Below, one piece after another: positions 1-64,000 of a stretch of DNA of 64,000 bases. The stretch covers positions 62,001 through 126,000 of the forward strand of contig NZ_JAVAMS010000003.1 in the NCBI RefSeq assembly GCF_030730945.1, given 5' to 3'. Made by a program: the position numbers and the translations under genes. This stretch comes from Aurantiacibacter poecillastricola. GTDB taxonomy: Bacteria > Pseudomonadota > Alphaproteobacteria > Sphingomonadales > Sphingomonadaceae. The notes under the pieces are model-generated. The model saw nothing but the letters and a program-made list of their open reading frames with translations, was not told the origin of the DNA and did not search any database. The number at the start of each line of letters is the position of its first letter. The stretch's first letter is position 1.

Positions 1-302
1 CCTCGCGCTACATGCCGTGGATCTGGTGGGGCCTCGTGTGGATCGTCGTCAGCGGCTTGCTGATGCTGTGGGCAGAGCCGGTTCGCAACATGATCAACGG
101 CGTGTTCTGGATGAAGATGCTGCTGCTGGTCGTCACCGTGCTTATCACGCTCGCCTTCCAGGGGGCGGTACGCAAATCGGCCACGGCGAGTGGCCCGGCG
201 TGGACTGCCAGCAGCGGTGTGAAGGTCACCGGCTGGCTCATCGTGATCCTGTGGTGCCTCATCATGGCCCACGGTCGCTGGATCGCCTACGCGCCGGTTT
301 GA
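1..302 (+). CDS. Membrane protein, C-terminal part (DUF6644-like), 5' end outside window
   Basis: The reading frame is open from the window edge, so the true start lies to the left. The visible part (about 99 residues) has three hydrophobic helices: WWGLVWIVVSGLLMLW, an MLLLVVTVLITLAF segment after a FWMKM motif, and a last helix ending HGRWIAYAPV. The layout resembles the C-terminal half of small four-helix DUF6644-type proteins, and the next gene looks like a paralogue 12 bases downstream, so the two are probably co-transcribed. Function is unknown. Family assignment rests on my recognition of the helix pattern, not on a search. Confidence 0.6.
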   Translation, partial: SRYMPWIWWGLVWIVVSGLLMLWAEPVRNMINGVFWMKMLLLVVTVLITLAFQGAVRKSATASGPAWTASSGVKVTGWLIVILWCLIMAHGRWIAYAPV

Positions 303-314
303 GGGGAAAACGAA

Positions 315-833
315 ATGGCTTCTTACTATCCCGAACCCACGAATATCTGGGAATCGATCGAATACTCGTCCCTCGGCACGTCCATCGCCGAGAGCCTGTG
401 GGCTTTCCCCACGCTCGAGACGCTTCATGTCATCGCGCTCGTCACCGTTTTCGGCACGATCATGATCATGGACCTGCGCCTGCTGGGCCTTGCCGGCAAC
501 AAGTGGGCGGTGACCCAGATGAGCAAGGATACGCTGCCCTGGACGTGGGGTGCGTTCGTGCTGGCGGCGATCACCGGCACGCTGCTATTCACCAGCAAGG
601 CCTCCACCTACATGGTGAACCCGTACTTCCTCATAAAGCTGGGCCTGCTGGCGCTGGCGGGGCTGAACATGCTGTATTTCCACTTCGTCACCTACAAGAC
701 GGTGACCGACTGGGACGCGGCGCCAACCCTGCCAACGGGCGCCAAAGTGGCGGCCACCGTCTCGCTGGTGGCATGGATCGGCGTGGTCTTCTGCGGCCGC
801 GCGATCGGCTTCACCCTGGGTATCTATTACTGA
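315..833 (+). CDS. DUF6644-like four-helix integral membrane protein
   Basis: 172 residues. Hydrophobic segments lie at about 38-62 (LETLHVIALV through MDLRLLGL), 78-95, 100-125 and 138-160. The TLHVIA...MDLRLLGLA signature in helix 1 and the IKLGLLALAGLNMLYFH segment are typical of DUF6644-like inner-membrane proteins. Membrane-embedded histidines (in TLHVIA and LYFHF) could bind haem or metal, but this is inference. It follows the preceding membrane gene by 12 bases, with GAGGGGAAAACG as ribosome-binding region. It ends 27 bases before a strong intrinsic terminator and converges on the PQQ/cytochrome locus, to which it may belong as a cytochrome-like membrane partner. No function is established. 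Confidence 0.7.
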   Translation: MASYYPEPTNIWESIEYSSLGTSIAESLWAFPTLETLHVIALVTVFGTIMIMDLRLLGLAGNKWAVTQMSKDTLPWTWGAFVLAAITGTLLFTSKASTYMVNPYFLIKLGLLALAGLNMLYFHFVTYKTVTDWDAAPTLPTGAKVAATVSLVAWIGVVFCGRAIGFTLGIYY

Positions 834-859
834 GGCCGCAACGCCTCGCGAAACGAGAA

Positions 860-889
860 AGGGCCGCTTGATCGAGCGGCCCTTTTTTT
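860..889 (+). terminator. Intrinsic terminator of the membrane-protein pair
   Basis: A perfect 9-bp stem, AGGGCCGCT (860-868) with AGCGGCCCT (875-883), a 6-base loop and a run of seven T (883-889). It sits 27 bases after the stop at 833, which is the classical position and form for factor-independent termination. Confidence 0.93.
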
Positions 890-920
890 GGCCGTACGGA
901 ACTGACAAAACGGCGCGTGA

Positions 921-1014
921 GACGCGTCGCAAGGGCGAACGTCCGCCCGCAGCGGGCGCAGCTCTGCTGCGCGTCTAGCGGGGACGAAGGCGCGGACGCG
1001 CCTTCGCAAACAAA
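921..1014 (-). repeat. Dispersed post-stop hairpin element, copy 1
   Basis: Read on the minus strand, it starts directly after the stop of the cytochrome c-PQQ gene (1015). It has GTTTG, a 9-bp hairpin (plus coordinates 985-1006, arms CGAAGGCGC/GCGCCTTCG), TCCCCGCTAGACGC, a second hairpin (956-972, arms GCGCAGC/GCTGCGC), then CCCGCTGCGGGCGG, CGTTCG and CCTTGCG. Apart from the hairpin-1 arms, most positions match the copy at 53093-53180, which also starts right after a stop codon. It contains no T-run, so it is not a classical terminator. It may be a 3'-UTR stability or Rho-related element or a mobile palindromic repeat. Confidence 0.8.
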
Positions 1015-3096
1015 CTACTCATCCAGCGCGAAGACGTAGACGGACGAGCTGTTCACCTCCGGGATCGGCAATTCCGGCGTGAAGTCCGGCAGACCGAAGG
1101 CGAGGGGATTGCCCATGCCGGTAACGACGGCGACATACTGCTTCCCGTCCACTGCATAGGTAATGGGGCTGGCATTGGGCACGCCGGTCAGGCCGCTGCG
1201 CCACACCTGCTCGCCGCTCGACTGGTCGTAGGCCAGGAATTCGCGGTCCATCGCGCCTGTGAACAACAAGCCGCTCCCCGTGGCGAGAATACCCGCATTG
1301 TAAGGCGCGCGGCGACGATGCTCCCACGCCACTTCGCCTGTTTCCATGTCTATGCCCTGCAGGATGCCGAAATTGCCGTCGCTATCGGGCGGGGCGGAGT
1401 AGTAGATGTCGACGCCGCTGGAGAGAAAGCCCTGCTCTGTCGGGCGCATTTCCATGCAGGTGTCGCGCGCGTTGACGAACAGCTTGGCGCTGTCCTTGGC
1501 AAAGGCCGTGGGGCTCCAGTTGCGCCCGCCACCTGCGTGCGGACACATGAACACGGCGTCGCGGTCCCGGCCCGGTAGCAGGGCGAGGTCGGCGGTCTTG
1601 CGGCCCGTTTCGGGATCGATGTCCACGATATAGGTCTGAAAGCCCATGTCGGCGGTGTCGAGATACTCGCCGGTGCGCACGTCCAGAGTGTCAAACAGAC
1701 CGTCCTTGCCGCCGGTGATGACGACATGGCGCTCCTCGCCCCCGACCTCGATATCGGCGATCACCCGCTCGAACACCCAGTCGAGATCGTACTGGTCGTT
1801 GGGCATGTGCTGAAAGTACCAGACGAGCTCACCAGTTCGCGGCTCGAAGGCGAGGGTGGAGTTGGTGAATAGCCCGTCATTGTTGCCGCCCGGAACGCGG
1901 TCCCGAACCGGGCCGGTATCGTAGGTCTGCGCGACGCCCCATAGCGCGAGGCCGGTCTCGGCGTCATAGCTGCCGCTCGTCCAGACGGAGCCGCCCTGCC
2001 GCTCGGCATCGGGCACCTCGTTCCAGGTATCCCCGCCAAGCGTGCCGCTCTTGGCGACGGTATCGAAATTCCAGAGGTGCTCACCCGTCTGCGCATCGAA
2101 AGCGGCGATCAGGCCGCCGCCGGGGCGCTGGGTGGCAAGGCCGATCATCACCACGCCATCGGCCACCAGCGGGCCGCCATTGCTGCGGGTGTTCTCGGCA
2201 TCGGGAATTGCAACGTCCCAGACGGGGCGACCCGTACGCGCATCGAGCGCCAGCATGTGCAGGTCGCTGGTGGCGAGGATCAGCATGTCGTCCCACAGGG
2301 CGATGGTCTTCTTGCCCTGCATCAGCGTGCCTTCCGGCATCTGGCGGCGATAGCGCCACAGCTGCCGCCCGGTCGCGGCATCGAAGGCAAACACCTCCTC
2401 GCCATAGGCATGGACGTACATTACCCCGTCGCGCACCAGCGGTTCTGCCATGGTGGGCCCGACCGGCAGGGCCTGCGCCCATGCGACCGAGAGATCGGAG
2501 ACATTGGCGGGCGTGATCTGGGTGAGGGGAGAGAAGCCCTGGCCCTCATGCCCGCGACGCCAGGCCATCCAGTTCTCGGGCGCGGGGGCGTCCAGCATGT
2601 CTGCAGTGACGGGCGTGTAATCGGCGAAGCGATCAACCGGCTCTTCCCATTCGGGGAAGGGGTAGAAAGTGCTGATGCCGCCGATGCCCAGCGCGTTCTG
2701 CTCCTCGATCGTCGGCGGTTCGGGCAGCGTGGCGCTGGCTAGCGTCAGTTCGGGATCGACGCCGTTCTCCACAAGGATGAGCGCAGTGAGGGCCTGATAG
2801 GTCTCGTCGCTAAGCCGCCCGCCGCCGCCGGGCGGCATGGAGGTGGAAATGTATTCGAGCAGCTCGCCTGCCGGAAGCTCGCCCCAGGTGGAGAGGAAGA
2901 CAGGGCCGGTCAGCGTGCCTGCGAACTGCCCGCCGGCGAGATCATCGCCATGGCAGGCGGCACAATTGGCAGCATAGGCCGTGCGTCCCGCATCCATTTG
3001 CGCGGCCAGCGTCGCGCTACCTTGCGCCGAGCCCGAACCGGCCAGCGCCAACGCTGCAAGCCCTGCTCCTGCGAGCAGCAAACCACTTCTGATCAT
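1015..3096 (-). CDS. Secreted quinohaemoprotein dehydrogenase: N-terminal cytochrome c, C-terminal PQQ propeller
   Basis: 693 residues with a Sec signal peptide (about 1-25). A class I cytochrome c domain comes first (CAACH at 45-49; likely Met ligand at 87 in SMPPG), followed from about residue 165 by an eight-bladed PQQ propeller with repeated 'DAATGRQLWRY'-like tryptophan-docking motifs. In type II quinohaemoprotein alcohol dehydrogenases the cytochrome is C-terminal; this order resembles polyvinyl-alcohol-dehydrogenase-like enzymes. Expected activity is periplasmic oxidation of an alcohol, with electrons passed internally from PQQH2 to haem c. The vicinal CC disulphide of methanol/ethanol dehydrogenases is not seen. 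The start has a strong GGGAGAGGG ribosome site. It is last in a minus-strand series, 39 bases after the esterase. The substrate is unknown. Confidence 0.88.
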   Translation of the reverse strand: MIRSGLLLAGAGLAALALAGSGSAQGSATLAAQMDAGRTAYAANCAACHGDDLAGGQFAGTLTGPVFLSTWGELPAGELLEYISTSMPPGGGGRLSDETYQALTALILVENGVDPELTLASATLPEPPTIEEQNALGIGGISTFYPFPEWEEPVDRFADYTPVTADMLDAPAPENWMAWRRGHEGQGFSPLTQITPANVSDLSVAWAQALPVGPTMAEPLVRDGVMYVHAYGEEVFAFDAATGRQLWRYRRQMPEGTLMQGKKTIALWDDMLILATSDLHMLALDARTGRPVWDVAIPDAENTRSNGGPLVADGVVMIGLATQRPGGGLIAAFDAQTGEHLWNFDTVAKSGTLGGDTWNEVPDAERQGGSVWTSGSYDAETGLALWGVAQTYDTGPVRDRVPGGNNDGLFTNSTLAFEPRTGELVWYFQHMPNDQYDLDWVFERVIADIEVGGEERHVVITGGKDGLFDTLDVRTGEYLDTADMGFQTYIVDIDPETGRKTADLALLPGRDRDAVFMCPHAGGGRNWSPTAFAKDSAKLFVNARDTCMEMRPTEQGFLSSGVDIYYSAPPDSDGNFGILQGIDMETGEVAWEHRRRAPYNAGILATGSGLLFTGAMDREFLAYDQSSGEQVWRSGLTGVPNASPITYAVDGKQYVAVVTGMGNPLAFGLPDFTPELPIPEVNSSSVYVFALDE

Positions 3097-3135
3097 CGCT
3101 TCCCTCTCCCCAGAAAGCGTGCAGCTTGCCGCAGA

Positions 3136-4806
3136 TTATTCGTCCGAGGCAAGCCCCAGCGGACCGCCGACCCGGTCCTGGTAAAGCGCATCGTAAAGCG
3201 CCGCCTTGTCCGCGCCGAACCACTCCGACACGCCGATATTGCCTGCATCGAGCACGAAGACCTCGTTCGCGTCCAGTTCGCCGATCGCGGGCCATTCTGG
3301 CAGGCCATCGCCATTGGGATTGCCGGTGCGAGCAAAATTCACCCAGTATTGCGAGACCTGATCGGCAAACGCCTCCTCGGTCTCGTTGCCGCACATCTGC
3401 TCCACCGACGATCCGCCGGGGAAGGTGCGCGGAGCGCACAGATTGTCGAACACGTAGGGAATCTCGCCGGTATGCGCCGCACCCAGATCGCCGCGGCCTT
3501 CATCGTAGGGTGGGTCGTGACGGAACCAGTAATGATAGGCGCCTTCGCCAATGTTGGACTGCCACTGCGCATATTGGCGCATCAGCCAGCTCATATTGTC
3601 GCCGAAGGGCTGCGTTGCGGTCACCTGCGCCTCCTCATCGGTCCTTACCGGGTATGCAGCGCGCCCCATCTCGGCCCGCTCGCCCCAGCGCATGGCCTCG
3701 CCCTGCTGCCAGCTTTCAAGCGTGGCGGGCGGGCCAAAAATGGCGGTGAAGCTGCCCTCATCCTCGTTGGAGCCGACCAGCACATCGACCGGCAATTGCC
3801 GCCCTTGCGAGAAGGTGACGGCCAGGTCCTCGGGGATGATGGCGCCGTCCACGATCATGCCCTGGCCGGAAATGTTCGCGTGAACTTCCTCCGCCGGAAG
3901 GGCGCGCAGTTCTGCAAGGCTGGTCGTGCCGAAATTCTCTTCAGCCGCGGCAAGACTTCGCTGCTGCGCCGTTTCACGCGGCACCATCTGCCCGATATTG
4001 AGGCCCTGGAACGTGCCGCTCTGCGCGATGGCGCGGGCGAACAGGCCCTCCGCCGGCGGAGCGCCCACCAACGCTGCATTCATGGCCGAGCCGGCGCTTT
4101 CGCCGAAGATGGTGACCCGCGAGGGATCGCCGCCGAAGGCCGCGATATTGTCCTGCACCCATTGCAGCGCGGCGATGGCATCGCCCAGCGCCTGGTTGCC
4201 GCTGGCGCCATTGGCCTCGGTAAGCTCAGGGTGCGCGAAGAAGCCCAGAGAGCCGACGCGGTAGTTGAAGGTGACCATCACCACGCCTTTGTCGGCTAGG
4301 TAGTCGCCCTGGCTGAACGGGCTTGAGCCGCCACCCTCGTTATACGCGCCGCCATAGAGCCACACCATCACCGGCAGGTTGGCGTCGGCAGTTTCGGCAG
4401 GCGTCCAGACGTTGAGATAAAGGCAGTCCTCCGACGTCCCGGGACTGTCCGGCATGTCGGTGGCGGAATTGACCGGGAAGCGCTGGGGCGCCGGGTTCTG
4501 GATGCAGCTGTCGCCCCAGCTGTCGGCGGTGAGGATACCGTCCCAGTCGGCAGCAGGCTGAGGCATTTCCCAGCGCAATTCGCCTACCGGCGGCGCGGCG
4601 AAGGGGATGCCCTTGAAGACGGTCACACCCTCCACTTTCTCGGAAGGCACGCCCTGCACGAGGCCGTTTTCGGTGGTGACCGGCGTGGAGGCGATCGTCG
4701 CAGCCTCCTGCGCAGAGGCGCCGTCAGTAGTGGCGCAAGCCGCCATTCCCATGCCGATCATCGCCAGCAGAGTGCCTTGTTCAAAAGCTTTCTTCATCGC
4801 ATCCAT
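3136..4806 (-). CDS. Type-B carboxylesterase, probable lipoprotein
   Basis: 556 residues from the chosen ATG; a second in-frame ATG nine bases inside (4797, MKKAFEQ) is equally possible. The N-terminus ends in a lipobox-like MAAC (residues 21-24), so the enzyme is probably anchored facing the periplasm. The alpha/beta-hydrolase core has the oxyanion region WLYGGAYNEGG, nucleophile motif GESAGS with Ser237, the acidic residue in GSNEDEGSF and His in AAHTGEIPY, i.e. an intact Ser-Glu-His triad of the carboxylesterase family. Length is normal. It lies between the WGDPD paralogues and the cytochrome c-PQQ dehydrogenase, which suggests that it frees an alcohol or acid that the PQQ enzymes oxidise. 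The substrate cannot be read from sequence. Confidence 0.88.
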   Translation of the reverse strand: MDAMKKAFEQGTLLAMIGMGMAACATTDGASAQEAATIASTPVTTENGLVQGVPSEKVEGVTVFKGIPFAAPPVGELRWEMPQPAADWDGILTADSWGDSCIQNPAPQRFPVNSATDMPDSPGTSEDCLYLNVWTPAETADANLPVMVWLYGGAYNEGGGSSPFSQGDYLADKGVVMVTFNYRVGSLGFFAHPELTEANGASGNQALGDAIAALQWVQDNIAAFGGDPSRVTIFGESAGSAMNAALVGAPPAEGLFARAIAQSGTFQGLNIGQMVPRETAQQRSLAAAEENFGTTSLAELRALPAEEVHANISGQGMIVDGAIIPEDLAVTFSQGRQLPVDVLVGSNEDEGSFTAIFGPPATLESWQQGEAMRWGERAEMGRAAYPVRTDEEAQVTATQPFGDNMSWLMRQYAQWQSNIGEGAYHYWFRHDPPYDEGRGDLGAAHTGEIPYVFDNLCAPRTFPGGSSVEQMCGNETEEAFADQVSQYWVNFARTGNPNGDGLPEWPAIGELDANEVFVLDAGNIGVSEWFGADKAALYDALYQDRVGGPLGLASDE

Positions 4807-4885
4807 CCCGGTTTGCCGCCCGCTCCCACAGGCCAGGTAAGACGGGCGCACCGGTCCTTCCGGCGCGCCCGCTTGCTGTCGGTTG

Positions 4886-6001
4886 TCAGGAACCGCTGCC
4901 TTCACCCTCGGCAGCGCCGCCCTCGGTGTTCTCCACCCCGGCGGCTGCCGCGGTGATGTAGTTGCGGATCTGCACGTTGCCTTCGTGGCAGGCATATTCG
5001 AAGAATTCGTATTCCTCGTCACGCGTCCAGTCGAGGCGGGCGGTCCACTTGTCGGTGAAGACCTCGGGATCGGTGTAGGTCAGTTCGTAGACGATGTGAT
5101 CGGGACCGGTCATCGTCAGCACTTCCCTGACATGGGCCTGGTCGCTAGTGGGAATGGTGTTGAAGGGCGGCACGCCCATCGTCGCCATGTTGAGCGGGCT
5201 GGGGCCGCGCTCGTAATTGTCTTCCGACACGCTGGCGCCATCCTCGATATTGGTGGTCTCGATCACCAGCTGGTTGCCTTCCCACCAGCCGATGGACTGA
5301 CCCATCCAGGTACGCACGTCTCCGGGCCAGCGCATTTCGGCGGCAGCCTCGGGCCCGTCGACGATCGGCACGACGCGGGCGTCGTGGATCATCTCCAGCG
5401 AAATGACGACATAGCCCGGTGCCTGCATCACGCGGATGCCGTTATTGTAGCGGAAGGGGAACATCGAGGCCGGAAAGCCGCGCGTCACGCAGCGATCCCA
5501 GGTGTCGAAATCGCTCACCCAGTCGAAATGCGTGTTCGGCGTCCAGCTGGATCGACCGCTCTCGTACATTTCCTGCGCCCAGTCGGTCATCGCGGGGAGT
5601 TGGCCATCCGCCGGATAGACCAGCAGGGAGGTGCGGCGGCCCGATGCATCGGATTCCACCCAGTGGCCAAAGCCGATGGTGCCGGCCTCGTCCTCCGCTT
5701 CGTAACGCTCGTCCGAGCCGGCTGCCTGCTGCAGGCGCTGCTCGTATTCGCGGTCATTGAGGTAGAAGCGGTCACCATATTGCGCGGGGCGCTGCATCGG
5801 GATGCTGGCGATGTTGTCGATGGGGAACATGCCGCGCAGGTCCGGGTCGCCCCAGGGGGTGCGCGGCGGCTCGAAATCGGTGGGTACTTCGGCGATGGTG
5901 GTAAGATCGTCGGGCACCACATCCTGCGCGGTGGCAGGCATCGCCAGCGCCAGCACGCTGGCGGTAACGATGGCGATGGTCTTGAAAGGGGTACGGGCCA
6001 T
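4886..6001 (-). CDS. Secreted WGDPD-family protein, paralogue 1 (function unknown)
   Basis: 371 residues with a signal peptide cleaved near ATAQD (about residue 26). Landmarks: WGDPD at 50-54, GHW at 112-114, WDRC with Cys171 followed by TRGFPASMFP and RYNNGIR, then QAPGYVVI, GWWEGN at 238-243 before ETTNI, and FEYACHEGN with Cys338 near the end. The two cysteines are conserved in all three paralogues and may form a disulphide. I recognise this as a widespread uncharacterised exported family but know no function. The ATG overlaps the stop of paralogue 2 by one base (TAATG), so translation is coupled. The C-terminal tail is acidic and Gly-rich. Confidence 0.85.
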   Translation of the reverse strand: MARTPFKTIAIVTASVLALAMPATAQDVVPDDLTTIAEVPTDFEPPRTPWGDPDLRGMFPIDNIASIPMQRPAQYGDRFYLNDREYEQRLQQAAGSDERYEAEDEAGTIGFGHWVESDASGRRTSLLVYPADGQLPAMTDWAQEMYESGRSSWTPNTHFDWVSDFDTWDRCVTRGFPASMFPFRYNNGIRVMQAPGYVVISLEMIHDARVVPIVDGPEAAAEMRWPGDVRTWMGQSIGWWEGNQLVIETTNIEDGASVSEDNYERGPSPLNMATMGVPPFNTIPTSDQAHVREVLTMTGPDHIVYELTYTDPEVFTDKWTARLDWTRDEEYEFFEYACHEGNVQIRNYITAAAAGVENTEGGAAEGEGSGS

Positions 6002-7122
6002 TATTCACTCTCCTCAGAATTTCGTGTTTGGGTGCCGCGACTGGCGGGGTCCATCGCGGGCGGAGGGCCGGCGTCGGGATCGATTGGCTCGACCATGGCA
6101 CCGCGCGCATATTCCTGTTCGCGCTTCGTGCGGTCGGCGGTGATGTAGTTGCGCACCTGCACGTTACCCTCGTGACAGGCGTATTCGTAGAATTGGTACT
6201 CGTCGTCGCGCGACCAGTTCACGCGCAGGGTAAAGTCGTCTTCCCACACAACCGGATCGGAATAGTGCATCTCGTAGGTGATCGTATCCGGCCCCACCAT
6301 GTGAAAGCGTTCGGTGACGGTCACCTCCTCGCTCATCGGGATCGTATTGCCCGAAGGCACGCCGCGCGTGGCGACGTTGAGGGCGGAGGCGCCCGGCTTG
6401 ATGTTCGTGGTGACGACCTCCAGCGTGTTGCCATCCACCCAGCGGCCTACGCTGTGACCGAACCAGCCATCTACGCCTGCAGGCCAGGGCTCGCCCTCGC
6501 CCGATACGGGGATGATCCGCGTGCCGAGCATTTCCAGCGCGATGGTGACGTAGCCCGGCGACTGGAAGATGCGTACGCCGTTGTTGTAGCGGAAGGGGAA
6601 CATGCTGGCGGGGAAGCCGCGCGTGATGCAGCGGTCCCAGCTGTCGAAATCGGTCACCCAGTCGAAGGTCTGACCCGTTACCCAGCTTGCCCGCATCAGG
6701 GCCGAGCGGCGCTCGCCTTCCTCGGTGAGGTCGGGGAGTTGGCCGTCCTGTGCGGAGACGATCATCGAGGTGCGGCGGCTGCCTGCCTGGTATTCGATCC
6801 AGTGCCCGAGGCCGATCGTGCCTTCCTCGTCCTCGCTCTCGTAGGCTTCCTCCAGCTGCTCGACCCGGCCCTGTTCCTGCGCGACTTCCTCTTCGGTTTT
6901 CCAGAAGCGGTTCCCGTACTGGGCCGGGCGGTTGACGGGCAGTTCGGCAAAGTCGTTCAGCGGCCAGATACCGGTAAAGTCTGGATCGCCCCACGAGGTG
7001 GTGGCGGGCGTGTAGTCGTCCGGCACCTCTGGCATGGTGGTAAGATCGTCGGGCACCTGCTGCGCCGCGACCGGCGCTGCGAGCGCCAGCGCTCCACAGC
7101 CGAGCAAAAAGCGTATCATCAT
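6001..7122 (-). CDS. Secreted WGDPD-family protein, paralogue 2 (function unknown)
   Basis: 373 residues from the ATG at 7122, which overlaps the upstream stop as ATGA with GGAGAGAG just before it; the frame is open further upstream but the overlap and signal peptide fix this start. A signal peptide ends near VAAQQ. It shares with its neighbours the SWGDPDF motif, GHW, WDRCITRGFPASMFP, RYNNGVRIFQSPGYV, GRWVDGN and EYACHEGNVQVRNYI. It is shorter in the segment after the ETTNI-equivalent region than paralogues 1 and 3. Presumably it acts in the periplasm with the PQQ dehydrogenases next to it. No enzymatic motif is recognised. Confidence 0.85.
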   Translation of the reverse strand: MMIRFLLGCGALALAAPVAAQQVPDDLTTMPEVPDDYTPATTSWGDPDFTGIWPLNDFAELPVNRPAQYGNRFWKTEEEVAQEQGRVEQLEEAYESEDEEGTIGLGHWIEYQAGSRRTSMIVSAQDGQLPDLTEEGERRSALMRASWVTGQTFDWVTDFDSWDRCITRGFPASMFPFRYNNGVRIFQSPGYVTIALEMLGTRIIPVSGEGEPWPAGVDGWFGHSVGRWVDGNTLEVVTTNIKPGASALNVATRGVPSGNTIPMSEEVTVTERFHMVGPDTITYEMHYSDPVVWEDDFTLRVNWSRDDEYQFYEYACHEGNVQVRNYITADRTKREQEYARGAMVEPIDPDAGPPPAMDPASRGTQTRNSEESE

Positions 7123-8195
7123 CTCTCTCCATCCGCTGCCGAAGCGCGTTCGGCGCGGCTTGCGGTTATGTAATCCCGGATCTGCACGTTGCCTTCGTGG
7201 CAAGCGTATTCGAAAATCTTGTAGGTATCGTCACGGCTCCAATCGAGCCTGGCCGTCCACGGTCGGGTGAAAACCTGCGGATCGGTGTAGGTCACTTCGT
7301 AGACGAGCTGGTCCGGCCCCGTCATCGTGATGCGTTCGACCACGCGAGCTTCCGGGCTGGTTGGCAGCGTATTCCACGGCTCGCGCCCATGTGTTGCGAG
7401 GTTCAAGGGCGAGGGGCCGCGTGCGAGGTGATCCTCCTCCGCGCTGTCGCCGGTGCGGATATTGGTCGTCTCGACTACCAGCGTATTGCCGTCCCACCAG
7501 CCGAGCGACTGGCCGAGCCATGTGCGCACGTCCTCCGGCCAGCGCCGTGCCTCCATCTCGCTGCGCGCCATGACGGGGATGACCCGGTCCTCGTGGACCA
7601 TCTCGGTCTTGATCACGACATAGCCGGGCGCCTGCATCACGCGGATGCCGTTATTGTAGCGGTGCGGCATCATCGTTGCGGGAAAGCCGCGGGTAATGCA
7701 GCGGTCGAAGGTGTCGAAGTCCGACACCCAGTCGAAGTCGACGCCGTCCGTCCAGCTGGATCGGCCTGCCTCGTACTTCTCGCGCGCCCACGGGGTGAGT
7801 TCAGGCACACGGCCATCGGGCGGCGACACCAGCAGCGAGGTTCGGCGACCCGAGGTGTTCGCCGACAGGAATGCGGCGAAACCGAGTCTGTCGCTGGCCT
7901 CTGCCGCGCTGGTGCTCCTCTCCTCTGTCGCAGCGATCTGCTGCTGGCGCTCCGCATACTCTTCGTCAGTCAGCCAGAAGCGGTTCTCGTATTCGGGCAG
8001 CCGCTCGAAAGGGATGCTGGCGATGTCGTCGATGGGGAAGGTGCCGCGGAAATCGGGATCGCCCCAGCTTGTGCGGGGCGGAGCAAAATCGGTCGGCACG
8101 GGCGGCATTACGGTCAGGTCTCCCGGCACGTCCTGCGCGCTCGCCGGCAGGGCCAGCGAGGCGGCAGTCAGTGCAAGGAGGGCCCTTCCATTCAC
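7119..8195 (-). CDS. Secreted WGDPD-family protein, paralogue 3 (function unknown)
   Basis: 358 residues from a GTG at 8195 (VNGRALLAL...), which overlaps the TAG stop of the upstream PQQ gene by one base. A longer frame exists but lies inside that gene, and only this start gives a signal peptide (cleavage near ASAQD). Motifs as in the paralogues: SWGDPDF, WDRCITRGFPATMMP, RYNNGIRVMQAPGYVV, GWWDGN, EYACHEGNVQIRDYI. Paralogue 1 is its closer relative (shared RGPSPLN and NTLPTS/NTIPTS segment). Translation is probably coupled on both sides. Confidence 0.85.
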   Translation of the reverse strand: MNGRALLALTAASLALPASAQDVPGDLTVMPPVPTDFAPPRTSWGDPDFRGTFPIDDIASIPFERLPEYENRFWLTDEEYAERQQQIAATEERSTSAAEASDRLGFAAFLSANTSGRRTSLLVSPPDGRVPELTPWAREKYEAGRSSWTDGVDFDWVSDFDTFDRCITRGFPATMMPHRYNNGIRVMQAPGYVVIKTEMVHEDRVIPVMARSEMEARRWPEDVRTWLGQSLGWWDGNTLVVETTNIRTGDSAEEDHLARGPSPLNLATHGREPWNTLPTSPEARVVERITMTGPDQLVYEVTYTDPQVFTRPWTARLDWSRDDTYKIFEYACHEGNVQIRDYITASRAERASAADGER

Positions 8196-10174
8196 TACTG
8201 CGCACCTTCCGGCAGGGCGAAGGTGACATAGCGGCTGGGACCGGGCTCCGACAGGCCGAGGCCGCCGAGGAAGTGACCCATGCCGCCGACTGGCACGGTG
8301 ATCATCTGTCGACCGTCCACCTCGTAGACGGCAGGCACGCCCTCCGTGCCCGCGTCGAAACGATGCTCCCACAGCACTTCGCCCGTAGCGGCGTCACGGG
8401 CGCGGAAGGCGCGGTCGGACGCGGTGTTGACGAACAGCAGGCCGCCCGCCGTGGCGACAGGACCGGAGCGCGGCGTCTGCGCACCCACGCCGGTGATGCC
8501 CTGTTCCTCCAGCGTCAGGATCTCGCCATTGGGAATGGAGTAGATCTGCTCGCCCGTATTCATGTCATAGGCGGTAAGGTTGGAGAAGGGCGGCTTGATC
8601 GCCACCATGCCATTGCTCTGCAGCATGAAGTTGACCGGCCAGCGATAGGGAATGTCCTCCCCGTCGGCATTGGGCATGGCTTCCAGCGCTTCCTCGCGAT
8701 TGTCCGGCACGATCTTCAGGAGCAGCGGCAGTTCGCGGCTCACGACGAAGAGGCGCTGGTTCACCGGATCGACCGCGACATTGCCCCAGTTCGCCCCGCC
8801 ATTGTGGCCAGGGAAACCGATGGTCCCCTCGATACTGGGCGGCACGAAGGGGCCGGTGCCGGAATCGGGCCGCGAATTGGCGAACAGTTCGCGCAAGGCC
8901 TCCTGGTCGCTTTCGGGAAGGTAGGGGTTGATGTCCTCGGGCCGGAACTGCTGGCGCATGAAGGGCTCTGGCCAGGTCGGGACGGGCTGGGTCGGACTGG
9001 CGTGCTCACCTGGTACATTGGACGCGGGGACCGGCACTTCCTCGATCGGCCAGATCGGTTCGCCCGTACGGCGATCGAAAGTGAAGATATAGCCCTGCTT
9101 GGTCACTTGCACGACGATGGGAATCTGCTCCCCGTCGCGGTTGATGGTCATCAACTTGGGCGCGACCGGCAGGTCGAAATCCCACAGGTCGTGATGCACC
9201 ATCTGGAAGTGCCAGATACGTTCGCCCGTCTCGGCATCGATGGCGATGAGCGAGTTGCCGAACAGGTTGTCGCCCTCGCGGTTGCCGCCGTAGAAATCGT
9301 AACGCGGCGTGCCGGTAGGGATGAAGACGATGCCGAGTTCGGTATCCACCGTGCTTTCGGACCAGTTGTGCACGCCGCCGAACTTGCTGAAATCCTCGGT
9401 ATCGGGCCAGGTGTCGTGGCCGAATTCGCCCTCGCGCGGGACGGTGTTGAACGTCCATTTGAGCGCGCCTGTACGAACGTCATAGGCCTGGATGTTGGCG
9501 GGCGCGCTGGCATAGTCGTAGGCGCCGGCGGGCAGGCTCATGATGATGGTGTCGCGGTAGATGCGGCCCGGGTTGTTGGTCTGCAGTGGGCCGCCCGGCT
9601 GGGCGACATCGCCCGGCAGCGCATCGCGCAGATCGACGCCGCCGCCCGCGAAGCTCTCGATCACTTCGCCCGTCGTGGCGTCTATCGCGCGAAGGATGCC
9701 GTTGTTGAGCACCATCAGCCGCTCGTCACCCGCGCCGTCGGTCCAGTAATTGATGCCGCGCGTGCCGATGCGGCCCTCAAGGTTGCTTTCCCACAGCTGC
9801 GTACCGGTAGCCGGGTCGAGCGCGACGAGCTGGCTCTCGCCATTGATCACGAACATGCGCCCGCCCGCGACGACCGGGTTGAACAGCGGCGGCATGCCTT
9901 CTCCGGTGGGGAATTCCCACGCGATCTCGAGCTGGCTCACATTGGCGGTGTTGACCTGGTCGAGCGAGGAATATTGCGAGCTGTCGCCGCCGCCGAGATA
10001 GCCGTCCCAACCCGCGAAATCGAAACTCGATCCGGCAACGGTAGGGCTGGAGGCCGAGGTCATTTCGCCCTGCGGCGTTGCTGCGCAGGCGGACAGAGCG
10101 GTGGCAAGCGCCGCCGTGAGGACGAAACGAAGTTTGCGATTGGCAGTGGTCAAGCCTGTTGCTCCCATGATCAT
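8195..10174 (-). CDS. PQQ-dependent dehydrogenase, glucose/quinate type, lipoprotein
   Basis: 659 residues. An N-terminal lipobox (LSAC, about residues 27-30) suggests attachment to a membrane facing the periplasm. The body is a PQQ beta-propeller with repeated ALDPATGTQLWE-type blades, the VHHDLWDFDLP signature typical of membrane glucose/quinate dehydrogenases, and a HNGGANWG segment. There is no CXXCH motif, no vicinal CC and no multi-helix membrane domain, so electrons must go to a separate acceptor, for example one of the nearby cytochromes c. Two in-frame ATGs (10174 and 10168) are possible. It opens the run that continues through the three WGDPD genes. The substrate is unknown. Confidence 0.87.
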   Translation of the reverse strand: MIMGATGLTTANRKLRFVLTAALATALSACAATPQGEMTSASSPTVAGSSFDFAGWDGYLGGGDSSQYSSLDQVNTANVSQLEIAWEFPTGEGMPPLFNPVVAGGRMFVINGESQLVALDPATGTQLWESNLEGRIGTRGINYWTDGAGDERLMVLNNGILRAIDATTGEVIESFAGGGVDLRDALPGDVAQPGGPLQTNNPGRIYRDTIIMSLPAGAYDYASAPANIQAYDVRTGALKWTFNTVPREGEFGHDTWPDTEDFSKFGGVHNWSESTVDTELGIVFIPTGTPRYDFYGGNREGDNLFGNSLIAIDAETGERIWHFQMVHHDLWDFDLPVAPKLMTINRDGEQIPIVVQVTKQGYIFTFDRRTGEPIWPIEEVPVPASNVPGEHASPTQPVPTWPEPFMRQQFRPEDINPYLPESDQEALRELFANSRPDSGTGPFVPPSIEGTIGFPGHNGGANWGNVAVDPVNQRLFVVSRELPLLLKIVPDNREEALEAMPNADGEDIPYRWPVNFMLQSNGMVAIKPPFSNLTAYDMNTGEQIYSIPNGEILTLEEQGITGVGAQTPRSGPVATAGGLLFVNTASDRAFRARDAATGEVLWEHRFDAGTEGVPAVYEVDGRQMITVPVGGMGHFLGGLGLSEPGPSRYVTFALPEGAQ

Positions 10175-10263
10175 GCGCAGCCCTGCAGGCTGTCTTTCGT
10201 GGATATGCCTAGCCGCAATCGCCCTCGCTCAACAAGGGTGAAACGGCATCGAAATTGATAAAA

Positions 10264-10278
10264 TCCGAAATAATCGGA
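10264..10278. promoter_or_regulatory. Inverted repeat TCCGA-N5-TCGGA between two genes
   Basis: A short palindrome in the 122-base gap between the membrane-anchored protein (ends 10297) and the PQQ gene (starts 10174). On the minus strand it is followed by TTTTAT, so it could be a weak terminator for the upstream operon or an operator in front of the PQQ-WGDPD operon. A 5-bp stem alone is weak evidence. Confidence 0.3.
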
Positions 10279-10296
10279 CAGAGGCAATTTGTCTCA

Positions 10297-10947
10297 TTAT
10301 GTCGCAGGCGCATCCTCTGCCGACTGCATTTCGTGCCCCTCTACCGAACCCTGCGGCCCCTCGGCAGCGCCTTCCAGCGGCCTCTCGAATTCCCCGGCGG
10401 AGGTAAAGACCGTCGCGTTGGTCATCCCGCCACTCGCCTCGAGGCGCAAGGTGACATTGTCCATCGTGCGGTTCTCCCAGAACCAGCCGTGGATGCCGGT
10501 GAAGGCGGGGGTGTAGCGCCCGTAGATCTCCCGCGCCTCGTCAACGCCGTAGCTTTCGGTGACTTCCTCCCCCCCATCGAAGGGGTGGGCGTGCATGTCA
10601 TAGGCGAGCGTATCCGTGCCTTGCCAGTGAAAGGTCATCGGTTCGCCTTCGGGCATGGTGTATTTGAACTCGACGGATTCGAACGGCAGCAGCTCGTATT
10701 CCCATACGTCGGTAATTCCGTCCGAAGCGGGAAGGGCGGTTTGGGAAACGGTGAGCACCTCCTCGTTCTCCATCCGCGCCATGCCGCGCTCCAGCTCCAG
10801 ATTGGTCGGCTCGGCGATCTCGGTGAGGCCCAGTGCTTCGCCCGCGCCGGAGGGGTCCCAGCCGGTCTCGGCGGGCAGGATCACGAGGACGGCAAGGGCA
10901 GCGCCTGCCAGCAAGACACCTCCGGCGATGATCGGGGCTTTGCTCAT
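10297..10947 (-). CDS. Membrane-anchored periplasmic protein paired with HupE-like protein
   Basis: 216 residues. The start ATG overlaps the stop of the HupE-like gene as ATGA. There is one N-terminal membrane segment (about 5-25, IIAGGVLLAGAALAVLVI), followed by a soluble part with EYELLPFESVEFKY, a FHWQGTD segment and an aromatic-rich TGIHGWFWENRT motif, then an acidic tail. The same pair (HupE/UreJ-type protein plus a single-pass 'transmembrane anchor' protein) occurs elsewhere in proteobacteria, often near metal or respiratory genes; that association is from memory. The histidines in HWQG and DMHAHP could bind metal, but the role is unknown. Confidence 0.75.
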   Translation of the reverse strand: MSKAPIIAGGVLLAGAALAVLVILPAETGWDPSGAGEALGLTEIAEPTNLELERGMARMENEEVLTVSQTALPASDGITDVWEYELLPFESVEFKYTMPEGEPMTFHWQGTDTLAYDMHAHPFDGGEEVTESYGVDEAREIYGRYTPAFTGIHGWFWENRTMDNVTLRLEASGGMTNATVFTSAGEFERPLEGAAEGPQGSVEGHEMQSAEDAPAT

Positions 10948-11651
10948 GTCGAGAAATATCCTTCCAGTTGGTATGCAGTGAGCGCGATCCCGACGAGGAT
11001 CAGCGCGATATTGGCGTAAAGCGCATAGCGCTTGAAGCTGGCAGTATGGCGCCACGCAGCCAGCGCCAAGACGACGACGGTCAGCACCAGTATCTGGCCC
11101 AGTTCCACGCCGACATTGAAGGCGATCAAGTTGGCGAGCAGTCCATCGGGCGAGACCTCCAGGTCCAGCACCTTGGTTGCGAGGCCGAGGCCATGAAACA
11201 GGCCGAACACCAACACCGCGATGCGGGTGTCGAAATGCCAGCCCAGCTTCTCGAACCCGCCGATATTCTCTACGCCCTTGTAAATCACCGACACGCCGAT
11301 GATCGCATCCACGATATAGGCGTTCACGCCCGTTTCCAGCAGCACGCCGCCGATCAGCGTGATCGAATGGCCGATGGCGAAGGCCGAGACGTAAAGGAGC
11401 ACGTCCTTCAGGCGGCGCAGGAAAAAGACCACGCCGATGAGGAAGGCGATGTGGTCATAGCCCGTCACCATATGCTTGGCGCCGAGATACATGAAGGGGA
11501 TGATCGCGGGGCCCTCGATCGTGCGAACGAAAGCCTTGTCCCCCTCCGCCACGTCATGCGCTAGGGCCTCTAACGGCAAGGCGAGGGCGACGAGGACGAG
11601 CAGCGCCGCGACGGGAAGGACAGGCGAGAGGGGAGGACGCCTAGTCGGCAT
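10944..11651 (-). CDS. HupE/UreJ-family integral membrane protein
   Basis: 235 residues from the ATG at 11651, which has GGAGG four bases upstream inside the preceding gene and overlaps it by 11 bases. A cleavable signal or first helix is followed by about six membrane helices. Family hallmarks are the conserved HMVTGYDHIAF motif after helix 1 and the FGLFHGLGLA motif in the middle. HupE/UreJ proteins are linked to nickel or other transition-metal supply for hydrogenase or urease; neither enzyme is present here, so in this locus it may supply metal or act in cytochrome or PQQ-enzyme maturation. That role is inference. Confidence 0.85.
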   Translation of the reverse strand: MPTRRPPLSPVLPVAALLVLVALALPLEALAHDVAEGDKAFVRTIEGPAIIPFMYLGAKHMVTGYDHIAFLIGVVFFLRRLKDVLLYVSAFAIGHSITLIGGVLLETGVNAYIVDAIIGVSVIYKGVENIGGFEKLGWHFDTRIAVLVFGLFHGLGLATKVLDLEVSPDGLLANLIAFNVGVELGQILVLTVVVLALAAWRHTASFKRYALYANIALILVGIALTAYQLEGYFST

Positions 11652-12201
11652 CGGCCTCCTCGACATACTCCTCCAGCGACAGGTCCTCATTCGGGCGTGG
11701 CTGGGCGACGTCGTCCACGGTCACGCCTTCGGGCAGGACTTCGGGCGGATACATGCGATGGCAGGCCGAGCAGACCGAGTAGATCGTGCCGCCGGTTTCG
11801 AAAACGGCCTCCGGATCCTTCGCCAGCGCCGCTTCCTGCGCCTGCGCGGCGGCATCGACCAAGCCTTGCGAGTAGGCCATCCAGTCGTCGCCGCGCCCTT
11901 CCGCATAGGCAGGAGTCATGAGGATCTCGCCCAGCTCGCCAAGGCGCACTGCGGCGGCGTGGACATCGTTCCACTCGGCGTCGGTCTCGGGCTCCCACTC
12001 GCGAAAAACCGGCTCTCCATCGATCAGTTCGCTGGCGGATCCGACCGATTCCCAGAAGACTTCAGCCGTGGGCTGCATTTCCTGCGCCATCATCTGCTGG
12101 GCGGTGCCGAGCGGGGGCGCCTCCGCCTCCTGTCCGCCGCAAGCCGCAAGCGAAAGGGCAACGAAAAGCGCGCCGGTCGTGCTGAGTTTTTCCAGTTTCA
12201 T
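11641..12201 (-). CDS. Cytochrome c lipoprotein, class II (c'/c556)-like
   Basis: 186 residues from the ATG at 12201, preceded by GGAGGTACGAGG. The lipobox LAAC ends at Cys21. The protein is mostly helical and carries its single haem motif CSACH at 144-148 near the C-terminus, the arrangement of class II cytochromes c (c' and c556). It heads the minus-strand operon with the HupE-like and anchor genes and is divergent from a class I cytochrome c gene. It probably accepts electrons from one of the haem-free PQQ dehydrogenases. Whether the sixth ligand is a methionine or open cannot be decided by eye. Confidence 0.82.
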   Translation of the reverse strand: MKLEKLSTTGALFVALSLAACGGQEAEAPPLGTAQQMMAQEMQPTAEVFWESVGSASELIDGEPVFREWEPETDAEWNDVHAAAVRLGELGEILMTPAYAEGRGDDWMAYSQGLVDAAAQAQEAALAKDPEAVFETGGTIYSVCSACHRMYPPEVLPEGVTVDDVAQPRPNEDLSLEEYVEEADAD

Positions 12202-12426
12202 CCTCGTACCTCCAGCAACCATGAGTATCGCAATACCCTGCCTTGCTGCCTCCAACCTGACATGGTACTGCGCCCTCTCATTGACAATGTCCAATTTTTT
12301 CGAGGGTCAGGCCCTGCAATAAATCTGCGGTAAAGCTTGACTGCGCTACACCACTTATTGACTAGGGCCAAGATTGGCGCCGCAGGGCGTGAACCGGCCT
12401 ACCGAAGACCAAGGGGTTTGATACAG
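12202..12426. promoter_or_regulatory. Divergent promoter region between two cytochrome c genes
   Basis: 225 bases separate the minus-strand class II cytochrome from the plus-strand class I cytochrome, so promoters for both must lie here. Its centre (about 12280-12360) is more AT-rich than its surroundings, with TTGACA at 12281 and TTGACT at 12337. Neither has a convincing -10 at the right distance. No confident operator was found. Confidence 0.5.
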
Positions 12427-12810
12427 ATGTCCGTCAATGTGAAGAAGTTCGCCAAGATTACTGCCAGTGCACTGGGTGCCGCCGCCCTGGCTGCACCTGC
12501 TTTCGCCCCTGTCGCGCAGGAAGATGCCGAGGCCGCCCATGCCGAAGTCGCCCCCCTGACGGAGGTGGAGGTTGAAGCCAGTCGCACGCTGTTCAGCCAA
12601 TATGGCTGCGGCTCGTGCCACGCTCTGGCCGATGCCAATGGCTATGGCTCGATCGGCCCATCGCTCGACGGGAACGACACGCTGACGGTCGACTATGTGA
12701 ACACCATCATTACCAACGGACAGGGCGCAATGCCCAGCTTCGGCGGCATGGTTGGCGAGGAAGACCTCGAAAAGCTCTCGCGTTATATTGTGGAATATAA
12801 GGCGGACTGA
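12427..12810 (+). CDS. Periplasmic class I cytochrome c
   Basis: 127 residues from the ATG at 12427 (the frame is open upstream but only this start gives the signal peptide, cleaved near APAFA). One haem motif CGSCH at 61-65 and a likely axial Met102 in GAMPSFGG, followed by a typical C-terminal helix LEKLSRYIVEYK. This is the pattern of small c-type cytochromes that take electrons from PQQ alcohol dehydrogenases (cytochrome cL/c550-like) and pass them to the oxidase. It is the only plus-strand gene in the PQQ locus, is monocistronic and is followed by a strong terminator. Confidence 0.9.
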   Translation: MSVNVKKFAKITASALGAAALAAPAFAPVAQEDAEAAHAEVAPLTEVEVEASRTLFSQYGCGSCHALADANGYGSIGPSLDGNDTLTVDYVNTIITNGQGAMPSFGGMVGEEDLEKLSRYIVEYKAD

Positions 12811-12836
12811 TCGTCCGCGAACAGGTCAAACAGGGG

Positions 12837-12861
12837 AAGGGGGCTTCGCGGCCCCCTTTTT
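12837..12861 (+). terminator. Intrinsic terminator after the cytochrome c gene
   Basis: Stem AAGGGGGC (12837-12844) with GCCCCCTT (12851-12858), a 6-base loop TTCGCG and a T-run to 12861, 26 bases after the stop. It lies between convergent genes; the T-run is only on the plus-strand side, so it mainly serves the cytochrome gene. Confidence 0.9.
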
Positions 12862-12865
12862 CGTG

Positions 12866-13846
12866 TCAGTCGTCGCGTTCCTGCGCGGTGCGGGAATTCG
12901 GCCCGACCTGCGCGAAATAGTTGGTCACGCCGTCGGGGTCGTTCAGCCATACGGTGGTGAGGTCGAAGCCGCGCAGGCGATTGAGCGGGGTCTCCACCGG
13001 GATATCGCGGTGGCGGGCGCGAACGTCCACCATGGCCGCATCGCTCACGACATACTGGATACCCGAACTGCCCGTGTCACCTGCGTTCGCGTCAACCTGG
13101 TGGAGGTAGATCGTGGTCTCGCCGTGATTGTAGGGATAGCGGGTAATGCCAAGCGCCGCGCTTTCCTGTGCATCCAGTTCGTCGAGGCCGACGAACTCGC
13201 GATAGAAGGCGCGGCTTTCGGCCATGTCGGAAACGCCGATGCCTACGCCTACGCCGTCGTTCGAATGGTCCTGGAAATCCTCTCCGGTGACGATCTCGAT
13301 GATAAGGCCAGCTGGATCGCTGACCCAGCCGCTGCGCGTGCCGTCGCCGCGTTCCTGCAGGGTCGGCGGCTCGAAGCCTGCCTCCTCGAAGCGCTGGATG
13401 ACGGTTTCGGCATCGGGATAGGTGAGGCGCAGGTAGCGAATGCCGGTGCCGCCGGTCCAGCCGCCGGAAAGGTCGTAGCTGCGCTCACCTTGCTGACCTG
13501 CCGAAAGCTTGACCTGTCCGCTGCCGACGCCTGTCAGGATCATCTGCTGCGTGTCGGTGAGCTGGATGGGATTGAGCGAACGCAGGGCCAGCGCCTCCGT
13601 GTAGAAGCGCACCATCTCCCCAGTCAGCTCGCGCGGGAAACGGCGAAACACGTTCATTGATCCTTGCGCGAACAGCGCGCGATTGTCGTCCTCCAGCGTG
13701 GCGGTGTCGAACGCGTCTATCGCATAGGCGAGGTCGCCGCTGGTATCGAGCAGCGCGCCTTCGGGCGTGCGGACTTCCTCCTCCTGCGCGGAAGCGGTGC
13801 AGGCGGCGAGTGCGGTAGCGGCTAATGTAGCGAGAGCGATGCGCAT
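12866..13846 (-). CDS. Exported lipoprotein with two VOC (glyoxalase/dioxygenase-fold) domains
   Basis: 326 residues. The lipobox-like ALAAC near residue 15 marks it as an exported lipoprotein, which is unusual because most VOC proteins are cytoplasmic. Two VOC-type halves can be traced: about 65-175 (FYTEALAL, RYLRLTYPDAETVIQRFEEAGF, SDPAGLIIEIV) and about 197-318 (GIGVSDMAESRAFYREFVGLDEL, TTIYLHQVDAN, NDPDGVTNYFAQV). Such folds usually bind a divalent metal and act as glyoxalase, extradiol dioxygenase, epimerase or binding protein. Metal ligands could be His in YLHQV and Glu in IEIV, but I cannot assign them firmly. It is last in the operon, 4 bases after a PQQ dehydrogenase, so it probably acts on or binds its product. 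Confidence 0.82.
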   Translation of the reverse strand: MRIALATLAATALAACTASAQEEEVRTPEGALLDTSGDLAYAIDAFDTATLEDDNRALFAQGSMNVFRRFPRELTGEMVRFYTEALALRSLNPIQLTDTQQMILTGVGSGQVKLSAGQQGERSYDLSGGWTGGTGIRYLRLTYPDAETVIQRFEEAGFEPPTLQERGDGTRSGWVSDPAGLIIEIVTGEDFQDHSNDGVGVGIGVSDMAESRAFYREFVGLDELDAQESAALGITRYPYNHGETTIYLHQVDANAGDTGSSGIQYVVSDAAMVDVRARHRDIPVETPLNRLRGFDLTTVWLNDPDGVTNYFAQVGPNSRTAQERDD

Positions 13847-13850
13847 GGTC

Positions 13851-15782
13851 TTAGTCCTCGGGTAGCGCCCAGACGATCAGGCTTTCATTGTTGAGCGGGC
13901 CGTCCGGCCCCATCTGCGGCGGTCCGAAACCGGATCCGGCTGCCACAACGGCGATATATTGCCGCCCGTCCGCGCCGCGATAGCTCATCGGGATGGTGTT
14001 GGCGGCGTAATCGAGCTGCTCTTCCCATACCACTTCTCCCGTGGCCGAATCGAAGGCGCGGAAGATGCCGTCGTCCGTCGCGCCGATGAAGACGAGGCCG
14101 CCAGCGGTCGCCATCGGACCGCCGAAGGTGTTGTTGGCACCGGTATCCTGCTTGTCCGCCCCCAGTTCGGGTGTGGTGCCGAGCCGCGTTGCCCAGGCGA
14201 CTTCGCCGCTATTGGCATCCACGGCAACGAGGCGACCCCAGGGCGGGCGGATGCAGGGGAGAGTGACATTGCTGCCATCTTCCGCCGTGAAACTGGCGGA
14301 GAAGCTGGAATAGGCTCCCGGTCCCGATAGCGAACCGCGGTCGTATTCCTGCGTGCTCGCATCGGTGCCGCGGCCGTAATTTCCCTCGGGATCGCGCTTC
14401 TCGATCCAGCCGATGGAGCCGCTCTCGCTGGTATTGACGAACACATAGCCGCGCACGGGATCTACCGCGCTGCCGCCCCAGTTGGAGCCGCCATTGTGCG
14501 ACAGGTTGATACTCGCGCGCGGAGGGTCGCCGTCTTCGTGCAGGAAGAAGGGGGTGAAAGGCCCGGCGTTGAAGAAGCTGCCGCCATAGCTGTCCAGTAG
14601 CGCATGGCAGGCGGCGACGTGCTCTTCGTTCGTATCCTCCGCCGTCACAACGTCGTCGGGTGTCCACCACATGCGCGAAAGCGGTTCGGGCTTTACCGGG
14701 ATCGGCTGGGTTGGCGAATACCATTCGCCGGGCACATCGGCGCGGGCAACGAGCATTTCGTTGACGCCGTGCACCGGCTCTCCCGTGCGGCGGTCGAGAA
14801 TATACATGAGGCCGGGCTTGCCGGTCTGGGCGAGGGCGGGGATGGTCTCGCCGTCCACCTCCACGTCCACCAGCACGGGAGGGGCGGGCAGGTCCCAGTC
14901 CCACAGATCGTGGTGGATGGTCTGGAAGTGCCAGCGATATTCGCCGCTGCGCGCGTCGAGGGCGAGGATGGAATTGCCGAACAGGTTGTCGCCCGGACGA
15001 TCGCCGCCGTAATAGTTCGGCGCAGGCGAGCCGAGCGTCATGTAGATCATGCCGGTGTCCACATCGCCGGTCATGTACCACACCCACATGTTGTTGCCGG
15101 GGCGGTCCTTCCAGCCATCGTCGAGCCATGTCTCGTGCCCGATCTCGCCCGGCTGGGGGACGGTGTTGAAGTCCCACAACAGCTCACCAGTGCGCGCATC
15201 GTAGCCCTTGGAATTGCCGAGCGGTCCGGTGGGCAGTTCGGGCGTGGAGGCGCCGATCACCAGCACATCGCCGAAGATGCTGGGCGGGTAGGAATAGCGC
15301 ACCTCGAACGGCACGCGGCCCGCTTCGCCGAAGTCCGTTGCGATCTCGCCAGTGGCGGCGTCGAGCGCGACGATCTCGTTACCGCCATTGTAGTAGAGCC
15401 TTGCCCCCGTCTCGCCATCGCCCGCCCAGTAGGTGACGCGGCGGCGCACGGTCGCGCCCTCGATCGCGTGCCGCCAGAGCTCGCGCCCGGTATGCGCTTC
15501 CAGAGCCACCACGGCCTGCCCCAGCGGCAGGTACATGATCCCGTCCACAACGCTCGGCACGGTGCCTGCGAGGATGAAGCCGCCACCCTCGGGCCGCAGG
15601 CGGTATTCCCACGCCCGTTCCAGATCGCCCACATTCTCGCGCGTGATATCGGCAAGGGGAGCGTAGCGCTGGCCTGCATGGTTGCGGGCGTAATGCGGCC
15701 AGTCGCCTTCGGCGGGTTCCTCCTGCGCAGCGGCGGGAAGGGTGAGCAAAGCGCTGGCGAGCAATCCTGCAAGAAGTCTCAT
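13851..15782 (-). CDS. PQQ-dependent dehydrogenase, glucose/quinate type, secreted
   Basis: 643 residues from the ATG at 15782, which overlaps the upstream stop as ATGA. Signal peptide about 1-20 (LTLPAAAQ). PQQ propeller with the IHHDLWDWDLP signature, YYGGDRPGDNLFGNSILALD and a HNGGSNWGG segment. No CXXCH and no vicinal CC pair, so a separate electron acceptor is needed. It resembles the PQQ enzyme at 8195-10174 more than the two haem-containing ones. It is coupled upstream to a quinohaemoprotein ADH and downstream to the exported VOC protein, so the three may carry out successive steps on one compound. Confidence 0.87.
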   Translation of the reverse strand: MRLLAGLLASALLTLPAAAQEEPAEGDWPHYARNHAGQRYAPLADITRENVGDLERAWEYRLRPEGGGFILAGTVPSVVDGIMYLPLGQAVVALEAHTGRELWRHAIEGATVRRRVTYWAGDGETGARLYYNGGNEIVALDAATGEIATDFGEAGRVPFEVRYSYPPSIFGDVLVIGASTPELPTGPLGNSKGYDARTGELLWDFNTVPQPGEIGHETWLDDGWKDRPGNNMWVWYMTGDVDTGMIYMTLGSPAPNYYGGDRPGDNLFGNSILALDARSGEYRWHFQTIHHDLWDWDLPAPPVLVDVEVDGETIPALAQTGKPGLMYILDRRTGEPVHGVNEMLVARADVPGEWYSPTQPIPVKPEPLSRMWWTPDDVVTAEDTNEEHVAACHALLDSYGGSFFNAGPFTPFFLHEDGDPPRASINLSHNGGSNWGGSAVDPVRGYVFVNTSESGSIGWIEKRDPEGNYGRGTDASTQEYDRGSLSGPGAYSSFSASFTAEDGSNVTLPCIRPPWGRLVAVDANSGEVAWATRLGTTPELGADKQDTGANNTFGGPMATAGGLVFIGATDDGIFRAFDSATGEVVWEEQLDYAANTIPMSYRGADGRQYIAVVAAGSGFGPPQMGPDGPLNNESLIVWALPED

Positions 15783-17917
15783 CGCGTTTCCTCCTCGGCG
15801 GCACGGCGCCCCGCTTCGCTCAGCACATAGGCGCGGATCGCCTCGGACTGTTCGGCGTCGATCCACGGGGCGAAGCTGATCATGCCATTATCCGACAAGA
15901 GCCCGTCCATGACGACAGCGTTCCACGCATCGGCATCGGTCGCATAGACGCTGCGCATCAGGTTCGGATTGACCGGCCCGTTATGGCAGATTGTGCAGAA
16001 GCCGAGATAGGCCTGCTGGCCCGTCGCAATGGTTTCGGCGCTGAATGTCTCGCCGGTCGAGACATAGGGCGGCGGCACGTGCGGGGGGAGGGGCGTGTAA
16101 CCCGCATCGCCGTCCAGCTTGAAGACGAACAGCATGCCGTTGGGCGGCGGGCGGCGCATCCAGTCGGACTGGCTTGCCATGCCCATCGAGCCGCCATAGC
16201 CAGCGACGATGGCGACATACTGCGTGCCCTCCACCGCGTAGGAGATGCCGCCGGCCACGATCCCGCGCTGTCCATCGAAGCTCCACAGATGTTCGCCGTC
16301 GCGCGCGTCATAGGCGTTGAACGTGCCATCGGGCAGGCCCTGGAAGACGAGGTTGCCCGCCGTCGCCAGCGTGCCGCCATTCCACGGCCAGTCGCGCTCG
16401 ATGCTCCAGCGCGCCTCCTGCGCCACCGGGTCCCAGGCCAGCAGAGTGCCCTTGGTGTTGGCGGTGACGTAAGCGCGGCGCGCTTCGGGCGTATCGCCGG
16501 GCACCAGTCCCTCGGGCGGGGTGAGGAAGATGACGCCGGTGTTCCAGCGCCCGATATTTCGCGTGTAATCCACATCGTCCATGTAAGCAGACGGGGTCTG
16601 CATGGCGGGGATGTAGACGAGGCCCGTCTGCGGCGAATAGCTCATCGGGTGATAGGCATGCGCGCCAAGCCCGCTTGGGGTGACGAGATAAGGCGCATCG
16701 GCAAAACGCGCCTCGGGAATTTCCACCGGGCGGCCCGTTTCCATGTCGATCCGCTCGGCCCAGTTCTGCTGTGCGTAGGGTTCCGCGCTCAGCAGCGTGC
16801 CGTCACGCCGGTCGAGGATGTAGAAGAAGCCGTTCTTGGGGGCTTGCATCACGACAGGCACGCTCTCGCCGCCGATGTCCATATCGGTCAGCGTCATCTG
16901 CTGGGTGGCGGTAAAGTCCCACGTCTCGCCGGGGTTCTGCTGGTAGTGCCAGTTATAGACCCCGGTATCGGGGTCGAGCGAGAGGATGGAGGCGAGGAAG
17001 AGATTGTCGCCCTCGCCATTGCTGCGCGCGCGGTGATTCCAGGGCGAACCATTGCCGACGCCAATCAGCAGTTGGTCGAGCTCGGCATCGTAGACGATCG
17101 AATCCCACACCGTACCGCCGCCGCCCATTTCCCACCATTCGCCCGCCCATGTGTCGGTGGCGAACTGCTCGAATACGGCATCGGACGCCGCGCCGTCGGG
17201 GCCATCGGCAGGGTTGCCCGGCACGGTGTAGAAGCGCCACACCTGCTCGCCGGTATCTACGTCGTAGGCGCCGACATAGCCGCGCACGCCCAGCTCCGCG
17301 CCCGAATTGCCGATGATGACCTTGTCCTTCACCACGCGCGGCGCGCTGGTGATGGTGTAGGGCTGCGACTGGTCCACCGTAACGACGTCCCATACCTCCT
17401 CGCCGCTCGCGGCATCGAGCGCGACGAGCCGCCCGTCGATGGTTCCCACGAACACCTTGCCGTCCCACACCGCGACCCCGCGATTGACGACGTCGCAGCA
17501 AGTATGCGCGCCCTTCGCGCCATCGACTTCGGGATCGTAGAACCACAGCCGCTCGCCAGTTGCGGCATCGAGCGCCAGCACTTTCGACCACGCGGTGGAG
17601 ACATACATCACCCCGTCCACCACAATGGGCGTCGCTTCCTGCCCGCGATTGGTATCGAACTCCACCGCGAAGGCGAGGCCGAGCCGGTCCACGTTACCGG
17701 CGTCGATCTGGTCCAGCGGACTGAAGCGATCCTCGTTCCAGGTGCGGCCATGCACCAGCCAGTTGGCGGGATCGCTATCGGCGGCGAGCAGGCGCTCCTG
17801 CGTGACATGGCCCGCGCCGTGGTCGCTCGCCTGCAAGCTGCCAAAGGCCAGCGCGCCAAACGTCAATCCGACACCACCGAACGCGGAAAGGAAACGCCGT
17901 CCTGCCATGTATCCCAT
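15779..17917 (-). CDS. Type II quinohaemoprotein alcohol dehydrogenase (PQQ propeller plus C-terminal cytochrome c)
   Basis: 712 residues from the ATG at 17917; ATG 17908 (MAGRRFLSAF) is an alternative. The N-terminus has a twin-arginine GRRFL before a hydrophobic stretch, so Tat export is possible, although PQQ-ADHs normally use Sec. Features: vicinal disulphide CC at 140-141, as in methanol/ethanol dehydrogenases; GNGSPWNHRARSNGEGDNLF with the probable catalytic Asp; NPGETWDFTATQ; and a C-terminal cytochrome c domain with CTICH at 641-645 and likely ligand Met679. It oxidises primary or secondary alcohols in the periplasm and passes electrons through its own haem to the nearby cytochrome c. 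It heads the PQQ-PQQ-VOC operon. Confidence 0.9.
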   Translation of the reverse strand: MGYMAGRRFLSAFGGVGLTFGALAFGSLQASDHGAGHVTQERLLAADSDPANWLVHGRTWNEDRFSPLDQIDAGNVDRLGLAFAVEFDTNRGQEATPIVVDGVMYVSTAWSKVLALDAATGERLWFYDPEVDGAKGAHTCCDVVNRGVAVWDGKVFVGTIDGRLVALDAASGEEVWDVVTVDQSQPYTITSAPRVVKDKVIIGNSGAELGVRGYVGAYDVDTGEQVWRFYTVPGNPADGPDGAASDAVFEQFATDTWAGEWWEMGGGGTVWDSIVYDAELDQLLIGVGNGSPWNHRARSNGEGDNLFLASILSLDPDTGVYNWHYQQNPGETWDFTATQQMTLTDMDIGGESVPVVMQAPKNGFFYILDRRDGTLLSAEPYAQQNWAERIDMETGRPVEIPEARFADAPYLVTPSGLGAHAYHPMSYSPQTGLVYIPAMQTPSAYMDDVDYTRNIGRWNTGVIFLTPPEGLVPGDTPEARRAYVTANTKGTLLAWDPVAQEARWSIERDWPWNGGTLATAGNLVFQGLPDGTFNAYDARDGEHLWSFDGQRGIVAGGISYAVEGTQYVAIVAGYGGSMGMASQSDWMRRPPPNGMLFVFKLDGDAGYTPLPPHVPPPYVSTGETFSAETIATGQQAYLGFCTICHNGPVNPNLMRSVYATDADAWNAVVMDGLLSDNGMISFAPWIDAEQSEAIRAYVLSEAGRRAAEEETR

Positions 17918-18020
17918 CTCTCCCTCGGATGCGCACCTGTTGGCCGGCTCGTCATCCTTCTGAGGCGGGAGACTATGGCCGAAGCACGCCCGTGTCCATC
18001 GGGCAAAGTCAATCGGTGGG

Positions 18021-18869
18021 TCAGCCGACGGGTCGCTGGTCCGGGCCGATTTCGATGACGACGTCGGCACGGCTCGGCATTTCCTCCAGCATGTGCAGCG
18101 TCAGCCGCTCGTAGTGAGCCAAGAAGCGTTCGAGCGCCGCTTCGTCCATCACTGCGCTGGCATCCGGATCGGCGGCGCGCAGCTTGTCCTCTTGCAGCGC
18201 GCGATTGCGGCGCACGGCGTCGAAATTCTCGACCTTCAGCATCACCAGCAGGTCGATCTGGTCGAACAGGCGGGCGTAATCCTCGGCCAGCCAGTGGTTG
18301 ACGAGGCTGCGCCAGATGCCGTCCGGGTCCTCGTCGCGTTCCAGTTCATTGACGGGCTCAGCGAGCGCGGCGGCATCCTGCGGCTTCGCGCCGACACACC
18401 AGCCTTCCAGCAGCAGCACATTGACAGGCCCGGTGATGCGTTCGCCCGATGCGGCGCGGTCGTCGGCCCCCTTGTCGAAGCGCGGTAGGTCGAAAGCGCG
18501 GCCTGCCAGCACGTTCTCGAAAATTCCAAGGCCCATGGCGATTGCATGTGTGCCGGGCACCCCGCGCGTGTCGAAGAGCGGATGGACGTCCTCGGCCAGC
18601 TTTCGCCGTTCGGCCTTCGTCAGGTAAAGATCGTCCAGCGAGAGAGTGATGGCGCGGATCTGCCGCCTCGCCAGCAGCACTTCGAGAAACTTGCACAGCG
18701 TGCTCTTGCCGGATCCTTGCGCGCCGTTGATTCCCACCACCAGCGGGGCTCGCCTCGCGGGAAATCGCGCGATGCGGGTAACAAGCGGCTTCCAGTGCTG
18801 CTCGACGACTTCGGCATAGTCCCTGGGCAGACCTTCGGCCTCGACCAACTCGGCAACGGGATCGCTCAT
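18021..18869 (-). CDS. D-glycerate 3-kinase (GLYK type, P-loop kinase)
   Basis: 282 residues, cytoplasmic. The Walker A motif GAQGSGKST (about 50-58) opens a uridine-kinase-like P-loop fold, followed by LSLDDLYLTKAER and LLLEGWCVGAKP, which are signatures of the plant/yeast-type glycerate kinase family. Expected reaction: glycerate + ATP to 3-phosphoglycerate. Its start overlaps the stop of the hydroxyacid dehydrogenase (ATGA), which would supply glycerate from hydroxypyruvate or tartronate semialdehyde, so the pair forms a short route from C2/C3 hydroxyacids to glycolysis. A related family without proven substrate cannot be excluded. Confidence 0.83.
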   Translation of the reverse strand: MSDPVAELVEAEGLPRDYAEVVEQHWKPLVTRIARFPARRAPLVVGINGAQGSGKSTLCKFLEVLLARRQIRAITLSLDDLYLTKAERRKLAEDVHPLFDTRGVPGTHAIAMGLGIFENVLAGRAFDLPRFDKGADDRAASGERITGPVNVLLLEGWCVGAKPQDAAALAEPVNELERDEDPDGIWRSLVNHWLAEDYARLFDQIDLLVMLKVENFDAVRRNRALQEDKLRAADPDASAVMDEAALERFLAHYERLTLHMLEEMPSRADVVIEIGPDQRPVG

Positions 18870-19831
18870 GCCACGCGGTCCGGCAGGTCCTCGCCCTTGG
18901 CAAAAGCCTCGATATTGGCAAGCGCGCGCATGCCCATCGCCTCGCGCGTTTCGGCATTGGCGCTGCCCAGGTGCGGCAGCAGGACCACGTTTTCGAGGCC
19001 CAGCAGCGCTTCGGGCACTTGCGGCTCGCGCGGATAGACATCGAGCCCCGCGCCAGCGAGGTGGCCGGATCTCAGCGCCTCGGCCAGCGCATCATGGTCG
19101 ACCACGCCGCCACGCGCGGTGTTGATGAGGTAGCTGCCTTGCTTCATCGCGGTGAGCGCCCTGGCATCGATCAGGTTGGCGGTGTCATCGCCGCCTGGCA
19201 CATGCAGCGAGACGAAATCGGACTTCGCCAGCAGGTCTTGGAGGTCGGAGCAATATTCGGCGTTCAGGGCTTCGGCTTCCGGCTTGGGTTCACGCGCGAA
19301 ATAGGCGATTGTCATGCCGAAGCCGCGATGCGCGCGCTCCGCGGTCGCCTGACCGATCCGCCCGAAGCCGACAACGCCTAGCACCTTGCCCTTCAGCGCG
19401 CTGCCGACGAGATGGGTAGGCCGCCACCCGCTCCAGTTCCCGGCGCGCAGTTCGCGCTCTCCCTCGCCAGCGCGCCGTGCCGCCATCAGGATCAGCGTCA
19501 GCGCAAGATCGGCGGTGGCATCGGTCAGCACGCCCGGGGTGTTGGTAACGGCGATACCTTTGGCCTTCGCGGCATCAAGATCGATGTGATCGAAACCGAC
19601 TCCATAATTGGCGATCAACTTCACCCGGTCGCCGCCCGCAATGACCTCCTCGTTGATTCGGTCCGAAACGGTGGGCGCGAGAACGTCGAACTCCTCCATC
19701 GCCTTTGCAAGCCCCACCTGGGTCATCGGGGTGTCATCCCGGTTCACAACTATGTCCCATCGCTCCCCAAGTGCGCACTCCACGGCCTCGGGCCAGCGGC
19801 GAGTGACAAGGACGCGCAGGGGCCGCATCAC
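18866..19831 (-). CDS. D-2-hydroxyacid dehydrogenase (glyoxylate/hydroxypyruvate reductase type)
   Basis: 321 residues if started at the GTG at 19831 (GTGA overlap with the preceding stop), or one shorter from the ATG at 19828. Typical D-isomer 2-hydroxyacid dehydrogenase layout: Rossmann motif GVVGFGRIG (about 153-161) in the C-terminal-inserted NAD domain, catalytic Arg in NTARGG, Glu in YPREP and His in LLPHLGSA. The NYGVGFDHID segment is also standard. It should reduce glyoxylate or hydroxypyruvate with NAD(P)H. The substrate is inferred from the adjacent glycerate kinase. Confidence 0.88.
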   Translation of the reverse strand: MMRPLRVLVTRRWPEAVECALGERWDIVVNRDDTPMTQVGLAKAMEEFDVLAPTVSDRINEEVIAGGDRVKLIANYGVGFDHIDLDAAKAKGIAVTNTPGVLTDATADLALTLILMAARRAGEGERELRAGNWSGWRPTHLVGSALKGKVLGVVGFGRIGQATAERAHRGFGMTIAYFAREPKPEAEALNAEYCSDLQDLLAKSDFVSLHVPGGDDTANLIDARALTAMKQGSYLINTARGGVVDHDALAEALRSGHLAGAGLDVYPREPQVPEALLGLENVVLLPHLGSANAETREAMGMRALANIEAFAKGEDLPDRVA

Positions 19832-20655
19832 GTCGGCTCGCCGATCATTTTCGTCTCCGCACTGGTCGAGGCCGGGCCCGTGTTGCGCTTGAAGATCCCG
19901 CCCTTGCCGGCTTCCCGTACGAACAGGTCAGGGTCGCCCTCGCGCTGCTCAAGACCGAAGATTGGGAACAGGCCGGGATGCTCGCCCAAGCCGCCGTAAA
20001 GGGCGCATACCCGCTTGTACCAGGGCCGTAGCGGATCGTCCGCAGCAAGGGCCGGAGTCTGCGCCAGCGAGGCGAGCCAGAGGAAGCTGCCGATGATACG
20101 GTAATCGGCGTAATTCGGCGCGTTTCCGCCGAGAAAATCGCTGCTGCGCAAGGCGAGGCGCAGCGGCTCCAGCGCGGCGGAGATGGCAGGCAGGCGATCC
20201 TCGCGCCCGGCCTGGATATCCTCGAGGGGACCGCCCAGCATCAACGCGCGGGACCTGGTAACGTAATCCTTGTCGCGCTCGAAACATACATCGCGATAGT
20301 CGGCGCAGTAACAATGCATCCAAGGCCCGACGGCAGCGCCCCAGAACCACGCGTCGAGCGCTTTAAGCATTGTCGCCACGCTCTCGTGCGGAATGAGCGG
20401 CGGTGCGTCGGGATAGGTCTCGTCGAGATATTCCACGATACCCCAGCTATCGAGCACCCATTTGCCTTCATCGACGATGGCGGGCAGTCGCTCCGTCTTG
20501 CCGCCGGTACGATCCATGATGCCGGTGAACCCCCCCTCGACGATATCGAGCTCCAGCCCCTTGTGCCTCACGGCGAACTTGGTGGCCCAGACAAAGGGAC
20601 TGATCGTCGCCCCCGTGGAAACCTGCAGATCGTAGAAGGTGACACTCTTTCCCAT
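19828..20655 (-). CDS. LigE-type glutathione S-transferase (beta-etherase homologue)
   Basis: 275 residues. The whole chain matches, in my memory, the LigE/LigP beta-etherases of lignin-degrading sphingomonads: ITFYDLQ-like N-terminus, TISPFVWATKFAVRHKG with the conserved Ser, GGFTGIMDRTGGKTERLP, WVLDSWGIVEYLDETYPD, the AVGPW helix, EDIQAGREDRLP, GGNAPNYADY and a GLGEHPGLFPIFGL stretch near the end. LigE enzymes cleave the beta-aryl ether of lignin-type dimers with glutathione. Length is like LigE. It heads a coupled operon with the hydroxyacid reductase and glycerate kinase, not the usual ligDFEG set, so the natural substrate may differ (another aryl ether or an aromatic side-chain donor). 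A 12-bp palindrome lies upstream. Confidence 0.85.
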   Translation of the reverse strand: MGKSVTFYDLQVSTGATISPFVWATKFAVRHKGLELDIVEGGFTGIMDRTGGKTERLPAIVDEGKWVLDSWGIVEYLDETYPDAPPLIPHESVATMLKALDAWFWGAAVGPWMHCYCADYRDVCFERDKDYVTRSRALMLGGPLEDIQAGREDRLPAISAALEPLRLALRSSDFLGGNAPNYADYRIIGSFLWLASLAQTPALAADDPLRPWYKRVCALYGGLGEHPGLFPIFGLEQREGDPDLFVREAGKGGIFKRNTGPASTSAETKMIGEPT

Positions 20656-20724
20656 GGTCCTGTCCCGCGCTCGTTGATTTTGTCCCTGCTATCGTTTCCT
20701 GGTGGAAAGGCAAAGCGCAAGACA

Positions 20725-20736
20725 TGACCGCGGTCA
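20725..20736. promoter_or_regulatory. Perfect 12-bp palindrome TGACCGCGGTCA, candidate operator
   Basis: It lies in the 174-base gap between the ketopantoate-reductase-like gene and the LigE-like gene, about 70 bases before the latter's start codon. Perfect dyad symmetry in a promoter region suggests a dimeric repressor or activator site. No regulator gene is adjacent, so the binding protein is unknown. Confidence 0.45.
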
Positions 20737-20829
20737 AACTTGGCGAGCTTTTCGCTTCGACTGCGGCACTGGAAACCGCGAGTTACGAACGAAGTCACCG
20801 CCAATGCTTTTCCAGCACCCACCGGCGCG

Positions 20830-21756
20830 TCAGAGCGCCGTCGCCAGCTTCGCTTCCTCTAGTTTGACGAGACGCCACAAGGTCTGCGTAACCGGCACAT
20901 CCATCCCTTTCGCCTTTGCCGCTTCGACGATCGCTCCGCTGATGGCATCGATCTCGGTGCGCCGGCCCGCCTTGATATCCTGCAACATGCTCGCTTCGTG
21001 GTCGGCATGGTCGGTCATGCTGGTTCGCGTGAGGTCGTGGATTGGCTGCGCGTCGATCATTAACCCGTTTGCCTGCGCGGCGGCGACCCCTTCTTCCACC
21101 ACGGCGTGGATTGTGGCGAGCGCCTCGTCATGCGCGCCCAGGAAGCCGGGCGTGCGCAGGGTGAGGGCGCATAGCGGGTTCATCGCGGCATTGAAGATGG
21201 CTTTCGACCATATGGCGGCATGAATTTGCGGATCGAGAACGGTCTCAAGCCCGCCTTCGCTAAGCAACGCTGCGACCCGCTCGGCCATCGCGGTATCGCT
21301 GCCGAAGGCCGGATAGAGCTTCGAATACCCCTCGCCATGGCTGCGAATATGACCGGGACCGACGAGGTCGGAGGGCAGCATGCTAGCACCCACCATCACG
21401 CGATCTTCGGATACGAAACCGGCCAGGCGGCGATCGTTGCCAAGGCCGTTCTGCAGGCTAAGCAAGTGCGTGTCTTCACCGATGGCGGATACGATACCTT
21501 CGAGCGCGGCTTGCGTATGGAAGGTCTTGGTGAAAACCATGACAAGGTCGAAGCGTTCCGAGATTTCGGATGGCACGGCCGCCCGGATCGACAGTGTCTC
21601 GCTGCCGCCACGCAGATCCAGCTTGAGACCGCCCGCGTTGATGGCATCGACATGGTCTGCATTCACATCAACCAGTACCACATCGGCCTCGGCCCGGTGG
21701 AAAGCTGCCCCAAACAGGCATCCCATTGCGCCCGAGCCGAGTACCGCGACCTTCAC
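20830..21756 (-). CDS. Ketopantoate reductase family protein
   Basis: 308 residues, cytoplasmic. N-terminal NAD(P) motif GSGAMGCLFG (7-16), the KTFHT segment after strand 4 (catalytic Lys in ketopantoate reductases), LLSLQNGLGND, and the C-terminal helical domain with WSKAIFNAAMNPL (Lys and Asn as in PanE) and TSMTDHADHEASMLQDIKAGRRTEID. All PanE residues appear present, so 2-dehydropantoate 2-reductase is plausible. Several family members have other 2-oxoacid substrates, so no symbol is given. The ATG overlaps the stop of the NUDIX gene (ATGA). Confidence 0.85.
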   Translation of the reverse strand: MKVAVLGSGAMGCLFGAAFHRAEADVVLVDVNADHVDAINAGGLKLDLRGGSETLSIRAAVPSEISERFDLVMVFTKTFHTQAALEGIVSAIGEDTHLLSLQNGLGNDRRLAGFVSEDRVMVGASMLPSDLVGPGHIRSHGEGYSKLYPAFGSDTAMAERVAALLSEGGLETVLDPQIHAAIWSKAIFNAAMNPLCALTLRTPGFLGAHDEALATIHAVVEEGVAAAQANGLMIDAQPIHDLTRTSMTDHADHEASMLQDIKAGRRTEIDAISGAIVEAAKAKGMDVPVTQTLWRLVKLEEAKLATAL

Positions 21757-22298
21757 GAAACCTCGCCCAGCAAGTGTGGACCGAGCGCCAGCAACATCCG
21801 GGTATCGATCCCGATGCCTCGCGAGCGAAAATCGGCGATCACTTGCGTGAAGTCGGCGAGTTTCACCCGGTGGACGGTAATGTATTCGCTATCGGTACCA
21901 CCGCCGTCGGAGATCTTCTCGAGCCCGGTCGCCTTGAAGAGCGTGAATCCTTCGCTCACCATTCCGGGGCTGGAGAAGAATTCGCCGCAATTCTCCCAGT
22001 GGGCAGCGCGGTAACCGGTTTCTTCCTCCAGTTCGCGGGTGGCAGCGCTGAAGGGATCGTCATTCTCCCCGCCTTCGTCATCGCCGATAAGGCCCGCAGG
22101 AAGCTCGAGGCAGCGTTTCCCCAGCGGCACGCGGTATTGTTCCACCAGGATGATATGGCCGTCCTCGATGGCCAGGATCACGGCCGCGCGGATATCGCGG
22201 GCGCGGGCTGCGTATTCCCAGCGACCGCGTTTCTTGGCGATGATCCAGTCGCCCTTCCAGGCGATCTCTTCGGGCGCGTCGGCGTCTGGCGTGCTCAT
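21753..22298 (-). CDS. NUDIX hydrolase, ADP-ribose pyrophosphatase type
   Basis: 181 residues. The NUDIX box is recognisable as GLIGDDEGG, then a short insertion (ENDDPF), then AATRELEEETGY, with the metal-binding REXXEE core intact. An LVEQYRVPLGKRCLELPAG lead-in is typical of ADP-ribose/NDP-sugar pyrophosphatases. It probably hydrolyses ADP-ribose or a related nucleoside diphosphate in the cytoplasm. It is coupled by ATGA overlap to the ketopantoate-reductase-like gene. Confidence 0.88.
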   Translation of the reverse strand: MSTPDADAPEEIAWKGDWIIAKKRGRWEYAARARDIRAAVILAIEDGHIILVEQYRVPLGKRCLELPAGLIGDDEGGENDDPFSAATRELEEETGYRAAHWENCGEFFSSPGMVSEGFTLFKATGLEKISDGGGTDSEYITVHRVKLADFTQVIADFRSRGIGIDTRMLLALGPHLLGEVS

Positions 22299-22320
22299 GG
22301 AAGAGGGCGCTATCCGAGGC

Positions 22321-22995
22321 TTAGAGTTCGATCAAGCGATCCGGCAGTTCGTTCCTGTCGTCGTCACGCCGCGGGAAATGCGGAGCAAGCACTGCGCCCA
22401 CGTCGCGCACTCCGGCGGCGATACCCTCTGCGATGCAGCCCTTGCGGATTTCAACGAGCATGTCGGCCATCGCCTCGCCCCACACTTCGGGTTCGACCTT
22501 TTCGTGGATCGGCTCGTCCGCGACGATCTCGGCGCGGTGTTCCTGCATGGAAAGATATAGCAGCACGCCGGTCCGACCATGGGTGCGTCCGTCCGCGCCA
22601 ACCTTGAAATGCCGGATGGCCCGATCCCGCACGCGCTGCTCTTTCACCGGGCCGGGCACGAGGGCGAGGCGGATCGCCGGGACGAGCTGGATGAGCCACA
22701 TCGCGACGAAGGTAACAAGGCCCAGCGCGATGGTCATGGTGGCGGTTTCGCCGGTTGTCCATTCATGCTCCCAGCCGCCAACGAGCCTGTCCCAGAAATC
22801 CAGGAAGGGGGCGGGGAGCGCAGCAAAGATGCTCATGACAGTGAAAGCTATCGCGGCCGCCCAGACGAGTGCGACGTCGTGATATCCATCGGATGTTTCC
22901 GCAAGCACCGGCACGATCTCGCCGCTGGTGGAGAGTTCTGCCTCCGCCACCGCGTCCGAAACGATGCGGTGACCCCGGTCGTCGAGAATGGGCAT
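22321..22995 (-). CDS. TPM-domain membrane protein
   Basis: 224 residues from the ATG at 22995; a longer frame reads through the Gly-rich end of the previous gene and is not credible. N-terminal TPM-like segment (ILDDRGHRIVSDAVAEAELSTSGEIVPVLA), two central membrane helices (about 45-70 and 88-112), then a C-terminal TPM-type portion with TGVLLYLSMQEHRAEIVAD. It lies one base after the stop of another TPM protein and belongs to the LemA-TPM-TPM operon. These operons are common and the proteins are thought to act at the membrane, possibly in photosystem or protein maintenance elsewhere; the bacterial role is unknown. Confidence 0.83.
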   Translation of the reverse strand: MPILDDRGHRIVSDAVAEAELSTSGEIVPVLAETSDGYHDVALVWAAAIAFTVMSIFAALPAPFLDFWDRLVGGWEHEWTTGETATMTIALGLVTFVAMWLIQLVPAIRLALVPGPVKEQRVRDRAIRHFKVGADGRTHGRTGVLLYLSMQEHRAEIVADEPIHEKVEPEVWGEAMADMLVEIRKGCIAEGIAAGVRDVGAVLAPHFPRRDDDRNELPDRLIEL

Positions 22996-22996
22996 G

Positions 22997-23842
22997 CTAC
23001 CAGCCTCCCGAGGCGCCGCCGCCCCCGAAAGAACCCCCGCCACCGCCAAAGCCGCCGCCACCTCCGAAGCCGCCACCGCCGCCCCAGCCGCCGCCACCGC
23101 CGCCGTCAATGCCTCGAGCTATGGCCTTGCCCGCTTCCCAGAGCATGATGTCACCCACCACGCCGCCGACACCGCCGCGGCGATAGCGCCTGCGCCGCCC
23201 TCCGCCGAGCATCGGAAGGACGAAAAAGAAAAAGATGAAGCCCAGCCAGATGATAGTGCCAATGGGAAAGCCGCCATCGCTCTGCCTTTCCTGGCTGGCC
23301 TGCTGAGCGACCTGCGCGGCCTGTTCGGGCGGTAGCTCGAGTTGCTCGATGATCTGATCGACGCCCCACTGGATACCTTGCGAATAGTCGCCGTCGCGGA
23401 AGAAGGGCTTCATCCCTTCCACATATTCGAAGGCAAGTCCGTCCGGTATGATACCCTCGAGACCGTAGCCGACTTCCACCCGCATGCGCCGTTCGTTCGG
23501 GGCGACGAGCAGGATAATGCCATCGTCGTTCTCGGCATCGCCGAGGCCCCATTCGCGGCCCAGTTGGTAGCCGTAATCGGCAATGTCGTAGCCATCGAGG
23601 CTATCGACGGTGGCGACCACGAACTGGCGCTGGTTGCGTTCCTCGAACTCGTCGAGCGTCTGGGTCAGCTGCGCCTCGACCTGGGGGTCGATGATGTTCG
23701 CCTCGTCAAGGACGGGCGCGGTTCCGCGCTCTGGGAAGGAGGGCTGCGCGGCGGCAAGGCTCGCCCAGCACAGCGCCGCGAGGACACCGAGCAGGACAGC
23801 GATGTGCCGCGCGAGCGGAAACCTGGCGCTTGCGAGGATCAC
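22997..23842 (-). CDS. TPM-domain protein with Gly-rich tail (YgcG type)
   Basis: 281 residues. Signal peptide about 1-32, TPM domain 40-165 (LDEANIIDPQVEAQLTQ, FVVATVDSLDG, GIILLVAPNERRMRVEVGYGLEG), one membrane helix near 198-215 (TIIWLGFIFFFFVLP), an Arg-rich patch and a tail of repeated GGGGFGG units ending GGASGGW. Gly-rich C-termini are standard for this family. The start overlaps the stop of lemA (ATGA). The partner LemA lipoprotein and the second TPM protein suggest a common envelope complex, but the function is not settled. Confidence 0.88.
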   Translation of the reverse strand: MILASARFPLARHIAVLLGVLAALCWASLAAAQPSFPERGTAPVLDEANIIDPQVEAQLTQTLDEFEERNQRQFVVATVDSLDGYDIADYGYQLGREWGLGDAENDDGIILLVAPNERRMRVEVGYGLEGIIPDGLAFEYVEGMKPFFRDGDYSQGIQWGVDQIIEQLELPPEQAAQVAQQASQERQSDGGFPIGTIIWLGFIFFFFVLPMLGGGRRRRYRRGGVGGVVGDIMLWEAGKAIARGIDGGGGGGWGGGGGFGGGGGFGGGGGSFGGGGASGGW

Positions 23843-24444
23843 TCTTCGCGCATGTCGAGAGTGGGGGCGACTTCTGCGCCCTCGGTCACCGCTTCGTATG
23901 GCACCATCGGCTCAGCGCCGTGAATGATGTTCGCACCGATCGTGTCGGGGAAGGTGCGGATCGTGGTGTTATACTGGCGTACCGCCTCGTTGTAGTCGCG
24001 AATGGCCACCGCGATGCGGTTCTCCGTGCCTTCGAGTTGCGTCATGAAGCGCCCGAAATTGTCCTGGCTGCGCAGCTCGGGATACTGCTCCACAGAGACG
24101 AGCAGGCGCGACAGCGCGCTGCCAAGCTCGTTTTGAGCCTGGCTGTAGCGCTGCATGGCCGCCGGATCGTTCAGGTCATCCTCGTCCAGCTGGATCTCGG
24201 GGCGGGTCGCGGAGGCGCGCGCCTCGATCACGGCGTTCAGCGTCTCACGCTCCTGCTCGGCGGAACTCATGACGATCTCCTGCAGGTTCGGGATCAGGTT
24301 GGCGCGGCGCTGGAACTGGGCTTCCACGTCCGCCCAGCGGGCGTTTGCAGTCTCCTCCGCCGCGGGCACCGAATTGATGCCGCAAGACGCCAGCAGGGCG
24401 CTGCCAACGATGAGCGTGGCAACCTTGGCCAGACCTTTGAACAT
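23839..24444 (-). CDS. lemA: LemA-family lipoprotein
   Basis: 201 residues from the ATG at 24444. Lipobox LLASC (about 17-21) after a hydrophobic helix, then the LemA coiled-coil core: RWADVEAQFQRRANLIPNL, ETLNAVIEARASAT and NRIAVAIRDYNEAVRQYNTTIRTFP. First gene of the operon with two TPM proteins, the usual gene neighbourhood. A promoter is visible directly upstream (24480-24507). LemA proteins sit in the membrane by their N-terminus; their biochemical role is not known. Confidence 0.92.
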   Translation of the reverse strand: MFKGLAKVATLIVGSALLASCGINSVPAAEETANARWADVEAQFQRRANLIPNLQEIVMSSAEQERETLNAVIEARASATRPEIQLDEDDLNDPAAMQRYSQAQNELGSALSRLLVSVEQYPELRSQDNFGRFMTQLEGTENRIAVAIRDYNEAVRQYNTTIRTFPDTIGANIIHGAEPMVPYEAVTEGAEVAPTLDMREE

Positions 24445-24479
24445 TCCCGTAATTCCTCCAGTGTTCGTGGTGTGTTGTT

Positions 24480-24507
24480 TATATAGCACGGTGCGGCAAC
24501 CGTTCAA
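24480..24507 (-). promoter_or_regulatory. Candidate housekeeping promoter of the lemA operon
   Basis: On the minus strand: -35 TTGAAC (24507-24502), 16-base spacer, -10 TATATA (24485-24480). This puts the transcript start about 30 bases before the lemA ATG. It is one of the clearest sigma-70-like matches in the window. Confidence 0.55.
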
Positions 24508-24590
24508 GACGAGCGAGCGCCTCTTGTCACGCGCAGTATCCTCTCGCACCGGTGCAACGGTTTCACGACAGACATGGGGATTCGCGCGAG

Positions 24591-25073
24591 ATGTTCACCG
24601 AGTTCAAGAAATTCATTGCCCGCGGAAACGTGCTCGACCTGGCGGTTGGCGTCATTATCGGGGCAGCGTTCGGCAGGATCGTCACTTCGCTCAATGAAAG
24701 CATCACCATGCCGGTGATCGGCTGGATCTTCGGCGATGTCGATTTCTCGAATTACTTCGTCCAGCTCGGTCCCGTTCCGGAAGGGTACGAGGGTAGTCTC
24801 ACCAACTATGCCCAGCTGAAGGAAGCGGGCGTGCCGATGCTCGGATACGGTGATTTTTTCACGCAGATCATCGATTTCCTGATCATCGCCCTGGCCCTCT
24901 TCCTGCTTCTGCGCACCGTCAATCGCGTGCTGGACGAGATGAAGGAAAAGCAGAAGCAGGCCGAGGACAGCTCGCAGGAAGGCGATATCCCCACCGATCC
25001 CCAGCTCGACGTGCTGAAGGAAATCCTTGGAGAACTGAAGAAGGATGGTTCGAAGCCTGCAGGCGATGTCTGA
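24591..25073 (+). CDS. mscL: Large-conductance mechanosensitive channel
   Basis: 160 residues from the ATG at 24591. Classical MscL: amphipathic N-terminus MFTEFKKFIARGNVLDLAVGVIIGAAF, TM1 running on to GRIVTSLNES, a periplasmic loop, TM2 DFFTQIIDFLIIALALFLLLRTVN, and a charged cytoplasmic helix. It is slightly longer than usual because of an acidic linker before the C-terminal helix. The homopentameric inner-membrane pore opens on hypo-osmotic shock. It is transcribed divergently from lemA. Confidence 0.96.
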   Translation: MFTEFKKFIARGNVLDLAVGVIIGAAFGRIVTSLNESITMPVIGWIFGDVDFSNYFVQLGPVPEGYEGSLTNYAQLKEAGVPMLGYGDFFTQIIDFLIIALALFLLLRTVNRVLDEMKEKQKQAEDSSQEGDIPTDPQLDVLKEILGELKKDGSKPAGDV

Positions 25074-25086
25074 GGGGATCAGTCAC

Positions 25087-25114
25087 TTCACATTAAGCGC
25101 ACATTGCCTATATG
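25087..25114 (+). promoter_or_regulatory. Candidate tmRNA promoter
   Basis: -35 TTCACA (25087-25092), 16-base spacer, -10 TATATG (25109-25114). This predicts a start near 25121, just before the first base-paired part of the tmRNA acceptor piece. The -10 match is only moderate. Confidence 0.45.
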
Positions 25115-25119
25115 GGGTT

Positions 25120-25440
25120 TGCTCGCTTCGGCGGGCTATGGCGATAAAGTGCGCCGTGAAATAGGTACAGCGGACCCGGGGGCAGTACCCGGCGGCTCCA
25201 CCAAAATCCGCGGTTTTCCGCGGGTCCTGACGGGGCCGAACCAGGATCGACGTGTGCTGAAAGACGGTGTTTTCGCTCGGGCTGAGTACCCCGTAAAACT
25301 GTTCAAAACACACAAGTGCCAACGATAACGAAGCACTCGCAATCGCTGCGTAATTTTACGTCCTAACGGACTGAATTTACAAAGCTAAAGCGCGGTTGGA
25401 CCCACCGGGCAACAGAAGCGGATTCCGGGGCTCCGGGGGT
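25120..25440 (+). ncRNA. ssrA: Two-piece (circularly permuted) tmRNA
   Basis: The acceptor piece comes first and ends in encoded CCA at 25201-25203. After a spacer with a short hairpin (CCGCGG/CCGCGG around 25208-25223), the coding piece begins at 25232 with GGGGCCG, which pairs with CGGCTCC (25193-25199) to rebuild the acceptor stem (one G-U pair). GATCGACGTGTGCTGAAAGACG is the conserved tmRNA 5' region. The tag reads A-N-D-N-E-A-L-A-I-A-A then TAA, codons 25318-25353. Split tmRNA is a hallmark of alphaproteobacteria. It rescues stalled ribosomes and tags the nascent chain for proteolysis. Outer ends are approximate. The sequence from 25441 to 25469 shows nothing further. Confidence 0.93.
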
Positions 25441-25469
25441 AGCTAGCAACAGAAACCCCCACCTTCATC

Positions 25470-25703
25470 TCAGCTATGGCGTTTTGCGAACAGCACGAAG
25501 CGTGCGGTCAGCAATACGAAGAATGCCCACCCAATGTATGTGGGCCAAGGGCTGTTGAGCCATGCACTCAGCAAGTGTCCTGCTAAGACAACGCCAAGGC
25601 CAATTCCGACGAAGAAGAACGTGATGAACCAGCCCTCGCGATTGGCCGGCATGTAATTGCCCGGCACATTCTCGTCGAAGAGTTTGCGCGGACGCCTTCT
25701 CAA
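25470..25703 (-). CDS. Small two-helix membrane protein, unknown
   Basis: 77 residues if started at the TTG at 25703, which overlaps the stop of the next upstream gene (TTGA). An ATG at 25652 (MPANREGWF) would give 60 residues. A basic N-terminus is followed by two membrane helices (WFITFFFVGIGLGVVLAGHLL and WPTYIGWAFFVLLTARFVLF). No family is recognised. It sits convergent to the tmRNA and is coupled to another small membrane protein, which supports it as a real gene. Confidence 0.6.
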   Translation of the reverse strand: MRRRPRKLFDENVPGNYMPANREGWFITFFFVGIGLGVVLAGHLLSAWLNSPWPTYIGWAFFVLLTARFVLFAKRHS

Positions 25704-25951
25704 GGTTCCTGGGCGCTCGCCTTCGCGGCTTCTTTTTCCGCCCGCTCATATTTCAGGCAGTCGAGAATCTTTGCCCCGGCAAGGAAAACCGCGCCGCTGC
25801 AGGCTGCCATCAGCAGGTAGCCGCCCCAGCCGGGATATTGCTCGAGATAATGCGTGCCGCGTTCCATCGCGCCGAGCGCAAGTGCGTAGATAATCAGGAA
25901 GGCTTCCCACCGTGTCTTGATCACGAACAGCCGGGAAATCTTCTTGAACAT
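25700..25951 (-). CDS. Small two-helix membrane protein, unknown
   Basis: 83 residues from the ATG at 25951 with GGCAGG upstream; the longer open frame is the antisense shadow of astB. Two membrane helices (WEAFLIIYALALGAMERG and GGYLLMAACSGAVFLAGAKIL) are joined by a short loop, with a charged Lys/Glu-rich C-terminus. MFKKISRLFVIKTRWEAFLIIYALALGA resembles small proteins common in sphingomonads that have no known function. It is probably an inner-membrane protein. Confidence 0.7.
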   Translation of the reverse strand: MFKKISRLFVIKTRWEAFLIIYALALGAMERGTHYLEQYPGWGGYLLMAACSGAVFLAGAKILDCLKYERAEKEAAKASAQEP

Positions 25952-26075
25952 CGCCTGCCTTTCTTGAACCCCTGTGTCGCAAACCCTGTGCCAAGCGCGG
26001 AGTTCCGCGATACTCATGGTTAACGCTTGCGAGGCTGTAAGGCAAACCGACACATCTGCCGGTGTTCGAGAGGGT

Positions 26076-27326
26076 TCAGCCGAGCTCCGTAATATCCAGG
26101 ATTTCCATAAGCTTGCTTCGCGCTTCTCGAATATCGGCCGCCAGCGCTTCGCTGCCGACTTGGGCGGGGTCGATGGCTTCCGGCCAGTATTCGGACACGA
26201 CCGATTCGAGCTTTTCGGCCTTCGCCTCGTCCAGCATGAAGCGCGGATCGACCGTCTTCGGATCGCCCACGACGCGCAGACGCAGGCAGGCGGGGCCGCC
26301 GCCATTGGCCATGGATTGGCGAACATCGACGACGTTGACATGACGGATCGGGCCATTCCCCGCCAGCATGTCTTGTAGCCAGCTCCAGACGTTGGGGTTG
26401 TCGCGGCACTCCTCGGGCACCACCAGCGTCATCTCGCCCGAAGGCGGAGTGAGCAATTGTGCGTTGAAGAGGTAGGAGGTGATCGCATCCTCCAAGCTGA
26501 CCCGGTCCGCAGGGACTTCAACCACCTGCACGCCGGGGCAGCGTGCGATGATGGTGTCGTAGGTGCTTCGGGGATCGGCAAAGGCGTGCTGATGCGTGAA
26601 GAGGACAGTTTCGTTCGCCACGGCCACCACATCGTTATGGAAGGCGCCTGCTTCGATAGCCTCGGGGTTCTGCTCTACGAACAGCACCCGGGCCGGGTCG
26701 AGGCCGTGCTTGCGCGCGACGATGCGGCTGGCCTGTTCGTGCTGGCGCGCCGGGAATTGGCCGCCGGGTCTGCCATAGACGAACACTTCCAGGCCCGGCT
26801 CGCCATGCTGTCCGGCAAAGCGCATGTGGTTCGCCGCACCCTCGTCGCCGAAGCAGGGGGGTACGGGGTCGTGGACGGCGAAATATGCATCGTCCGCGAA
26901 GGCGAGGCGTAGCTGTGCCAGCGTGTCGCGCCATTCGTGACTGCGATGCGGCATGGTGACGAGATTGGCGACGGTGAGATGACACTTGCCGTCCGCCGTA
27001 TCGGGGGCAGGGCTGACAGTGGCGGCGTTGGCCGTCCACATCGAGCTGGCCGACCATGCGCCGGCCACCAGCGCCGGATCGGTGTCCGGATCGGTCGCGA
27101 GTTCTTCCAGCCAGGCGGTGTCGGGTCGCGGGAGGGGCAGGAGGAAGCCCTGTGAAAGGCCCATCGCCATGTTCGTCTTCATCTTGGCGATACCCTGCAA
27201 CGCCGCCGCGCGCGGATAGGAGGTGGCGCCTGCATTCCTCGTCGCCGCGAGATTTCCGAGGCTGAGGCCGGCGTAGTTGTGGCTCGGGCCGACAATGCCG
27301 TCGAAATTGATTTCCACCAGCGTCAT
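26076..27326 (-). CDS. astB: N-succinylarginine dihydrolase
   Basis: 416 residues from the ATG at 27326, which overlaps the astA stop (ATGA). Recognised throughout: EINFDGIVGPSHNYAGLS at the N-terminus, SSMWTANAATVSP, FGDEGAANHMRF (catalytic Glu and His region), YGRQ-like FVYGRPGG, FHNDVVAVANE, and QSMANGGGPACLRLRV with the nucleophile Cys. It is cytoplasmic, second step of the arginine succinyltransferase pathway: N2-succinylarginine to N2-succinylornithine plus 2 NH3 and CO2. It is of normal length. Confidence 0.95.
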   Translation of the reverse strand: MTLVEINFDGIVGPSHNYAGLSLGNLAATRNAGATSYPRAAALQGIAKMKTNMAMGLSQGFLLPLPRPDTAWLEELATDPDTDPALVAGAWSASSMWTANAATVSPAPDTADGKCHLTVANLVTMPHRSHEWRDTLAQLRLAFADDAYFAVHDPVPPCFGDEGAANHMRFAGQHGEPGLEVFVYGRPGGQFPARQHEQASRIVARKHGLDPARVLFVEQNPEAIEAGAFHNDVVAVANETVLFTHQHAFADPRSTYDTIIARCPGVQVVEVPADRVSLEDAITSYLFNAQLLTPPSGEMTLVVPEECRDNPNVWSWLQDMLAGNGPIRHVNVVDVRQSMANGGGPACLRLRVVGDPKTVDPRFMLDEAKAEKLESVVSEYWPEAIDPAQVGSEALAADIREARSKLMEILDITELG

Positions 27327-28336
27327 CGCCCGATACTCCACACCTTGTCACCCTTGCCGATGCCTAGCAATTCCGCCGCCCGCGCATCGATCGCCACACC
27401 ATCGCCGCGAATGTCGCGCGCGCCGTAGCAGCAGCGAAAGTCCTTGAACTGGCCCGCTGCGATCAGCGCCTTCTCGCCCTTGTCCAGCGTGTCCTCCAGC
27501 ACCTCGCCATGATGGGCGTCGGCGATGGAGCGGACCTTGTCGGTTTCGGCCAGCATCGTTGGGCCGCCGTCGAAGATGTCGACATAGCCCTGATAGGAGA
27601 AACCCTCGTTTTCCAGCATTCGCATCGCCGCCCGGCCGGAGGGGTGGGGCAGGCCGATCACCTTGCGCGCTTCCTCGTCCAGCATGGCGAGATAGACCGG
27701 GTGCTTGGGCATGAGATCGGCGATGAACTGGTTGCCATGCATCGCGTTGAATTCGTCTGCTTCCTGGAAGGCCATGCCGAAGAACTTGCCGCCGATCGCG
27801 TCCCAGAAAGGCGATCCGCCGCGCTCGTCGATGATGCCGCGCAGCTCTGCGAGGATGCGATTGCCGAACCGGTGACGGTGTGCGGCAATGAACAGGTAAC
27901 GGCTGCGCGCCAGCAGCATGCCAAGTCCGCCGGCTCGCTCACCGGGGTGGAGGAACAGTCCGCCCACCTCGCTGGTGCCGCCAAGGTCGTTCACCAGGCT
28001 GAGCAACTCCGCGGTTACCGTACGGTCCAGCTCGCGCGAGTACTGGGTCAGCGTGTTTATGCGGTAGGAATAGAAGGGATAACGGTCACCCACTGCCGTG
28101 AACACCTGGCAAGTGCCGCGCACCTCGCGGGTCTCGGTATTCTCCAGCACCAGCACGAAAGTCTCGCCAACAATCTCCTCGCCCTCGCGCGCGAATGCGG
28201 CATCGGACCCCTCCAGCTTGACGGTCAGGGATCCGCGATCGGGCGGCAGGTTGGTGAAGCCGCCCCCTGTCAGCTTGGCCATCTCGTAAAGATGCTGCAG
28301 GTCATCCATCGCAGCGGGGCGAATGACGAAGCTCAA
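27323..28336 (-). CDS. astA: Arginine N-succinyltransferase
   Basis: 337 residues from a TTG at 28336, which overlaps the stop of the M20 gene (TTGA) and has GAGAAGG upstream. The protein then begins LSFVIRPA, matching the usual start (VIRP) of AstA. Family signatures: KLTGGGFTNLPPDRG, YSYRINTLTQ, SEVGGLFLHPGERAGGLG, RYLFIAAHRHRFG, AELRGIIDERGGSPFWDAIG, LMPKHPVY and GYVDIFDGGPT. It transfers succinyl-CoA to arginine, step 1 of the AST catabolic route. The rare start codon may set a low level relative to the other genes. Confidence 0.93.
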   Translation of the reverse strand: MSFVIRPAAMDDLQHLYEMAKLTGGGFTNLPPDRGSLTVKLEGSDAAFAREGEEIVGETFVLVLENTETREVRGTCQVFTAVGDRYPFYSYRINTLTQYSRELDRTVTAELLSLVNDLGGTSEVGGLFLHPGERAGGLGMLLARSRYLFIAAHRHRFGNRILAELRGIIDERGGSPFWDAIGGKFFGMAFQEADEFNAMHGNQFIADLMPKHPVYLAMLDEEARKVIGLPHPSGRAAMRMLENEGFSYQGYVDIFDGGPTMLAETDKVRSIADAHHGEVLEDTLDKGEKALIAAGQFKDFRCCYGARDIRGDGVAIDARAAELLGIGKGDKVWSIGR

Positions 28337-29544
28337 AGCCCTTCTCCCGTAGCGAGACGGTGGAGAACAATGGCCGAAAGCTGGGCGCGCTCGGTCAGCG
28401 AGGGGGCAATCATGAACTCGTCCGGCGAATGGATCTTTCCGCCGCGCACGCCCATCGTATCGACAACCGGGACGTGATTGGCCGCGATGTTGTTGCCATC
28501 GCACACGCCGCCAGTGGACTGCCAGCCAATCTTCTGTCCCAGCGCTGCTCCGGTATCGCGCACCAGGTCGAACAGCTTCTGCGCGGTTTCGTCCACCGGC
28601 TTTGGCGGGCGCGAGATGCCGCCGTGGCGGGCAATCTGCACGTCGTGCTCCCTGGCGAGCTCAGCGACCAGCGTATCGAGATCGGTGCCGAAGCGCTCTG
28701 CCGCCTCTACCGTGCGGGGTCGGATGTTGAAGCGCAGCACGGCATGGTCGGGCACGACATTGTTGGCAGCGCCCCCTTCGATCTTGGCCGGATTGATCGG
28801 TAGCTCGTCATACTGCAAGCCCTTTAGCCGCACCGCGCAATCGGCCGCTGCGACGATGGCGTTGCGCCCATCCTGGGGATTGCGCCCGGCATGTGCGGAT
28901 TTCCCGGTGAAAGTCAGCGTGAAATTGCCGCTGCCGCCGCGCGCGTGGGCCAGCGTGCCATCGGGCAGGGCGCTGGGTTCGTAGGTGAGCGCGGCGAACT
29001 TGCCGCGAGCCAGCTCGTCGATCAGCCAGGCGGAGGAGAGCGAGCCCGTTTCCTCGTCGGCATTGATCATCACGTCATAGCCCACATTCGCGGCTGCATC
29101 GCTCGTTTCCAGCGCCATCAGCGCCTCGGCAATCACGGCGATGCCGCCTTTCATGTCGGCGGTGCCGGGGCCGTTCAGCACGTCGTCGTCCAGCCATTCC
29201 AACGCCTGGAAGGGATGGTCCGCCGGAAAGACGGTGTCCATGTGGCCGGTCAGCAGAAAGCGCCGCTGCGCGCCCGGCCTTACCGAGCAGACGAGGTGAC
29301 GGCCATGCGCCTTTTCCACCTCGCGTCCCTCGGCATCCACTACCGTGACCGAGGCCGGGTCGTGCAGGCGCACCTCGCCGGGAAGAGCCGAGAACGCCTC
29401 GCTAAGCAGGTCGGCCATGCGGGCGAGGCCTTCGAGGTTCGACGTGCCTGAATTTACCGCCGTCCATTCCTGGGTGCGGGAGAGCATTCGCTGCTGGTCT
29501 ATTCCGGACACCAGCGCGCGTTCGGTTTGCGAAAGTGATTGCAT
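28333..29544 (-). CDS. M20-family metallohydrolase upstream of astAB
   Basis: 403 residues from the ATG at 29544 (ATG 29556 is possible). Zinc-peptidase M20 layout: GHMDTVFPADHPF (first His/Asp ligands, about 106-118), GPGTADMKGG (bridging Asp), NADEETGS (catalytic Glu and ligand) and a dimerisation domain GKSAHAGRNPQDGRNAI. It ends with GVCDGNNIAANHVPVVDTMG and KIHSPDEF with the last His ligand. It belongs to the carboxypeptidase G2/acetylornithine deacetylase branch. Coupling to astA by TTGA overlap suggests a role in arginine succinyl catabolism, perhaps in place of AstE, but that is inference. Confidence 0.85.
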   Translation of the reverse strand: MQSLSQTERALVSGIDQQRMLSRTQEWTAVNSGTSNLEGLARMADLLSEAFSALPGEVRLHDPASVTVVDAEGREVEKAHGRHLVCSVRPGAQRRFLLTGHMDTVFPADHPFQALEWLDDDVLNGPGTADMKGGIAVIAEALMALETSDAAANVGYDVMINADEETGSLSSAWLIDELARGKFAALTYEPSALPDGTLAHARGGSGNFTLTFTGKSAHAGRNPQDGRNAIVAAADCAVRLKGLQYDELPINPAKIEGGAANNVVPDHAVLRFNIRPRTVEAAERFGTDLDTLVAELAREHDVQIARHGGISRPPKPVDETAQKLFDLVRDTGAALGQKIGWQSTGGVCDGNNIAANHVPVVDTMGVRGGKIHSPDEFMIAPSLTERAQLSAIVLHRLATGEGL

Positions 29545-29699
29545 GGAAAACCACATGACCTTTCGCGCGATGCTTTGCAACCAGCGCAGGCGAGGCCGTG
29601 CGGAGCCGGGCTCCTACGCAACCGGAATGCACCCGCGTTTACCTCGCGATAACCGTGAATGCCTAGGATCGGACCACGCTTTACGCCGGGAACCCGCCA

Positions 29700-30122
29700 A
29701 TGCCCACCAGCAGTCAGAAGGACAGGACAGAGCCGCGCGAAACGGCAGTTCTTCGCGCGAGCATCGTCGATTCCCGCGGCGCCCGTCAGGCCAGTATTTC
29801 CGATCTCAGCAGTCGCGGATTCAGCGGCGTGATGGACCACCCGCCGGCACGCGGCGATTTCATCGATATCGGTTTCCCCACCTGCAGGCTCGCCGGACAG
29901 GTACGCTGGGTGGAAGGTCGCAAGTTCGGCGTTCGCCTGAGCGAGCGGGTCGATCCGGAGGTCCTCAAGGGGTTTCGCCGTCCGCAACGAAAGCGCGCGC
30001 GGTCGGACGAGACAGTGGCTCCAGACGAACCGAAGACGCTGGCTTCCACGCTGGTGGCCTACAGCGTCATGGGCCTTACTGCCCTTTCGACCGCCTATCT
30101 GATCGTGACCTACCTCGTCTGA
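29700..30122 (+). CDS. PilZ-domain protein with C-terminal membrane helix
   Basis: 140 residues. Atypical PilZ fold about 10-95: RTEPR (RXXXR-like c-di-GMP motif), DLSSRGFSG (D/NXSXXG motif), then strands [30 protein letters not shown] linker with basic residues leads to a C-terminal membrane helix ([24 protein letters not shown]). It would be a membrane-tethered c-di-GMP receptor; binding is likely because both motifs are present. Its 3' end overlaps rsmA (opposite strand) by 13 bases. Confidence 0.85.
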
Positions 30123-30937
30123 TCGCCCATTTCGCGCGCGATCGCGGTGAAATCCTCGACCGTCAGGGTTTCCGCGCGGCGCGTGGGATCGATGGCGCAG
30201 GCATCCAGCGCATCGAGCGCACCGGGCAGGCCTTTCAGGCTTTGCCGCAGCATCTTGCGCCGCTGTCCGAAAGCGGCCTCGGTCAGGCGCTCCAGCGTGC
30301 GTGCCGAAACGCCCGGAGCGGCTTCGGCGGGCTCTACATGGACGATGGCGCTCATCACCTTGGGCGGCGGCGTGAATGCGCTGCGATGCACTTTCATCGC
30401 CAGTTTCGCAGTGGCCCGCCACTGCGCGAGTACGGCGAGGCGGCCGTAAGCGGACGTCCCCGGCTTTGCGACGATGCGCTGGGCGACCTCCTGCTGGAAC
30501 ATCAGCGTCAGGCTGGTCCATTTCGGCGGCCATGCCTCGCCGCCCAACCAGCGGGTGAAGAGCAGCGTGCCGATATTATAGGGCAGGTTTGCGACGACCG
30601 CGAAGGGCTCTCCCATGAGGTCGGCATGATCGATCTTGAGGGCATCGCCTTCCACCACTCGCAAGCGCCCGGGAAAGGCGGCCTCGACCTCGGCGAGGGC
30701 CGGGATGCAGCGGCTGTCGCGCTCGATGGCAGTGACGCGGGCACCGGCGCGTAACAAGGCCCGGGTCAGGCCACCGGGGCCGGGGCCGATCTCGAGGACG
30801 GCCCTGTCCTCCAGCTTGCCCGGAACGGCAGCGATGCGGCCAAGCAATTGCTCGTCGAAGAGGAAGTTCTGTCCCAGCGCCTTGCTGGCCGAGAGACCGT
30901 GCGCCGCGATCACTTCGCGCAAGGGAGGAAGGCTCAC
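30110..30937 (-). CDS. rsmA: 16S rRNA dimethyladenosine transferase
   Basis: 275 residues. SAM-dependent Rossmann methyltransferase with [13 protein letters not shown], motif [23 protein letters not shown], and the catalytic NLPYNIGT motif for N6-adenine. It dimethylates A1518 and A1519 of 16S rRNA (KsgA) late in 30S assembly. It is last in the lptD-surA-pdxA-rsmA operon with ATGA overlap to pdxA, an order well known in proteobacteria. Confidence 0.96.
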
Positions 30938-31902
30938 GCCATTGCTGCCCGTCTTGCGGCGATCTCTCCGGCCATGCGGATTGCGGCGATCATCGCCTCG
31001 GGCCGGGCGACGCCCTTGCCGGCAATGTCGAAGGCCGTGCCATGGTCGGGCGAAGTGCGCACGATCGACAGGCCGAGCGTAACGTTCACCCCCTCATCGA
31101 AATCGAGCGTCTTGAGAGGCACCAGCGCCTGGTCGTGATACATGGCGATGGCGACATCGTAGCTGCCGCGCTTGTGCGGGGCGAAGAGGGTGTCGGCAGG
31201 ATGCGGGCCGGTGGCATCGATACCTTCGCCGCGCAGGGTGGCGATGGCGGGCGCGATGGTGTCGATTTCCTCGGTGCCCATGCGGCCGTCTTCGCCTGCA
31301 TGGGGATTGAGCCCTGCGATGGCGATGCGGGGGGCGGCGATGCCGAAATCGGTGTGCATGGCGCGCGCTACGATGCGGGTGCGCTCCACGATCAGTCTCT
31401 GACTTAGGCGGGAAGGCACTTCGGACAGCGCGCAGTGGACCGTCATCGGTACGGTGCGCAGGCTCGGTCCGGCCAGCATCATCACAGCACTCTCGCGCGG
31501 GGCGTCGCACGCATCCGCGCAGAACTCGGTCTGGCCGACGAAACTCTCGTCCACCGCGAAGATCGCCGCCTTGGCGACCGGCGCTGTCACGATGCCCGCG
31601 ACCTCGCCCTTGCGCGCCAGCGCGGCGGCCCGCTCCAGTGCGGCGCGGGCGAGCAGCGCGCCCTCGCGCAGCGGATCGCCGGGCGTGTAGCGGGCTGGGA
31701 CGCCTGTTTCGACCACGAGGCTGTCGGGAAAGGCGATGCCGCGCCGTCTGCCGGCCTCGCGCAGTATGTCGACGCCGCCAATCACCACGAAAGGCGGCAA
31801 GCGCAACTCATCGCGGCGGGACCACGCTTCCAGGATCAGTTCGGGGCCGACTCCCGCGGGATCGCCAATGGTAACGGCCAGCGGAAGCGGAGCGTCGGCC
31901 AC
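30934..31902 (-). CDS. pdxA: 4-hydroxythreonine-4-phosphate dehydrogenase
   Basis: 322 residues from a GTG at 31902, five bases after the surA stop. PdxA family: [14 protein letters not shown], the metal site His in [23 protein letters not shown] and the second half [33 protein letters not shown], ending in [16 protein letters not shown]. It is NAD-dependent, acts in pyridoxal 5'-phosphate synthesis and is cytoplasmic. Standard neighbours surA and rsmA. Confidence 0.96.
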
Positions 31903-31907
31903 GCCTG

Positions 31908-33275
31908 TCAGTTGTATTCGATCACTGCGTCGCGGCGAAGGTCGCGCAGGTAGCTCTGGGCACGGCGGTTGACGCGCTCGTCTTCCAGCTGGGCCATGAT
32001 CTGGTCGGTGCTGGGACCTTGCGTCTCCTGCGGATCGTCACGACCGCACAGCATTAGAACCCGCAGGTTGCCGCCGGGTACGAGCTCTCCGAAAGGCGGG
32101 CTCGACTGCCCGACATTGAGCTGCAGTAGCGCGCTCTGCAAAGCTTCGGGCAGCTGTCGCGCCGTCAGCTCGTTGTCCACCGTCGCTGCACCAATGGCCG
32201 CGGCACGCAGGTTCGCGTCTCCGCATCCGTTCAGCGAATCCACCGCTTCGAGGAAGGATTCCCCGCGCTGCTCGGCCTCGGCTTGGGAGATGTCGCCAGG
32301 GAAGTCGATGCTGATCTGCTTGAGGCTCAACACCGCATCGCGCGGGTCGGCCATGCCGATCTGACGCTGGTCGATCATCAGCAGGATCGAATAGCCGCCG
32401 GGAATCTCCAGCGGGCCGACCAGCTGGCCGGGCGCCATCTGCTGCGCGGCGGCTTCGAGCGTGGGCTGCTGCAGCTGCTCGAGCCGGATCCAGCCAAGGT
32501 CGCCGCCGACAATGGCGCTGGACGCCTGCGAATACTGGCGCGCATAGGTCACGAAGCTGCCGCCCTGTCGCAGCTGCTCCACGATCTGGTTGGCATTGGC
32601 CAGCACCTGCTCGCGGTTGACCGGGGTTGCGGACAGGAAGATCTCGCCCAGCCGGTACTCGGTCGTGCCGCGCGAGGCCTGCAGGCGCTCGAACAATTCG
32701 TTCACTTCGCCTTCGGACACGTTAACGAAGGGCGTGATGTTTCGGCGCAGCAGCCTGTCCCAGGCGAGTTCGCCCTGGATCTGCCGCTTGATCGAGCGCG
32801 GCGAGGAACCAATCGAGGTGAGGTAGGCGTCCATTTCCTCGACGGTCATTCCGCGGGCTTCCTGCGCGAAGCGTTCGTAGGAGGCGTCCACCTCCTCTGC
32901 GGTGACAGGCATTTCCTGCGCTGCGGCTTCCTGCACCTGCAGGGTCTCGTCGATCAGGTTGCGAAGCACCTGCAGGCGCAGGCGCTGAATTTCCTCTTCC
33001 GGAATCTGGCCTTCCTGCGCCGAGAGGATCAGGGCGACCCGGTGGTCGACATCGGTGCCGGTGATGATGTTGCCGTTCACCCGCGCGGTGGCGCGGCGGA
33101 CATTGGGATCAGTCGGTTCGACGATGAAGGAGATGTCATCGGGCAGGTTGAAGGCGTCGGAGCCCAACGTCTGCACGCCCTGGCCCTGCGCGGATGTCGC
33201 CAGCATGGCGACGCCGGCGGTTGCGGCGATGAGGGCGGTACTGGACTTGAGAAACTTGGTCGCGAACTCGAGCAC
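31908..33275 (-). CDS. surA: Periplasmic chaperone / peptidyl-prolyl isomerase SurA
   Basis: 455 residues from a GTG at 33275 with AAGG upstream; it starts VLEFATKF and has a signal peptide ending near SAQGQ. The N-terminal SurA helical domain (VNGNIITGTDVDHRVALIL, LIDETLQVQEA) is followed by one parvulin domain about 190-300 (EYRLGEIFL, FVTYARQYSQASSAIVGGDLGWI, PLEIPGGYSILLMIDQR). A second, degenerate parvulin-like region precedes the final C-terminal helix. It escorts outer-membrane proteins, including LptD encoded just upstream. Confidence 0.94.
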   Translation of the reverse strand: MLEFATKFLKSSTALIAATAGVAMLATSAQGQGVQTLGSDAFNLPDDISFIVEPTDPNVRRATARVNGNIITGTDVDHRVALILSAQEGQIPEEEIQRLRLQVLRNLIDETLQVQEAAAQEMPVTAEEVDASYERFAQEARGMTVEEMDAYLTSIGSSPRSIKRQIQGELAWDRLLRRNITPFVNVSEGEVNELFERLQASRGTTEYRLGEIFLSATPVNREQVLANANQIVEQLRQGGSFVTYARQYSQASSAIVGGDLGWIRLEQLQQPTLEAAAQQMAPGQLVGPLEIPGGYSILLMIDQRQIGMADPRDAVLSLKQISIDFPGDISQAEAEQRGESFLEAVDSLNGCGDANLRAAAIGAATVDNELTARQLPEALQSALLQLNVGQSSPPFGELVPGGNLRVLMLCGRDDPQETQGPSTDQIMAQLEDERVNRRAQSYLRDLRRDAVIEYN

Positions 33276-33416
33276 GTGGTCTACCTTGTCATGTCGGCGG
33301 CGCGGCAAGATGCGCCGGATACTGGGGCAGTCCGATTGCATTTCACGGCTTAACCCCACCTGAGCTGCCTCTCCTAGCCAAATGGATCGGCCCTGCCAAT
33401 GCGCGCACTTTACGGA

Positions 33417-35756
33417 TCAGTTGAAGCCGAGATTGCGCAGGTTGAAATAGATGCGGAAACTGCTGCCCGACTGGGCGTCTGCCAGCTGGATGTAATCGCG
33501 CCGCCAGGTGATGCCCATTTCCAGGCAATCGTCGGCATAGGCGATGCCGAGGCGCGTGCGCAGCGGCTCGAACCCGTCGGCCTGGAAGGAGGGATCTTCC
33601 TCGCGGTCGGTCAGGTTGACCACGGCAGAGCCGAAGACCGACCAGTAATCGGCAAAGGCAACGCGCCCTGCAACGCGTATTTCCTCGCGGTCCTGCAGAT
33701 CTTCCAGCCGGAAGTCGATATCGCGGTCGAGGCGCAGATAGCCGAGTTCCAGATAGGTGCGGTCGGAGCCCACTGTCGCATCGATCTCGTTGCGGCGGAC
33801 GGCGAAGTTGTCCTTGTCGAGCCGGAAGCGATGCGTGAACTTGATGAAGTCGCGGTAGCGCACGGTGGTCCGGCCCACGAAGTCGGAGAACTGTTCGTTG
33901 AGACCGGTGCCATCGGGGAACAGGTCCGGCTCGTCGGTCAGGCGGTAGGACTGGCCGATCGTCGTCTCCAGCCGCCAGCCGGGAAAGCTCGCCTGCCAGT
34001 CGAGGCCGTAGGTCACGCGCACGCCGTCCTCCACCCGGTCGTAGCCAGGGAAGCGGTTGAGCGCGAAGAGGTTGGAATCCTCAAGGTCGATGGCGCGCGC
34101 ATCCTCGTTGGGAATGGCGAGATTGCGGATATCGGGCGAAGCCACGAACTGCACGCGCGGCGTCAGGATCTGCGAACCGCCGAGGAACTCGCCGATGAAA
34201 GGCCACTTCACGTCGACCGCTGCCGTGGCGACCCCGCGCCCCTGCCAGCCGGGCTCTCCGCGATAGGATTCGACGGAGGTGAGCAAGTTGTCGTCGGAAT
34301 GATAGATGTCGCCGCGCACGAGGCCGGTCAGCGTAACCTCCTGGCCCCACGCGGTAATGCGGCGCAGGTCCCACTGGGCGCGGGCAAAGGCGCGCTGCGT
34401 ATCCTGCCCCTCGGCCCGGGTGACGGCGAGCGTGTTGGCCTGCAGGTCCACCGTTCCGCCAAGTAGCGGGTCTTCGAGGCGGTAGCGTGCGTCCACGAGC
34501 GGCAGGGCCAAAGGCATCTGACCCTGCGGAGTGCTGACCAGCAGTGCCTGCGTGGCCCACCCGGCGATGGAGACGTAGGAATTCTCGTCCTGCCGGGCGA
34601 GCTCCACTACCGAGCGGATGCGGTCTTCCCGGCTGATATCGTAGCGGCGCAGGAAGGTGCGGTCGCTGGCAAGGCGGATGGAACCCTGCGCAGTCCAGTG
34701 CTGGTCCAGCTGGAACCGGCCGTTGGCGAAAAAATAGCCGCGAAAGGCCTCTTCCGATGTGGCCACGGTGGAATTGAGCGGGAGGCGGTTGCCCTGCGTG
34801 GCATAGCCCGTCACCTGGAACGCGCCATTGCCCGTGAGATGGCGATACTGGGCCGAGACCATCGGCGCGGCCTCGGTATAGATGTAGCCCGAGACCGTGA
34901 GGTCGCGGTTATTGGCGAGGCGCCAGTAATAGCTGTCCGAAATTTCCACCCCGTTGGAGGCGGTGAGAGCGATATCGGGAATGAAGAAGCCCGAACTCGC
35001 CCGCCCGTCGGCCCGCACCGTCAGGCCGGGTAGGGGAAGGATCCGCGCCCCGAACAGCTCGAGATAGGCACCGCGAAAACGGATGCGCGACGTTTCCTCG
35101 TCGTAATAGACCCGCTCCGCCGTGACGCGCCAGCTCGGGCTCTTGTCGCAGCCATCGGCATCGACCACGGCGCAGGAGGAGTAGACCGCGCGGGTCAGCT
35201 CGATATCGCCCCCGGCGCGGCGCGTTGCTTCCTGTGCGGCCAGCCGCCCGCCCTGCCGCAGCGCCAGCAGCAGGTTCTCCATCGCGCCTGCTTCCAGTTC
35301 CTCTGTCAGCACGAGGCGATCGGTGAAGAGCTGGTTGCCGTTCTCGTCCACCAGCCGGATCGAGCCGGTGGCGACGATCTCTCCCGTGGTGCGGTCCCAT
35401 GTTACCTCGTCCGCGCGCACCGACTGATCGCCCGAGCGCAGGATGACGTTGCCCGCGGCACTGATCGTGTCGGTGTTCTGATCGTATCGCAGTTCGTTCG
35501 CCTCGAAGGCGATTTCGCGCGGGCCACCACCCTCCACGGGCGCGAGAAGCGATTCATCGATGATGGGAAAGCCGCTCTCCTCATCGTCATTCGGCTCGGG
35601 CGTCTGGACCGGCTCCGTCGCGGTTTCCACGCCGGGCGCGGCGCCCTGCTGCGCGAAGGCGGCGGAGGGGAGAGCGACCGCAAGCAGCGCGATCGACCCG
35701 GCAAGCGGGGCGCGGAGCAGTCTTTCTGGCAATGCGGGAAGCCGGCCGGGGAGCAT
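33417..35756 (-). CDS. lptD: LPS-assembly protein LptD
   Basis: 779 residues from the ATG at 35756. Signal peptide ends near AFAQQG. An N-terminal OstA/LptA-like jelly-roll (IAFEANELRYDQNTDTISAAGNVILRS...VTWDRTTGEIVATG) is followed by the large C-terminal barrel domain rich in alternating aromatic strands, ending RIYFNLRNLGFN as an outer-membrane protein should. LptD with LptE inserts lipopolysaccharide into the outer leaflet. It opens the lptD-surA-pdxA-rsmA operon; 141 bases separate it from surA. It is divergent from pepA. Confidence 0.95.
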   Translation of the reverse strand: MLPGRLPALPERLLRAPLAGSIALLAVALPSAAFAQQGAAPGVETATEPVQTPEPNDDEESGFPIIDESLLAPVEGGGPREIAFEANELRYDQNTDTISAAGNVILRSGDQSVRADEVTWDRTTGEIVATGSIRLVDENGNQLFTDRLVLTEELEAGAMENLLLALRQGGRLAAQEATRRAGGDIELTRAVYSSCAVVDADGCDKSPSWRVTAERVYYDEETSRIRFRGAYLELFGARILPLPGLTVRADGRASSGFFIPDIALTASNGVEISDSYYWRLANNRDLTVSGYIYTEAAPMVSAQYRHLTGNGAFQVTGYATQGNRLPLNSTVATSEEAFRGYFFANGRFQLDQHWTAQGSIRLASDRTFLRRYDISREDRIRSVVELARQDENSYVSIAGWATQALLVSTPQGQMPLALPLVDARYRLEDPLLGGTVDLQANTLAVTRAEGQDTQRAFARAQWDLRRITAWGQEVTLTGLVRGDIYHSDDNLLTSVESYRGEPGWQGRGVATAAVDVKWPFIGEFLGGSQILTPRVQFVASPDIRNLAIPNEDARAIDLEDSNLFALNRFPGYDRVEDGVRVTYGLDWQASFPGWRLETTIGQSYRLTDEPDLFPDGTGLNEQFSDFVGRTTVRYRDFIKFTHRFRLDKDNFAVRRNEIDATVGSDRTYLELGYLRLDRDIDFRLEDLQDREEIRVAGRVAFADYWSVFGSAVVNLTDREEDPSFQADGFEPLRTRLGIAYADDCLEMGITWRRDYIQLADAQSGSSFRIYFNLRNLGFN

Positions 35757-35857
35757 GGCTTGCCTATTGCACCGCGCGTCCGTAATCGCAACGCCAGCTT
35801 TACGCGTACGGCACGAGCCGTGCTGCCTTCTCTGCAAATGCCTAATGGAGCCCCCAC

Positions 35858-37321
35858 ATGCAGATCGATTTCCGCGATTCCCTCAAGGCCGACAGTCCCC
35901 GCATCGTTGCCCGCGTGGTGATGCAGGACAAGCTTCCCTCCGACCTGCCCCGCGCCATCAGCGAAGGGGCCCAGGCCTCGCGCTTTACCGGCAAGCCCGG
36001 GCAGGTGTTCGACGGCTTTACCGAGATCGATGGTGTCGTGGTCCGCCTCGCGCTGGCGGGTGCGGGCAAGCCTGATGCGGAAGGCTATCACGCCGCTCTC
36101 GAACGGGCCGGCGCTGCACTGACCGCGAAATATCTCACCAGCGGCGAAAGCACGATGGCGCTGGATGCCGAAGCCAGCGGCCTCGACGCGGAGCAGACTG
36201 CTGCCGTGCTGCTGGGCGCGCGCCTGCGGGCATGGCGCTGGGATCACTATCGCACCAAATTGCGCGACGAGCAGAAGCGCACGCTCAAGCGGATCGTTGT
36301 CGCCGGTGCGCCCGAGGGGACGAAGGACGCATGGGAAGACGCTCAGGCTGTGGCCATGGGCGTCGAATTCACGCGCGAGCTGGTCGCGGAGCCTGCCAAC
36401 ATCATTTACCCCGAAAGCTTCGTGGAGCGCTGCCAGGAACGGTTCAAGGATACCGGCGCCGAGCTGGTCGTGCTGGACGATGCCGAGATGGAAAAGCTCG
36501 GCATGGGCGCGCTGCTGGGCGTCGGTCTCGGGTCGGAGCGGCCTTCGCGCATTCTCGCGATCAAGTGGATGGGCGGCAAGGAAGGCGATGCGCCGACGGC
36601 CTTCGTCGGCAAGGGCGTGACCTTCGATACCGGCGGCATCTCGCTGAAGCCTGGTCCCGGCATGGAGGACATGAAGTGGGACATGGGTGGCGCTGGCGCT
36701 GTCGCTGGCGCGATGCTGGCGCTCACCCTGCGCAAGGCGAAGAGCAATATCATCGGCGTGTGCGGTCTTGTGGAGAACATGCCCGATGGCCGCGCCATGC
36801 GACCGGGCGACATCGTTACTTCGATGTCCGGCCAGACTATCGAGGTGCTCAATACCGATGCCGAGGGTCGGCTGGTGCTGTGCGACGCGCTGACCTGGGT
36901 ACAGCAGGAGTTCAAGCCCGCCCGCATCGTCGACCTTGCCACGCTGACTGGCGCGATGCTGATCTCGCTGGGGCACGAACACGCCGGTGTTTTCACCAAC
37001 AATGACGATCTCGGCGACGACCTGCTGCATGCGGGCAAGCAATCGGGCGACAAGCTGTGGCGCTTTCCGCTGGCGCCGGAATACGACAAGCTGCTCGACA
37101 GCCCCATCGCCGACATGAAGAATATCGGCGGGCGCTATGCGGGCTCCATCACCGCTGCGCAGTTCCTGCAGCGCTTCATCGAGGACGATACCCCCTGGGC
37201 GCACCTCGATGTCGCAGGCATGGTCTGGGCCGACAAGCCTGGCGCTACCTGGGACAAGGGCGCGACGGGATACGGCGTGCGCCTGCTCGACAGGTTCATC
37301 CGCAACACGGCGGAAGGCTGA
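35858..37321 (+). CDS. pepA: Leucyl aminopeptidase (M17)
   Basis: 487 residues. N-terminal macro-like domain, then the catalytic M17 domain with VGKGVTFDTGGISLKP (Lys and Asp ligands), MKWDMGGAGAVAGAM, and NTDAEGRLVLCDAL (Asp/Glu ligands and the Arg). It is a cytoplasmic hexameric dizinc aminopeptidase. In lptF/G- and holC-containing clusters PepA often precedes holC, as here with a small zinc-finger gene between. SD GGAG lies before the ATG. Confidence 0.95.
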   Translation: MQIDFRDSLKADSPRIVARVVMQDKLPSDLPRAISEGAQASRFTGKPGQVFDGFTEIDGVVVRLALAGAGKPDAEGYHAALERAGAALTAKYLTSGESTMALDAEASGLDAEQTAAVLLGARLRAWRWDHYRTKLRDEQKRTLKRIVVAGAPEGTKDAWEDAQAVAMGVEFTRELVAEPANIIYPESFVERCQERFKDTGAELVVLDDAEMEKLGMGALLGVGLGSERPSRILAIKWMGGKEGDAPTAFVGKGVTFDTGGISLKPGPGMEDMKWDMGGAGAVAGAMLALTLRKAKSNIIGVCGLVENMPDGRAMRPGDIVTSMSGQTIEVLNTDAEGRLVLCDALTWVQQEFKPARIVDLATLTGAMLISLGHEHAGVFTNNDDLGDDLLHAGKQSGDKLWRFPLAPEYDKLLDSPIADMKNIGGRYAGSITAAQFLQRFIEDDTPWAHLDVAGMVWADKPGATWDKGATGYGVRLLDRFIRNTAEG

Positions 37322-37327
37322 TCGCGC

Positions 37328-37483
37328 ATGCCCAAGATGCGGCGCAAGTCGGACCTTCCGTCCAGGATTTGCGCCGCCTGCGGCCTGCCGTTCACATGGC
37401 GCAAGAAGTGGGAGCGGGACTGGGACAACGTGCGCTACTGCTCGGAGCGGTGCCGGCGTTCGTCCAAGCGTGGTGATTCCTGA
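37328..37483 (+). CDS. DUF2256 zinc-finger microprotein
   Basis: 51 residues, begins [21 protein letters not shown]. Four cysteines in CAAC and, 22 residues later, CSERC form a probable treble-clef zinc site; between them lie [14 protein letters not shown] and it ends with basic residues. This matches the small DUF2256 family (function unknown). It starts six bases after the pepA stop, and its stop overlaps the ATG of holC (TGATG), so it is a coupled middle gene of a pepA-DUF2256-holC operon. It is too short for most gene callers. Confidence 0.85.
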
Positions 37484-37920
37484 TGCGTGTCGATTTCTAC
37501 CTGCTGTCATCCGACCCCGCACCAGCGGCCATCGCCTTGCTGGCAAGCAAGGTGCGGCAGGCGGGTGAGCGGCTGCTGGTGGTCGCCGACGACCTCGAGA
37601 TGCTGGAGACGATCAGCCAGACCTTGTGGGAAAGCTCGCCCGAGTCTTTCCTTGCCAATGGCATCGCGGGAGACGAGCACGACGCCGTTCAGCCCATCCT
37701 CCTTTCGGACGAGGTGGAGCCCGCCAACGGCGCGCAGTTCCTGCTGATCGCCGACGGCCGATGGCGTGAGCCGAGCGAGGCCTTCACCCGCGTGCTCTAC
37801 CTGTTCGACCAGCAGACGATCGATGGCGCGCGGCTGACCTGGAAGGCTTTGCAGGACCGCGAGGGGATGGAGCGCCGTTTCTGGAAGCAGCAGGATGGCC
37901 GCTGGGTGGAGGGGCCTTGA
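37483..37920 (+). CDS. holC: DNA polymerase III subunit chi
   Basis: 145 residues. HolC pattern: VDFYLLSSDPAPAAIALLASKVRQAGERLLVVADD, ETISQTLWESSPESFLANG, QPILLSDEVEPANGAQFLLIADG and YLFDQQTIDGARLTWKALQDREGMERRFWKQ. Chi connects the clamp-loader complex to SSB during replication. It is cytoplasmic. Common partner of pepA. Confidence 0.92.
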   Translation: MRVDFYLLSSDPAPAAIALLASKVRQAGERLLVVADDLEMLETISQTLWESSPESFLANGIAGDEHDAVQPILLSDEVEPANGAQFLLIADGRWREPSEAFTRVLYLFDQQTIDGARLTWKALQDREGMERRFWKQQDGRWVEGP

Positions 37921-37970
37921 CGCCCGCTTGCTTCCGGCTGACAGTCGGCGAACCATCGAGGGGACCATTC

Positions 37971-38468
37971 ATGCGCATGATTTTCGCCCTGTCCGCTGCC
38001 CTCCTTATTGCCGGTTGCGGCAGTTCCGAGGACGGTACGTTCGAGACCGCCGAGGGAGATACGGTCGACTACCAAGCCAACGACTCCAGCGGCGATACCG
38101 AATACCGCATCACCGGCGAAGATGGCGAGGAACTGGTGATCAACACCGGCAGTGGGACCGAGGTCGACTTGCCGGATGGCTACAATGTCTATCCGGGCGC
38201 CACGGTGACCGGCACGACCACCATCAGCCAGGCGGACGGCCAGGGCACGATGGTGATGATGGAATCGGACGATTCTCCGGAGGAACTGGCCGAATATTAC
38301 CGCAACCAGGCGGAGGCGGCCGGCATCACCATCCAGATGGAAATGTCCTCGAACGGAACCCGCATGATCGGGGGGGAGGACGAGGCGGGCGGCACGTTCA
38401 GCTTCAACGCTTCGCCCAGCGGTACGGGGACAATGGGTCAACTGGTAGTTGGTCGCGACACCAACTGA
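37971..38468 (+). CDS. Hypothetical lipoprotein
   Basis: 165 residues from the ATG at 37971, which has GAGGGG upstream. Lipobox LIAGC at about residue 15, followed by an acidic, Gly/Thr-rich periplasmic part. A recognisable segment is EELAEYYRNQAEAAGITIQMEMSS, a helix-strand unit seen in small periplasmic lipoproteins. No family or function is recognised. It may be a separate cistron after holC (50-base gap). Confidence 0.75.
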   Translation: MRMIFALSAALLIAGCGSSEDGTFETAEGDTVDYQANDSSGDTEYRITGEDGEELVINTGSGTEVDLPDGYNVYPGATVTGTTTISQADGQGTMVMMESDDSPEELAEYYRNQAEAAGITIQMEMSSNGTRMIGGEDEAGGTFSFNASPSGTGTMGQLVVGRDTN

Positions 38469-38530
38469 GTGGAGCCGCCAGCCTTTCCCGAGCCCGCTTG
38501 CCCTAACGAGGCGGGGGCGCTAGTGCGCGC

Positions 38531-38558
38531 GCGAAATCACAACAAAACAGTATTTCGC
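38531..38558 (+). promoter_or_regulatory. Inverted repeat in the ndk leader
   Basis: GCGAAAT (38531-38537) and ATTTCGC (38552-38558) could pair around a 14-base A/C-rich loop, ending just before the AAAGGAACG ribosome site of ndk. It could be an operator or a 5'-UTR hairpin that influences initiation. Evidence is limited to the symmetry. Confidence 0.3.
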
Positions 38559-38571
38559 AAAGGAACGTCCC

Positions 38572-38994
38572 ATGGCGGTTACCCGCACTTTCTCTATCAT
38601 CAAGCCCGACGCCACCCGCCGCAACCTTACCGGTGCGGTCACCAAGATGCTGGAAGACGCCGGCCTGCGCGTCATCGCCTCGAAGCGCATCCAGATGACC
38701 AGGGAACAGGCCGAAGGCTTTTACGCCGTCCACAAGGAACGCCCCTTCTTTGGCGATCTCGTGACCTTCATGACCAGCGGCCCGGTCGTCGTGCAGGTGC
38801 TGGAAGGCGAGGACGCCGTGGCCCGCAACCGCAAGGTGATGGGCGCCACCAATCCTTCCGATGCCGAGGAAGGCACGATCCGCAAGACCTATGCCGAAAG
38901 CATCGAGGCGAACTCGGTCCACGGGTCGGATAGCGAAGAAAACGCTGCGACCGAGATCGACTTCTTCTTCGACAAGGACGAAATCGTCGGCTGA
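38572..38994 (+). CDS. ndk: Nucleoside diphosphate kinase
   Basis: 140 residues. [16 protein letters not shown] start, [31 protein letters not shown], and the catalytic phospho-histidine in NSVHGSDS. It transfers the gamma-phosphate between NTP and NDP; cytoplasmic. Usual length. It has its own AAAGGA ribosome site and is probably monocistronic. Confidence 0.97.
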
Positions 38995-39021
38995 CTGACG
39001 GTAAAAGGTTAACTGCCTTCG

Positions 39022-39067
39022 AATTCCCCGCGAACGGTGCTATAAGCAGTTCTAGTAGCGGGGAATT
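39022..39067 (+). terminator. Hairpin after ndk, possible terminator
   Basis: AATTCCCCGC (39022-39031) pairs perfectly with GCGGGGAATT (39058-39067) over 10 bp, 28 bases after the ndk stop. The loop is long (26 bases) and the downstream tract (TACTTTTCT) is only partly T-rich, so termination may be inefficient. It could also be a regulator site for the next gene, since TATAAG at 39041-39046 lies in the loop. Confidence 0.4.
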
Positions 39068-39117
39068 TACTTTTCTATCAACCTTCCTTGCGATTCGCAT
39101 AGGCGAGCGGAGGGAGC

Positions 39118-39519
39118 ATGTCCGTGTTTCGGTGGACTCGAAAGTCGCCACAGCACACAGTGAAGGCATTCATCAAGGCGATGAACGCCCGGGACTTTGC
39201 AGGCGTCGAAGCCTTGCTGGCGGACAACTTTCGACTCATTGACAATGCCGACAAGGAATTGACGGGAAGGGAGCCGTGCCTCGCGCTGTTCAGGCGGGTG
39301 GCCGAACTTGCGCCCGACTACCAGTTGGAAGTGGACAGGATGGTGGTCCACGGTGATGATATCCTTATCGCCGGCAAGTCCCGCACGACGAGTCCGGAAA
39401 TGGGTTCCGCAACCCAGTGGCGCGCGCGAGCGACCCCAACCAGGATGCTGGAATGGCAATCCTACAGCAATGCGCTGACCCCCTCCATGATCACGCTGGT
39501 CCAGCGAACAGAGGACTAG
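39118..39519 (+). CDS. NTF2/SnoaL-like small protein
   Basis: 133 residues, GGAGGGAGC before the ATG. Helix KAFIKAMNARDFAGVEALLADNFRLIDN, then GREPCLALFRRVAELAPDYQLEVDRMVVHGDDILIAGKS is the cone-shaped NTF2/SnoaL fold. Such proteins may be isomerases, dehydratases or mere binding proteins, so the function is open. Its end overlaps the sulfotransferase gene on the other strand by four bases. Confidence 0.72.
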   Translation: MSVFRWTRKSPQHTVKAFIKAMNARDFAGVEALLADNFRLIDNADKELTGREPCLALFRRVAELAPDYQLEVDRMVVHGDDILIAGKSRTTSPEMGSATQWRARATPTRMLEWQSYSNALTPSMITLVQRTED

Positions 39520-40718
39520 GCGGCTTCGCCTGAAAACTGCCGCAACTGGCTGTTATGAGAGTGATGCGGCGACTGGCGTGCGCGCCCCTGTTCGGCCGCC
39601 ATCGAATCCCGGACTCGGTGACAGAATTCCAGGCCGAGTTCTTCGTAAACCCGTGCGATCTCCGTATTCCAGTCGGCGGAAAGTGCATCGAAATCGACCA
39701 CCGCTAGTGGGCCGGTAAACCGCGACAGGGCGTGATGCATGCGGCTTTCGCGAAGGGCAATCTTGCGCCTCACTTCTGTCTCGATCCAGTCGTAGTCGCA
39801 CTCGTCGGACTGGATCGTCATCTGGTTTGCCACCAGGGAGGCGGCGCTGCGGGCAAGGTCGTCCTCGCAGCGGCGGGTCAGCACCACGCGCGCCTCCGGG
39901 AACTGGGCGAGGAGGGCGGGCAGGTCTTCCGAGAATTGCGGAACCTTGAGGACGCGGGGCCGCGCGGCATTGTGGTGCCAGTCGGCATCTGTGCGCAGCA
40001 GCCGCGCGAATTCGCGGTATACCGGCACCGGGTCGCGCGCTTCGCTGAAGGCACTGAAGGAGGGGATCCGCCATTGCGCCTCGTAAGCGCAATGATCCAG
40101 CGCACCTGCCAGCCAGCCCAACTCCTCATCTGCACGGGTAACGCCGAAGGGGTGGATCGAATCGAGCCACGGGTCGAGCGCGCGGGCCAGCAGCAGCGAC
40201 AGAGCAGACCATGCAGGCCGCGTATCGGGCGTGCGCGGCAGGGGGTGCCAACTGTCGCAGAAGCGGGTGGCGGCTAGCCCGGGGTCCGAGGCCAGCAAAC
40301 GGTGTACCCGCGTCGTGCCGCTGCGCATCTGCCCAACCACGATCACCGGCGGAGCGAGTGGTATGGTTAGGATCTCGGGCTTTTCCTGCCACATCGCGCC
40401 AAGATGCAAGCGCTGACGAATTACTCGTGCCAATTGTCCGTGGGCGATGGTCAACCCAAGTGGATTGAGCCGCGCCTCCGTCATCAGCGACTGGCACAAG
40501 CGCTCCAGCCTGATGCGGAAATCATCGACATCCTCGGCGCTGCGGCCTGCTTCTTCGCCGCGCGCGGGAGCGCCGCGCAATGCCTTGTGCCAAAGGGCCT
40601 CAGGTTCCAGCGAGGGCTTGTTGCTGAGGCCGCGGCGCCAGGCCATTTCCAGCCAGCCGTTCACGCGCTCCACCCTTGGCGAGCGGGCGCAGGGGTGGGG
40701 GCGGGGAGGAAGGCTCAT
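39516..40718 (-). CDS. Sulfotransferase-family protein
   Basis: 400 residues. PAPS-binding 5' phosphosulfate loop VVGQMRSGTTRVHRLLASDPG (about 131-151), with later VVLTRRCEDDLARSAASL (3'-phosphate region) and MHHALSRFTGPLAVVDFDALSADW. It fits the broad bacterial sulfotransferase family; the acceptor is unknown and many such proteins have no proven activity. It starts three bases after the purN stop and may be co-transcribed with purMN, which would be chance rather than function. Confidence 0.82.
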   Translation of the reverse strand: MSLPPRPHPCARSPRVERVNGWLEMAWRRGLSNKPSLEPEALWHKALRGAPARGEEAGRSAEDVDDFRIRLERLCQSLMTEARLNPLGLTIAHGQLARVIRQRLHLGAMWQEKPEILTIPLAPPVIVVGQMRSGTTRVHRLLASDPGLAATRFCDSWHPLPRTPDTRPAWSALSLLLARALDPWLDSIHPFGVTRADEELGWLAGALDHCAYEAQWRIPSFSAFSEARDPVPVYREFARLLRTDADWHHNAARPRVLKVPQFSEDLPALLAQFPEARVVLTRRCEDDLARSAASLVANQMTIQSDECDYDWIETEVRRKIALRESRMHHALSRFTGPLAVVDFDALSADWNTEIARVYEELGLEFCHRVRDSMAAEQGRARQSPHHSHNSQLRQFSGEAA

Positions 40719-40721
40719 CCG

Positions 40722-41699
40722 TCAGACGCCCCCGGCGACATCGTGCATCTGCACGAGCCGTTTGGGAGCGATGGAGCGCCAGCTTCTTTCCAGCCAATCG
40801 GAAACATTGTCCCAGTCAACGTCCGCCCGGTTGAGAATGATCCCGACCCAGCCGTTGGCGCCGTAATATGCAGGTTTGAAATACGTCTCCGGCGCGGTCT
40901 CCACGAGGCCGGCAAGTTCATCGGGGCCGCTGGTCTTTACCAATACGCCGATATGCTCGCTGCCGTGATGCCGGTCGGCGAAGTAGGCAAAATACTTGCC
41001 GCTCTTCCCTCCGCTGCGCCAGCCGGGCGACCCGTGGCTTTCACGCTCTTCGGCTTCGGGCAGGGCAAGGGACAGTTCGCGCACCTTGCCGAGCAAGAAA
41101 CCGGCCCGGTTATGCCGCCCGACATAGTCTGCCACCATGCGGGGATAGAGCTGGTACTCGGCAAGGATCACTCGGCTGGCGAGGCTTTCGGGCGTGTCGG
41201 TAGGAAGGATCGCCACCGGCATCTGGCCGAGCAACGGGCCGCCATCGAGTTCCGGCGTAACGATGTGGACCGAGCATCCGCCGAACTCTTCCCCCGCTTC
41301 GATTGCTCGCTGGTGGGTGTCGAGACCCTTGTACTTGGGGAGGAGGGAGGGATGGGTGTTCACCATGCGGTCCGCCCATCCTTCCACGAAATCCGCGGTA
41401 AGGATGCGCATGTAACCACAAAGGGCCAGGTAGTCCGCCCCGCTTTCGCGCAAGGCTGAGTCCATGATCTTTTCATGCGCTCGTCGGTCCATGCCGCGGT
41501 GGTCTTGAGCGAATGTAGCGATGCCTTCCGCCGCCGCGATCTTCAGGCCGGGGGCGTCAGGATTGTTGCTGGCGACCAGCACGATCTCGTAGGGACAATC
41601 CGCAAGGCGCGACTGGAACAGCAGCGCCGACATGGTGGTGCCGTTGCCCGACAGCAGGCATGCGATCTTCGCCTTCGTGCCCGACCCGGTGTCAGGCAT
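40722..41699 (-). CDS. purN: PurN glycinamide ribonucleotide formyltransferase fused to an MmcQ/YjbR domain
   Basis: 325 residues from the ATG at 41699, which overlaps purM by eight bases. The first part (about 10-190) is a complete Pur[80 protein letters not shown] (catalytic Asn-His-Asp). PurN is usually about 190-215 residues. The rest (about 205-325) matches MmcQ/YjbR ([56 protein letters not shown]), a CyaY-like DNA-binding or unknown fold. The fusion is unusual; a frame error is unlikely because the frame is continuous. Confidence 0.9.
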
Positions 41700-42789
41700 C
41701 GTGCTCGGCAACCCAGTCCTCGCGCGCGCTCCAGACGCCGGCGGAGCCGCGAACGGTGCAGCCGCGGTGGCCTTCCACGATCTCGCCGATGCGCGAAACG
41801 GTTTCGCCTGCCTGTTCCAGCGCCTTGGTGACGGTTTCGACCTTGTCCGGCGTCACCGCCAGCACCATGCCGATACCGCAGTTGAAGGTGCGCGCCATTT
41901 CGCCCGGCTCGATATTGCCCTGCGCCTGGAGGAAAGCCATCAGCCGCGACTGCTCCCAGCTATCAGCGTCGACCACGGCGCGCGCACCCTCGGGCAGGAC
42001 GCGGGGGAGATTCTCGAGCAGGCCGCCACCGGTGATGTGCGCGAGCGCATCAATATAGCCTGCCCGCACGACCGGCAGCAGGCTCTTCACGTAGATTCGC
42101 GTGGGCGCCATCAGCGCGTCGATCAGCAGCACGTCGGCATCGAACAGGGCAGGACGCTCCAGCTTCCAGCCCTTGTCCGCAGCAAGGCGGCGCACAAGCG
42201 AGAAGCCGTTCGAATGGACGCCCGAACTGGCAAGGCCGAGGAGCACGTGGCCGGGCGCAACCCGCTCTCCGGTCAGCTGCTCCCCGCGCTCCACCGCACC
42301 GACGCAGAAACCGGCGAGGTCGTAATCCCCTTCGGCATACATGCCCGGCATTTCCGCCGTCTCGCCCCCGATCAGCGCACAGCCCGCTTCCTTGCAACCC
42401 TCGGCAATGCCCGCGATCACGCGCTGCGCAATGCCGTTCTCCAGCTTTCCGGTCGCGAAGTAGTCGAGGAAGAACAGCGGTTCGGCGCCCTGCACGATCA
42501 GGTCGTTCACGCACATGGCGACCAGGTCGATGCCGACGGTATCGTGCCGGCCTGTATCGATTGCCAGCTTCAGCTTGGTGCCGACGCCATCGTTGCCCGC
42601 CACCAGCAACGGGTCCTTGTAGCCCGCCGCTTTCGGGTCGAAGAAGCCGCCGAAGCCGCCGATCTCACCGTCCGCGCCCGGGCGCATCGTCGCTTTCACG
42701 AGGGGGCCAATAGCCTTCACGAGGCGGTTGCCCGCATCGATGGAAACGCCGGCCTGCTCGTAGGTGTAGGATTGCTTGTCCGAATTCAT
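41692..42789 (-). CDS. purM: Phosphoribosylformylglycinamidine cyclo-ligase
   Basis: 365 residues from the ATG at 42789. AIRS family: [89 protein letters not shown] and [16 protein letters not shown]. It makes AIR from FGAM with ATP, the fifth step of purine synthesis. It precedes and overlaps purN. Divergent from the DUF2066 gene. Confidence 0.96.
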
Positions 42790-42857
42790 GCCACCGCCAT
42801 AGTCTTTCAGGCTTGGAATTCCACTCGCCTTTGGGCAAAAGACCCGCGAATTCCCCG

Positions 42858-44141
42858 ATGAACCTTGCTTTACCCTCTCCCCGGCACCTTCCAACCCGCC
42901 TGCCCACGGCTCTTGCCGCGGCGGTTTTCGTCGTGCTTGCCTTGTTGGCAGGCGCCGCCCTGCTGGCGCAGGTTTCCGGGGAACGCGGCATCGCGCCGGT
43001 CGCCAGCAGCACCGATATCGAGGTGCGCGGTATCGAGGTGAACGCCACCGGTGAGACCGCGGAAGAAGCGCGCATGAACGGCTGGCGTGAAGCGCAGCGC
43101 TTGGCGTGGGAGCGGCTGGAGGGTCCCGACATACCCGATTCGCGGCTCGATTCGCTGGTCGCTGCCATCGTCGTGGAGGAAGAGAATATCGGCCCGCGTC
43201 GTTATGTCGCGCGTCTCGGCGTCATTTTCGACCGCCAACGCGCCGGCTCGCTGCTCGGCGCGGATGGGGAGCGGACGCGCTCTGCTCCCATGCTCACCAT
43301 GCCGGTTATGATCTCGGGCGGCACGCAGACCATGTTCGAGGTGCGCAATCCGTGGCAGCGCGCGTGGGCGGAATACCAGTTCGGCTCCAGCAGCATCGAC
43401 TATGTGAGGCCATCGGGCGCGGGCGGCGAATCGCTGCTGCTCACCTACGGGCAAACCGGCCGCCGCAGTCGCGCATGGTGGAACACCATCCTCGACCAGT
43501 TCGGGGCGGCCGACGTGGTGGTGCCCATCGCCAACCTGCGCTGGGAATGGCCGGGCGGCCCGGTGGAGGGGCGCTTCACGGCGCGCTACGGCCCGGACAA
43601 TCGCTACCTCACCGACTTCACCATGCGCGCCGAAAGCGCGGAGGACCTGCCCGACATGCTAGAACGGGCCGTTGCGCGCTTCGACGAAATCTTCGCCGAG
43701 GCGCTGGCCGATGGCACATTGCGGCCCGACCCGACGCTGACGCTCGACAATCTGGAGCTGACTCCCGAAGTGGAAGCACTGCTGGAGCAGGCCCGCGCTG
43801 CCGAGCGCGCCGCCGCGGCCGAGGCTGCACGCGAGGAAGAGGCCGACGCGCAGGCAAGCGAACCCGTTGAGGTCGAGCCGACGACCACGCCCAGCACGAC
43901 TGCGACGGCCAGTTACGGCGTGCAGGTCGCCACCCCGCAGGCGGCCGATTTCGACGGCGCGATCCAGGCCCTGCGCGGCCTGCCGGGCGTCAGCCGCGTA
44001 TCGGTGCGCTCCACCGCGATTGGCGGGGCATCGGTATTCGACGTGACTTATGCGGGCGAGCTTTCGGCCCTGGCGGACCTGCTGCGGCAGCGCGGCTGGG
44101 CGGTGAACGAGGGGCAGAACGCGCTCGGCATTTCGCGCTAG
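42858..44141 (+). CDS. DUF2066-like exported protein
   Basis: 427 residues from the ATG at 42858. An N-terminal hydrophobic segment ([23 protein letters not shown]) is a signal or anchor, then [35 protein letters not shown] is the start typical of DUF2066. An Ala/Glu-rich stretch with coiled-coil character leads to a C-terminal beta-alpha-beta domain ([32 protein letters not shown]) like an HMA/ferredoxin-like fold. The gene order purM / DUF2066 / hda is conserved in proteobacteria as I recall. No function is known. Confidence 0.75.
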
Positions 44142-44153
44142 GGTCGTCTGCCG

Positions 44154-44762
44154 ATGAGCCAGATTGCCCTCCCTCTCGCCGCCCGCAGCGACGGGCCTGC
44201 GCGCATCATCATCGGCAAGGCAAATTCAACGGTTGCAGAAGCGCTGGTGGAGCCCGAACGCTGGCCCTATCGCACCGCCGTCCTCACTGGCCCCCCGCGC
44301 TCGGGCAAGACTCTGCTGGCGCGCTGGTTTGCCGAAAGCGGGCGTGGCGAATCGCTCGACGACGCCCACCTTCTGCCGGAGGACGAGGTTTTCCACCGCT
44401 GGAACCGCGCGCAGGAAGAGGGGACGGCGTTGCTGATCACGGGGGGAATGCCGCCATGGAATATCACCCTGCCAGACCTCAAGTCACGGCTTGGCGGGTC
44501 GCTGCAACTCGAACTCGGCCAGCCGGATGACGACATGGCGAGCGAATTGCTCCTTTCGCTGGCGGCGGAGCGCGGCTTGCCCTTGCGGGACGATGCGGTG
44601 GAATACCTCGTGCCGCGGGCGTCGCGCTCCTTTGCCGAACTCGAGAATCTGGTCGCAACGATCGACCGCTTGTCTCTGGAGCGAAAGGCCCCACCTACGC
44701 TGGGAATCTGGCGCGCGGCTCTCGAGGAGGTCCACGGGCCGGAGGAGCCGCGCTTGATCTAG
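44154..44762 (+). CDS. hdaA: DnaA-homologous regulatory protein (HdaA)
   Basis: 202 residues. Begins MSQIALPL, where QXXLPL is the beta-clamp binding motif. A short AAA+ core follows: TGPPRSGKTLLARWFAE (Walker A), SLDDAHLLPEDE (a shortened Walker B-like part), SRLGGSLQLELGQPDDD and SRSFAELENLVATIDRLSLE. It lacks the DNA-binding domain IV of DnaA, so it fits Hda-type proteins that stimulate ATP hydrolysis by DnaA on the sliding clamp and stop re-initiation. The gene starts 12 bases after DUF2066. Confidence 0.9.
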   Translation: MSQIALPLAARSDGPARIIIGKANSTVAEALVEPERWPYRTAVLTGPPRSGKTLLARWFAESGRGESLDDAHLLPEDEVFHRWNRAQEEGTALLITGGMPPWNITLPDLKSRLGGSLQLELGQPDDDMASELLLSLAAERGLPLRDDAVEYLVPRASRSFAELENLVATIDRLSLERKAPPTLGIWRAALEEVHGPEEPRLI

Positions 44763-44788
44763 GCGGGTTTTGATGGGAAACTGACACG

Positions 44789-45502
44789 ATGTTCGACCGG
44801 CTGATCGCCTATCTCGACTCGATCCGCGCCCGCGATCCGGCACCGCGTTCGCGCTGGGAAATCCTGCTATATCCGGGCGTCCTGGCGCTCGGCATGCACA
44901 AGATCGCGCACTGGTTGTTCGAGGCGGAACTGTATTTCCTTGCGCGCCTTGTGAACCACGTGTCGCGCTGGATGACCGCGATCGACATCCATCCCGGCGC
45001 CAAGATCGGGCGCAATTTCTTCATCGACCACGGCTTCACCGTCATCGGCGAGACTGCTGAGATCGGCGACAATGTGACGATCTACCAGTGCGTCACGTTG
45101 GGGGGTACAAACCCGACCAATGGCAAGCCCGGCAAGCGCCACCCCACCTTGTGCGACAACGTGATCATCGGTTCCGGCGCGCAGGTGATCGGCCCGATCA
45201 CCGTGGGTGAGCGCGCGCGCGTGGGCGCCAATGCCGTGGTGACGGACGACGTGCCGGAAGGTGCGACCATGATCGGCCTGAAGGCCCGCTCCACGCTGGT
45301 GCCCGCCGAGACCTGGCTGCGCGAATTCATTCCCTACGGCACCCCTTGCGACGAACCGTGCGAACCCGTGCCGAGCGAGCGGGTACAGGTGCTGGAAGCC
45401 GAAGTTCAGCACCTGCGCGAGGAGCTGGCGAAGCTGAGCCGGCGCCTCCCCGTCCCGGACGATACCGCGCCCGATACGCGCAAGAGCGGGGCGGGCAGCT
45501 GA
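44789..45502 (+). CDS. cysE: Serine O-acetyltransferase
   Basis: 237 residues. ILLYPGVLALGMHKIAHWLFE and the left-handed beta-helix repeats DIHPGAKIGRNFFIDHGFTVIGETAEIGDNVTIYQCVTLGG with catalytic His and Asp, then PTLCDNVIIGSGAQVIGPITVG. The short form (EpsC/SAT type) without the long N-terminal domain. It makes O-acetylserine from acetyl-CoA and serine for cysteine synthesis. C-terminal helical tail of about 50 residues. Its TGA overlaps the next ATG (TGATG). Confidence 0.92.
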   Translation: MFDRLIAYLDSIRARDPAPRSRWEILLYPGVLALGMHKIAHWLFEAELYFLARLVNHVSRWMTAIDIHPGAKIGRNFFIDHGFTVIGETAEIGDNVTIYQCVTLGGTNPTNGKPGKRHPTLCDNVIIGSGAQVIGPITVGERARVGANAVVTDDVPEGATMIGLKARSTLVPAETWLREFIPYGTPCDEPCEPVPSERVQVLEAEVQHLREELAKLSRRLPVPDDTAPDTRKSGAGS

Positions 45503-45861
45503 TGGCGGCCAAGTCCGGCGCGCCCAATATCGTCGCCTTTCCCGGCCAGCGCGGGGCCGGGCAGGTGTGCTTCGAGAGGCGCGAACTCACCCGCATCCTC
45601 GACCTTTACGGGCGCATGGTCGCGGCTGGCGAATGGCGCGATTATGCAATGGATTTCGCCAGGGACTGCGCAACCTTCGCCGCCTTCCGCCGCACTGCGG
45701 ACGTGCCGCAAATGCGCCTGGAAAAGCGCCCCGCGCTGCACCAGAAGCAGGGCATGTGGGCACTGTTCGGTGAGCAGGGGCAGGTGCTGAAGCGCGGGCA
45801 CGAACTCACCAACGTCCTCGCCCCGCTGGAGCGGCGGCTGGTCAAGCTCGTCGAGGTTTGA
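45502..45861 (+). CDS. DUF2794 protein
   Basis: 119 residues from the ATG at 45502. VCFERRELTRILDLYGRMVAAGEWRDYAMDF...VPQMRLEKRPALHQKQGMWALFGEQGQVLKRGHELTNVLAPLERRLVKLV is a known alphaproteobacterial family of unknown function (DUF2794). Soluble, no membrane segment. It is coupled to cysE by TGATG overlap. Confidence 0.85.
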   Translation: MAAKSGAPNIVAFPGQRGAGQVCFERRELTRILDLYGRMVAAGEWRDYAMDFARDCATFAAFRRTADVPQMRLEKRPALHQKQGMWALFGEQGQVLKRGHELTNVLAPLERRLVKLVEV

Positions 45862-45868
45862 ACGGTAG

Positions 45869-46540
45869 CTAGAGGTCCTCGAGGACGCTCACAAGCTCGT
45901 CGAAATGGTCGATCATCGCATCGCCGCCAAGTTCGTCCACCGGAACGTCGTGATAGCCGTAGCGATAGGTGACGACCGGGATGCCGGCATTGCGCGCGGC
46001 GCGTACGTCATAGGTGGAATCGCCGATCATCGCCGCCTTGCCTCCGCCGCAATCCTCGATGGCGGAAAGCAGCATCGTCGGGTCCGGCTTGGCCTTTTCG
46101 CGCCCAAAGGTGTCCCCGCCGTGGATGGCGCAGAAGCGCTCCGTCATGCCCAGCGCCTCGATCAGCTGGCGTGCGGGGTCTTCCGCCTTGTTGGTGCATA
46201 CCGCCAGCTTGCAGCCCATGCCTGCCAGCGTATCGAGCGCGCCCAGCACGCCCTGGAAGGGCTGCGTATTGTCCGCGATATGCGCCCAGTAATGTTCCAG
46301 CAGAGCCTGGCTGAGCTCGTCGAATCGTTCCTGCGAAACTGCGCCGCCGGTGCGTTCCAGCCCGCGTTCGAGCATCGGGATCGCGCCGCCGCCGATCAGC
46401 TGGCGCACTTCGGCCAGTGGCAAAGCGGGCCTGTCCTCCAGGGAAAGCGCGTGGTTGATCGCGGGGCCGAGGTCGAGATTGGAGTCGACCAGCGTGCCAT
46501 CGAGGTCGAAAAGGACGATATCGAAAGGAAATTTTGCCAT
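45869..46540 (-). CDS. gph: Phosphoglycolate phosphatase (HAD family)
   Basis: 223 residues from the ATG at 46540; longer open frames to the right are shadows of glmU. HAD motif I FDLDGTLVDS with the nucleophile Asp, motif II VCTNK, motif III (K in REKAKPDP) and IV IGDSTYDVRAARNAG. It removes 2-phosphoglycolate from DNA repair or glycolate metabolism. Substrate by family similarity. It is divergent from glmU with a gap of about 60 bases. Confidence 0.9.
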   Translation of the reverse strand: MAKFPFDIVLFDLDGTLVDSNLDLGPAINHALSLEDRPALPLAEVRQLIGGGAIPMLERGLERTGGAVSQERFDELSQALLEHYWAHIADNTQPFQGVLGALDTLAGMGCKLAVCTNKAEDPARQLIEALGMTERFCAIHGGDTFGREKAKPDPTMLLSAIEDCGGGKAAMIGDSTYDVRAARNAGIPVVTYRYGYHDVPVDELGGDAMIDHFDELVSVLEDL

Positions 46541-46601
46541 CGCGCCGCCATGTGGTGCACGCATATGGAATCTGCAATCAATTGATGGCATGGCGCGCCA
46601 T

Positions 46602-47963
46602 ATGAGTGACAGACCCATCGCCGCCATTATCCTTGCCGCTGGCAAGGGCACCCGCATGAAAAGCCGTCGCCACAAGGTGTTGCACGAGATTGCGGGTCGC
46701 CCGATGATCGAGCACCTGCTGGCCAATGTCGAGGCGCTTGGCCCGCAGGCGCTGGTGACGATCGTAGGCGAATATCGAGAGCAACTGGAAGAACGGCTGG
46801 CCGATCGCTGCACCTTCGCCGTGCAGGAACCGCAACAAGGCACCGGCCACGCGGTGCAACAGGCGAAAGAGGCGTTGTCCGGCTTTGAGGGCGACGTGCT
46901 GGTGCTCTATGGCGATGTGCCCTTCGTGAAGGCCGCCACCATGCAGTCCATGATAGACCGGCTGCGCGGCGCAGATGCGCCCGCCGCGGTGGTGCTTGGC
47001 TTCGAGCCAGCCGACCCGCTGCGCTACGGGCGCGTGATCGCGCAGCAGGGCCGCATCCTGAAGATGGTCGAATACAAGGATGCAACCGAGGAGGAACGCG
47101 CCTGCACGCTGTGCAATTCCGGCCTGCTTGCCGCCCGCTCGGAGGATTTGTTCGCCCTGTTGGACCGCGTTGGGAACGAGAATGCGCAGGGCGAATACTA
47201 CCTCCCCGATATCGTGAACATCGCCATTGCCGACGGCCATAATTGCGCGGTCGTCTCGGCCGACAGCCCGGACGAGGTGGGCGGCATCAACAGCCGCGCG
47301 GAACTCGCCGCGGCGGAAGCCCAGTGGCAGGCTCTTGCCCGCGAGGAAGCGATGGCGAACGGGGTTACCCTGCGTGCGCCCGAAACCGTGCATTTCAGCT
47401 ACGATACCGACCTCGCAGAGGATGTCGTTGTGGAGCCCAACGTGGTGTTCGGTCCCGGAGTAAAGGTCGCCAGCGGAGCCGTCATCAAGTCGTTCAGCCA
47501 CCTGGAAGGGGCCACCGTGGGCGAGGATGTCGAGGTCGGACCCTATGCGCGTCTTCGTCCCGGCGCCGTGCTGGAGAAAGGCGCGAAGGTCGGCAATTTC
47601 GTCGAGATCAAGAAGGCGACGCTGGGAGAGGGGGCAAAGGCCAATCACCTCACCTATCTCGGCGATGCCACGGTGGGCGCCGGCGCGAATATCGGCGCGG
47701 GCACCATCACCTGCAATTACGACGGCTATTTCAAGCATCGCACGAATATTGGACCACGCGCCTTCATCGGCTCCAATTCGGCGCTGATCGCGCCTGTCGA
47801 TATCGGTGCCGATGCCATCGTCGCTGCCGGCAGCGCCGTCACCCGCGACGTCGCCGATGGCGAACTGCGCATGGTGCGCGCGGACCAATTGGTGAAGCCG
47901 GGCTGGGCCGACCGCTTCCATGACGCCATGAAGAAAAAAAAGAAGGCCGCGCAGAACAAGTGA
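46602..47963 (+). CDS. glmU: Bifunctional UDP-GlcNAc pyrophosphorylase / GlcN-1-P acetyltransferase
   Basis: 453 residues from ATG 46602 (MSDRPIA); ATG 46590 would add MARH. N-terminal nucleotidyltransferase with ILAAGKGTRMKSRRHKVLHEIAGRPMIEHL, QQGTGHAV, LYGDVPF; C-terminal left-handed beta-helix GPYARLRPGAVLEKGAKVGNFVEIKKATLG, TYLGDATVGAGANIGAGTITCNYDGYFKH. It provides UDP-N-acetylglucosamine for peptidoglycan and lipid A. It ends in a Lys-rich tail (KKKKKAAQNK). It is followed by two unknown coupled genes and then glmS. Confidence 0.96.
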   Translation: MSDRPIAAIILAAGKGTRMKSRRHKVLHEIAGRPMIEHLLANVEALGPQALVTIVGEYREQLEERLADRCTFAVQEPQQGTGHAVQQAKEALSGFEGDVLVLYGDVPFVKAATMQSMIDRLRGADAPAAVVLGFEPADPLRYGRVIAQQGRILKMVEYKDATEEERACTLCNSGLLAARSEDLFALLDRVGNENAQGEYYLPDIVNIAIADGHNCAVVSADSPDEVGGINSRAELAAAEAQWQALAREEAMANGVTLRAPETVHFSYDTDLAEDVVVEPNVVFGPGVKVASGAVIKSFSHLEGATVGEDVEVGPYARLRPGAVLEKGAKVGNFVEIKKATLGEGAKANHLTYLGDATVGAGANIGAGTITCNYDGYFKHRTNIGPRAFIGSNSALIAPVDIGADAIVAAGSAVTRDVADGELRMVRADQLVKPGWADRFHDAMKKKKKAAQNK

Positions 47964-48283
47964 CCGATCGCTACGAGGGAAAGCCGTTCCTTCGTCTGCT
48001 GGACAGCTACGTGCTAGCGGCGATCGGACACCTGGACGAGGCCAATGCCAGGTGGCTGGTGGAAGCGGAACCCTACTTCCGCTCCACTTTCGGCGCCACA
48101 GGCAGCTGGCAGGAGATCGTGGCCGCGAGAATGCAATTTCCCGAAGGGATGGAAGAGGCCATTCGCGAGGTTTGGGCGAAAGGCCGCGTGAAATTCGTCG
48201 AGATGGCCGGAGAGGATCCTGACCCGGTCCTGTTTACTTACGAATTCGTCGACACAAACTTTCCGCATCAGGAGCAACCATGA
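47960..48283 (+). CDS. Uncharacterised small protein between glmU and glmS (first of a pair)
   Basis: 107 residues from a GTG at 47960 that overlaps the glmU stop (GTGA). Soluble, helical, acidic: LLDSYVLAAIGHLDEANARWLVEAEPYFRSTFGATGSWQEIVAARMQFPEGMEEAIREVW, then FTYEFVDTNFP at the end. I do not recognise a family. Tight coupling to glmU and to the following gene argues that it is real and co-expressed. It may be regulatory or accessory, but nothing in the sequence shows this. Confidence 0.7.
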   Translation: MTDRYEGKPFLRLLDSYVLAAIGHLDEANARWLVEAEPYFRSTFGATGSWQEIVAARMQFPEGMEEAIREVWAKGRVKFVEMAGEDPDPVLFTYEFVDTNFPHQEQP

Positions 48284-48729
48284 GCGAACCCGACCTGTCC
48301 GAAGAGGGCCTTTCCCTGTTGCTCGAGACGTCACGCGATTTCGCGTTCAAGCAGCTTGCCGAGGGCTTGCCGCTGATGCCGTTCGCAACGTGCGTCAAAG
48401 GCGATGGCGACATGAACTTCGTCCGCTTTGCCGAGCCCGGAACCGATCTCTCCCCTGAAGAAGCGGTAGCGCTGACCGAGAAGGAGGTCGCAGACGAAGT
48501 GAAGCGCGGCGGCCTGGCCGCCTTCGCCATCGTATCGGGTGTCAGACTGGCAAAGCCACAGGACGGCATGGAAGATGCCGTGCGGATTCATGTCGAATCA
48601 GCGGGATTCGCGCGGCAGGTGCTCGCTTTCTATGCTTTCGAGCCGGGCACGAACGGTTCGGGGGACACCTTGTCGCCCGGAAAGATCGTGCCATTCGAGG
48701 CGGAGCCGGTCGCATTCACAGGCGAGTAG
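48280..48729 (+). CDS. Uncharacterised small protein between glmU and glmS (second of a pair)
   Basis: 149 residues; ATG overlaps the previous stop (ATGA). Soluble with no membrane segment. A helix EEGLSLLLETSRDFAFKQLAEGLPLMPFATCVKGDGD is followed by a mixed beta-alpha part (DMNFVRFAEPGTDLSPEEAVALTEKEVADEVKRGGLAAFAIVSGVRL, VRIHVESAGFARQVLAFYAFEPG). No family recognised. It has one Cys. The pair always acting together is inferred from coupling. Confidence 0.7.
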   Translation: MSEPDLSEEGLSLLLETSRDFAFKQLAEGLPLMPFATCVKGDGDMNFVRFAEPGTDLSPEEAVALTEKEVADEVKRGGLAAFAIVSGVRLAKPQDGMEDAVRIHVESAGFARQVLAFYAFEPGTNGSGDTLSPGKIVPFEAEPVAFTGE

Positions 48730-48842
48730 CTGAACACCCTTCGTTCAGCCGTTTACTGCTAGTGACGAAGGTCTCACACGAAGTTTAACCGGGAATCGCG
48801 CGCGGCAGGGCCGTGGCACAGCAGACGGGGATCAGCGACGAA

Positions 48843-50666
48843 ATGTGCGGAATTATCGGAATTGTCGGAGAGCGCGACGTTGCGGCGCGGCTGGTCGATG
48901 GCCTAAGGCGGATGGAGTATCGTGGCTATGACAGCGCGGGCGTCTGCACAGTCACCGAAGGCAAGCTGCTTCGCCGCCGGGCTGAGGGCAAGCTCGTCAA
49001 CCTGGTGGACGAACTGGCCGAGAACCCCGCCGAGGGGACGACCGGCATCGCCCACACGCGCTGGGCAACCCACGGTGCCCCGACCGAGGCGAATGCGCAC
49101 CCCCATGCGACCCAGCAAGTCGCGCTGGTACACAACGGCATCATCGAGAATTTCAAGGAACTGCGCGACGAGTTGCGCCGCGACGGCCGTGTTTTCGAGA
49201 GCGAGACCGATACCGAGGTGGTCGTTCACCTGATCTCGCGCCGGATAGAGGAGGGGATGGAGCCCGAAGAAGCGGTCGCCGCCGTGCTGCCGCGCCTGCG
49301 CGGGGCTTTCGCGCTCGCCATCGCATTCCGCGACTACCCTGACATGCTGATCGGCGCCCGGCTCGGCTCGCCGCTGGTAGTGGGCTATGGCGAGAGCGAG
49401 ATGTATCTCGGCTCCGATGCGCTGGCGCTCGCGCCGCTCACCCAGCAGATCGCCTATCTCGAGGAAGGCGACTGGGTCACGATTACCGGCGAAGGCGCGA
49501 AGGTCCGCGACCTCGACGGCAATACGGTGGAGCGCAAGGTGCAAACCTCGGGCGCGACCGCGGCAATGATCGAGAAGGGCAATTACGCTCACTTCATGCA
49601 GAAGGAGATCTTCGAGCAGCCCACCGTGGTGGCGCAGACGCTGCGCTCATACCTGCGCCCCGGCGAGCAGCGCGTCGCCCTGCCGCAGATCGACTTCGAC
49701 ATTTCCGCCATCGACCGCGTGACAATCGTCGCCTGCGGCACATCCTATTATGCCGGGATGGTGGCGAAATACTGGTTCGAGCAGTTCGCCCGCGTGCCGG
49801 TGGACATCGATTATGCTTCGGAGTTTCGCTACCGCCAGCCGGTCCTTCCCACAGGCGGCCTTGCGCTGTTCATCAGTCAGAGCGGCGAGACTGCGGACAC
49901 GCTGGCCGCCCTGCGCCATTGTCGCGAGCAGGGACAGGTCATCGCTGCCGTCGTCAACGTGCCGACAAGCTCCATGGCGCGTGAGGCGGACCTCTTGCTG
50001 CCCACCCACGCCGGGCCGGAAATCGGCGTTGCCTCGACCAAGGCCTTTACCTGCCAGCTTGCCGTGCTGGCGGCGCTCGCTGCACATTTCGCGGTGAAGA
50101 AGGGCCTCCTCAATCGCAACGAGGAGGCGATCATCGTCAAGCACCTGATGGAAGCGCCCGCCTGCCTCAACGCAGCCCTCGATCATGACGAGGAAATCGC
50201 CGACATGGCGCACCTCATCGCTCCGGCGCGCGACGTGCTGTATCTCGGGCGCGGGGCGGATTTCCCGCTGGCGCTGGAAGGGGCGCTGAAGCTGAAGGAA
50301 ATCAGCTATATTCACGCCGAGGGCTATGCAGCCGGCGAAATGAAACACGGGCCCATCGCGCTTATCGACAACGCGGTGCCGGTGATCGTGCTCGCGCCTT
50401 CGGGCCATCTGTTCGAGAAGACCGTCTCCAACATGCAGGAGGTGCAGGCGCGTGGAGGCAAGGTGGTGCTGATCTCGGATGCCAAGGGCATCGAGGAAGC
50501 GGGCGAGAACTGCATGGCGGTAATCGAGATGCCCAAGGTGCATCCGCTGATCGCGCCGCTGGTCTATGCAGTGCCGGTTCAGCTGCTGGCCTACCACGTC
50601 GCCGTGGCCAAGGGCACGGACGTCGACCAGCCGCGCAACCTCGCGAAATCCGTTACCGTGGAGTAA
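48843..50666 (+). CDS. glmS: Glutamine-fructose-6-phosphate aminotransferase (isomerizing)
   Basis: 607 residues from the ATG at 48843, so that Cys2 becomes the N-terminal nucleophile of the glutaminase domain (MCGIIGIVG). RMEYRGYDSAG, GIAHTRWATHG; two SIS domains (CGTSYYAGM, ISQSGETADTLAAL; GRGADFPLALEGALKLKEISYIHAEGYAAGEMKHGPIAL), C-terminal DQPRNLAKSVTVE. It makes glucosamine-6-phosphate, first step of UDP-GlcNAc synthesis. The 113-base leader has no hairpin of a glmS ribozyme type. Near glmU, an arrangement common in bacteria. Confidence 0.97.
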   Translation: MCGIIGIVGERDVAARLVDGLRRMEYRGYDSAGVCTVTEGKLLRRRAEGKLVNLVDELAENPAEGTTGIAHTRWATHGAPTEANAHPHATQQVALVHNGIIENFKELRDELRRDGRVFESETDTEVVVHLISRRIEEGMEPEEAVAAVLPRLRGAFALAIAFRDYPDMLIGARLGSPLVVGYGESEMYLGSDALALAPLTQQIAYLEEGDWVTITGEGAKVRDLDGNTVERKVQTSGATAAMIEKGNYAHFMQKEIFEQPTVVAQTLRSYLRPGEQRVALPQIDFDISAIDRVTIVACGTSYYAGMVAKYWFEQFARVPVDIDYASEFRYRQPVLPTGGLALFISQSGETADTLAALRHCREQGQVIAAVVNVPTSSMAREADLLLPTHAGPEIGVASTKAFTCQLAVLAALAAHFAVKKGLLNRNEEAIIVKHLMEAPACLNAALDHDEEIADMAHLIAPARDVLYLGRGADFPLALEGALKLKEISYIHAEGYAAGEMKHGPIALIDNAVPVIVLAPSGHLFEKTVSNMQEVQARGGKVVLISDAKGIEEAGENCMAVIEMPKVHPLIAPLVYAVPVQLLAYHVAVAKGTDVDQPRNLAKSVTVE

Positions 50667-50737
50667 AGCGCGAATTAACTCGTTTGCAGGGCTGGGATTT
50701 TACGCGGCAATAACCATTACGCGGCTAGGCAATCCGC

Positions 50738-53092
50738 GTGAGACACAAGCATTCCGGCCTCCCGACGCTGCCCCTGCAGATGAGCATCCTGCAGGTCATC
50801 GGCCTGCGCGACCCCAGCGAGGGCGACTGGACGAGATTGCGCACGCTGCAATATGCCGAACTGCACCGGGTGTCGCTCTTCCGAATCGCGGCGCACGGGC
50901 TCGCTGCCCTGATAGCCGTTACGCTCTACGCGGGCTCCATAGCTCCGTGGATCCTCAGCGCATGGCTGCTTAGCGTGGTGCTGGCCGTGTGGAACGTGGG
51001 CAGGATCGATCGCCGCTTCGTCGGCATCGAGAATCGCGGTGTGCAATGGGTGGAATTCTCGCGGCAGGCGCTGGGAGTGGCCGGGTGCACCGTGCCCTGG
51101 GTCGCCGCGCTGCTGTTTTTCGTTCCGGAAGGCACGGCGGCAAATCACTACGCGTTGTGGGCCCTTGCCGCCATGCTCATTGCCGGAAGCGCCGCCGCTG
51201 CCACCAGCGCACCTGTCGCAACAGTCGTGTTCGACCTGATCGTGGGTGCGGCCGGGGCTGCGTCCTTCATCCTGACGGGCGACATCCTCTTTGCCATTGC
51301 TGCCATCGTCTACACCATCACTATCCTTGCCGGAGCCCTTCGATCGGCGCGCATGTATCTCTCTGCGCGTATCGCCGAAGCGGGCGTGGCCGAAAAGGAC
51401 GAGGTCGTCTCGCTGCTGCTGCGCGAGTTCGAGGAGAAGGAATCGGACTGGCTGTGGCAGGTCGATACCAATCGCCGCATCCGTGCTGCCTCTCCGCGCT
51501 TCGCGTTTGCCTTCGGGTCGATGCCCGAGGAGATCGAGGGTGAGAGCTTCATCAAGCTCATCGCAGGCGCTGCATGGGAAAGCGGCGAGTTTCCGCGTAC
51601 GCTTCACGAGCTTGCAGAGAAGCTGAAGCGGCGGGAGCATTTCTCCAATATCCTGGTGCAGGTCCATCTCGAGGCGGGCCGGCGCTGGTGGGAGCTCTCG
51701 GGCACCCCGATGTATGACGAGAACGGCAGCTATATCGGCTTCCGCGGTGTCGGATCCGACGTGACGGAGCAGCGCGACCGCGACGAGAAGATCGCCTATC
51801 TCGCCCGCTACGACACGCTGACGGGCCTGCCCAACCGCCTCATGCTGACAGAGGCCCTGGGCGAAGCCATGCGCTATGCCGACCAGTGGAAGACGCGCTG
51901 CGCTTTCCTGATGATCGACCTCGATCGCTTCAAGGCGGTGAACGATTCGCTCGGCCACCAACTGGGTGACAGGCTGCTGGCGAAGGTCTCCCGGCGCCTC
52001 GACAGCGTGATGGGCGAGAACGAGCAATGCGGCCGCCTCGGCGGGGACGAGTTCGCCGTCGTCATACGCGATGCTGCCGACAAGAGCCGGGTCGAACGCC
52101 TTTCCGAAGCGATTATCGATACCCTTTCGCAACCCTACCTGATCGACAACCACACGCTGTTCATCGGGGCCAGCGTCGGCAGCGCTATCGGACCGCGCGA
52201 TGGCGATTCGGTCGAGACGCTGATGCGCAACGCCGATCTCGCGCTCTACCGCGCCAAGGACGAGGGCGGGAATACGCACTACCGCTACCAACCCTCGCTC
52301 CACGCTGATGCCGAGGAACGCCGCAAGCTCGAGCTTTCGCTTCGGCAGGCGATCCGCAAGGGCGAGCTGGAGCTGAATTTCCAGCCGGTGGTGAACGCTC
52401 GCAGTGAATGCGTCGTCAGTTTCGAGGCCTTGCTCAGGTGGAACAGCAGCGAGCACGGTTTCGTCAGCCCCGCCAAGTTCATTCCGCTGGCCGAGGACAC
52501 CCGCCTGATCGTGCCAATCGGCGAATGGGTGCTGCATGAAGCCTGCCGCGAGGCGGTGCGCTGGCCGGACGACATCAAGGTGGCGGTCAACGTGTCGGGC
52601 GAACAGTTGCTCGAGCCCAACTTCTCCGCCAGCGTGGTACGGGCCCTGGCCGATACCGGGCTTCCGGCGCACCGGCTCGAGGTCGAGGTCACCGAGAGCG
52701 TGTTCCTGCGCGACGGGCGTACCGCGCGTCAGACCCTGGAAGAGATCATGGCGCTGGGCTGCTCGATTGCGCTCGACGATTTCGGCACCGGCTATTCCTC
52801 GCTCGGCTACCTGCGCACCTTGCGCTTCTCCACGATCAAGGTGGACAAGAGCTTCGTGCAGGGCGCCGCGCAGGACAACCAGGAGAGCCTCGCCATCATC
52901 CGCGCCGTGGTCGCCATGGCCCAGAGCCTGCAGATGACCACTACGGCTGAAGGCGTGGAAGACGAGGATCAGGTGGCGCTGATCCGCGAACTGGGCTGCA
53001 CCAAGATCCAGGGCTATTATTTCGGCCGTCCGATGAAGGCGACGGAAGCACACTCACTCGTGATCAGGACCCGTAATACCCGCGCGGCGTGA
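50738..53092 (+). CDS. Membrane GGDEF-EAL protein (c-di-GMP cyclase/phosphodiesterase)
   Basis: 784 residues if started at the GTG at 50738; ATG 50780 (MSILQVIG) is equally plausible. About six membrane helices (50-210), a PAS domain about 235-350 (SDWLWQVDTNRRIRAAS), GGDEF domain with intact GGDEF in GRLGGDEFAVV and DLDRFKAVNDSLGHQLGD, then EAL domain with FEALLRW, EVTESVF and DDFGTGYSSL. Both catalytic motifs are present, so bifunctional or one-sided activity cannot be predicted. It regulates c-di-GMP; PilZ protein at 29700 could be a receptor, which is inference. The stop is followed immediately by the dispersed repeat. Confidence 0.9.
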   Translation: MRHKHSGLPTLPLQMSILQVIGLRDPSEGDWTRLRTLQYAELHRVSLFRIAAHGLAALIAVTLYAGSIAPWILSAWLLSVVLAVWNVGRIDRRFVGIENRGVQWVEFSRQALGVAGCTVPWVAALLFFVPEGTAANHYALWALAAMLIAGSAAAATSAPVATVVFDLIVGAAGAASFILTGDILFAIAAIVYTITILAGALRSARMYLSARIAEAGVAEKDEVVSLLLREFEEKESDWLWQVDTNRRIRAASPRFAFAFGSMPEEIEGESFIKLIAGAAWESGEFPRTLHELAEKLKRREHFSNILVQVHLEAGRRWWELSGTPMYDENGSYIGFRGVGSDVTEQRDRDEKIAYLARYDTLTGLPNRLMLTEALGEAMRYADQWKTRCAFLMIDLDRFKAVNDSLGHQLGDRLLAKVSRRLDSVMGENEQCGRLGGDEFAVVIRDAADKSRVERLSEAIIDTLSQPYLIDNHTLFIGASVGSAIGPRDGDSVETLMRNADLALYRAKDEGGNTHYRYQPSLHADAEERRKLELSLRQAIRKGELELNFQPVVNARSECVVSFEALLRWNSSEHGFVSPAKFIPLAEDTRLIVPIGEWVLHEACREAVRWPDDIKVAVNVSGEQLLEPNFSASVVRALADTGLPAHRLEVEVTESVFLRDGRTARQTLEEIMALGCSIALDDFGTGYSSLGYLRTLRFSTIKVDKSFVQGAAQDNQESLAIIRAVVAMAQSLQMTTTAEGVEDEDQVALIRELGCTKIQGYYFGRPMKATEAHSLVIRTRNTRAA

Positions 53093-53180
53093 TGTGTTTG
53101 CGCTCCCGCCTCCGCGGGAGCGTCCTCGCTAGATGCGCAGCAAGCTGCGCCCGCTGCGGGCGGCCGTTCGACCTTGCGGT
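53093..53180 (+). repeat. Dispersed post-stop hairpin element, copy 2
   Basis: Directly after the GGDEF-EAL stop: TGTGTTTG, 9-bp hairpin 53101-53122 (arms CGCTCCCGC/GCGGGAGCG), TCCTCGCTAGATGC, hairpin 53135-53150 (GCGCAGC AA GCTGCGC), CCCGCTGCGGGCGG, CGTTCG and CCTTGCG. The core and later parts closely match copy 1 at 921-1014 (opposite strand). In the first hairpin four of nine pairs differ, and every change is matched in the other arm. Confidence 0.8.
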
Positions 53181-53308
53181 CCGCTGGTCGCGGACCGACC
53201 CGGTTCCAATCATCGCCGCCGGCGCGGAAAACGGTCGCGCCAGCGACCGCAAGCGCGAATGCGCGCCCGAGCTTATGCGAGGAAAGCCAAGCAGCGCGGA
53301 CGCGCTGC
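53173..53308. repeat. Further structured intergenic sequence
   Basis: Between the GGDEF-EAL and purQ genes. Long-range inverted repeat CTTGCGGTC (53173-53181) with GACCGCAAG (53245-53253), and a local hairpin GCAGCGC GGAC GCGCTGC (53291-53308). No ORF is credible here. It looks like a composite of palindromic units. Confidence 0.5.
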
Positions 53309-53333
53309 GCCCGGCGCTTGAGGGCCCATCAAA

Positions 53334-54005
53334 TCATACCCCGACCAAGCTTCCGATTACCCCTTCGAACAAGCGCCGCCCGTCGCTGCCGCCGTGATCG
53401 GCCTCGATGGCGCGCTCGGGGTGCGGCATCATGCCGAGCACGTTGCCGGCCTCGTTCAGGATGCCCGCAATGTCGCGGCGCGAGCCGTTCCAGTTCTCGC
53501 CGTAGCGGAACGCCACGCGTCCTTCGCCTTCGAGCCGGTCCAGCACCGCGTCCTCGGCAAAGTAGTTGCCGTCGTGATGGGCGACCGGGATGTGGATCGT
53601 TTCGCCCTTGGTATAGGCGCTGGTGAACAGGCTGGTGTCGTTCTCGACAACCAGCGGCACGGTGCGGCAGATGAAGGTCTGCTTTGCGTTGCGCATCAGC
53701 GCGCCGGGCAGCAGCCGCGCCTCGGTCAGCACCTGGAAGCCGTTGCACACGCCCAGCACCGGCACGCCGCGCTCCGCAGCCGCTGCGACGGAGCGCATGA
53801 TCGGCGAGTTCGCCGCCATCGCACCCGAACGCAGGTAATCGCCGTAGGAGAAGCCGCCGGGCAGGGCGATGAAGTCCAGCCCGTCCGGCAGGTCGGCATC
53901 CCCGTGCCAGACCTTCACCGGATCCTTGCCCGAGACGTCGCGCAAGGCGACCCACATGTCGCGGTCGCAGTTCGATCCGGGGAACGTGACGACTGCAGTC
54001 TTCAT
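53334..54005 (-). CDS. purQ: FGAM synthase, glutaminase subunit PurQ
   Basis: 223 residues from the ATG at 54005. Class I glutamine amidotransferase: [31 protein letters not shown], nucleophile Cys in GVCNGFQVL, and the late His/Glu in MMPHPERA. Together with PurS and PurL it makes FGAM. The start overlaps the purS stop (ATGA). PurL is not in the window. Confidence 0.96.
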
Positions 54006-54238
54006 GCGTCCACCTTCTCGATGCGGTAGTTCTCGATCACGGTGTTGGCGAGCAGGCGGGAACACATCTCGTCCAGCGCTTCGTCCGTGGTGGAATCGGC
54101 GACTTCCATCTCCACGAGGCGACCGATGCGCACGTCCTGCACGCCCTCGAAGCCCAGCCCGTCAAGCGCGTGGTGCACGGCGCGGCCCTGCGGATCGAGC
54201 ACGCCGGGCTTGAGGCTGACATGGATGCGGACTTTCAT
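54002..54238 (-). CDS. purS: FGAM synthase subunit PurS
   Basis: 78 residues from the ATG at 54238. [45 protein letters not shown] is the full PurS fold. It bridges PurQ and PurL. Coupled to purQ by ATGA overlap. A promoter should lie in 54239-54518; the tandem TGGAACACA/TGGAACACG near 54361-54379 is the only notable feature there. Confidence 0.95.
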
Positions 54239-54518
54239 GGGGCGAGCCTTTCGCGGGTTCCAAGCGGTGGTTTCGTGACGCTGCCTATGGCGATTGCCGC
54301 CGCCATCGGCAAGGGGCGCGCCTCCTCTCCCCACCGCCCGGAACCACTTTTCCAACTAACCTGGAACACATGGAACACGGTCCTAGAGTGAAAAAGCCGG
54401 CAGGCGCGAAACGGTTCGGCCGCCAAACTCGAAAGGGGGAGGGAAACGATTGCATCGCGCTTTGTATTGGTGTCGCATGGAGCGTGTAGGAAAGCTGCGC
54501 GCAGGGAAGGGAAGACGC

Positions 54519-55739
54519 ATGATCGCGACCGAGAAGTTCACGTTCACGGGCAAGGACGGGCAGACGCTGGACGGGCGGCTGGAGATGCCGCTCTACAGCA
54601 AACCCCGCGCCGCCGCGCTGTTCGCGCATTGCTTCACCTGCACCAAGAACAGCCATGCCGCCACGCGCGTCGCCTCGGCGCTGGCAGCCAAAGGACTGGC
54701 GGTGCTGCGCTTCGATTTCACCGGCTTGGGCGGCAGTGACGGCGACTTTGCCAATGCCGGCTTTGCCACCAATGTCGAGGACCTCATCGCCGCCGCCAAG
54801 GCGCTGGAGGAACGCGGCCTGCCCCCTGTGCTGCTGGTCGGGCACTCGCTGGGCGGGGCGGCTGTGCTGGCCGCGGCAGAGCAGGTGCCGCAGGTGCGGG
54901 CGGTCGCTACACTCAATGCCCCTTACGACGCGGCACATGTGTTCGAGCATTTCGGCGATGCGGTGGACGATATCGAGGAGGATGGCGAGGGCGAGGTGAC
55001 GCTGGCGGGCCGCAAGTTCCGCATCGCGCGCTCCTTCCTCGAGCAGGGGCGCGACCAGCCCCAGGGCGAGCGGATTGCAAATCTCGGCCTGCCGCTGATG
55101 GTGATGCACACGCCGCAGGACGAGGTGGTGGGCATCGAGAACGCCCGACTGATCTTCGAGAAGGCGGTCCACCCCAAGAGCTTCGTCGCGCTGGACGGTG
55201 CGGATCATTTGCTGACAAAGCCGGGCTGCGCCGAATATGCCGCTAACATGATCGCAGCCTGGGCCACGCCCTTCTTGTCGGACCTGACGAAGGAGCGGCG
55301 CGAGGATTTCGCCGGAACGGTGGAGGTCTCCACCGCAGGCGGCAAATTCGCGCAATGGGTGCGCACGGCGAACCACGAGTTCATCGCCGACGAGCCGACC
55401 GATATCGGTGGCTCCGACCACGGCCCGACGCCTTACGACCTGCTGATGGCGGCGCTGGGTACCTGCACCAGCATGACGATCAAGATGTATGCCGACCGCA
55501 AGGGTATCGCGCTCGACAACGTGCGCATCGAGCTGGAGCATAGCCGCGACCATCACACGGATTGCATCGACTGCGAGAAGTCCGGCGCTCCGATCCAGGT
55601 GATCGATCGCGCTATCGAGCTAAGTGGCGACTTTACCGAGGAACAGCGTCAGCGGATGATGGAAATCGCCGACATGTGCCCGGTTCACAAGACGCTGGAA
55701 GGCGATCTTCACATCCATTCCACCGCCATTCTCGATTAG
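54519..55739 (+). CDS. Alpha/beta hydrolase fused to OsmC-like domain
   Basis: 406 residues from the ATG at 54519, with GGAAGGGAAG upstream. N-terminal alpha/beta hydrolase: VGHSLGG (about 111-117) with the nucleophile Ser, Asp in TPQDEVV and His in GADHLL. C-terminal OsmC fold (about 275-400) with GPTPYDLLMAALGTCTSMTIKMYADRK (peroxidatic Cys in GTCTS), and the second Cys in DMCPVHKTLE. Both redox cysteines are present. Such fusions are known in bacteria. Probably deals with organic hydroperoxides and esters; role is inferred. The end overlaps the M16 peptidase gene by four bases, convergent. Confidence 0.9.
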   Translation: MIATEKFTFTGKDGQTLDGRLEMPLYSKPRAAALFAHCFTCTKNSHAATRVASALAAKGLAVLRFDFTGLGGSDGDFANAGFATNVEDLIAAAKALEERGLPPVLLVGHSLGGAAVLAAAEQVPQVRAVATLNAPYDAAHVFEHFGDAVDDIEEDGEGEVTLAGRKFRIARSFLEQGRDQPQGERIANLGLPLMVMHTPQDEVVGIENARLIFEKAVHPKSFVALDGADHLLTKPGCAEYAANMIAAWATPFLSDLTKERREDFAGTVEVSTAGGKFAQWVRTANHEFIADEPTDIGGSDHGPTPYDLLMAALGTCTSMTIKMYADRKGIALDNVRIELEHSRDHHTDCIDCEKSGAPIQVIDRAIELSGDFTEEQRQRMMEIADMCPVHKTLEGDLHIHSTAILD

Positions 55740-58630
55740 CTGTCCTCGTTATCCAGCCGTGGTAGCACGACCACTTCCAGCCGCTCGACCGGATCGAGAT
55801 AGCTCTGCGCCATGGCCTGCACTTCGGTGGGAGTGATTGCGCGCAGCCGATCTTCGCCGACGAGGAAACGCTCGATCCGCTCCGGCTCGGTCTGGGCGCG
55901 GTCGACCAGGTTCATCCAGCCGCCGTTCGTATCGAGCGCATTGTCATAGGCTTCGAGCAGCGGCTGGCGCGCCCGTAGCAGTGTGTCCTCGTCTACAGGC
56001 GTGCCGCGCAGCCGCTCCAGCGTGTCCAGCATGGCCTCGCGTGCAGCGTCTACCTGGCCGGTATCGACCTGCGCGGAAATGTCGAACGTGCCGTAGCCGG
56101 GATAGACGCGGCTGAGATCGGAATCGGCGCCGGGTGAGTAGGTCTGCCCGAGTTCCTCGCGCAAGGTGTCGGTCAGTTCGAGCTGCATCACCCGCTCGAG
56201 CAGTCCGAGCTGCTGCGCCTCGACAGGATCGCTGTCGTCGCGCGTGGGCCACAGCATCAGCAGCATGGCCTGGTCGGGCTGCCCGTCGTGGTAGATGGTG
56301 CGCTGCGAGCGGTCCGCCGTGAAGCTGCGCTGGCGGTTGTCTTCATAGCTGCCGAAAGCCTCTTCGCGCACGGGCAGAGTGCCGAGCGTGGCGGCCACGA
56401 GATCGATGGCCCGCTGTTCGTCGAAATCGCCCACCAGCGCCACCTCGATCGCGCCATTGGCGAGCCGTCCGGCGATATCCTCGCGCAGCTGCGCGAAGGT
56501 GAGGGCAAGGTATTCTTCCTTCGGGCGCAGGGAGAAGCGGGGATCGTTATCCGAGGCGATACCGCCCAGTTCCACGCCCAGCGCACTGGCGGGGGTAGCG
56601 TAGTGGCGGGCGAACCAGTTCTCCACGCTGCGGTAGAACTGCGCCTCTCCGGTGGGGCGGTAGGCGGCGTCGGCGATGGTGGCGGTGAACACCTGCAATT
56701 GCAGCTCCAGGTCGCGCGGCGTGGTGACGGCGGAAAGGCGGAACGTTTCCGGAGCTGCGTCGACGCCTACGCCCACGCGGCGTCCGGCCAGCACGGTCTG
56801 CAATTCGTCGAGCGTGTGCTCTCCCAGCCCCCCGCTTGCCAGCGAGTTGAACATGGTGGTGGCGAGCGGATTGTCCGGCGTGTCGAGCAGCGTCCCGCCG
56901 TCGATATTCACCTGCACCTGGATACGGTCGTCCTCGAGCTCGGTAGACTTCAGGTTCAGCATGACGTTGTTGGCAAAGCGCACGGTGCGGATGCCGAGCG
57001 GCTCAGTGACGGTGTCGGACACGATCTCGCCCGGCTCACCGAAATCGGTATAGGCGAAGTCGACCGCGGCCGTCTCGTCATTGGCTTCAAGCGCCAAAGC
57101 CATGCCGTCCTGCCAGGCGGCGCGCAGCGCGGTCTCGCCGCCGACGGGCGGGGTGCGGCCTTCGTAACGGATCAGCGGATTGTCGAGCGGCACGAGTTCC
57201 TCGCGCAGCGCGGCGAGCACGGCTTCGGGAGTGATCTCGGGCTTGTGGGCGTTCCAGCGTTCCAGCGCGCTTTCGGGCGTAGTGGGCACCTGGCCATCGC
57301 GCCACAGGGTGACGGCGCCGGTGATGAAGCCCGCATTGGGGCGGGTGGCGGCACCCGCGGCATTGCTTTCGATGGCCTGCGAGAGATTGGCGACCTGTTC
57401 GGCCACCTCGGCTTCGGTGAAGCCGAATTCCAGCGCGCGGCGATATTCCTGCTGCGCGACGGCAAGGGCGCGGTCCCACTCGCCCTCGGCGGCGGCGACA
57501 GTTAGGCTGGTGGTGCGGCCTTCCTCGAAGAAGTCGCTGGTGCTCAGGCCTGCTCCGCGAAATGGCGGATCCTCCTGCCGCGAAACGCTTTGGAGGCGAC
57601 GATTGATGATGCCGTAGCCGATCTGCCGCAGTACTCGCGCGCGGCGGCTGGCGACGGTATCGGTCTCGCCCTGATACTCGGCATTGGCGGAGATGGTGAC
57701 CTGTTCGGACAGCGCATCGTCGAGATAGACGCTGGTCGCGCCTTCATTGGTGAGATCGACCGGGCCGAAGGGCGGCAGGTCGTTAAGCTCGCCGCCCTGC
57801 CAGCTGGCGAAGTTTCCGCGGATCAGAGCCTCGACGTCCTGCGCCTCGTAATCGCCGACTACCACCAGCAGCATGTTCTCCGGCTGGTAGTAGCGCTCGT
57901 ATAGCGAGCGCAGCGCCTCGCCATCGGCCGCCTCGATGGTTTCGATCGTGCCGATGGGGAGGCGCTCGGAAATGCGGCTGCCTGGGTAGAGGAAACCGAG
58001 ATTGTCGACCAGCGAGCGCAGCTGAAAGGTGTCGCGCACGCGCCGTTCGGAAAGGATGATGCCCTTCTCGCGCTCCACCGCGTCATCGGCGAAGGTAATT
58101 TCGCTGGCCACCTCGCGCATCACCATCAGGGCAGTGCCGAGCAGATCCTCGTCGTTGCGCGGCAGGTCGAGCCGGTAGCTGGTGGAATCGAACCCGGTGG
58201 AGGCGTTGGTATCCGCTCCGAAGGCGAGGCCTTCTCGCTCCAGCAAGCGCACGAATTCGCCCTCGGGCAGGTTGGTGGTGCCGTTGAAGGCCATGTGTTC
58301 GATGAAGTGAGCGTAGCCCTGCTCGTCCTCGCGCTCCGCTGCGGATCCGAAGTCCACCCACAGCTGCACCAGGCCCTGTTCGGGCGGGGTGGCGTTGGGG
58401 CGGATGACGTAGCGCAGGCCGTTCTCGAGCTGGCCTACCCGGTAATCGCTATCGAAGGGGAGGTCGCTGCCAGCGAGGTCGGGAAAGATGTCTACGATCT
58501 CGGCAGGGACTGTCGAGGGTGCGTCCCATTCCTGCTGCGCGAGTTCGGGCGCCTGGGCGCTGAGCGGTTGCGAAAGGGCGAGGGGGAGGGCGAGCGCGGC
58601 CAGCGCAGCCGCGAGAGGGCGCAAATTCAT
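55736..58630 (-). CDS. M16 (pitrilysin/insulinase-like) metallopeptidase, exported
   Basis: 964 residues with a signal peptide (ends near LSAQA). N-terminal inverted zinc motif HFIEH at 108-112 with a downstream Glu in VEREKGIILSERR, and a second inactive M16 half (about 500-960). It is a periplasmic zinc peptidase for peptides of moderate length. Length is normal for two-domain periplasmic M16 proteins. It lies 63 bases downstream of purC, so it may be read from the same promoter. Confidence 0.92.
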   Translation of the reverse strand: MNLRPLAAALAALALPLALSQPLSAQAPELAQQEWDAPSTVPAEIVDIFPDLAGSDLPFDSDYRVGQLENGLRYVIRPNATPPEQGLVQLWVDFGSAAEREDEQGYAHFIEHMAFNGTTNLPEGEFVRLLEREGLAFGADTNASTGFDSTSYRLDLPRNDEDLLGTALMVMREVASEITFADDAVEREKGIILSERRVRDTFQLRSLVDNLGFLYPGSRISERLPIGTIETIEAADGEALRSLYERYYQPENMLLVVVGDYEAQDVEALIRGNFASWQGGELNDLPPFGPVDLTNEGATSVYLDDALSEQVTISANAEYQGETDTVASRRARVLRQIGYGIINRRLQSVSRQEDPPFRGAGLSTSDFFEEGRTTSLTVAAAEGEWDRALAVAQQEYRRALEFGFTEAEVAEQVANLSQAIESNAAGAATRPNAGFITGAVTLWRDGQVPTTPESALERWNAHKPEITPEAVLAALREELVPLDNPLIRYEGRTPPVGGETALRAAWQDGMALALEANDETAAVDFAYTDFGEPGEIVSDTVTEPLGIRTVRFANNVMLNLKSTELEDDRIQVQVNIDGGTLLDTPDNPLATTMFNSLASGGLGEHTLDELQTVLAGRRVGVGVDAAPETFRLSAVTTPRDLELQLQVFTATIADAAYRPTGEAQFYRSVENWFARHYATPASALGVELGGIASDNDPRFSLRPKEEYLALTFAQLREDIAGRLANGAIEVALVGDFDEQRAIDLVAATLGTLPVREEAFGSYEDNRQRSFTADRSQRTIYHDGQPDQAMLLMLWPTRDDSDPVEAQQLGLLERVMQLELTDTLREELGQTYSPGADSDLSRVYPGYGTFDISAQVDTGQVDAAREAMLDTLERLRGTPVDEDTLLRARQPLLEAYDNALDTNGGWMNLVDRAQTEPERIERFLVGEDRLRAITPTEVQAMAQSYLDPVERLEVVVLPRLDNEDS

Positions 58631-58693
58631 GCAGCCCTCATGCCAAGCCCTAGCTTAAGGGGCAATGACCGAAGCCCCCTCGCGTTCGCTCGC

Positions 58694-59515
58694 CTACTTC
58701 TTCGGCTTGCCGCCCGTAGGCTTGGGCGGCGTGGTGCGCAGGCGCGAGCGGTGCGCGTCCATGTCCAGCACTTCGCCCGGGCCATTGTCTTCGCCCGAGA
58801 GCACGCCGAGGCGGCGGGCGACTTCCTGATAGGCCTCTTCCTCACCGCCAAGGTCGCGGCGGAACCGGTCCTTGTCGAGCTTCTCGCCCGTGGCGAAATC
58901 CCACAATCGGCAATTGTCGGGGCTGAACTCGTCGGCAAGGATCACGCGGCTGAAATCGCCATCGTAGATGCGACCGAATTCCAGCTTGAAGTCGATCAGC
59001 CGGATATCGACGGCGGAGAACATGCCCGAGAGGAAATCGTTGATGCGGATCGCCATCGCGGCGATGTCCTGCATTTCCTCGTGACCTGCCCAGTTGAAGG
59101 CGGCGATATGCTCTTCGGAGACCAGCGGATCGCCGAGGTCGTCGGACTTCAGGTAGTATTCGATCAGCGTGTGCGGCAGCATCTCGCCTTCCTCGAGGCC
59201 GAGGCGCTTGGCGATGGAGCCGGCAGCCACGTTGCGCACCACCACTTCCAGCGGAATGATCTCCACCTGCCGCACCAGCTGCTCGCGCATGTTCAGGCGG
59301 CGGATGAAGTGGGTGGGAATGCCGATGTGCGCCAGGCGCGTGAAGATGTACTCGCTGATGCGGTTGTTGATCACGCCCTTGCCGTTGATCGTGCCCTTTT
59401 TCTGGGCGTTGAAGGCGGTCGCATCGTCCTTGAAATACTGGATCAGCGTGCCGGGCTCGGGCCCTTCGTAGAGGATCTTGGCCTTGCCTTCGTAGATCTG
59501 GCGACGGCGGGACAT
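58694..59515 (-). CDS. purC: SAICAR synthetase
   Basis: 273 residues from the ATG at 59515 with GAAAGG upstream. [101 protein letters not shown] are all PurC signatures. It ligates aspartate to CAIR with ATP. The leader carries a hairpin plus U-run that may act as an attenuator. Confidence 0.97.
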
Positions 59516-59534
59516 GGCGAAACCTTTCAGCAGC

Positions 59535-59587
59535 AAAAAAGCGAGCGCCCCGGCCTCGCGGATGTTGTCGCGAACTGGCCGGGGCGC
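59535..59587 (-). promoter_or_regulatory. Hairpin and U-run in the purC leader, candidate transcription attenuator
   Basis: On the minus strand: GCGCCCCGGCC pairs with GGCCGGGGCGC (11 bp; plus coordinates 59577-59587 and 59545-59555), with an inner TCGCG/CGCGA stem (59569-59573 with 59556-59560). After TCGC comes a run of six T (59540-59535), ending 19 bases before the purC ATG. A shorter competing stem GCGAG/CTCGC (59559-59555 with 59545-59541) would directly abut the U-run. Termination form in a leader suggests attenuation of purC; it could also end a transcript from upstream. Confidence 0.6.
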
Positions 59588-59786
59588 ATGGAAGCGCGGC
59601 CTATACACCGAAGGGCAATTCAAGGCAATCGACGCTCTGCCGTGTCCGAGTCGCGAAGGCGGAGCAGCCCGGCACCCCTGCCTTTGGGTCTCCAAAATGC
59701 GGCGAAAGCAAGGCGCTACACGATTCTCGATTTCGCGGCGAAGATTCGTGGTATTTTCAGCCAGGTTCACCCGTGGGGGACTACCA

Positions 59787-60203
59787 ATGAGGAAATTCGC
59801 CCTTATCGCCGTATTCGCACTCACCGCATGTGCGGAACCTGCGACCGATGAAACGATGGTCGAGGAAGAGGTTGCCGCTGAAGAACCGGCACCGGAACCG
59901 GCAGAGGAAGTCGCGATGGCCGTCGACGGCATGCCGATGGCCGGGACTTTCGAAATCACCAATGCTGATGGCGAGACCTATACACAGGTCGTCAACGAGG
60001 ACGGCACCTACACCAACACGATGGCCGATGGCAGCGTGGTCGACGGCATGTGGTCTTCCGAAAGTCCGGACCAGTGGTGCGGCGCGCTGGAGGGCGAAGG
60101 CGTCGAATGTTCGACCGAGATGGTGGACGAGAACGGCGTCTGGACATCGACCTCCAACGACGATCCGGAAGACGTGACCACGATCGTTCGCCTCGACGGC
60201 TGA
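59787..60203 (+). CDS. Hypothetical acidic lipoprotein
   Basis: 138 residues from the ATG at 59787. Lipobox LTAC near residue 14, a Glu/Pro/Ala-rich linker, and a small beta domain with [25 protein letters not shown] and two Cys (in QWCGALEG and VECSTE) that may form a disulphide. It is probably an outer- or inner-membrane-attached periplasmic protein. No family recognised. It stands alone and is divergent from purC. Confidence 0.75.
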
Positions 60204-60214
60204 CCCCGATTGAG

Positions 60215-60259
60215 CAGGGGGAGGGCGCGGTGGCTTCCGCTGCCGCGCCCTGGTCCTGC
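60215..60259. terminator. Hairpin between convergent genes
   Basis: AGGGCGCGG (60222-60230) pairs with CCGCGCCCT (60243-60251); outer GCAGG/CCTGC can extend the stem. It lies between the convergent lipoprotein and antiporter genes. There is no T-run, so it is a terminator-like structure only. Confidence 0.4.
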
Positions 60260-60280
60260 AAAAAGCGCCAAGGCGATGCT

Positions 60281-61591
60281 TCAGCCGATTCCCGACGGCA
60301 CTTCGCCTCTCTCGGCATCGCCCCCTTCATGCGGCACCTTGCCGCGTTCGATCATGCGCCCCAGTGTCGCGCGCTGCACCAGCACCGAGAACAGCACCGC
60401 GCCGAACGTCGCTGCAAGCAGCAGATCTCGCACCGGCCCGGCGGGCAGGGACAATGCCAGCGCGATGGAAATGCCGCCGCGAAGGCCGCCCCACCACAGC
60501 ACGCCCCATGCCCCGCTGGCTTTCGGCCGGGCAGCAGGCACGACCCGGGTCGACAGCGTGACCGCCGCGGCGCGAGCGAACAGGGTGATCGGAATGGCCA
60601 GCAGCGCCAGCCACAACTCGTCCACGCCTGGCACCAGCACGATCATCTCCAGCCCGATCAGCAGGAACAGGACGGAGTTGAGCAGTTCATCCACCACTTC
60701 CCAGAAGCGGATCACGTAGTCGCGGGTGATGTCGCTCATCGCGTAGGTGACGCCGTGATTGCCGATCAGCAAGCCTGCCACCGCCATCGCCAGCGGGCCC
60801 GAAATATGCAGCGCGGTGCAAAGCGCATAGCCGCCCATCACCACGGCCAGCGTGATCGTGACCTCGAGCGCGTATTCATCCATCGAGCGCATGGCGCGGA
60901 AGCCGAGATAGCCGAACACCAGTCCTACCAGGAGGCCGCCGCCCGCCTCGATCAGGAAAAGCCGCGCGCCTTCGCCGATGCTGAACTCGCTGCCCGTAAT
61001 GGCCGCACCGAGCAGGATCGTGAAGACGACGATGCCAACGCCATCGTTGAACAGGCTCTCGCCCGCGACCGAGGCCTGGAGGCTCTCGTCAACCTTCTCT
61101 TCCTTCAGCACGCCCAGCACGGCCACGGGGTCGGTAGGCGCGATCAGCGCGCCGAAGACGAAATACCAGATGGGTGCGAGGCCGAGGCCCAGCAGCAGGC
61201 CCAGGCCCCATGTGAGCAGGCCCACGATCACCGTCGACACGATCACGCCGACGGTGGAGAGTAGCAGCACCGGCAACCAGTCCGCCTTCAGCCGGTCCAA
61301 GTCGACATGCAGAGCGCCTGCAAACAGCAGGAAGCTGAGCATACCTTGTAGCAGTGTGTCGGTGAAGTTCATCTCCTCCAGCAGCCGCGCGACGGTATCG
61401 TCCAGCGTGACCGCGGGGAGGAATGCGTTGGCGAGCAGCAGGCCGATAGCCGCCACCGCGCCCATCGCCGTGAGGCCGACCACATGCGGCAGCTTGATGA
61501 AATGGTGGTTGAACCAGCCCAGAAGGGCGGAGGCCACCACCAGCATGGCTGCAAGGTCGAAGGGTGAGAGGCCGCCTGATCCGTGTTCCAT
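60281..61591 (-). CDS. CPA1-family cation:proton antiporter
   Basis: 436 residues with about 12 membrane helices. Typical CPA1 motifs: FGALIAPTDPVAVLG and AGESLFNDGVGIVVF, with the Asn-Asp pair of electroneutral exchangers. HISGPLAMAVAGLLIGNHG and the FWEVVDELLNSVLFLLIGLE segment are standard. It probably exchanges Na+ or K+ for H+ at the inner membrane; the ion cannot be decided from sequence. A short polar C-terminus means no regulatory domain. Confidence 0.92.
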   Translation of the reverse strand: MEHGSGGLSPFDLAAMLVVASALLGWFNHHFIKLPHVVGLTAMGAVAAIGLLLANAFLPAVTLDDTVARLLEEMNFTDTLLQGMLSFLLFAGALHVDLDRLKADWLPVLLLSTVGVIVSTVIVGLLTWGLGLLLGLGLAPIWYFVFGALIAPTDPVAVLGVLKEEKVDESLQASVAGESLFNDGVGIVVFTILLGAAITGSEFSIGEGARLFLIEAGGGLLVGLVFGYLGFRAMRSMDEYALEVTITLAVVMGGYALCTALHISGPLAMAVAGLLIGNHGVTYAMSDITRDYVIRFWEVVDELLNSVLFLLIGLEMIVLVPGVDELWLALLAIPITLFARAAAVTLSTRVVPAARPKASGAWGVLWWGGLRGGISIALALSLPAGPVRDLLLAATFGAVLFSVLVQRATLGRMIERGKVPHEGGDAERGEVPSGIG

Positions 61592-61637
61592 GCGCGGAGG
61601 CTTAGACGCAGGCGACCTCGATGCCTACCCGTTCGTA

Positions 61638-62240
61638 TCAGGCGTGCAGCTTGGCGGCCGTTTCCGCGACGCGACGGCCCAGGTATCTTGCACCGTCCAG
61701 TTCCGCCTTGCTGGGCTGGCGGCTGCCATCACCCCCGGCGATGGTGGTGGCACCGTAGGGCGCGCCGCCCTTCACCTCGTCAACGCCCATCTGGTCCTGG
61801 AAGCCGTAATCGAGGCCGACGACGGTGCAGCCCATATGCAGCAGATTGGTGAGGATGGAGAACAGCGTCGTCTCCTGCCCGCCGTGCTGGCTGGCGGTGG
61901 AAGTAAAGGCCGCGCCGACCTTGCCGATCAGCGCGCCCTTCATCCATAGCCCGCCGGTCTGGTCCCAGAAACTCGCCATCTGGCTGCTCATGCGGCCGTA
62001 GCGGGTGGGCGAACCGACGACGATGCCGTCATATTCGGTCAGCTTGTCCGGCCCCTCGATGCAGCTGTGCCCGTCCATCGTGGTGAAACCGGCGCTCTTC
62101 ACCACTTCTTCCGGCGCGGTTTCGGGGACATGGCGCACGTCGCATTCGTGCCCTGCGTTGCGCACCCCCTCCGCGACGGCTTCCGCCATCGTGGCCGTGT
62201 GTCCGTAGGAGGAATAATAGAGCACGAGAATACGAGCCAT
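61638..62240 (-). CDS. wrbA: NAD(P)H:quinone oxidoreductase, WrbA type
   Basis: 200 residues from the ATG at 62240. Flavodoxin fold with the FMN loop [53 protein letters not shown] and [20 protein letters not shown]: all WrbA signatures. It reduces quinones by two electrons and is soluble. Usual length. It precedes (divergently) the cyclic-nucleotide-binding reductase. Confidence 0.94.
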
Positions 62241-62433
62241 GAGGTATCGTCCTTTGTGTTGTCGCACGGTATGCAGGCGCAAGCCCTGCGAGGAGTTTTC
62301 CGACCGTGCCTAGGGTGAGTCTGTCAGGCTTGGCAATGCAGCGACCGCGTGCAGGTTCCATTTCGGGACCAAAGGCGGTGGCGCATGCCGGGCCTTCGCC
62401 AATGTGACGCGACAAGCCAGGAGAGCTTTGTTC

Positions 62434-64000
62434 ATGGAAACGATGGGTGACGATCTTGAGACCATGAAGCGCGTGCCGCTCGCTCCCGAGCACGTATCCC
62501 GAATTCACGACATCGGCACGGAGCGGACATACCGCGCCGGCGACATGGTGGCCGAAGTGGGCGACCCCATGGACGAATTCCTCTACGTCACCGGAGGAGA
62601 GATCGAAGTCGTCGATCCCTATTCCGGCGGACGCATGTTCGAAGCCGCGATCGGCCCCACGCAGTTCATGGGCGAGATCGGCTTCCTGAATGCCGGTAGC
62701 TGGACGCTGGGCATGCGCGCGGCGAAGGATACGACCGTCATCGCCGTCCCGCGCGAGGACATGCTCGACCTGATGCGGCGCGTACCGGAACTCTCCGACC
62801 ATATCATTACCGTCTATGCCGCGCGGCGCAGGCGCACTTTCGAGGAGAGCCGCAGTTCCATCAAGCTGGTGGGTGCCGATCAGGATACCGCGGTGCAGCA
62901 GGTGGAGAGCTTCCTCAGACGTAACCGCATCCCCTACCAGGCCTACGACCTCGAAGGGTCCGACGAGGAGAGCGTGGCGCTCTGCACGCTGGCGGAGCAC
63001 ACGCCTGCCGTCATCTTCAACCGTGACGAGGTGATCGCCGATCCCACTCCGCGCAAGATCGCCCAGCGTCTCGGCCTCGATCTCGATATCAATCGCGACC
63101 AGACCTACGACGTGCTGATCGTGGGCGGCGGCCCCGGCGGAGTGGCAGCGGCAGTCTATGCAGGTGCGGAGGGGCTGTGCGCGCTGCTGGTGGAAGACAC
63201 CGCGATCGGCGGGCAGGCAGGCACCTCGAGCAGGATCGAGAACTACATGGGCTTTCCCACCGGTATCTCGGGCTCGGACCTTGTCTATCGCGGCGAGATC
63301 CAGGCGCTGAAATTCGGTACGCGTTTCGTGATGCCGCGACGGGTAGTGCATCTCGACAAGCTGGAGGATGGCCGGTTCTGCGCATCGATGGATGATGACG
63401 CAAAGGTCAGCGCGCGCGCAGTGGTGGTGGCGACGGGCGTGCAATATCGCCGCCTGCCGCTTGACAGGCTTGCCGAGTTCGAAGGCGCGGGCATCTACTA
63501 TGCCGCCACCGACATGGAAGCGCGCTTCTGCCGCAGGTCGCAGGCGGTGGTGGTCGGCGGCGGAAATTCGGCGGGACAGGCTGCCATGTTCCTGAGCCGC
63601 GTGGCCGATCACGTGCACGTGGTGGTGCGCGGCGACAGCCTCGCATCCTCGATGAGCGAATACCTCACCCACCGGCTGGAGAACGATCCCGGCATCACGA
63701 TCCATTACGAAAGCGAGATCACCAGGCTGTCAGGCGAGAATCGGCTGCGCGAGGTGACGCTGACCGGCCCCGAGGGCGAGGAGCAGGTCGAGACCACCGG
63801 CCTCTTCATCATGATCGGCGCCGCGCCTAATACCGGCTGGCTGAACGACATGGTGGACCTCGACGAGCGCGGCTTCGTGAAGACCGGCGAGGGGATCGGC
63901 GCGCGCAGCAAGTACGAGACCTCGACTCCCGGCATCTACGCCATCGGCGATGTCCGTTCGGGCTCGGTCAAGCGCGTCGCCAGCGCCGTGGGAGAGGGCA
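62434..64000 (+). CDS. Cyclic-nucleotide-binding domain fused to thioredoxin-reductase-like flavoprotein, 3' end outside window
   Basis: At least 522 residues, frame open to the window edge. First a cNMP-binding fold (about 15-130: RTYRAGDMVAEVGDPMDEFLYV and GEIGFLNAG), then a thioredoxin/glutaredoxin-like module (about 145-220), then a low-Mr thioredoxin-reductase-type part with VLIVGGGPGGVAAAVYA, AIGGQAGTSSRIENYMGFP and NAD motif VVVGGGNSAGQAAMFLS. In thioredoxin reductases a CXXC pair lies just before the NAD domain; here the corresponding segment is YYAATDMEARFC with no CXXC pair, so classical thioredoxin reduction is unlikely. The gene starts about 190 bases from wrbA on the other strand. 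Confidence 0.88.
   Translation, partial: METMGDDLETMKRVPLAPEHVSRIHDIGTERTYRAGDMVAEVGDPMDEFLYVTGGEIEVVDPYSGGRMFEAAIGPTQFMGEIGFLNAGSWTLGMRAAKDTTVIAVPREDMLDLMRRVPELSDHIITVYAARRRRTFEESRSSIKLVGADQDTAVQQVESFLRRNRIPYQAYDLEGSDEESVALCTLAEHTPAVIFNRDEVIADPTPRKIAQRLGLDLDINRDQTYDVLIVGGGPGGVAAAVYAGAEGLCALLVEDTAIGGQAGTSSRIENYMGFPTGISGSDLVYRGEIQALKFGTRFVMPRRVVHLDKLEDGRFCASMDDDAKVSARAVVVATGVQYRRLPLDRLAEFEGAGIYYAATDMEARFCRRSQAVVVGGGNSAGQAAMFLSRVADHVHVVVRGDSLASSMSEYLTHRLENDPGITIHYESEITRLSGENRLREVTLTGPEGEEQVETTGLFIMIGAAPNTGWLNDMVDLDERGFVKTGEGIGARSKYETSTPGIYAIGDVRSGSVKRVASAVGEG

What the first reader, a model, noticed from the sequence alone, without database searches (positions are those of the whole stretch)
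1015..17917. Large periplasmic PQQ / cytochrome c locus with no described substrate
Seen: four distinct PQQ propeller dehydrogenases, an esterase, three WGDPD proteins, two cytochromes c, a HupE-type/anchor pair and an exported VOC protein, almost all in coupled minus-strand genes. Known: PQQ alcohol dehydrogenases deliver electrons to cytochromes c, and quinohaemoproteins carry their own haem. Inference: it is a dedicated peripheral pathway that opens an ester and oxidises the freed group stepwise outside the cytoplasm. I know of no named system with this composition. No transporter or PQQ synthesis gene is visible in the window.
Basis: partly seen in the sequence, partly recalled or inferred. 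Interest (0 to 1): 0.7.

Follow-up and report, generated by a model that had tools for sequence, protein, structure and literature searches.

The report
Conserved periplasmic quinoprotein oxidation block
A run of about seventeen genes for exported enzymes, possible carriers and electron-transfer proteins is inherited as one unit in several genera of related bacteria and probably oxidises an unknown ester or alcohol outside the cytoplasm, although these bacteria seem unable to make the PQQ cofactor that its enzymes need.

Summary
In detail: four PQQ propeller proteins, a type-B carboxylesterase, three WGDPD proteins, two c-type cytochromes, a HupE/anchor pair and an exported VOC protein lie at 1015-17917, mostly in abutting minus-strand genes. 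The window cuts the locus: a fifth PQQ protein, a DUF6152 protein, a distant WGDPD relative and most of one of two divergent membrane genes lie just left of it. The rightmost gene (15779-17917) is an optional neighbour. All five quinoproteins keep the catalytic Asp, the Lys and the PQQ-stacking Trp. None of the 22 carriers has PqqE or PqqC, so PQQ must come from outside; no clear PqqU orthologue was seen in the 19 carriers searched. The WGDPD family matches no Pfam or NCBIfam model and models as a calycin-like barrel (weak). A periplasmic ester/alcohol oxidation pathway is the best reading; the substrate, the stepwise order and even that it is one pathway are inferred. It is a new variant of a known kind.

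The parts
1..302 (+). R14, membrane protein paired with R15, 3' part (178 aa in all; starts 234 bases left of the window)
   Evidence: 18 of 21 relatives at 42-67%; gene joined across the window edge; its 5' piece has no Pfam match, the whole was not scanned; likeness to DUF6644 is inferred from the pairing
315..833 (+). R15, DUF6644 membrane protein (172 aa), divergent from the main run
   Evidence: PF20349 31.6 bits against cut-off 27; 18 of 21 relatives at 59-78%
1015..3096 (-). R16, exported quinohaemoprotein: N-terminal cytochrome c domain followed by a PQQ propeller (693 aa)
   Evidence: Pfam; propeller nearest in PDB to ADH-IIG 22vi and sorbose dehydrogenase 4mh1; 14 of 21 relatives, N-terminal CXXCH in 12 of 14 predicted proteins, the other two predicted short
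3136..4806 (-). R17, type-B carboxylesterase with lipobox (556 aa)
   Evidence: COesterase 332 bits; best PDB match fumonisin B1 esterase 8s6d, 251 bits, closely followed by 8wdm, 247 bits; 21 of 21 relatives
4886..6001 (-). R18, WGDPD protein, exported
   Evidence: AlphaFold model
6001..7122 (-). R19, WGDPD protein, exported
7119..8195 (-). R20, WGDPD protein, exported (GTG start)
8195..10174 (-). R21, GDH-type soluble quinoprotein with lipobox
   Evidence: PF01011 561 bits; TIGR03074 395 bits, cut-off 832.65; 21 of 21 relatives at 56-81%
10297..10947 (-). R22, one N-terminal helix (TM) plus a beta-sandwich with invariant His119, His121, His153
   Evidence: (21 sequences); 16 of 21 relatives
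10944..11651 (-). R23, HupE/UreJ family membrane protein (start at 11651 is my choice)
   Evidence: PF13795 166 bits; 16 of 21 relatives
11641..12201 (-). R24, lipoprotein with one CXXCH, cytochrome c'-like
   Evidence: PF01322 E 0.0016, below cut-off; lipobox Cys and CXXCH near-invariant (17 genomes); 17 of 21 relatives
12427..12810 (+). R25, small exported cytochrome c
   Evidence: PF13442 49 bits; 20 of 21 relatives
12866..13846 (-). R26, exported VOC-fold protein, lipobox read by eye
   Evidence: PF00903 38 bits; 19 of 21 relatives
13851..15782 (-). R27, GDH-type soluble quinoprotein; right edge of the conserved core
   Evidence: PF01011 542 bits; 19 of 21 relatives at 63-80%
15779..17917 (-). 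R28, type II quinohaemoprotein alcohol dehydrogenase with C-terminal haem; optional neighbour
   Evidence: TIGR03075 636 bits over cut-off 480; PDB 1kv9 671 bits; 7 of 21 relatives, one of these (G191, 42%) apart from the block

Best explanation
A conserved periplasmic oxidation unit for one class of ester-bearing or alcohol-bearing organic compound, probably hydrophobic. The lipoprotein esterase R17 frees a hydroxyl (inferred). Three GDH-type quinoproteins (R13, R21, R27) and the haem-bearing quinoprotein R16 oxidise hydroxyl or hemiacetal groups (chemistry from family; substrate inferred). Electrons go to the small cytochromes R24 and R25 and on to a cytochrome oxidase elsewhere (inferred). 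WGDPD proteins would act as calycin-like binding proteins for substrate or intermediates (inferred from a weak fold match). The membrane proteins R14/R15, R23 and R22 would serve the membrane side: electron entry, metal supply or anchoring (inferred). PQQ is taken from the surroundings (inferred), since the carriers lack two marker genes of its synthesis (shown).
For: The same 22 of 249 genomes hold the WGDPD protein (E<=1e-20) and the esterase (E<=1e-100); 227 hold neither. Order kept in three settings. Most block proteins carry export signals or lipoboxes as read by eye. Catalytic Asp, Lys and stacking Trp kept in 5 of 5 quinoproteins against E. coli gcd. CXXCH near-invariant in R24 and R25. 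A flavin monooxygenase plus hydrolase beside the block in G014 and G165 and a Baeyer-Villiger-like monooxygenase plus hydrolase beside it in G234 (read by eye) fit a degradation locus. The WGDPD model resembles FABP/CRBP barrels. PqqE in 0 and PqqC in 0 of 22 carriers.
Against: No substrate evidence. The fold match of WGDPD has no hit at E<=1e-3 and TM about 0.2 on the query. TonB receptors beside the block differ between genera, so no dedicated uptake gene travels with it. R16, the only haem-bearing quinoprotein of the core, is missing in 7 of 21 relatives, two of these (G117, G034) read only in part. DUF6152 and a DUF6644-like gene occur together in other families with no relative of a block quinoprotein in the 1.5 kb flanks examined, so part of the block may have a function not tied to PQQ. 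Carriers are related genera, so the 22 are not independent.
Confidence: 0.5

Rival explanations
1. A detoxification or quenching unit: it inactivates a class of bioactive natural products (as mycotoxin-oxidising quinoproteins and fumonisin esterase do) rather than feeding growth.
For: Esterase best PDB match is fumonisin B1 esterase; the R16 propeller is nearest to sorbose dehydrogenase and PQQ alcohol dehydrogenases; PQQ-dependent mycotoxin oxidation by an alphaproteobacterium fed PQQ by a partner is in print (PMC8779532 and PMC10467086, abstracts read).
Against: The esterase match is only 251 bits, close to general carboxylesterases at 219-247 bits; five quinoproteins are much for a single inactivation step.
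Confidence: 0.2
2. A quinoprotein island: several separate oxidations that share electron carriers and regulation but not one substrate.
For: The propellers are 26-47% identical to each other; R16 and R28 come and go; extra genes differ by genus.
Against: R17 and R21 in 21 of 21, R13, R26, R27 in 19 of 21 relatives, in fixed order.
Confidence: 0.2
3. A respiratory or metal-handling module around DUF6152, DUF6644, HupE and the His-bearing anchor R22, to which quinoproteins were added.
For: A DUF6644-like gene lies within 1.5 kb of DUF6152 in 16 of 30 loci (30 of 46 listed matches became loci), none of the 16 with a block-type quinoprotein in view; HupE family members move metals (recalled); invariant His in R22.
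Against: Does not explain the esterase, the VOC protein and the WGDPD proteins; R22 and R23 are each missing in 5 of 21 relatives.
Confidence: 0.1

Closest known systems
Devosia PQQ-dependent oxidation of deoxynivalenol with PQQ from a partner (PMC8779532, PMC10467086; abstracts read)
   Same: PQQ-dependent oxidation in an alphaproteobacterium that depends on PQQ from outside
   Different: No esterase, WGDPD, DUF6152/DUF6644 or HupE block is described in the abstracts read
Fumonisin degradation by Sphingopyxis (FumD carboxylesterase, FumI aminotransferase; passages of PMC10204369 read)
   Same: Type-B carboxylesterase of a kind reported mainly from Sphingomonadaceae
   Different: No aminotransferase in the block; quinoproteins dominate here
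ped/exa cluster of Pseudomonas (passages of PMC12997753 read)
   Same: Periplasmic PQQ dehydrogenases with a dedicated cytochrome c
   Different: Of three haem-bearing block proteins scanned (R16, R24, R28) only R16 touches the PedF model, 16 bits against cut-off 122; core quinoproteins are of GDH and sorbose-dehydrogenase types; no regulator was recognised in the core
Polyvinyl alcohol operon of sphingomonads (recalled; no sequence compared)
   Same: N-terminal haem plus PQQ propeller, hydrolase and cytochrome c together; need for supplied PQQ (all recalled)
   Different: Hydrolase family, three extra quinoproteins and the WGDPD proteins (recalled comparison, not tested by sequence)

Membership tests
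Membrane-bound glucose dehydrogenase (TIGR03074) | Score over the curated cut-off 832.65 | tested here: not met
   395 bits (R21) and 370 bits (R27); R13 was not scored against it
Membrane-bound glucose dehydrogenase | N-terminal membrane domain | tested here: not met
   Alignment with E. coli gcd leaves about the first 110-140 residues of gcd unmatched in R13, R21, R27
Membrane-bound glucose dehydrogenase | Asp466 and Lys493 of gcd (roles recalled) | tested here: met
   Kept in R13, R21, R27; gcd His262 (role recalled) is not kept
Type II quinohaemoprotein alcohol dehydrogenase | PQQ propeller over the TIGR03075 cut-off, vicinal Cys pair, C-terminal CXXCH | tested here: met
   R28 only: 636 bits, Cys140-Cys141, CXXCH 641-645
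Acido-empty-quinoprotein (TIGR04528) | Score over cut-off 650 | tested here: not met
   192-342 bits for R16, R21, R27, R28; R13 not scored
Fumonisin degradation cluster | FumD-type esterase acting on tricarballylic esters | tested here: inconclusive
   Best PDB match 8s6d, 251 bits, next 8wdm 247 bits; activity not testable here
Fumonisin degradation cluster | FumI aminotransferase in the cluster | tested here: not met
   None among the block genes scanned with Pfam
ped/exa system | PedF/ExaB cytochrome c550 | tested here: inconclusive
   R16 16.4 bits against cut-off 122, R24 and R28 no match; R25 was not scanned against NCBIfam
Polyvinyl alcohol operon | Sequence kinship of R16 with PVA dehydrogenase and of R17 with oxidised-PVA hydrolase | not tested
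   No reference sequence fetched; architecture likeness is recalled
PQQ producer | PqqE and PqqC encoded in the genome | tested here: not met
   PqqE 0 of 22 carriers (6 of 249 in all); PqqC 0 of 22 carriers, 2 of 2 positive controls; other pqq genes not searched
PqqU-type PQQ importer present | Orthologue of E. coli PqqU | tested here: inconclusive
   19 of 22 carriers searched: best 81 bits at 26% identity (G240), 79 bits (G232), the best of each other carrier 42-54 bits over partial stretches; no genome with a known PqqU as control, binding residues not checked

The most novel reading that the evidence does not exclude
A new periplasmic catabolic system in which uncharacterised calycin-like WGDPD carriers hand a hydrophobic ester or alcohol between an esterase and up to five quinoproteins, in bacteria that cannot make PQQ and import it by a route other than PqqU.
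Probability: 0.3. Interest if true: 0.7.

Novelty: new variant of a known kind. Interest (0 to 1): 0.45.

Why it matters
It gives a fixed gene set, with a complete presence/absence contrast in the family sample, for finding the substrate of a large unannotated periplasmic pathway, and a handle on the unnamed WGDPD family. It also exposes a gap: in this family 205 of 249 genomes have PQQ dehydrogenase propellers and 6 have PqqE, whereas the PqqU survey (PMC12124388, abstract and passages read) found PqqU in one alphaproteobacterium and inferred that this class mostly makes its own PQQ. How these bacteria obtain PQQ can be tested directly.

Tried and rejected
Uptake genes as part of the locus: of the genes left of the window, the TonB receptor R07 and the MFS gene R09 have one 29% match each among 21 relatives and the hydrolase R08 none, rejected as members. 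The kinase, 2-hydroxyacid dehydrogenase, GST and ApbA genes at 18021-21756 accompany the block in 10 of 21 relatives and are not in the stretches read of the other 11, rejected as core members. Plasmid spread of the WGDPD family: one weak partial match in 72,556 plasmid records, rejected. R16 on plasmids: 323 records match at E<=1e-30, all below 60% identity, 4 over at least 80% of the protein; the best, a Sphingobium plasmid, has the match in two ORFs in another setting. Empty quinoprotein: rejected on score and residues. Lanthanide use: an Asp two places after the catalytic Asp is present in R13, R16, R21 and R27, but E. coli gcd has it too, so no conclusion. R22 fold: GOLD, thiol dioxygenase and cupin beta-sandwiches at E 2e-4 to 1e-3, too weak to name a function. 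Papers: no paper in the library holds DUF6152, DUF6644 or WGDPD.

Full report
WHAT IS THERE. The window is positions 62001-126000 of contig C23 of a 3.88 Mb genome in 34 contigs, listed as 100% complete. I number the genes R11 to R28 from left to right. R11 (DUF6152), R12 (distant WGDPD relative) and R13 (GDH-type quinoprotein) lie left of the window at C23:58037-61361; R14 straddles the edge; R15 to R28 are in the window. I chose the starts of R27 (15782) and R23 (11651) so that they follow the neighbouring stops; other starts are possible.

IS IT A UNIT? A WGDPD query finds 22 of 249 family genomes at E<=1e-20, in 7 of 96 genera. The esterase finds 22 of 249 at E<=1e-100, and the two lists are the same 22; 227 genomes have neither. 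One genome of the window's own genus (G213) is among the 227. Across 21 relatives (the window's own genome left out) tblastn finds R17 and R21 in 21, R25 in 20, R13, R26 and R27 in 19, R11, R12, R14, R15 and R18 in 18, R24 in 17, R19, R22 and R23 in 16, R16 in 14, R28 in 7 and R20 in 1. R18, R19 and R20 are paralogues, so their separate counts depend on best-hit assignment. Three relatives are held on short stretches (G034 8,280 bases; G117 20,000 of 32,370 bases read; G193 24,823), which lowers these counts; in G117 and G034 most of the core is absent from what was read, whether by loss or by assembly. Gene order and the strand switches (R14/R15 and R25) are otherwise kept. The block lies beside R29-R34 in 10 of 21 relatives; in genus g66 it lies beside a sugar-phosphate guanylyltransferase (4 genomes) and aldolase/DhaK-like genes (3 of 4), and in g69 beside a TonB receptor and, where the contig goes on, an ABC export set (names read by eye). 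A fixed core in changing surroundings is what a functional unit looks like. The 22 are related genera, not 22 independent events.

WHO CARRIES IT. In the named collection the closest WGDPD loci are from Aurantiacibacter, Alteraurantiacibacter, Croceibacterium, Altericroceibacterium and Altererythrobacter, plus MAGs called Erythrobacter, Sphingobium, Novosphingobium, Sphingomonas and Caulobacteraceae (519 relatives found, best 80 kept, 79 loci). In all 79 loci tblastn finds R22 in 22, R24 in 22 and R26 in 26 (stop-free matches at E<=1e-8). A fuller tblastn over 16 of the 79, 13 of them MAGs, shows a block-like set in two (Sphingobium BIN35 L159 and Sphingomonas RYN_533 L141); 11 hold a single WGDPD match alone. 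So many WGDPD genes are single paralogues outside the block; the window's genome has two more such genes. In a phylum-wide draw WGDPD matches are rare: 8 of 398 genomes at E<=1e-10, 4 of these from the family. Outside the family, relatives of R11, R12 and R15 sit together in G594 (L209) without a match to a block quinoprotein, and in G391 (L206/L207), where a weak 65-bit match to R28 lies about 2 kb away. DUF6152 itself is in 27 of 299 genomes of the phylum, and a DUF6644-like gene is within 1.5 kb in 16 of 30 loci. So R11/R12/R14/R15 look like an older module (inference).

THE QUINOPROTEINS. R13, R21 and R27 align with E. coli glucose dehydrogenase without its membrane domain; R16 has an N-terminal haem domain and a propeller nearest to sorbose dehydrogenase-type enzymes; R28 is a standard type II quinohaemoprotein alcohol dehydrogenase. 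R21 has only weak kin of solved structure (117 bits at best). The residues aligned with gcd Asp466, Lys493 and Trp404 are kept in all five; gcd His262 is in none; R28 has the vicinal Cys pair. The roles of these residues are recalled. R27 and R13 are 47% identical, the other pairs 26-35%.

PQQ SUPPLY. PqqE is found in 6 of 249 family genomes, none of the 22 carriers. PqqC is in 0 of 22 carriers and 2 of 2 positive controls. PF01011 at E<=1e-30 is in 205 of 249, all 22 carriers and all 6 PqqE genomes included, so 199 of 205 genomes with such a propeller lack PqqE. E. coli is a known case of the same kind (passage of PMC12124388). The same paper found PqqU in one alphaproteobacterium and inferred that the class mainly produces PQQ; the present family does not fit that inference. 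A PqqU query gives only weak TonB-receptor matches in the 19 carriers searched; no genome with a known PqqU was included, so absence is not proved. Devosia strains that oxidise deoxynivalenol with PQQ from a Pseudomonas partner (PMC8779532, PMC10467086; abstracts) show that such dependence works.

THE UNKNOWN PROTEINS. The WGDPD model (43 sequences, mean pLDDT 80.6, pTM 0.80) gives 0 PDB hits at E<=1e-3. Of the 50 hits shown (2e-3 to 1.1e-2), 49 are fatty-acid, retinol or retinoic-acid binding proteins and one is a nitrophorin, with TM 0.26-0.50 on the target and 0.15-0.22 on the query. A hydrophobic ligand is therefore a lead, not a result. R22 has one N-terminal helix and a beta-sandwich (pLDDT 78.9, pTM 0.69) like GOLD and cupin-type domains (8 hits at E<=1e-3), with three invariant His among 21 sequences.

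MECHANISM. Shown: co-inheritance, export signals as read by eye, retained active-site residues, two small haem proteins, no PqqE or PqqC. Inferred: ester cleavage first, hydroxyl oxidation next, electrons through R24/R25 to an oxidase, ligand carriage by WGDPD proteins, membrane roles of R14/R15/R22/R23. The substrate is unknown. The family of R17 and the relatives of R16 allow very different substrates. A monooxygenase and a hydrolase beside the block in three relatives (read by eye) fit a degradation role.

VERDICT. The extent was cut by the window, and the last gene is an accessory. It is a new variant of the known kind of periplasmic quinoprotein/cytochrome c oxidation loci. Its interest lies in the clean gene-set definition, the unnamed WGDPD family and the PQQ supply question.

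Noticed in passing
whole family, 249 genomes sampled: 205 of 249 have PQQ dehydrogenase propellers but only 6 PqqE; the PQQ import route of this family is unknown, and the PqqU survey assumed that alphaproteobacteria mostly produce PQQ.
   Followed up: partly
L027 (C29:172000-191900): A second likely exported oxidation cluster: two PQQ propeller proteins amid several tandem exported SnoaL-like proteins and a TonB receptor (read by eye).
   Followed up: no
L219-L248: DUF6152 next to a DUF6644-like gene in several families without a block-type quinoprotein in the 1.5 kb flanks (16 of 30 loci); no paper in the library names either.
   Followed up: partly
window 25108-25444: tmRNA gene marked tmRNA* by ARAGORN (permuted form, recalled meaning) with tag ANDNEALAIAA.
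   Followed up: no
window 18021-21756: Kinase with a glycerate-kinase look (by eye), D-2-hydroxyacid dehydrogenase, GST and ApbA genes in one run, beside the block in 10 of 21 relatives.
   Followed up: partly
L180 (plasmid AP027332.1, Sphingobium sp. TomTYG65): 40% relative of R16 in two adjoining ORFs on a plasmid typed as conjugative, near TonB receptor, CoA ligase and MFS genes.
   Followed up: no
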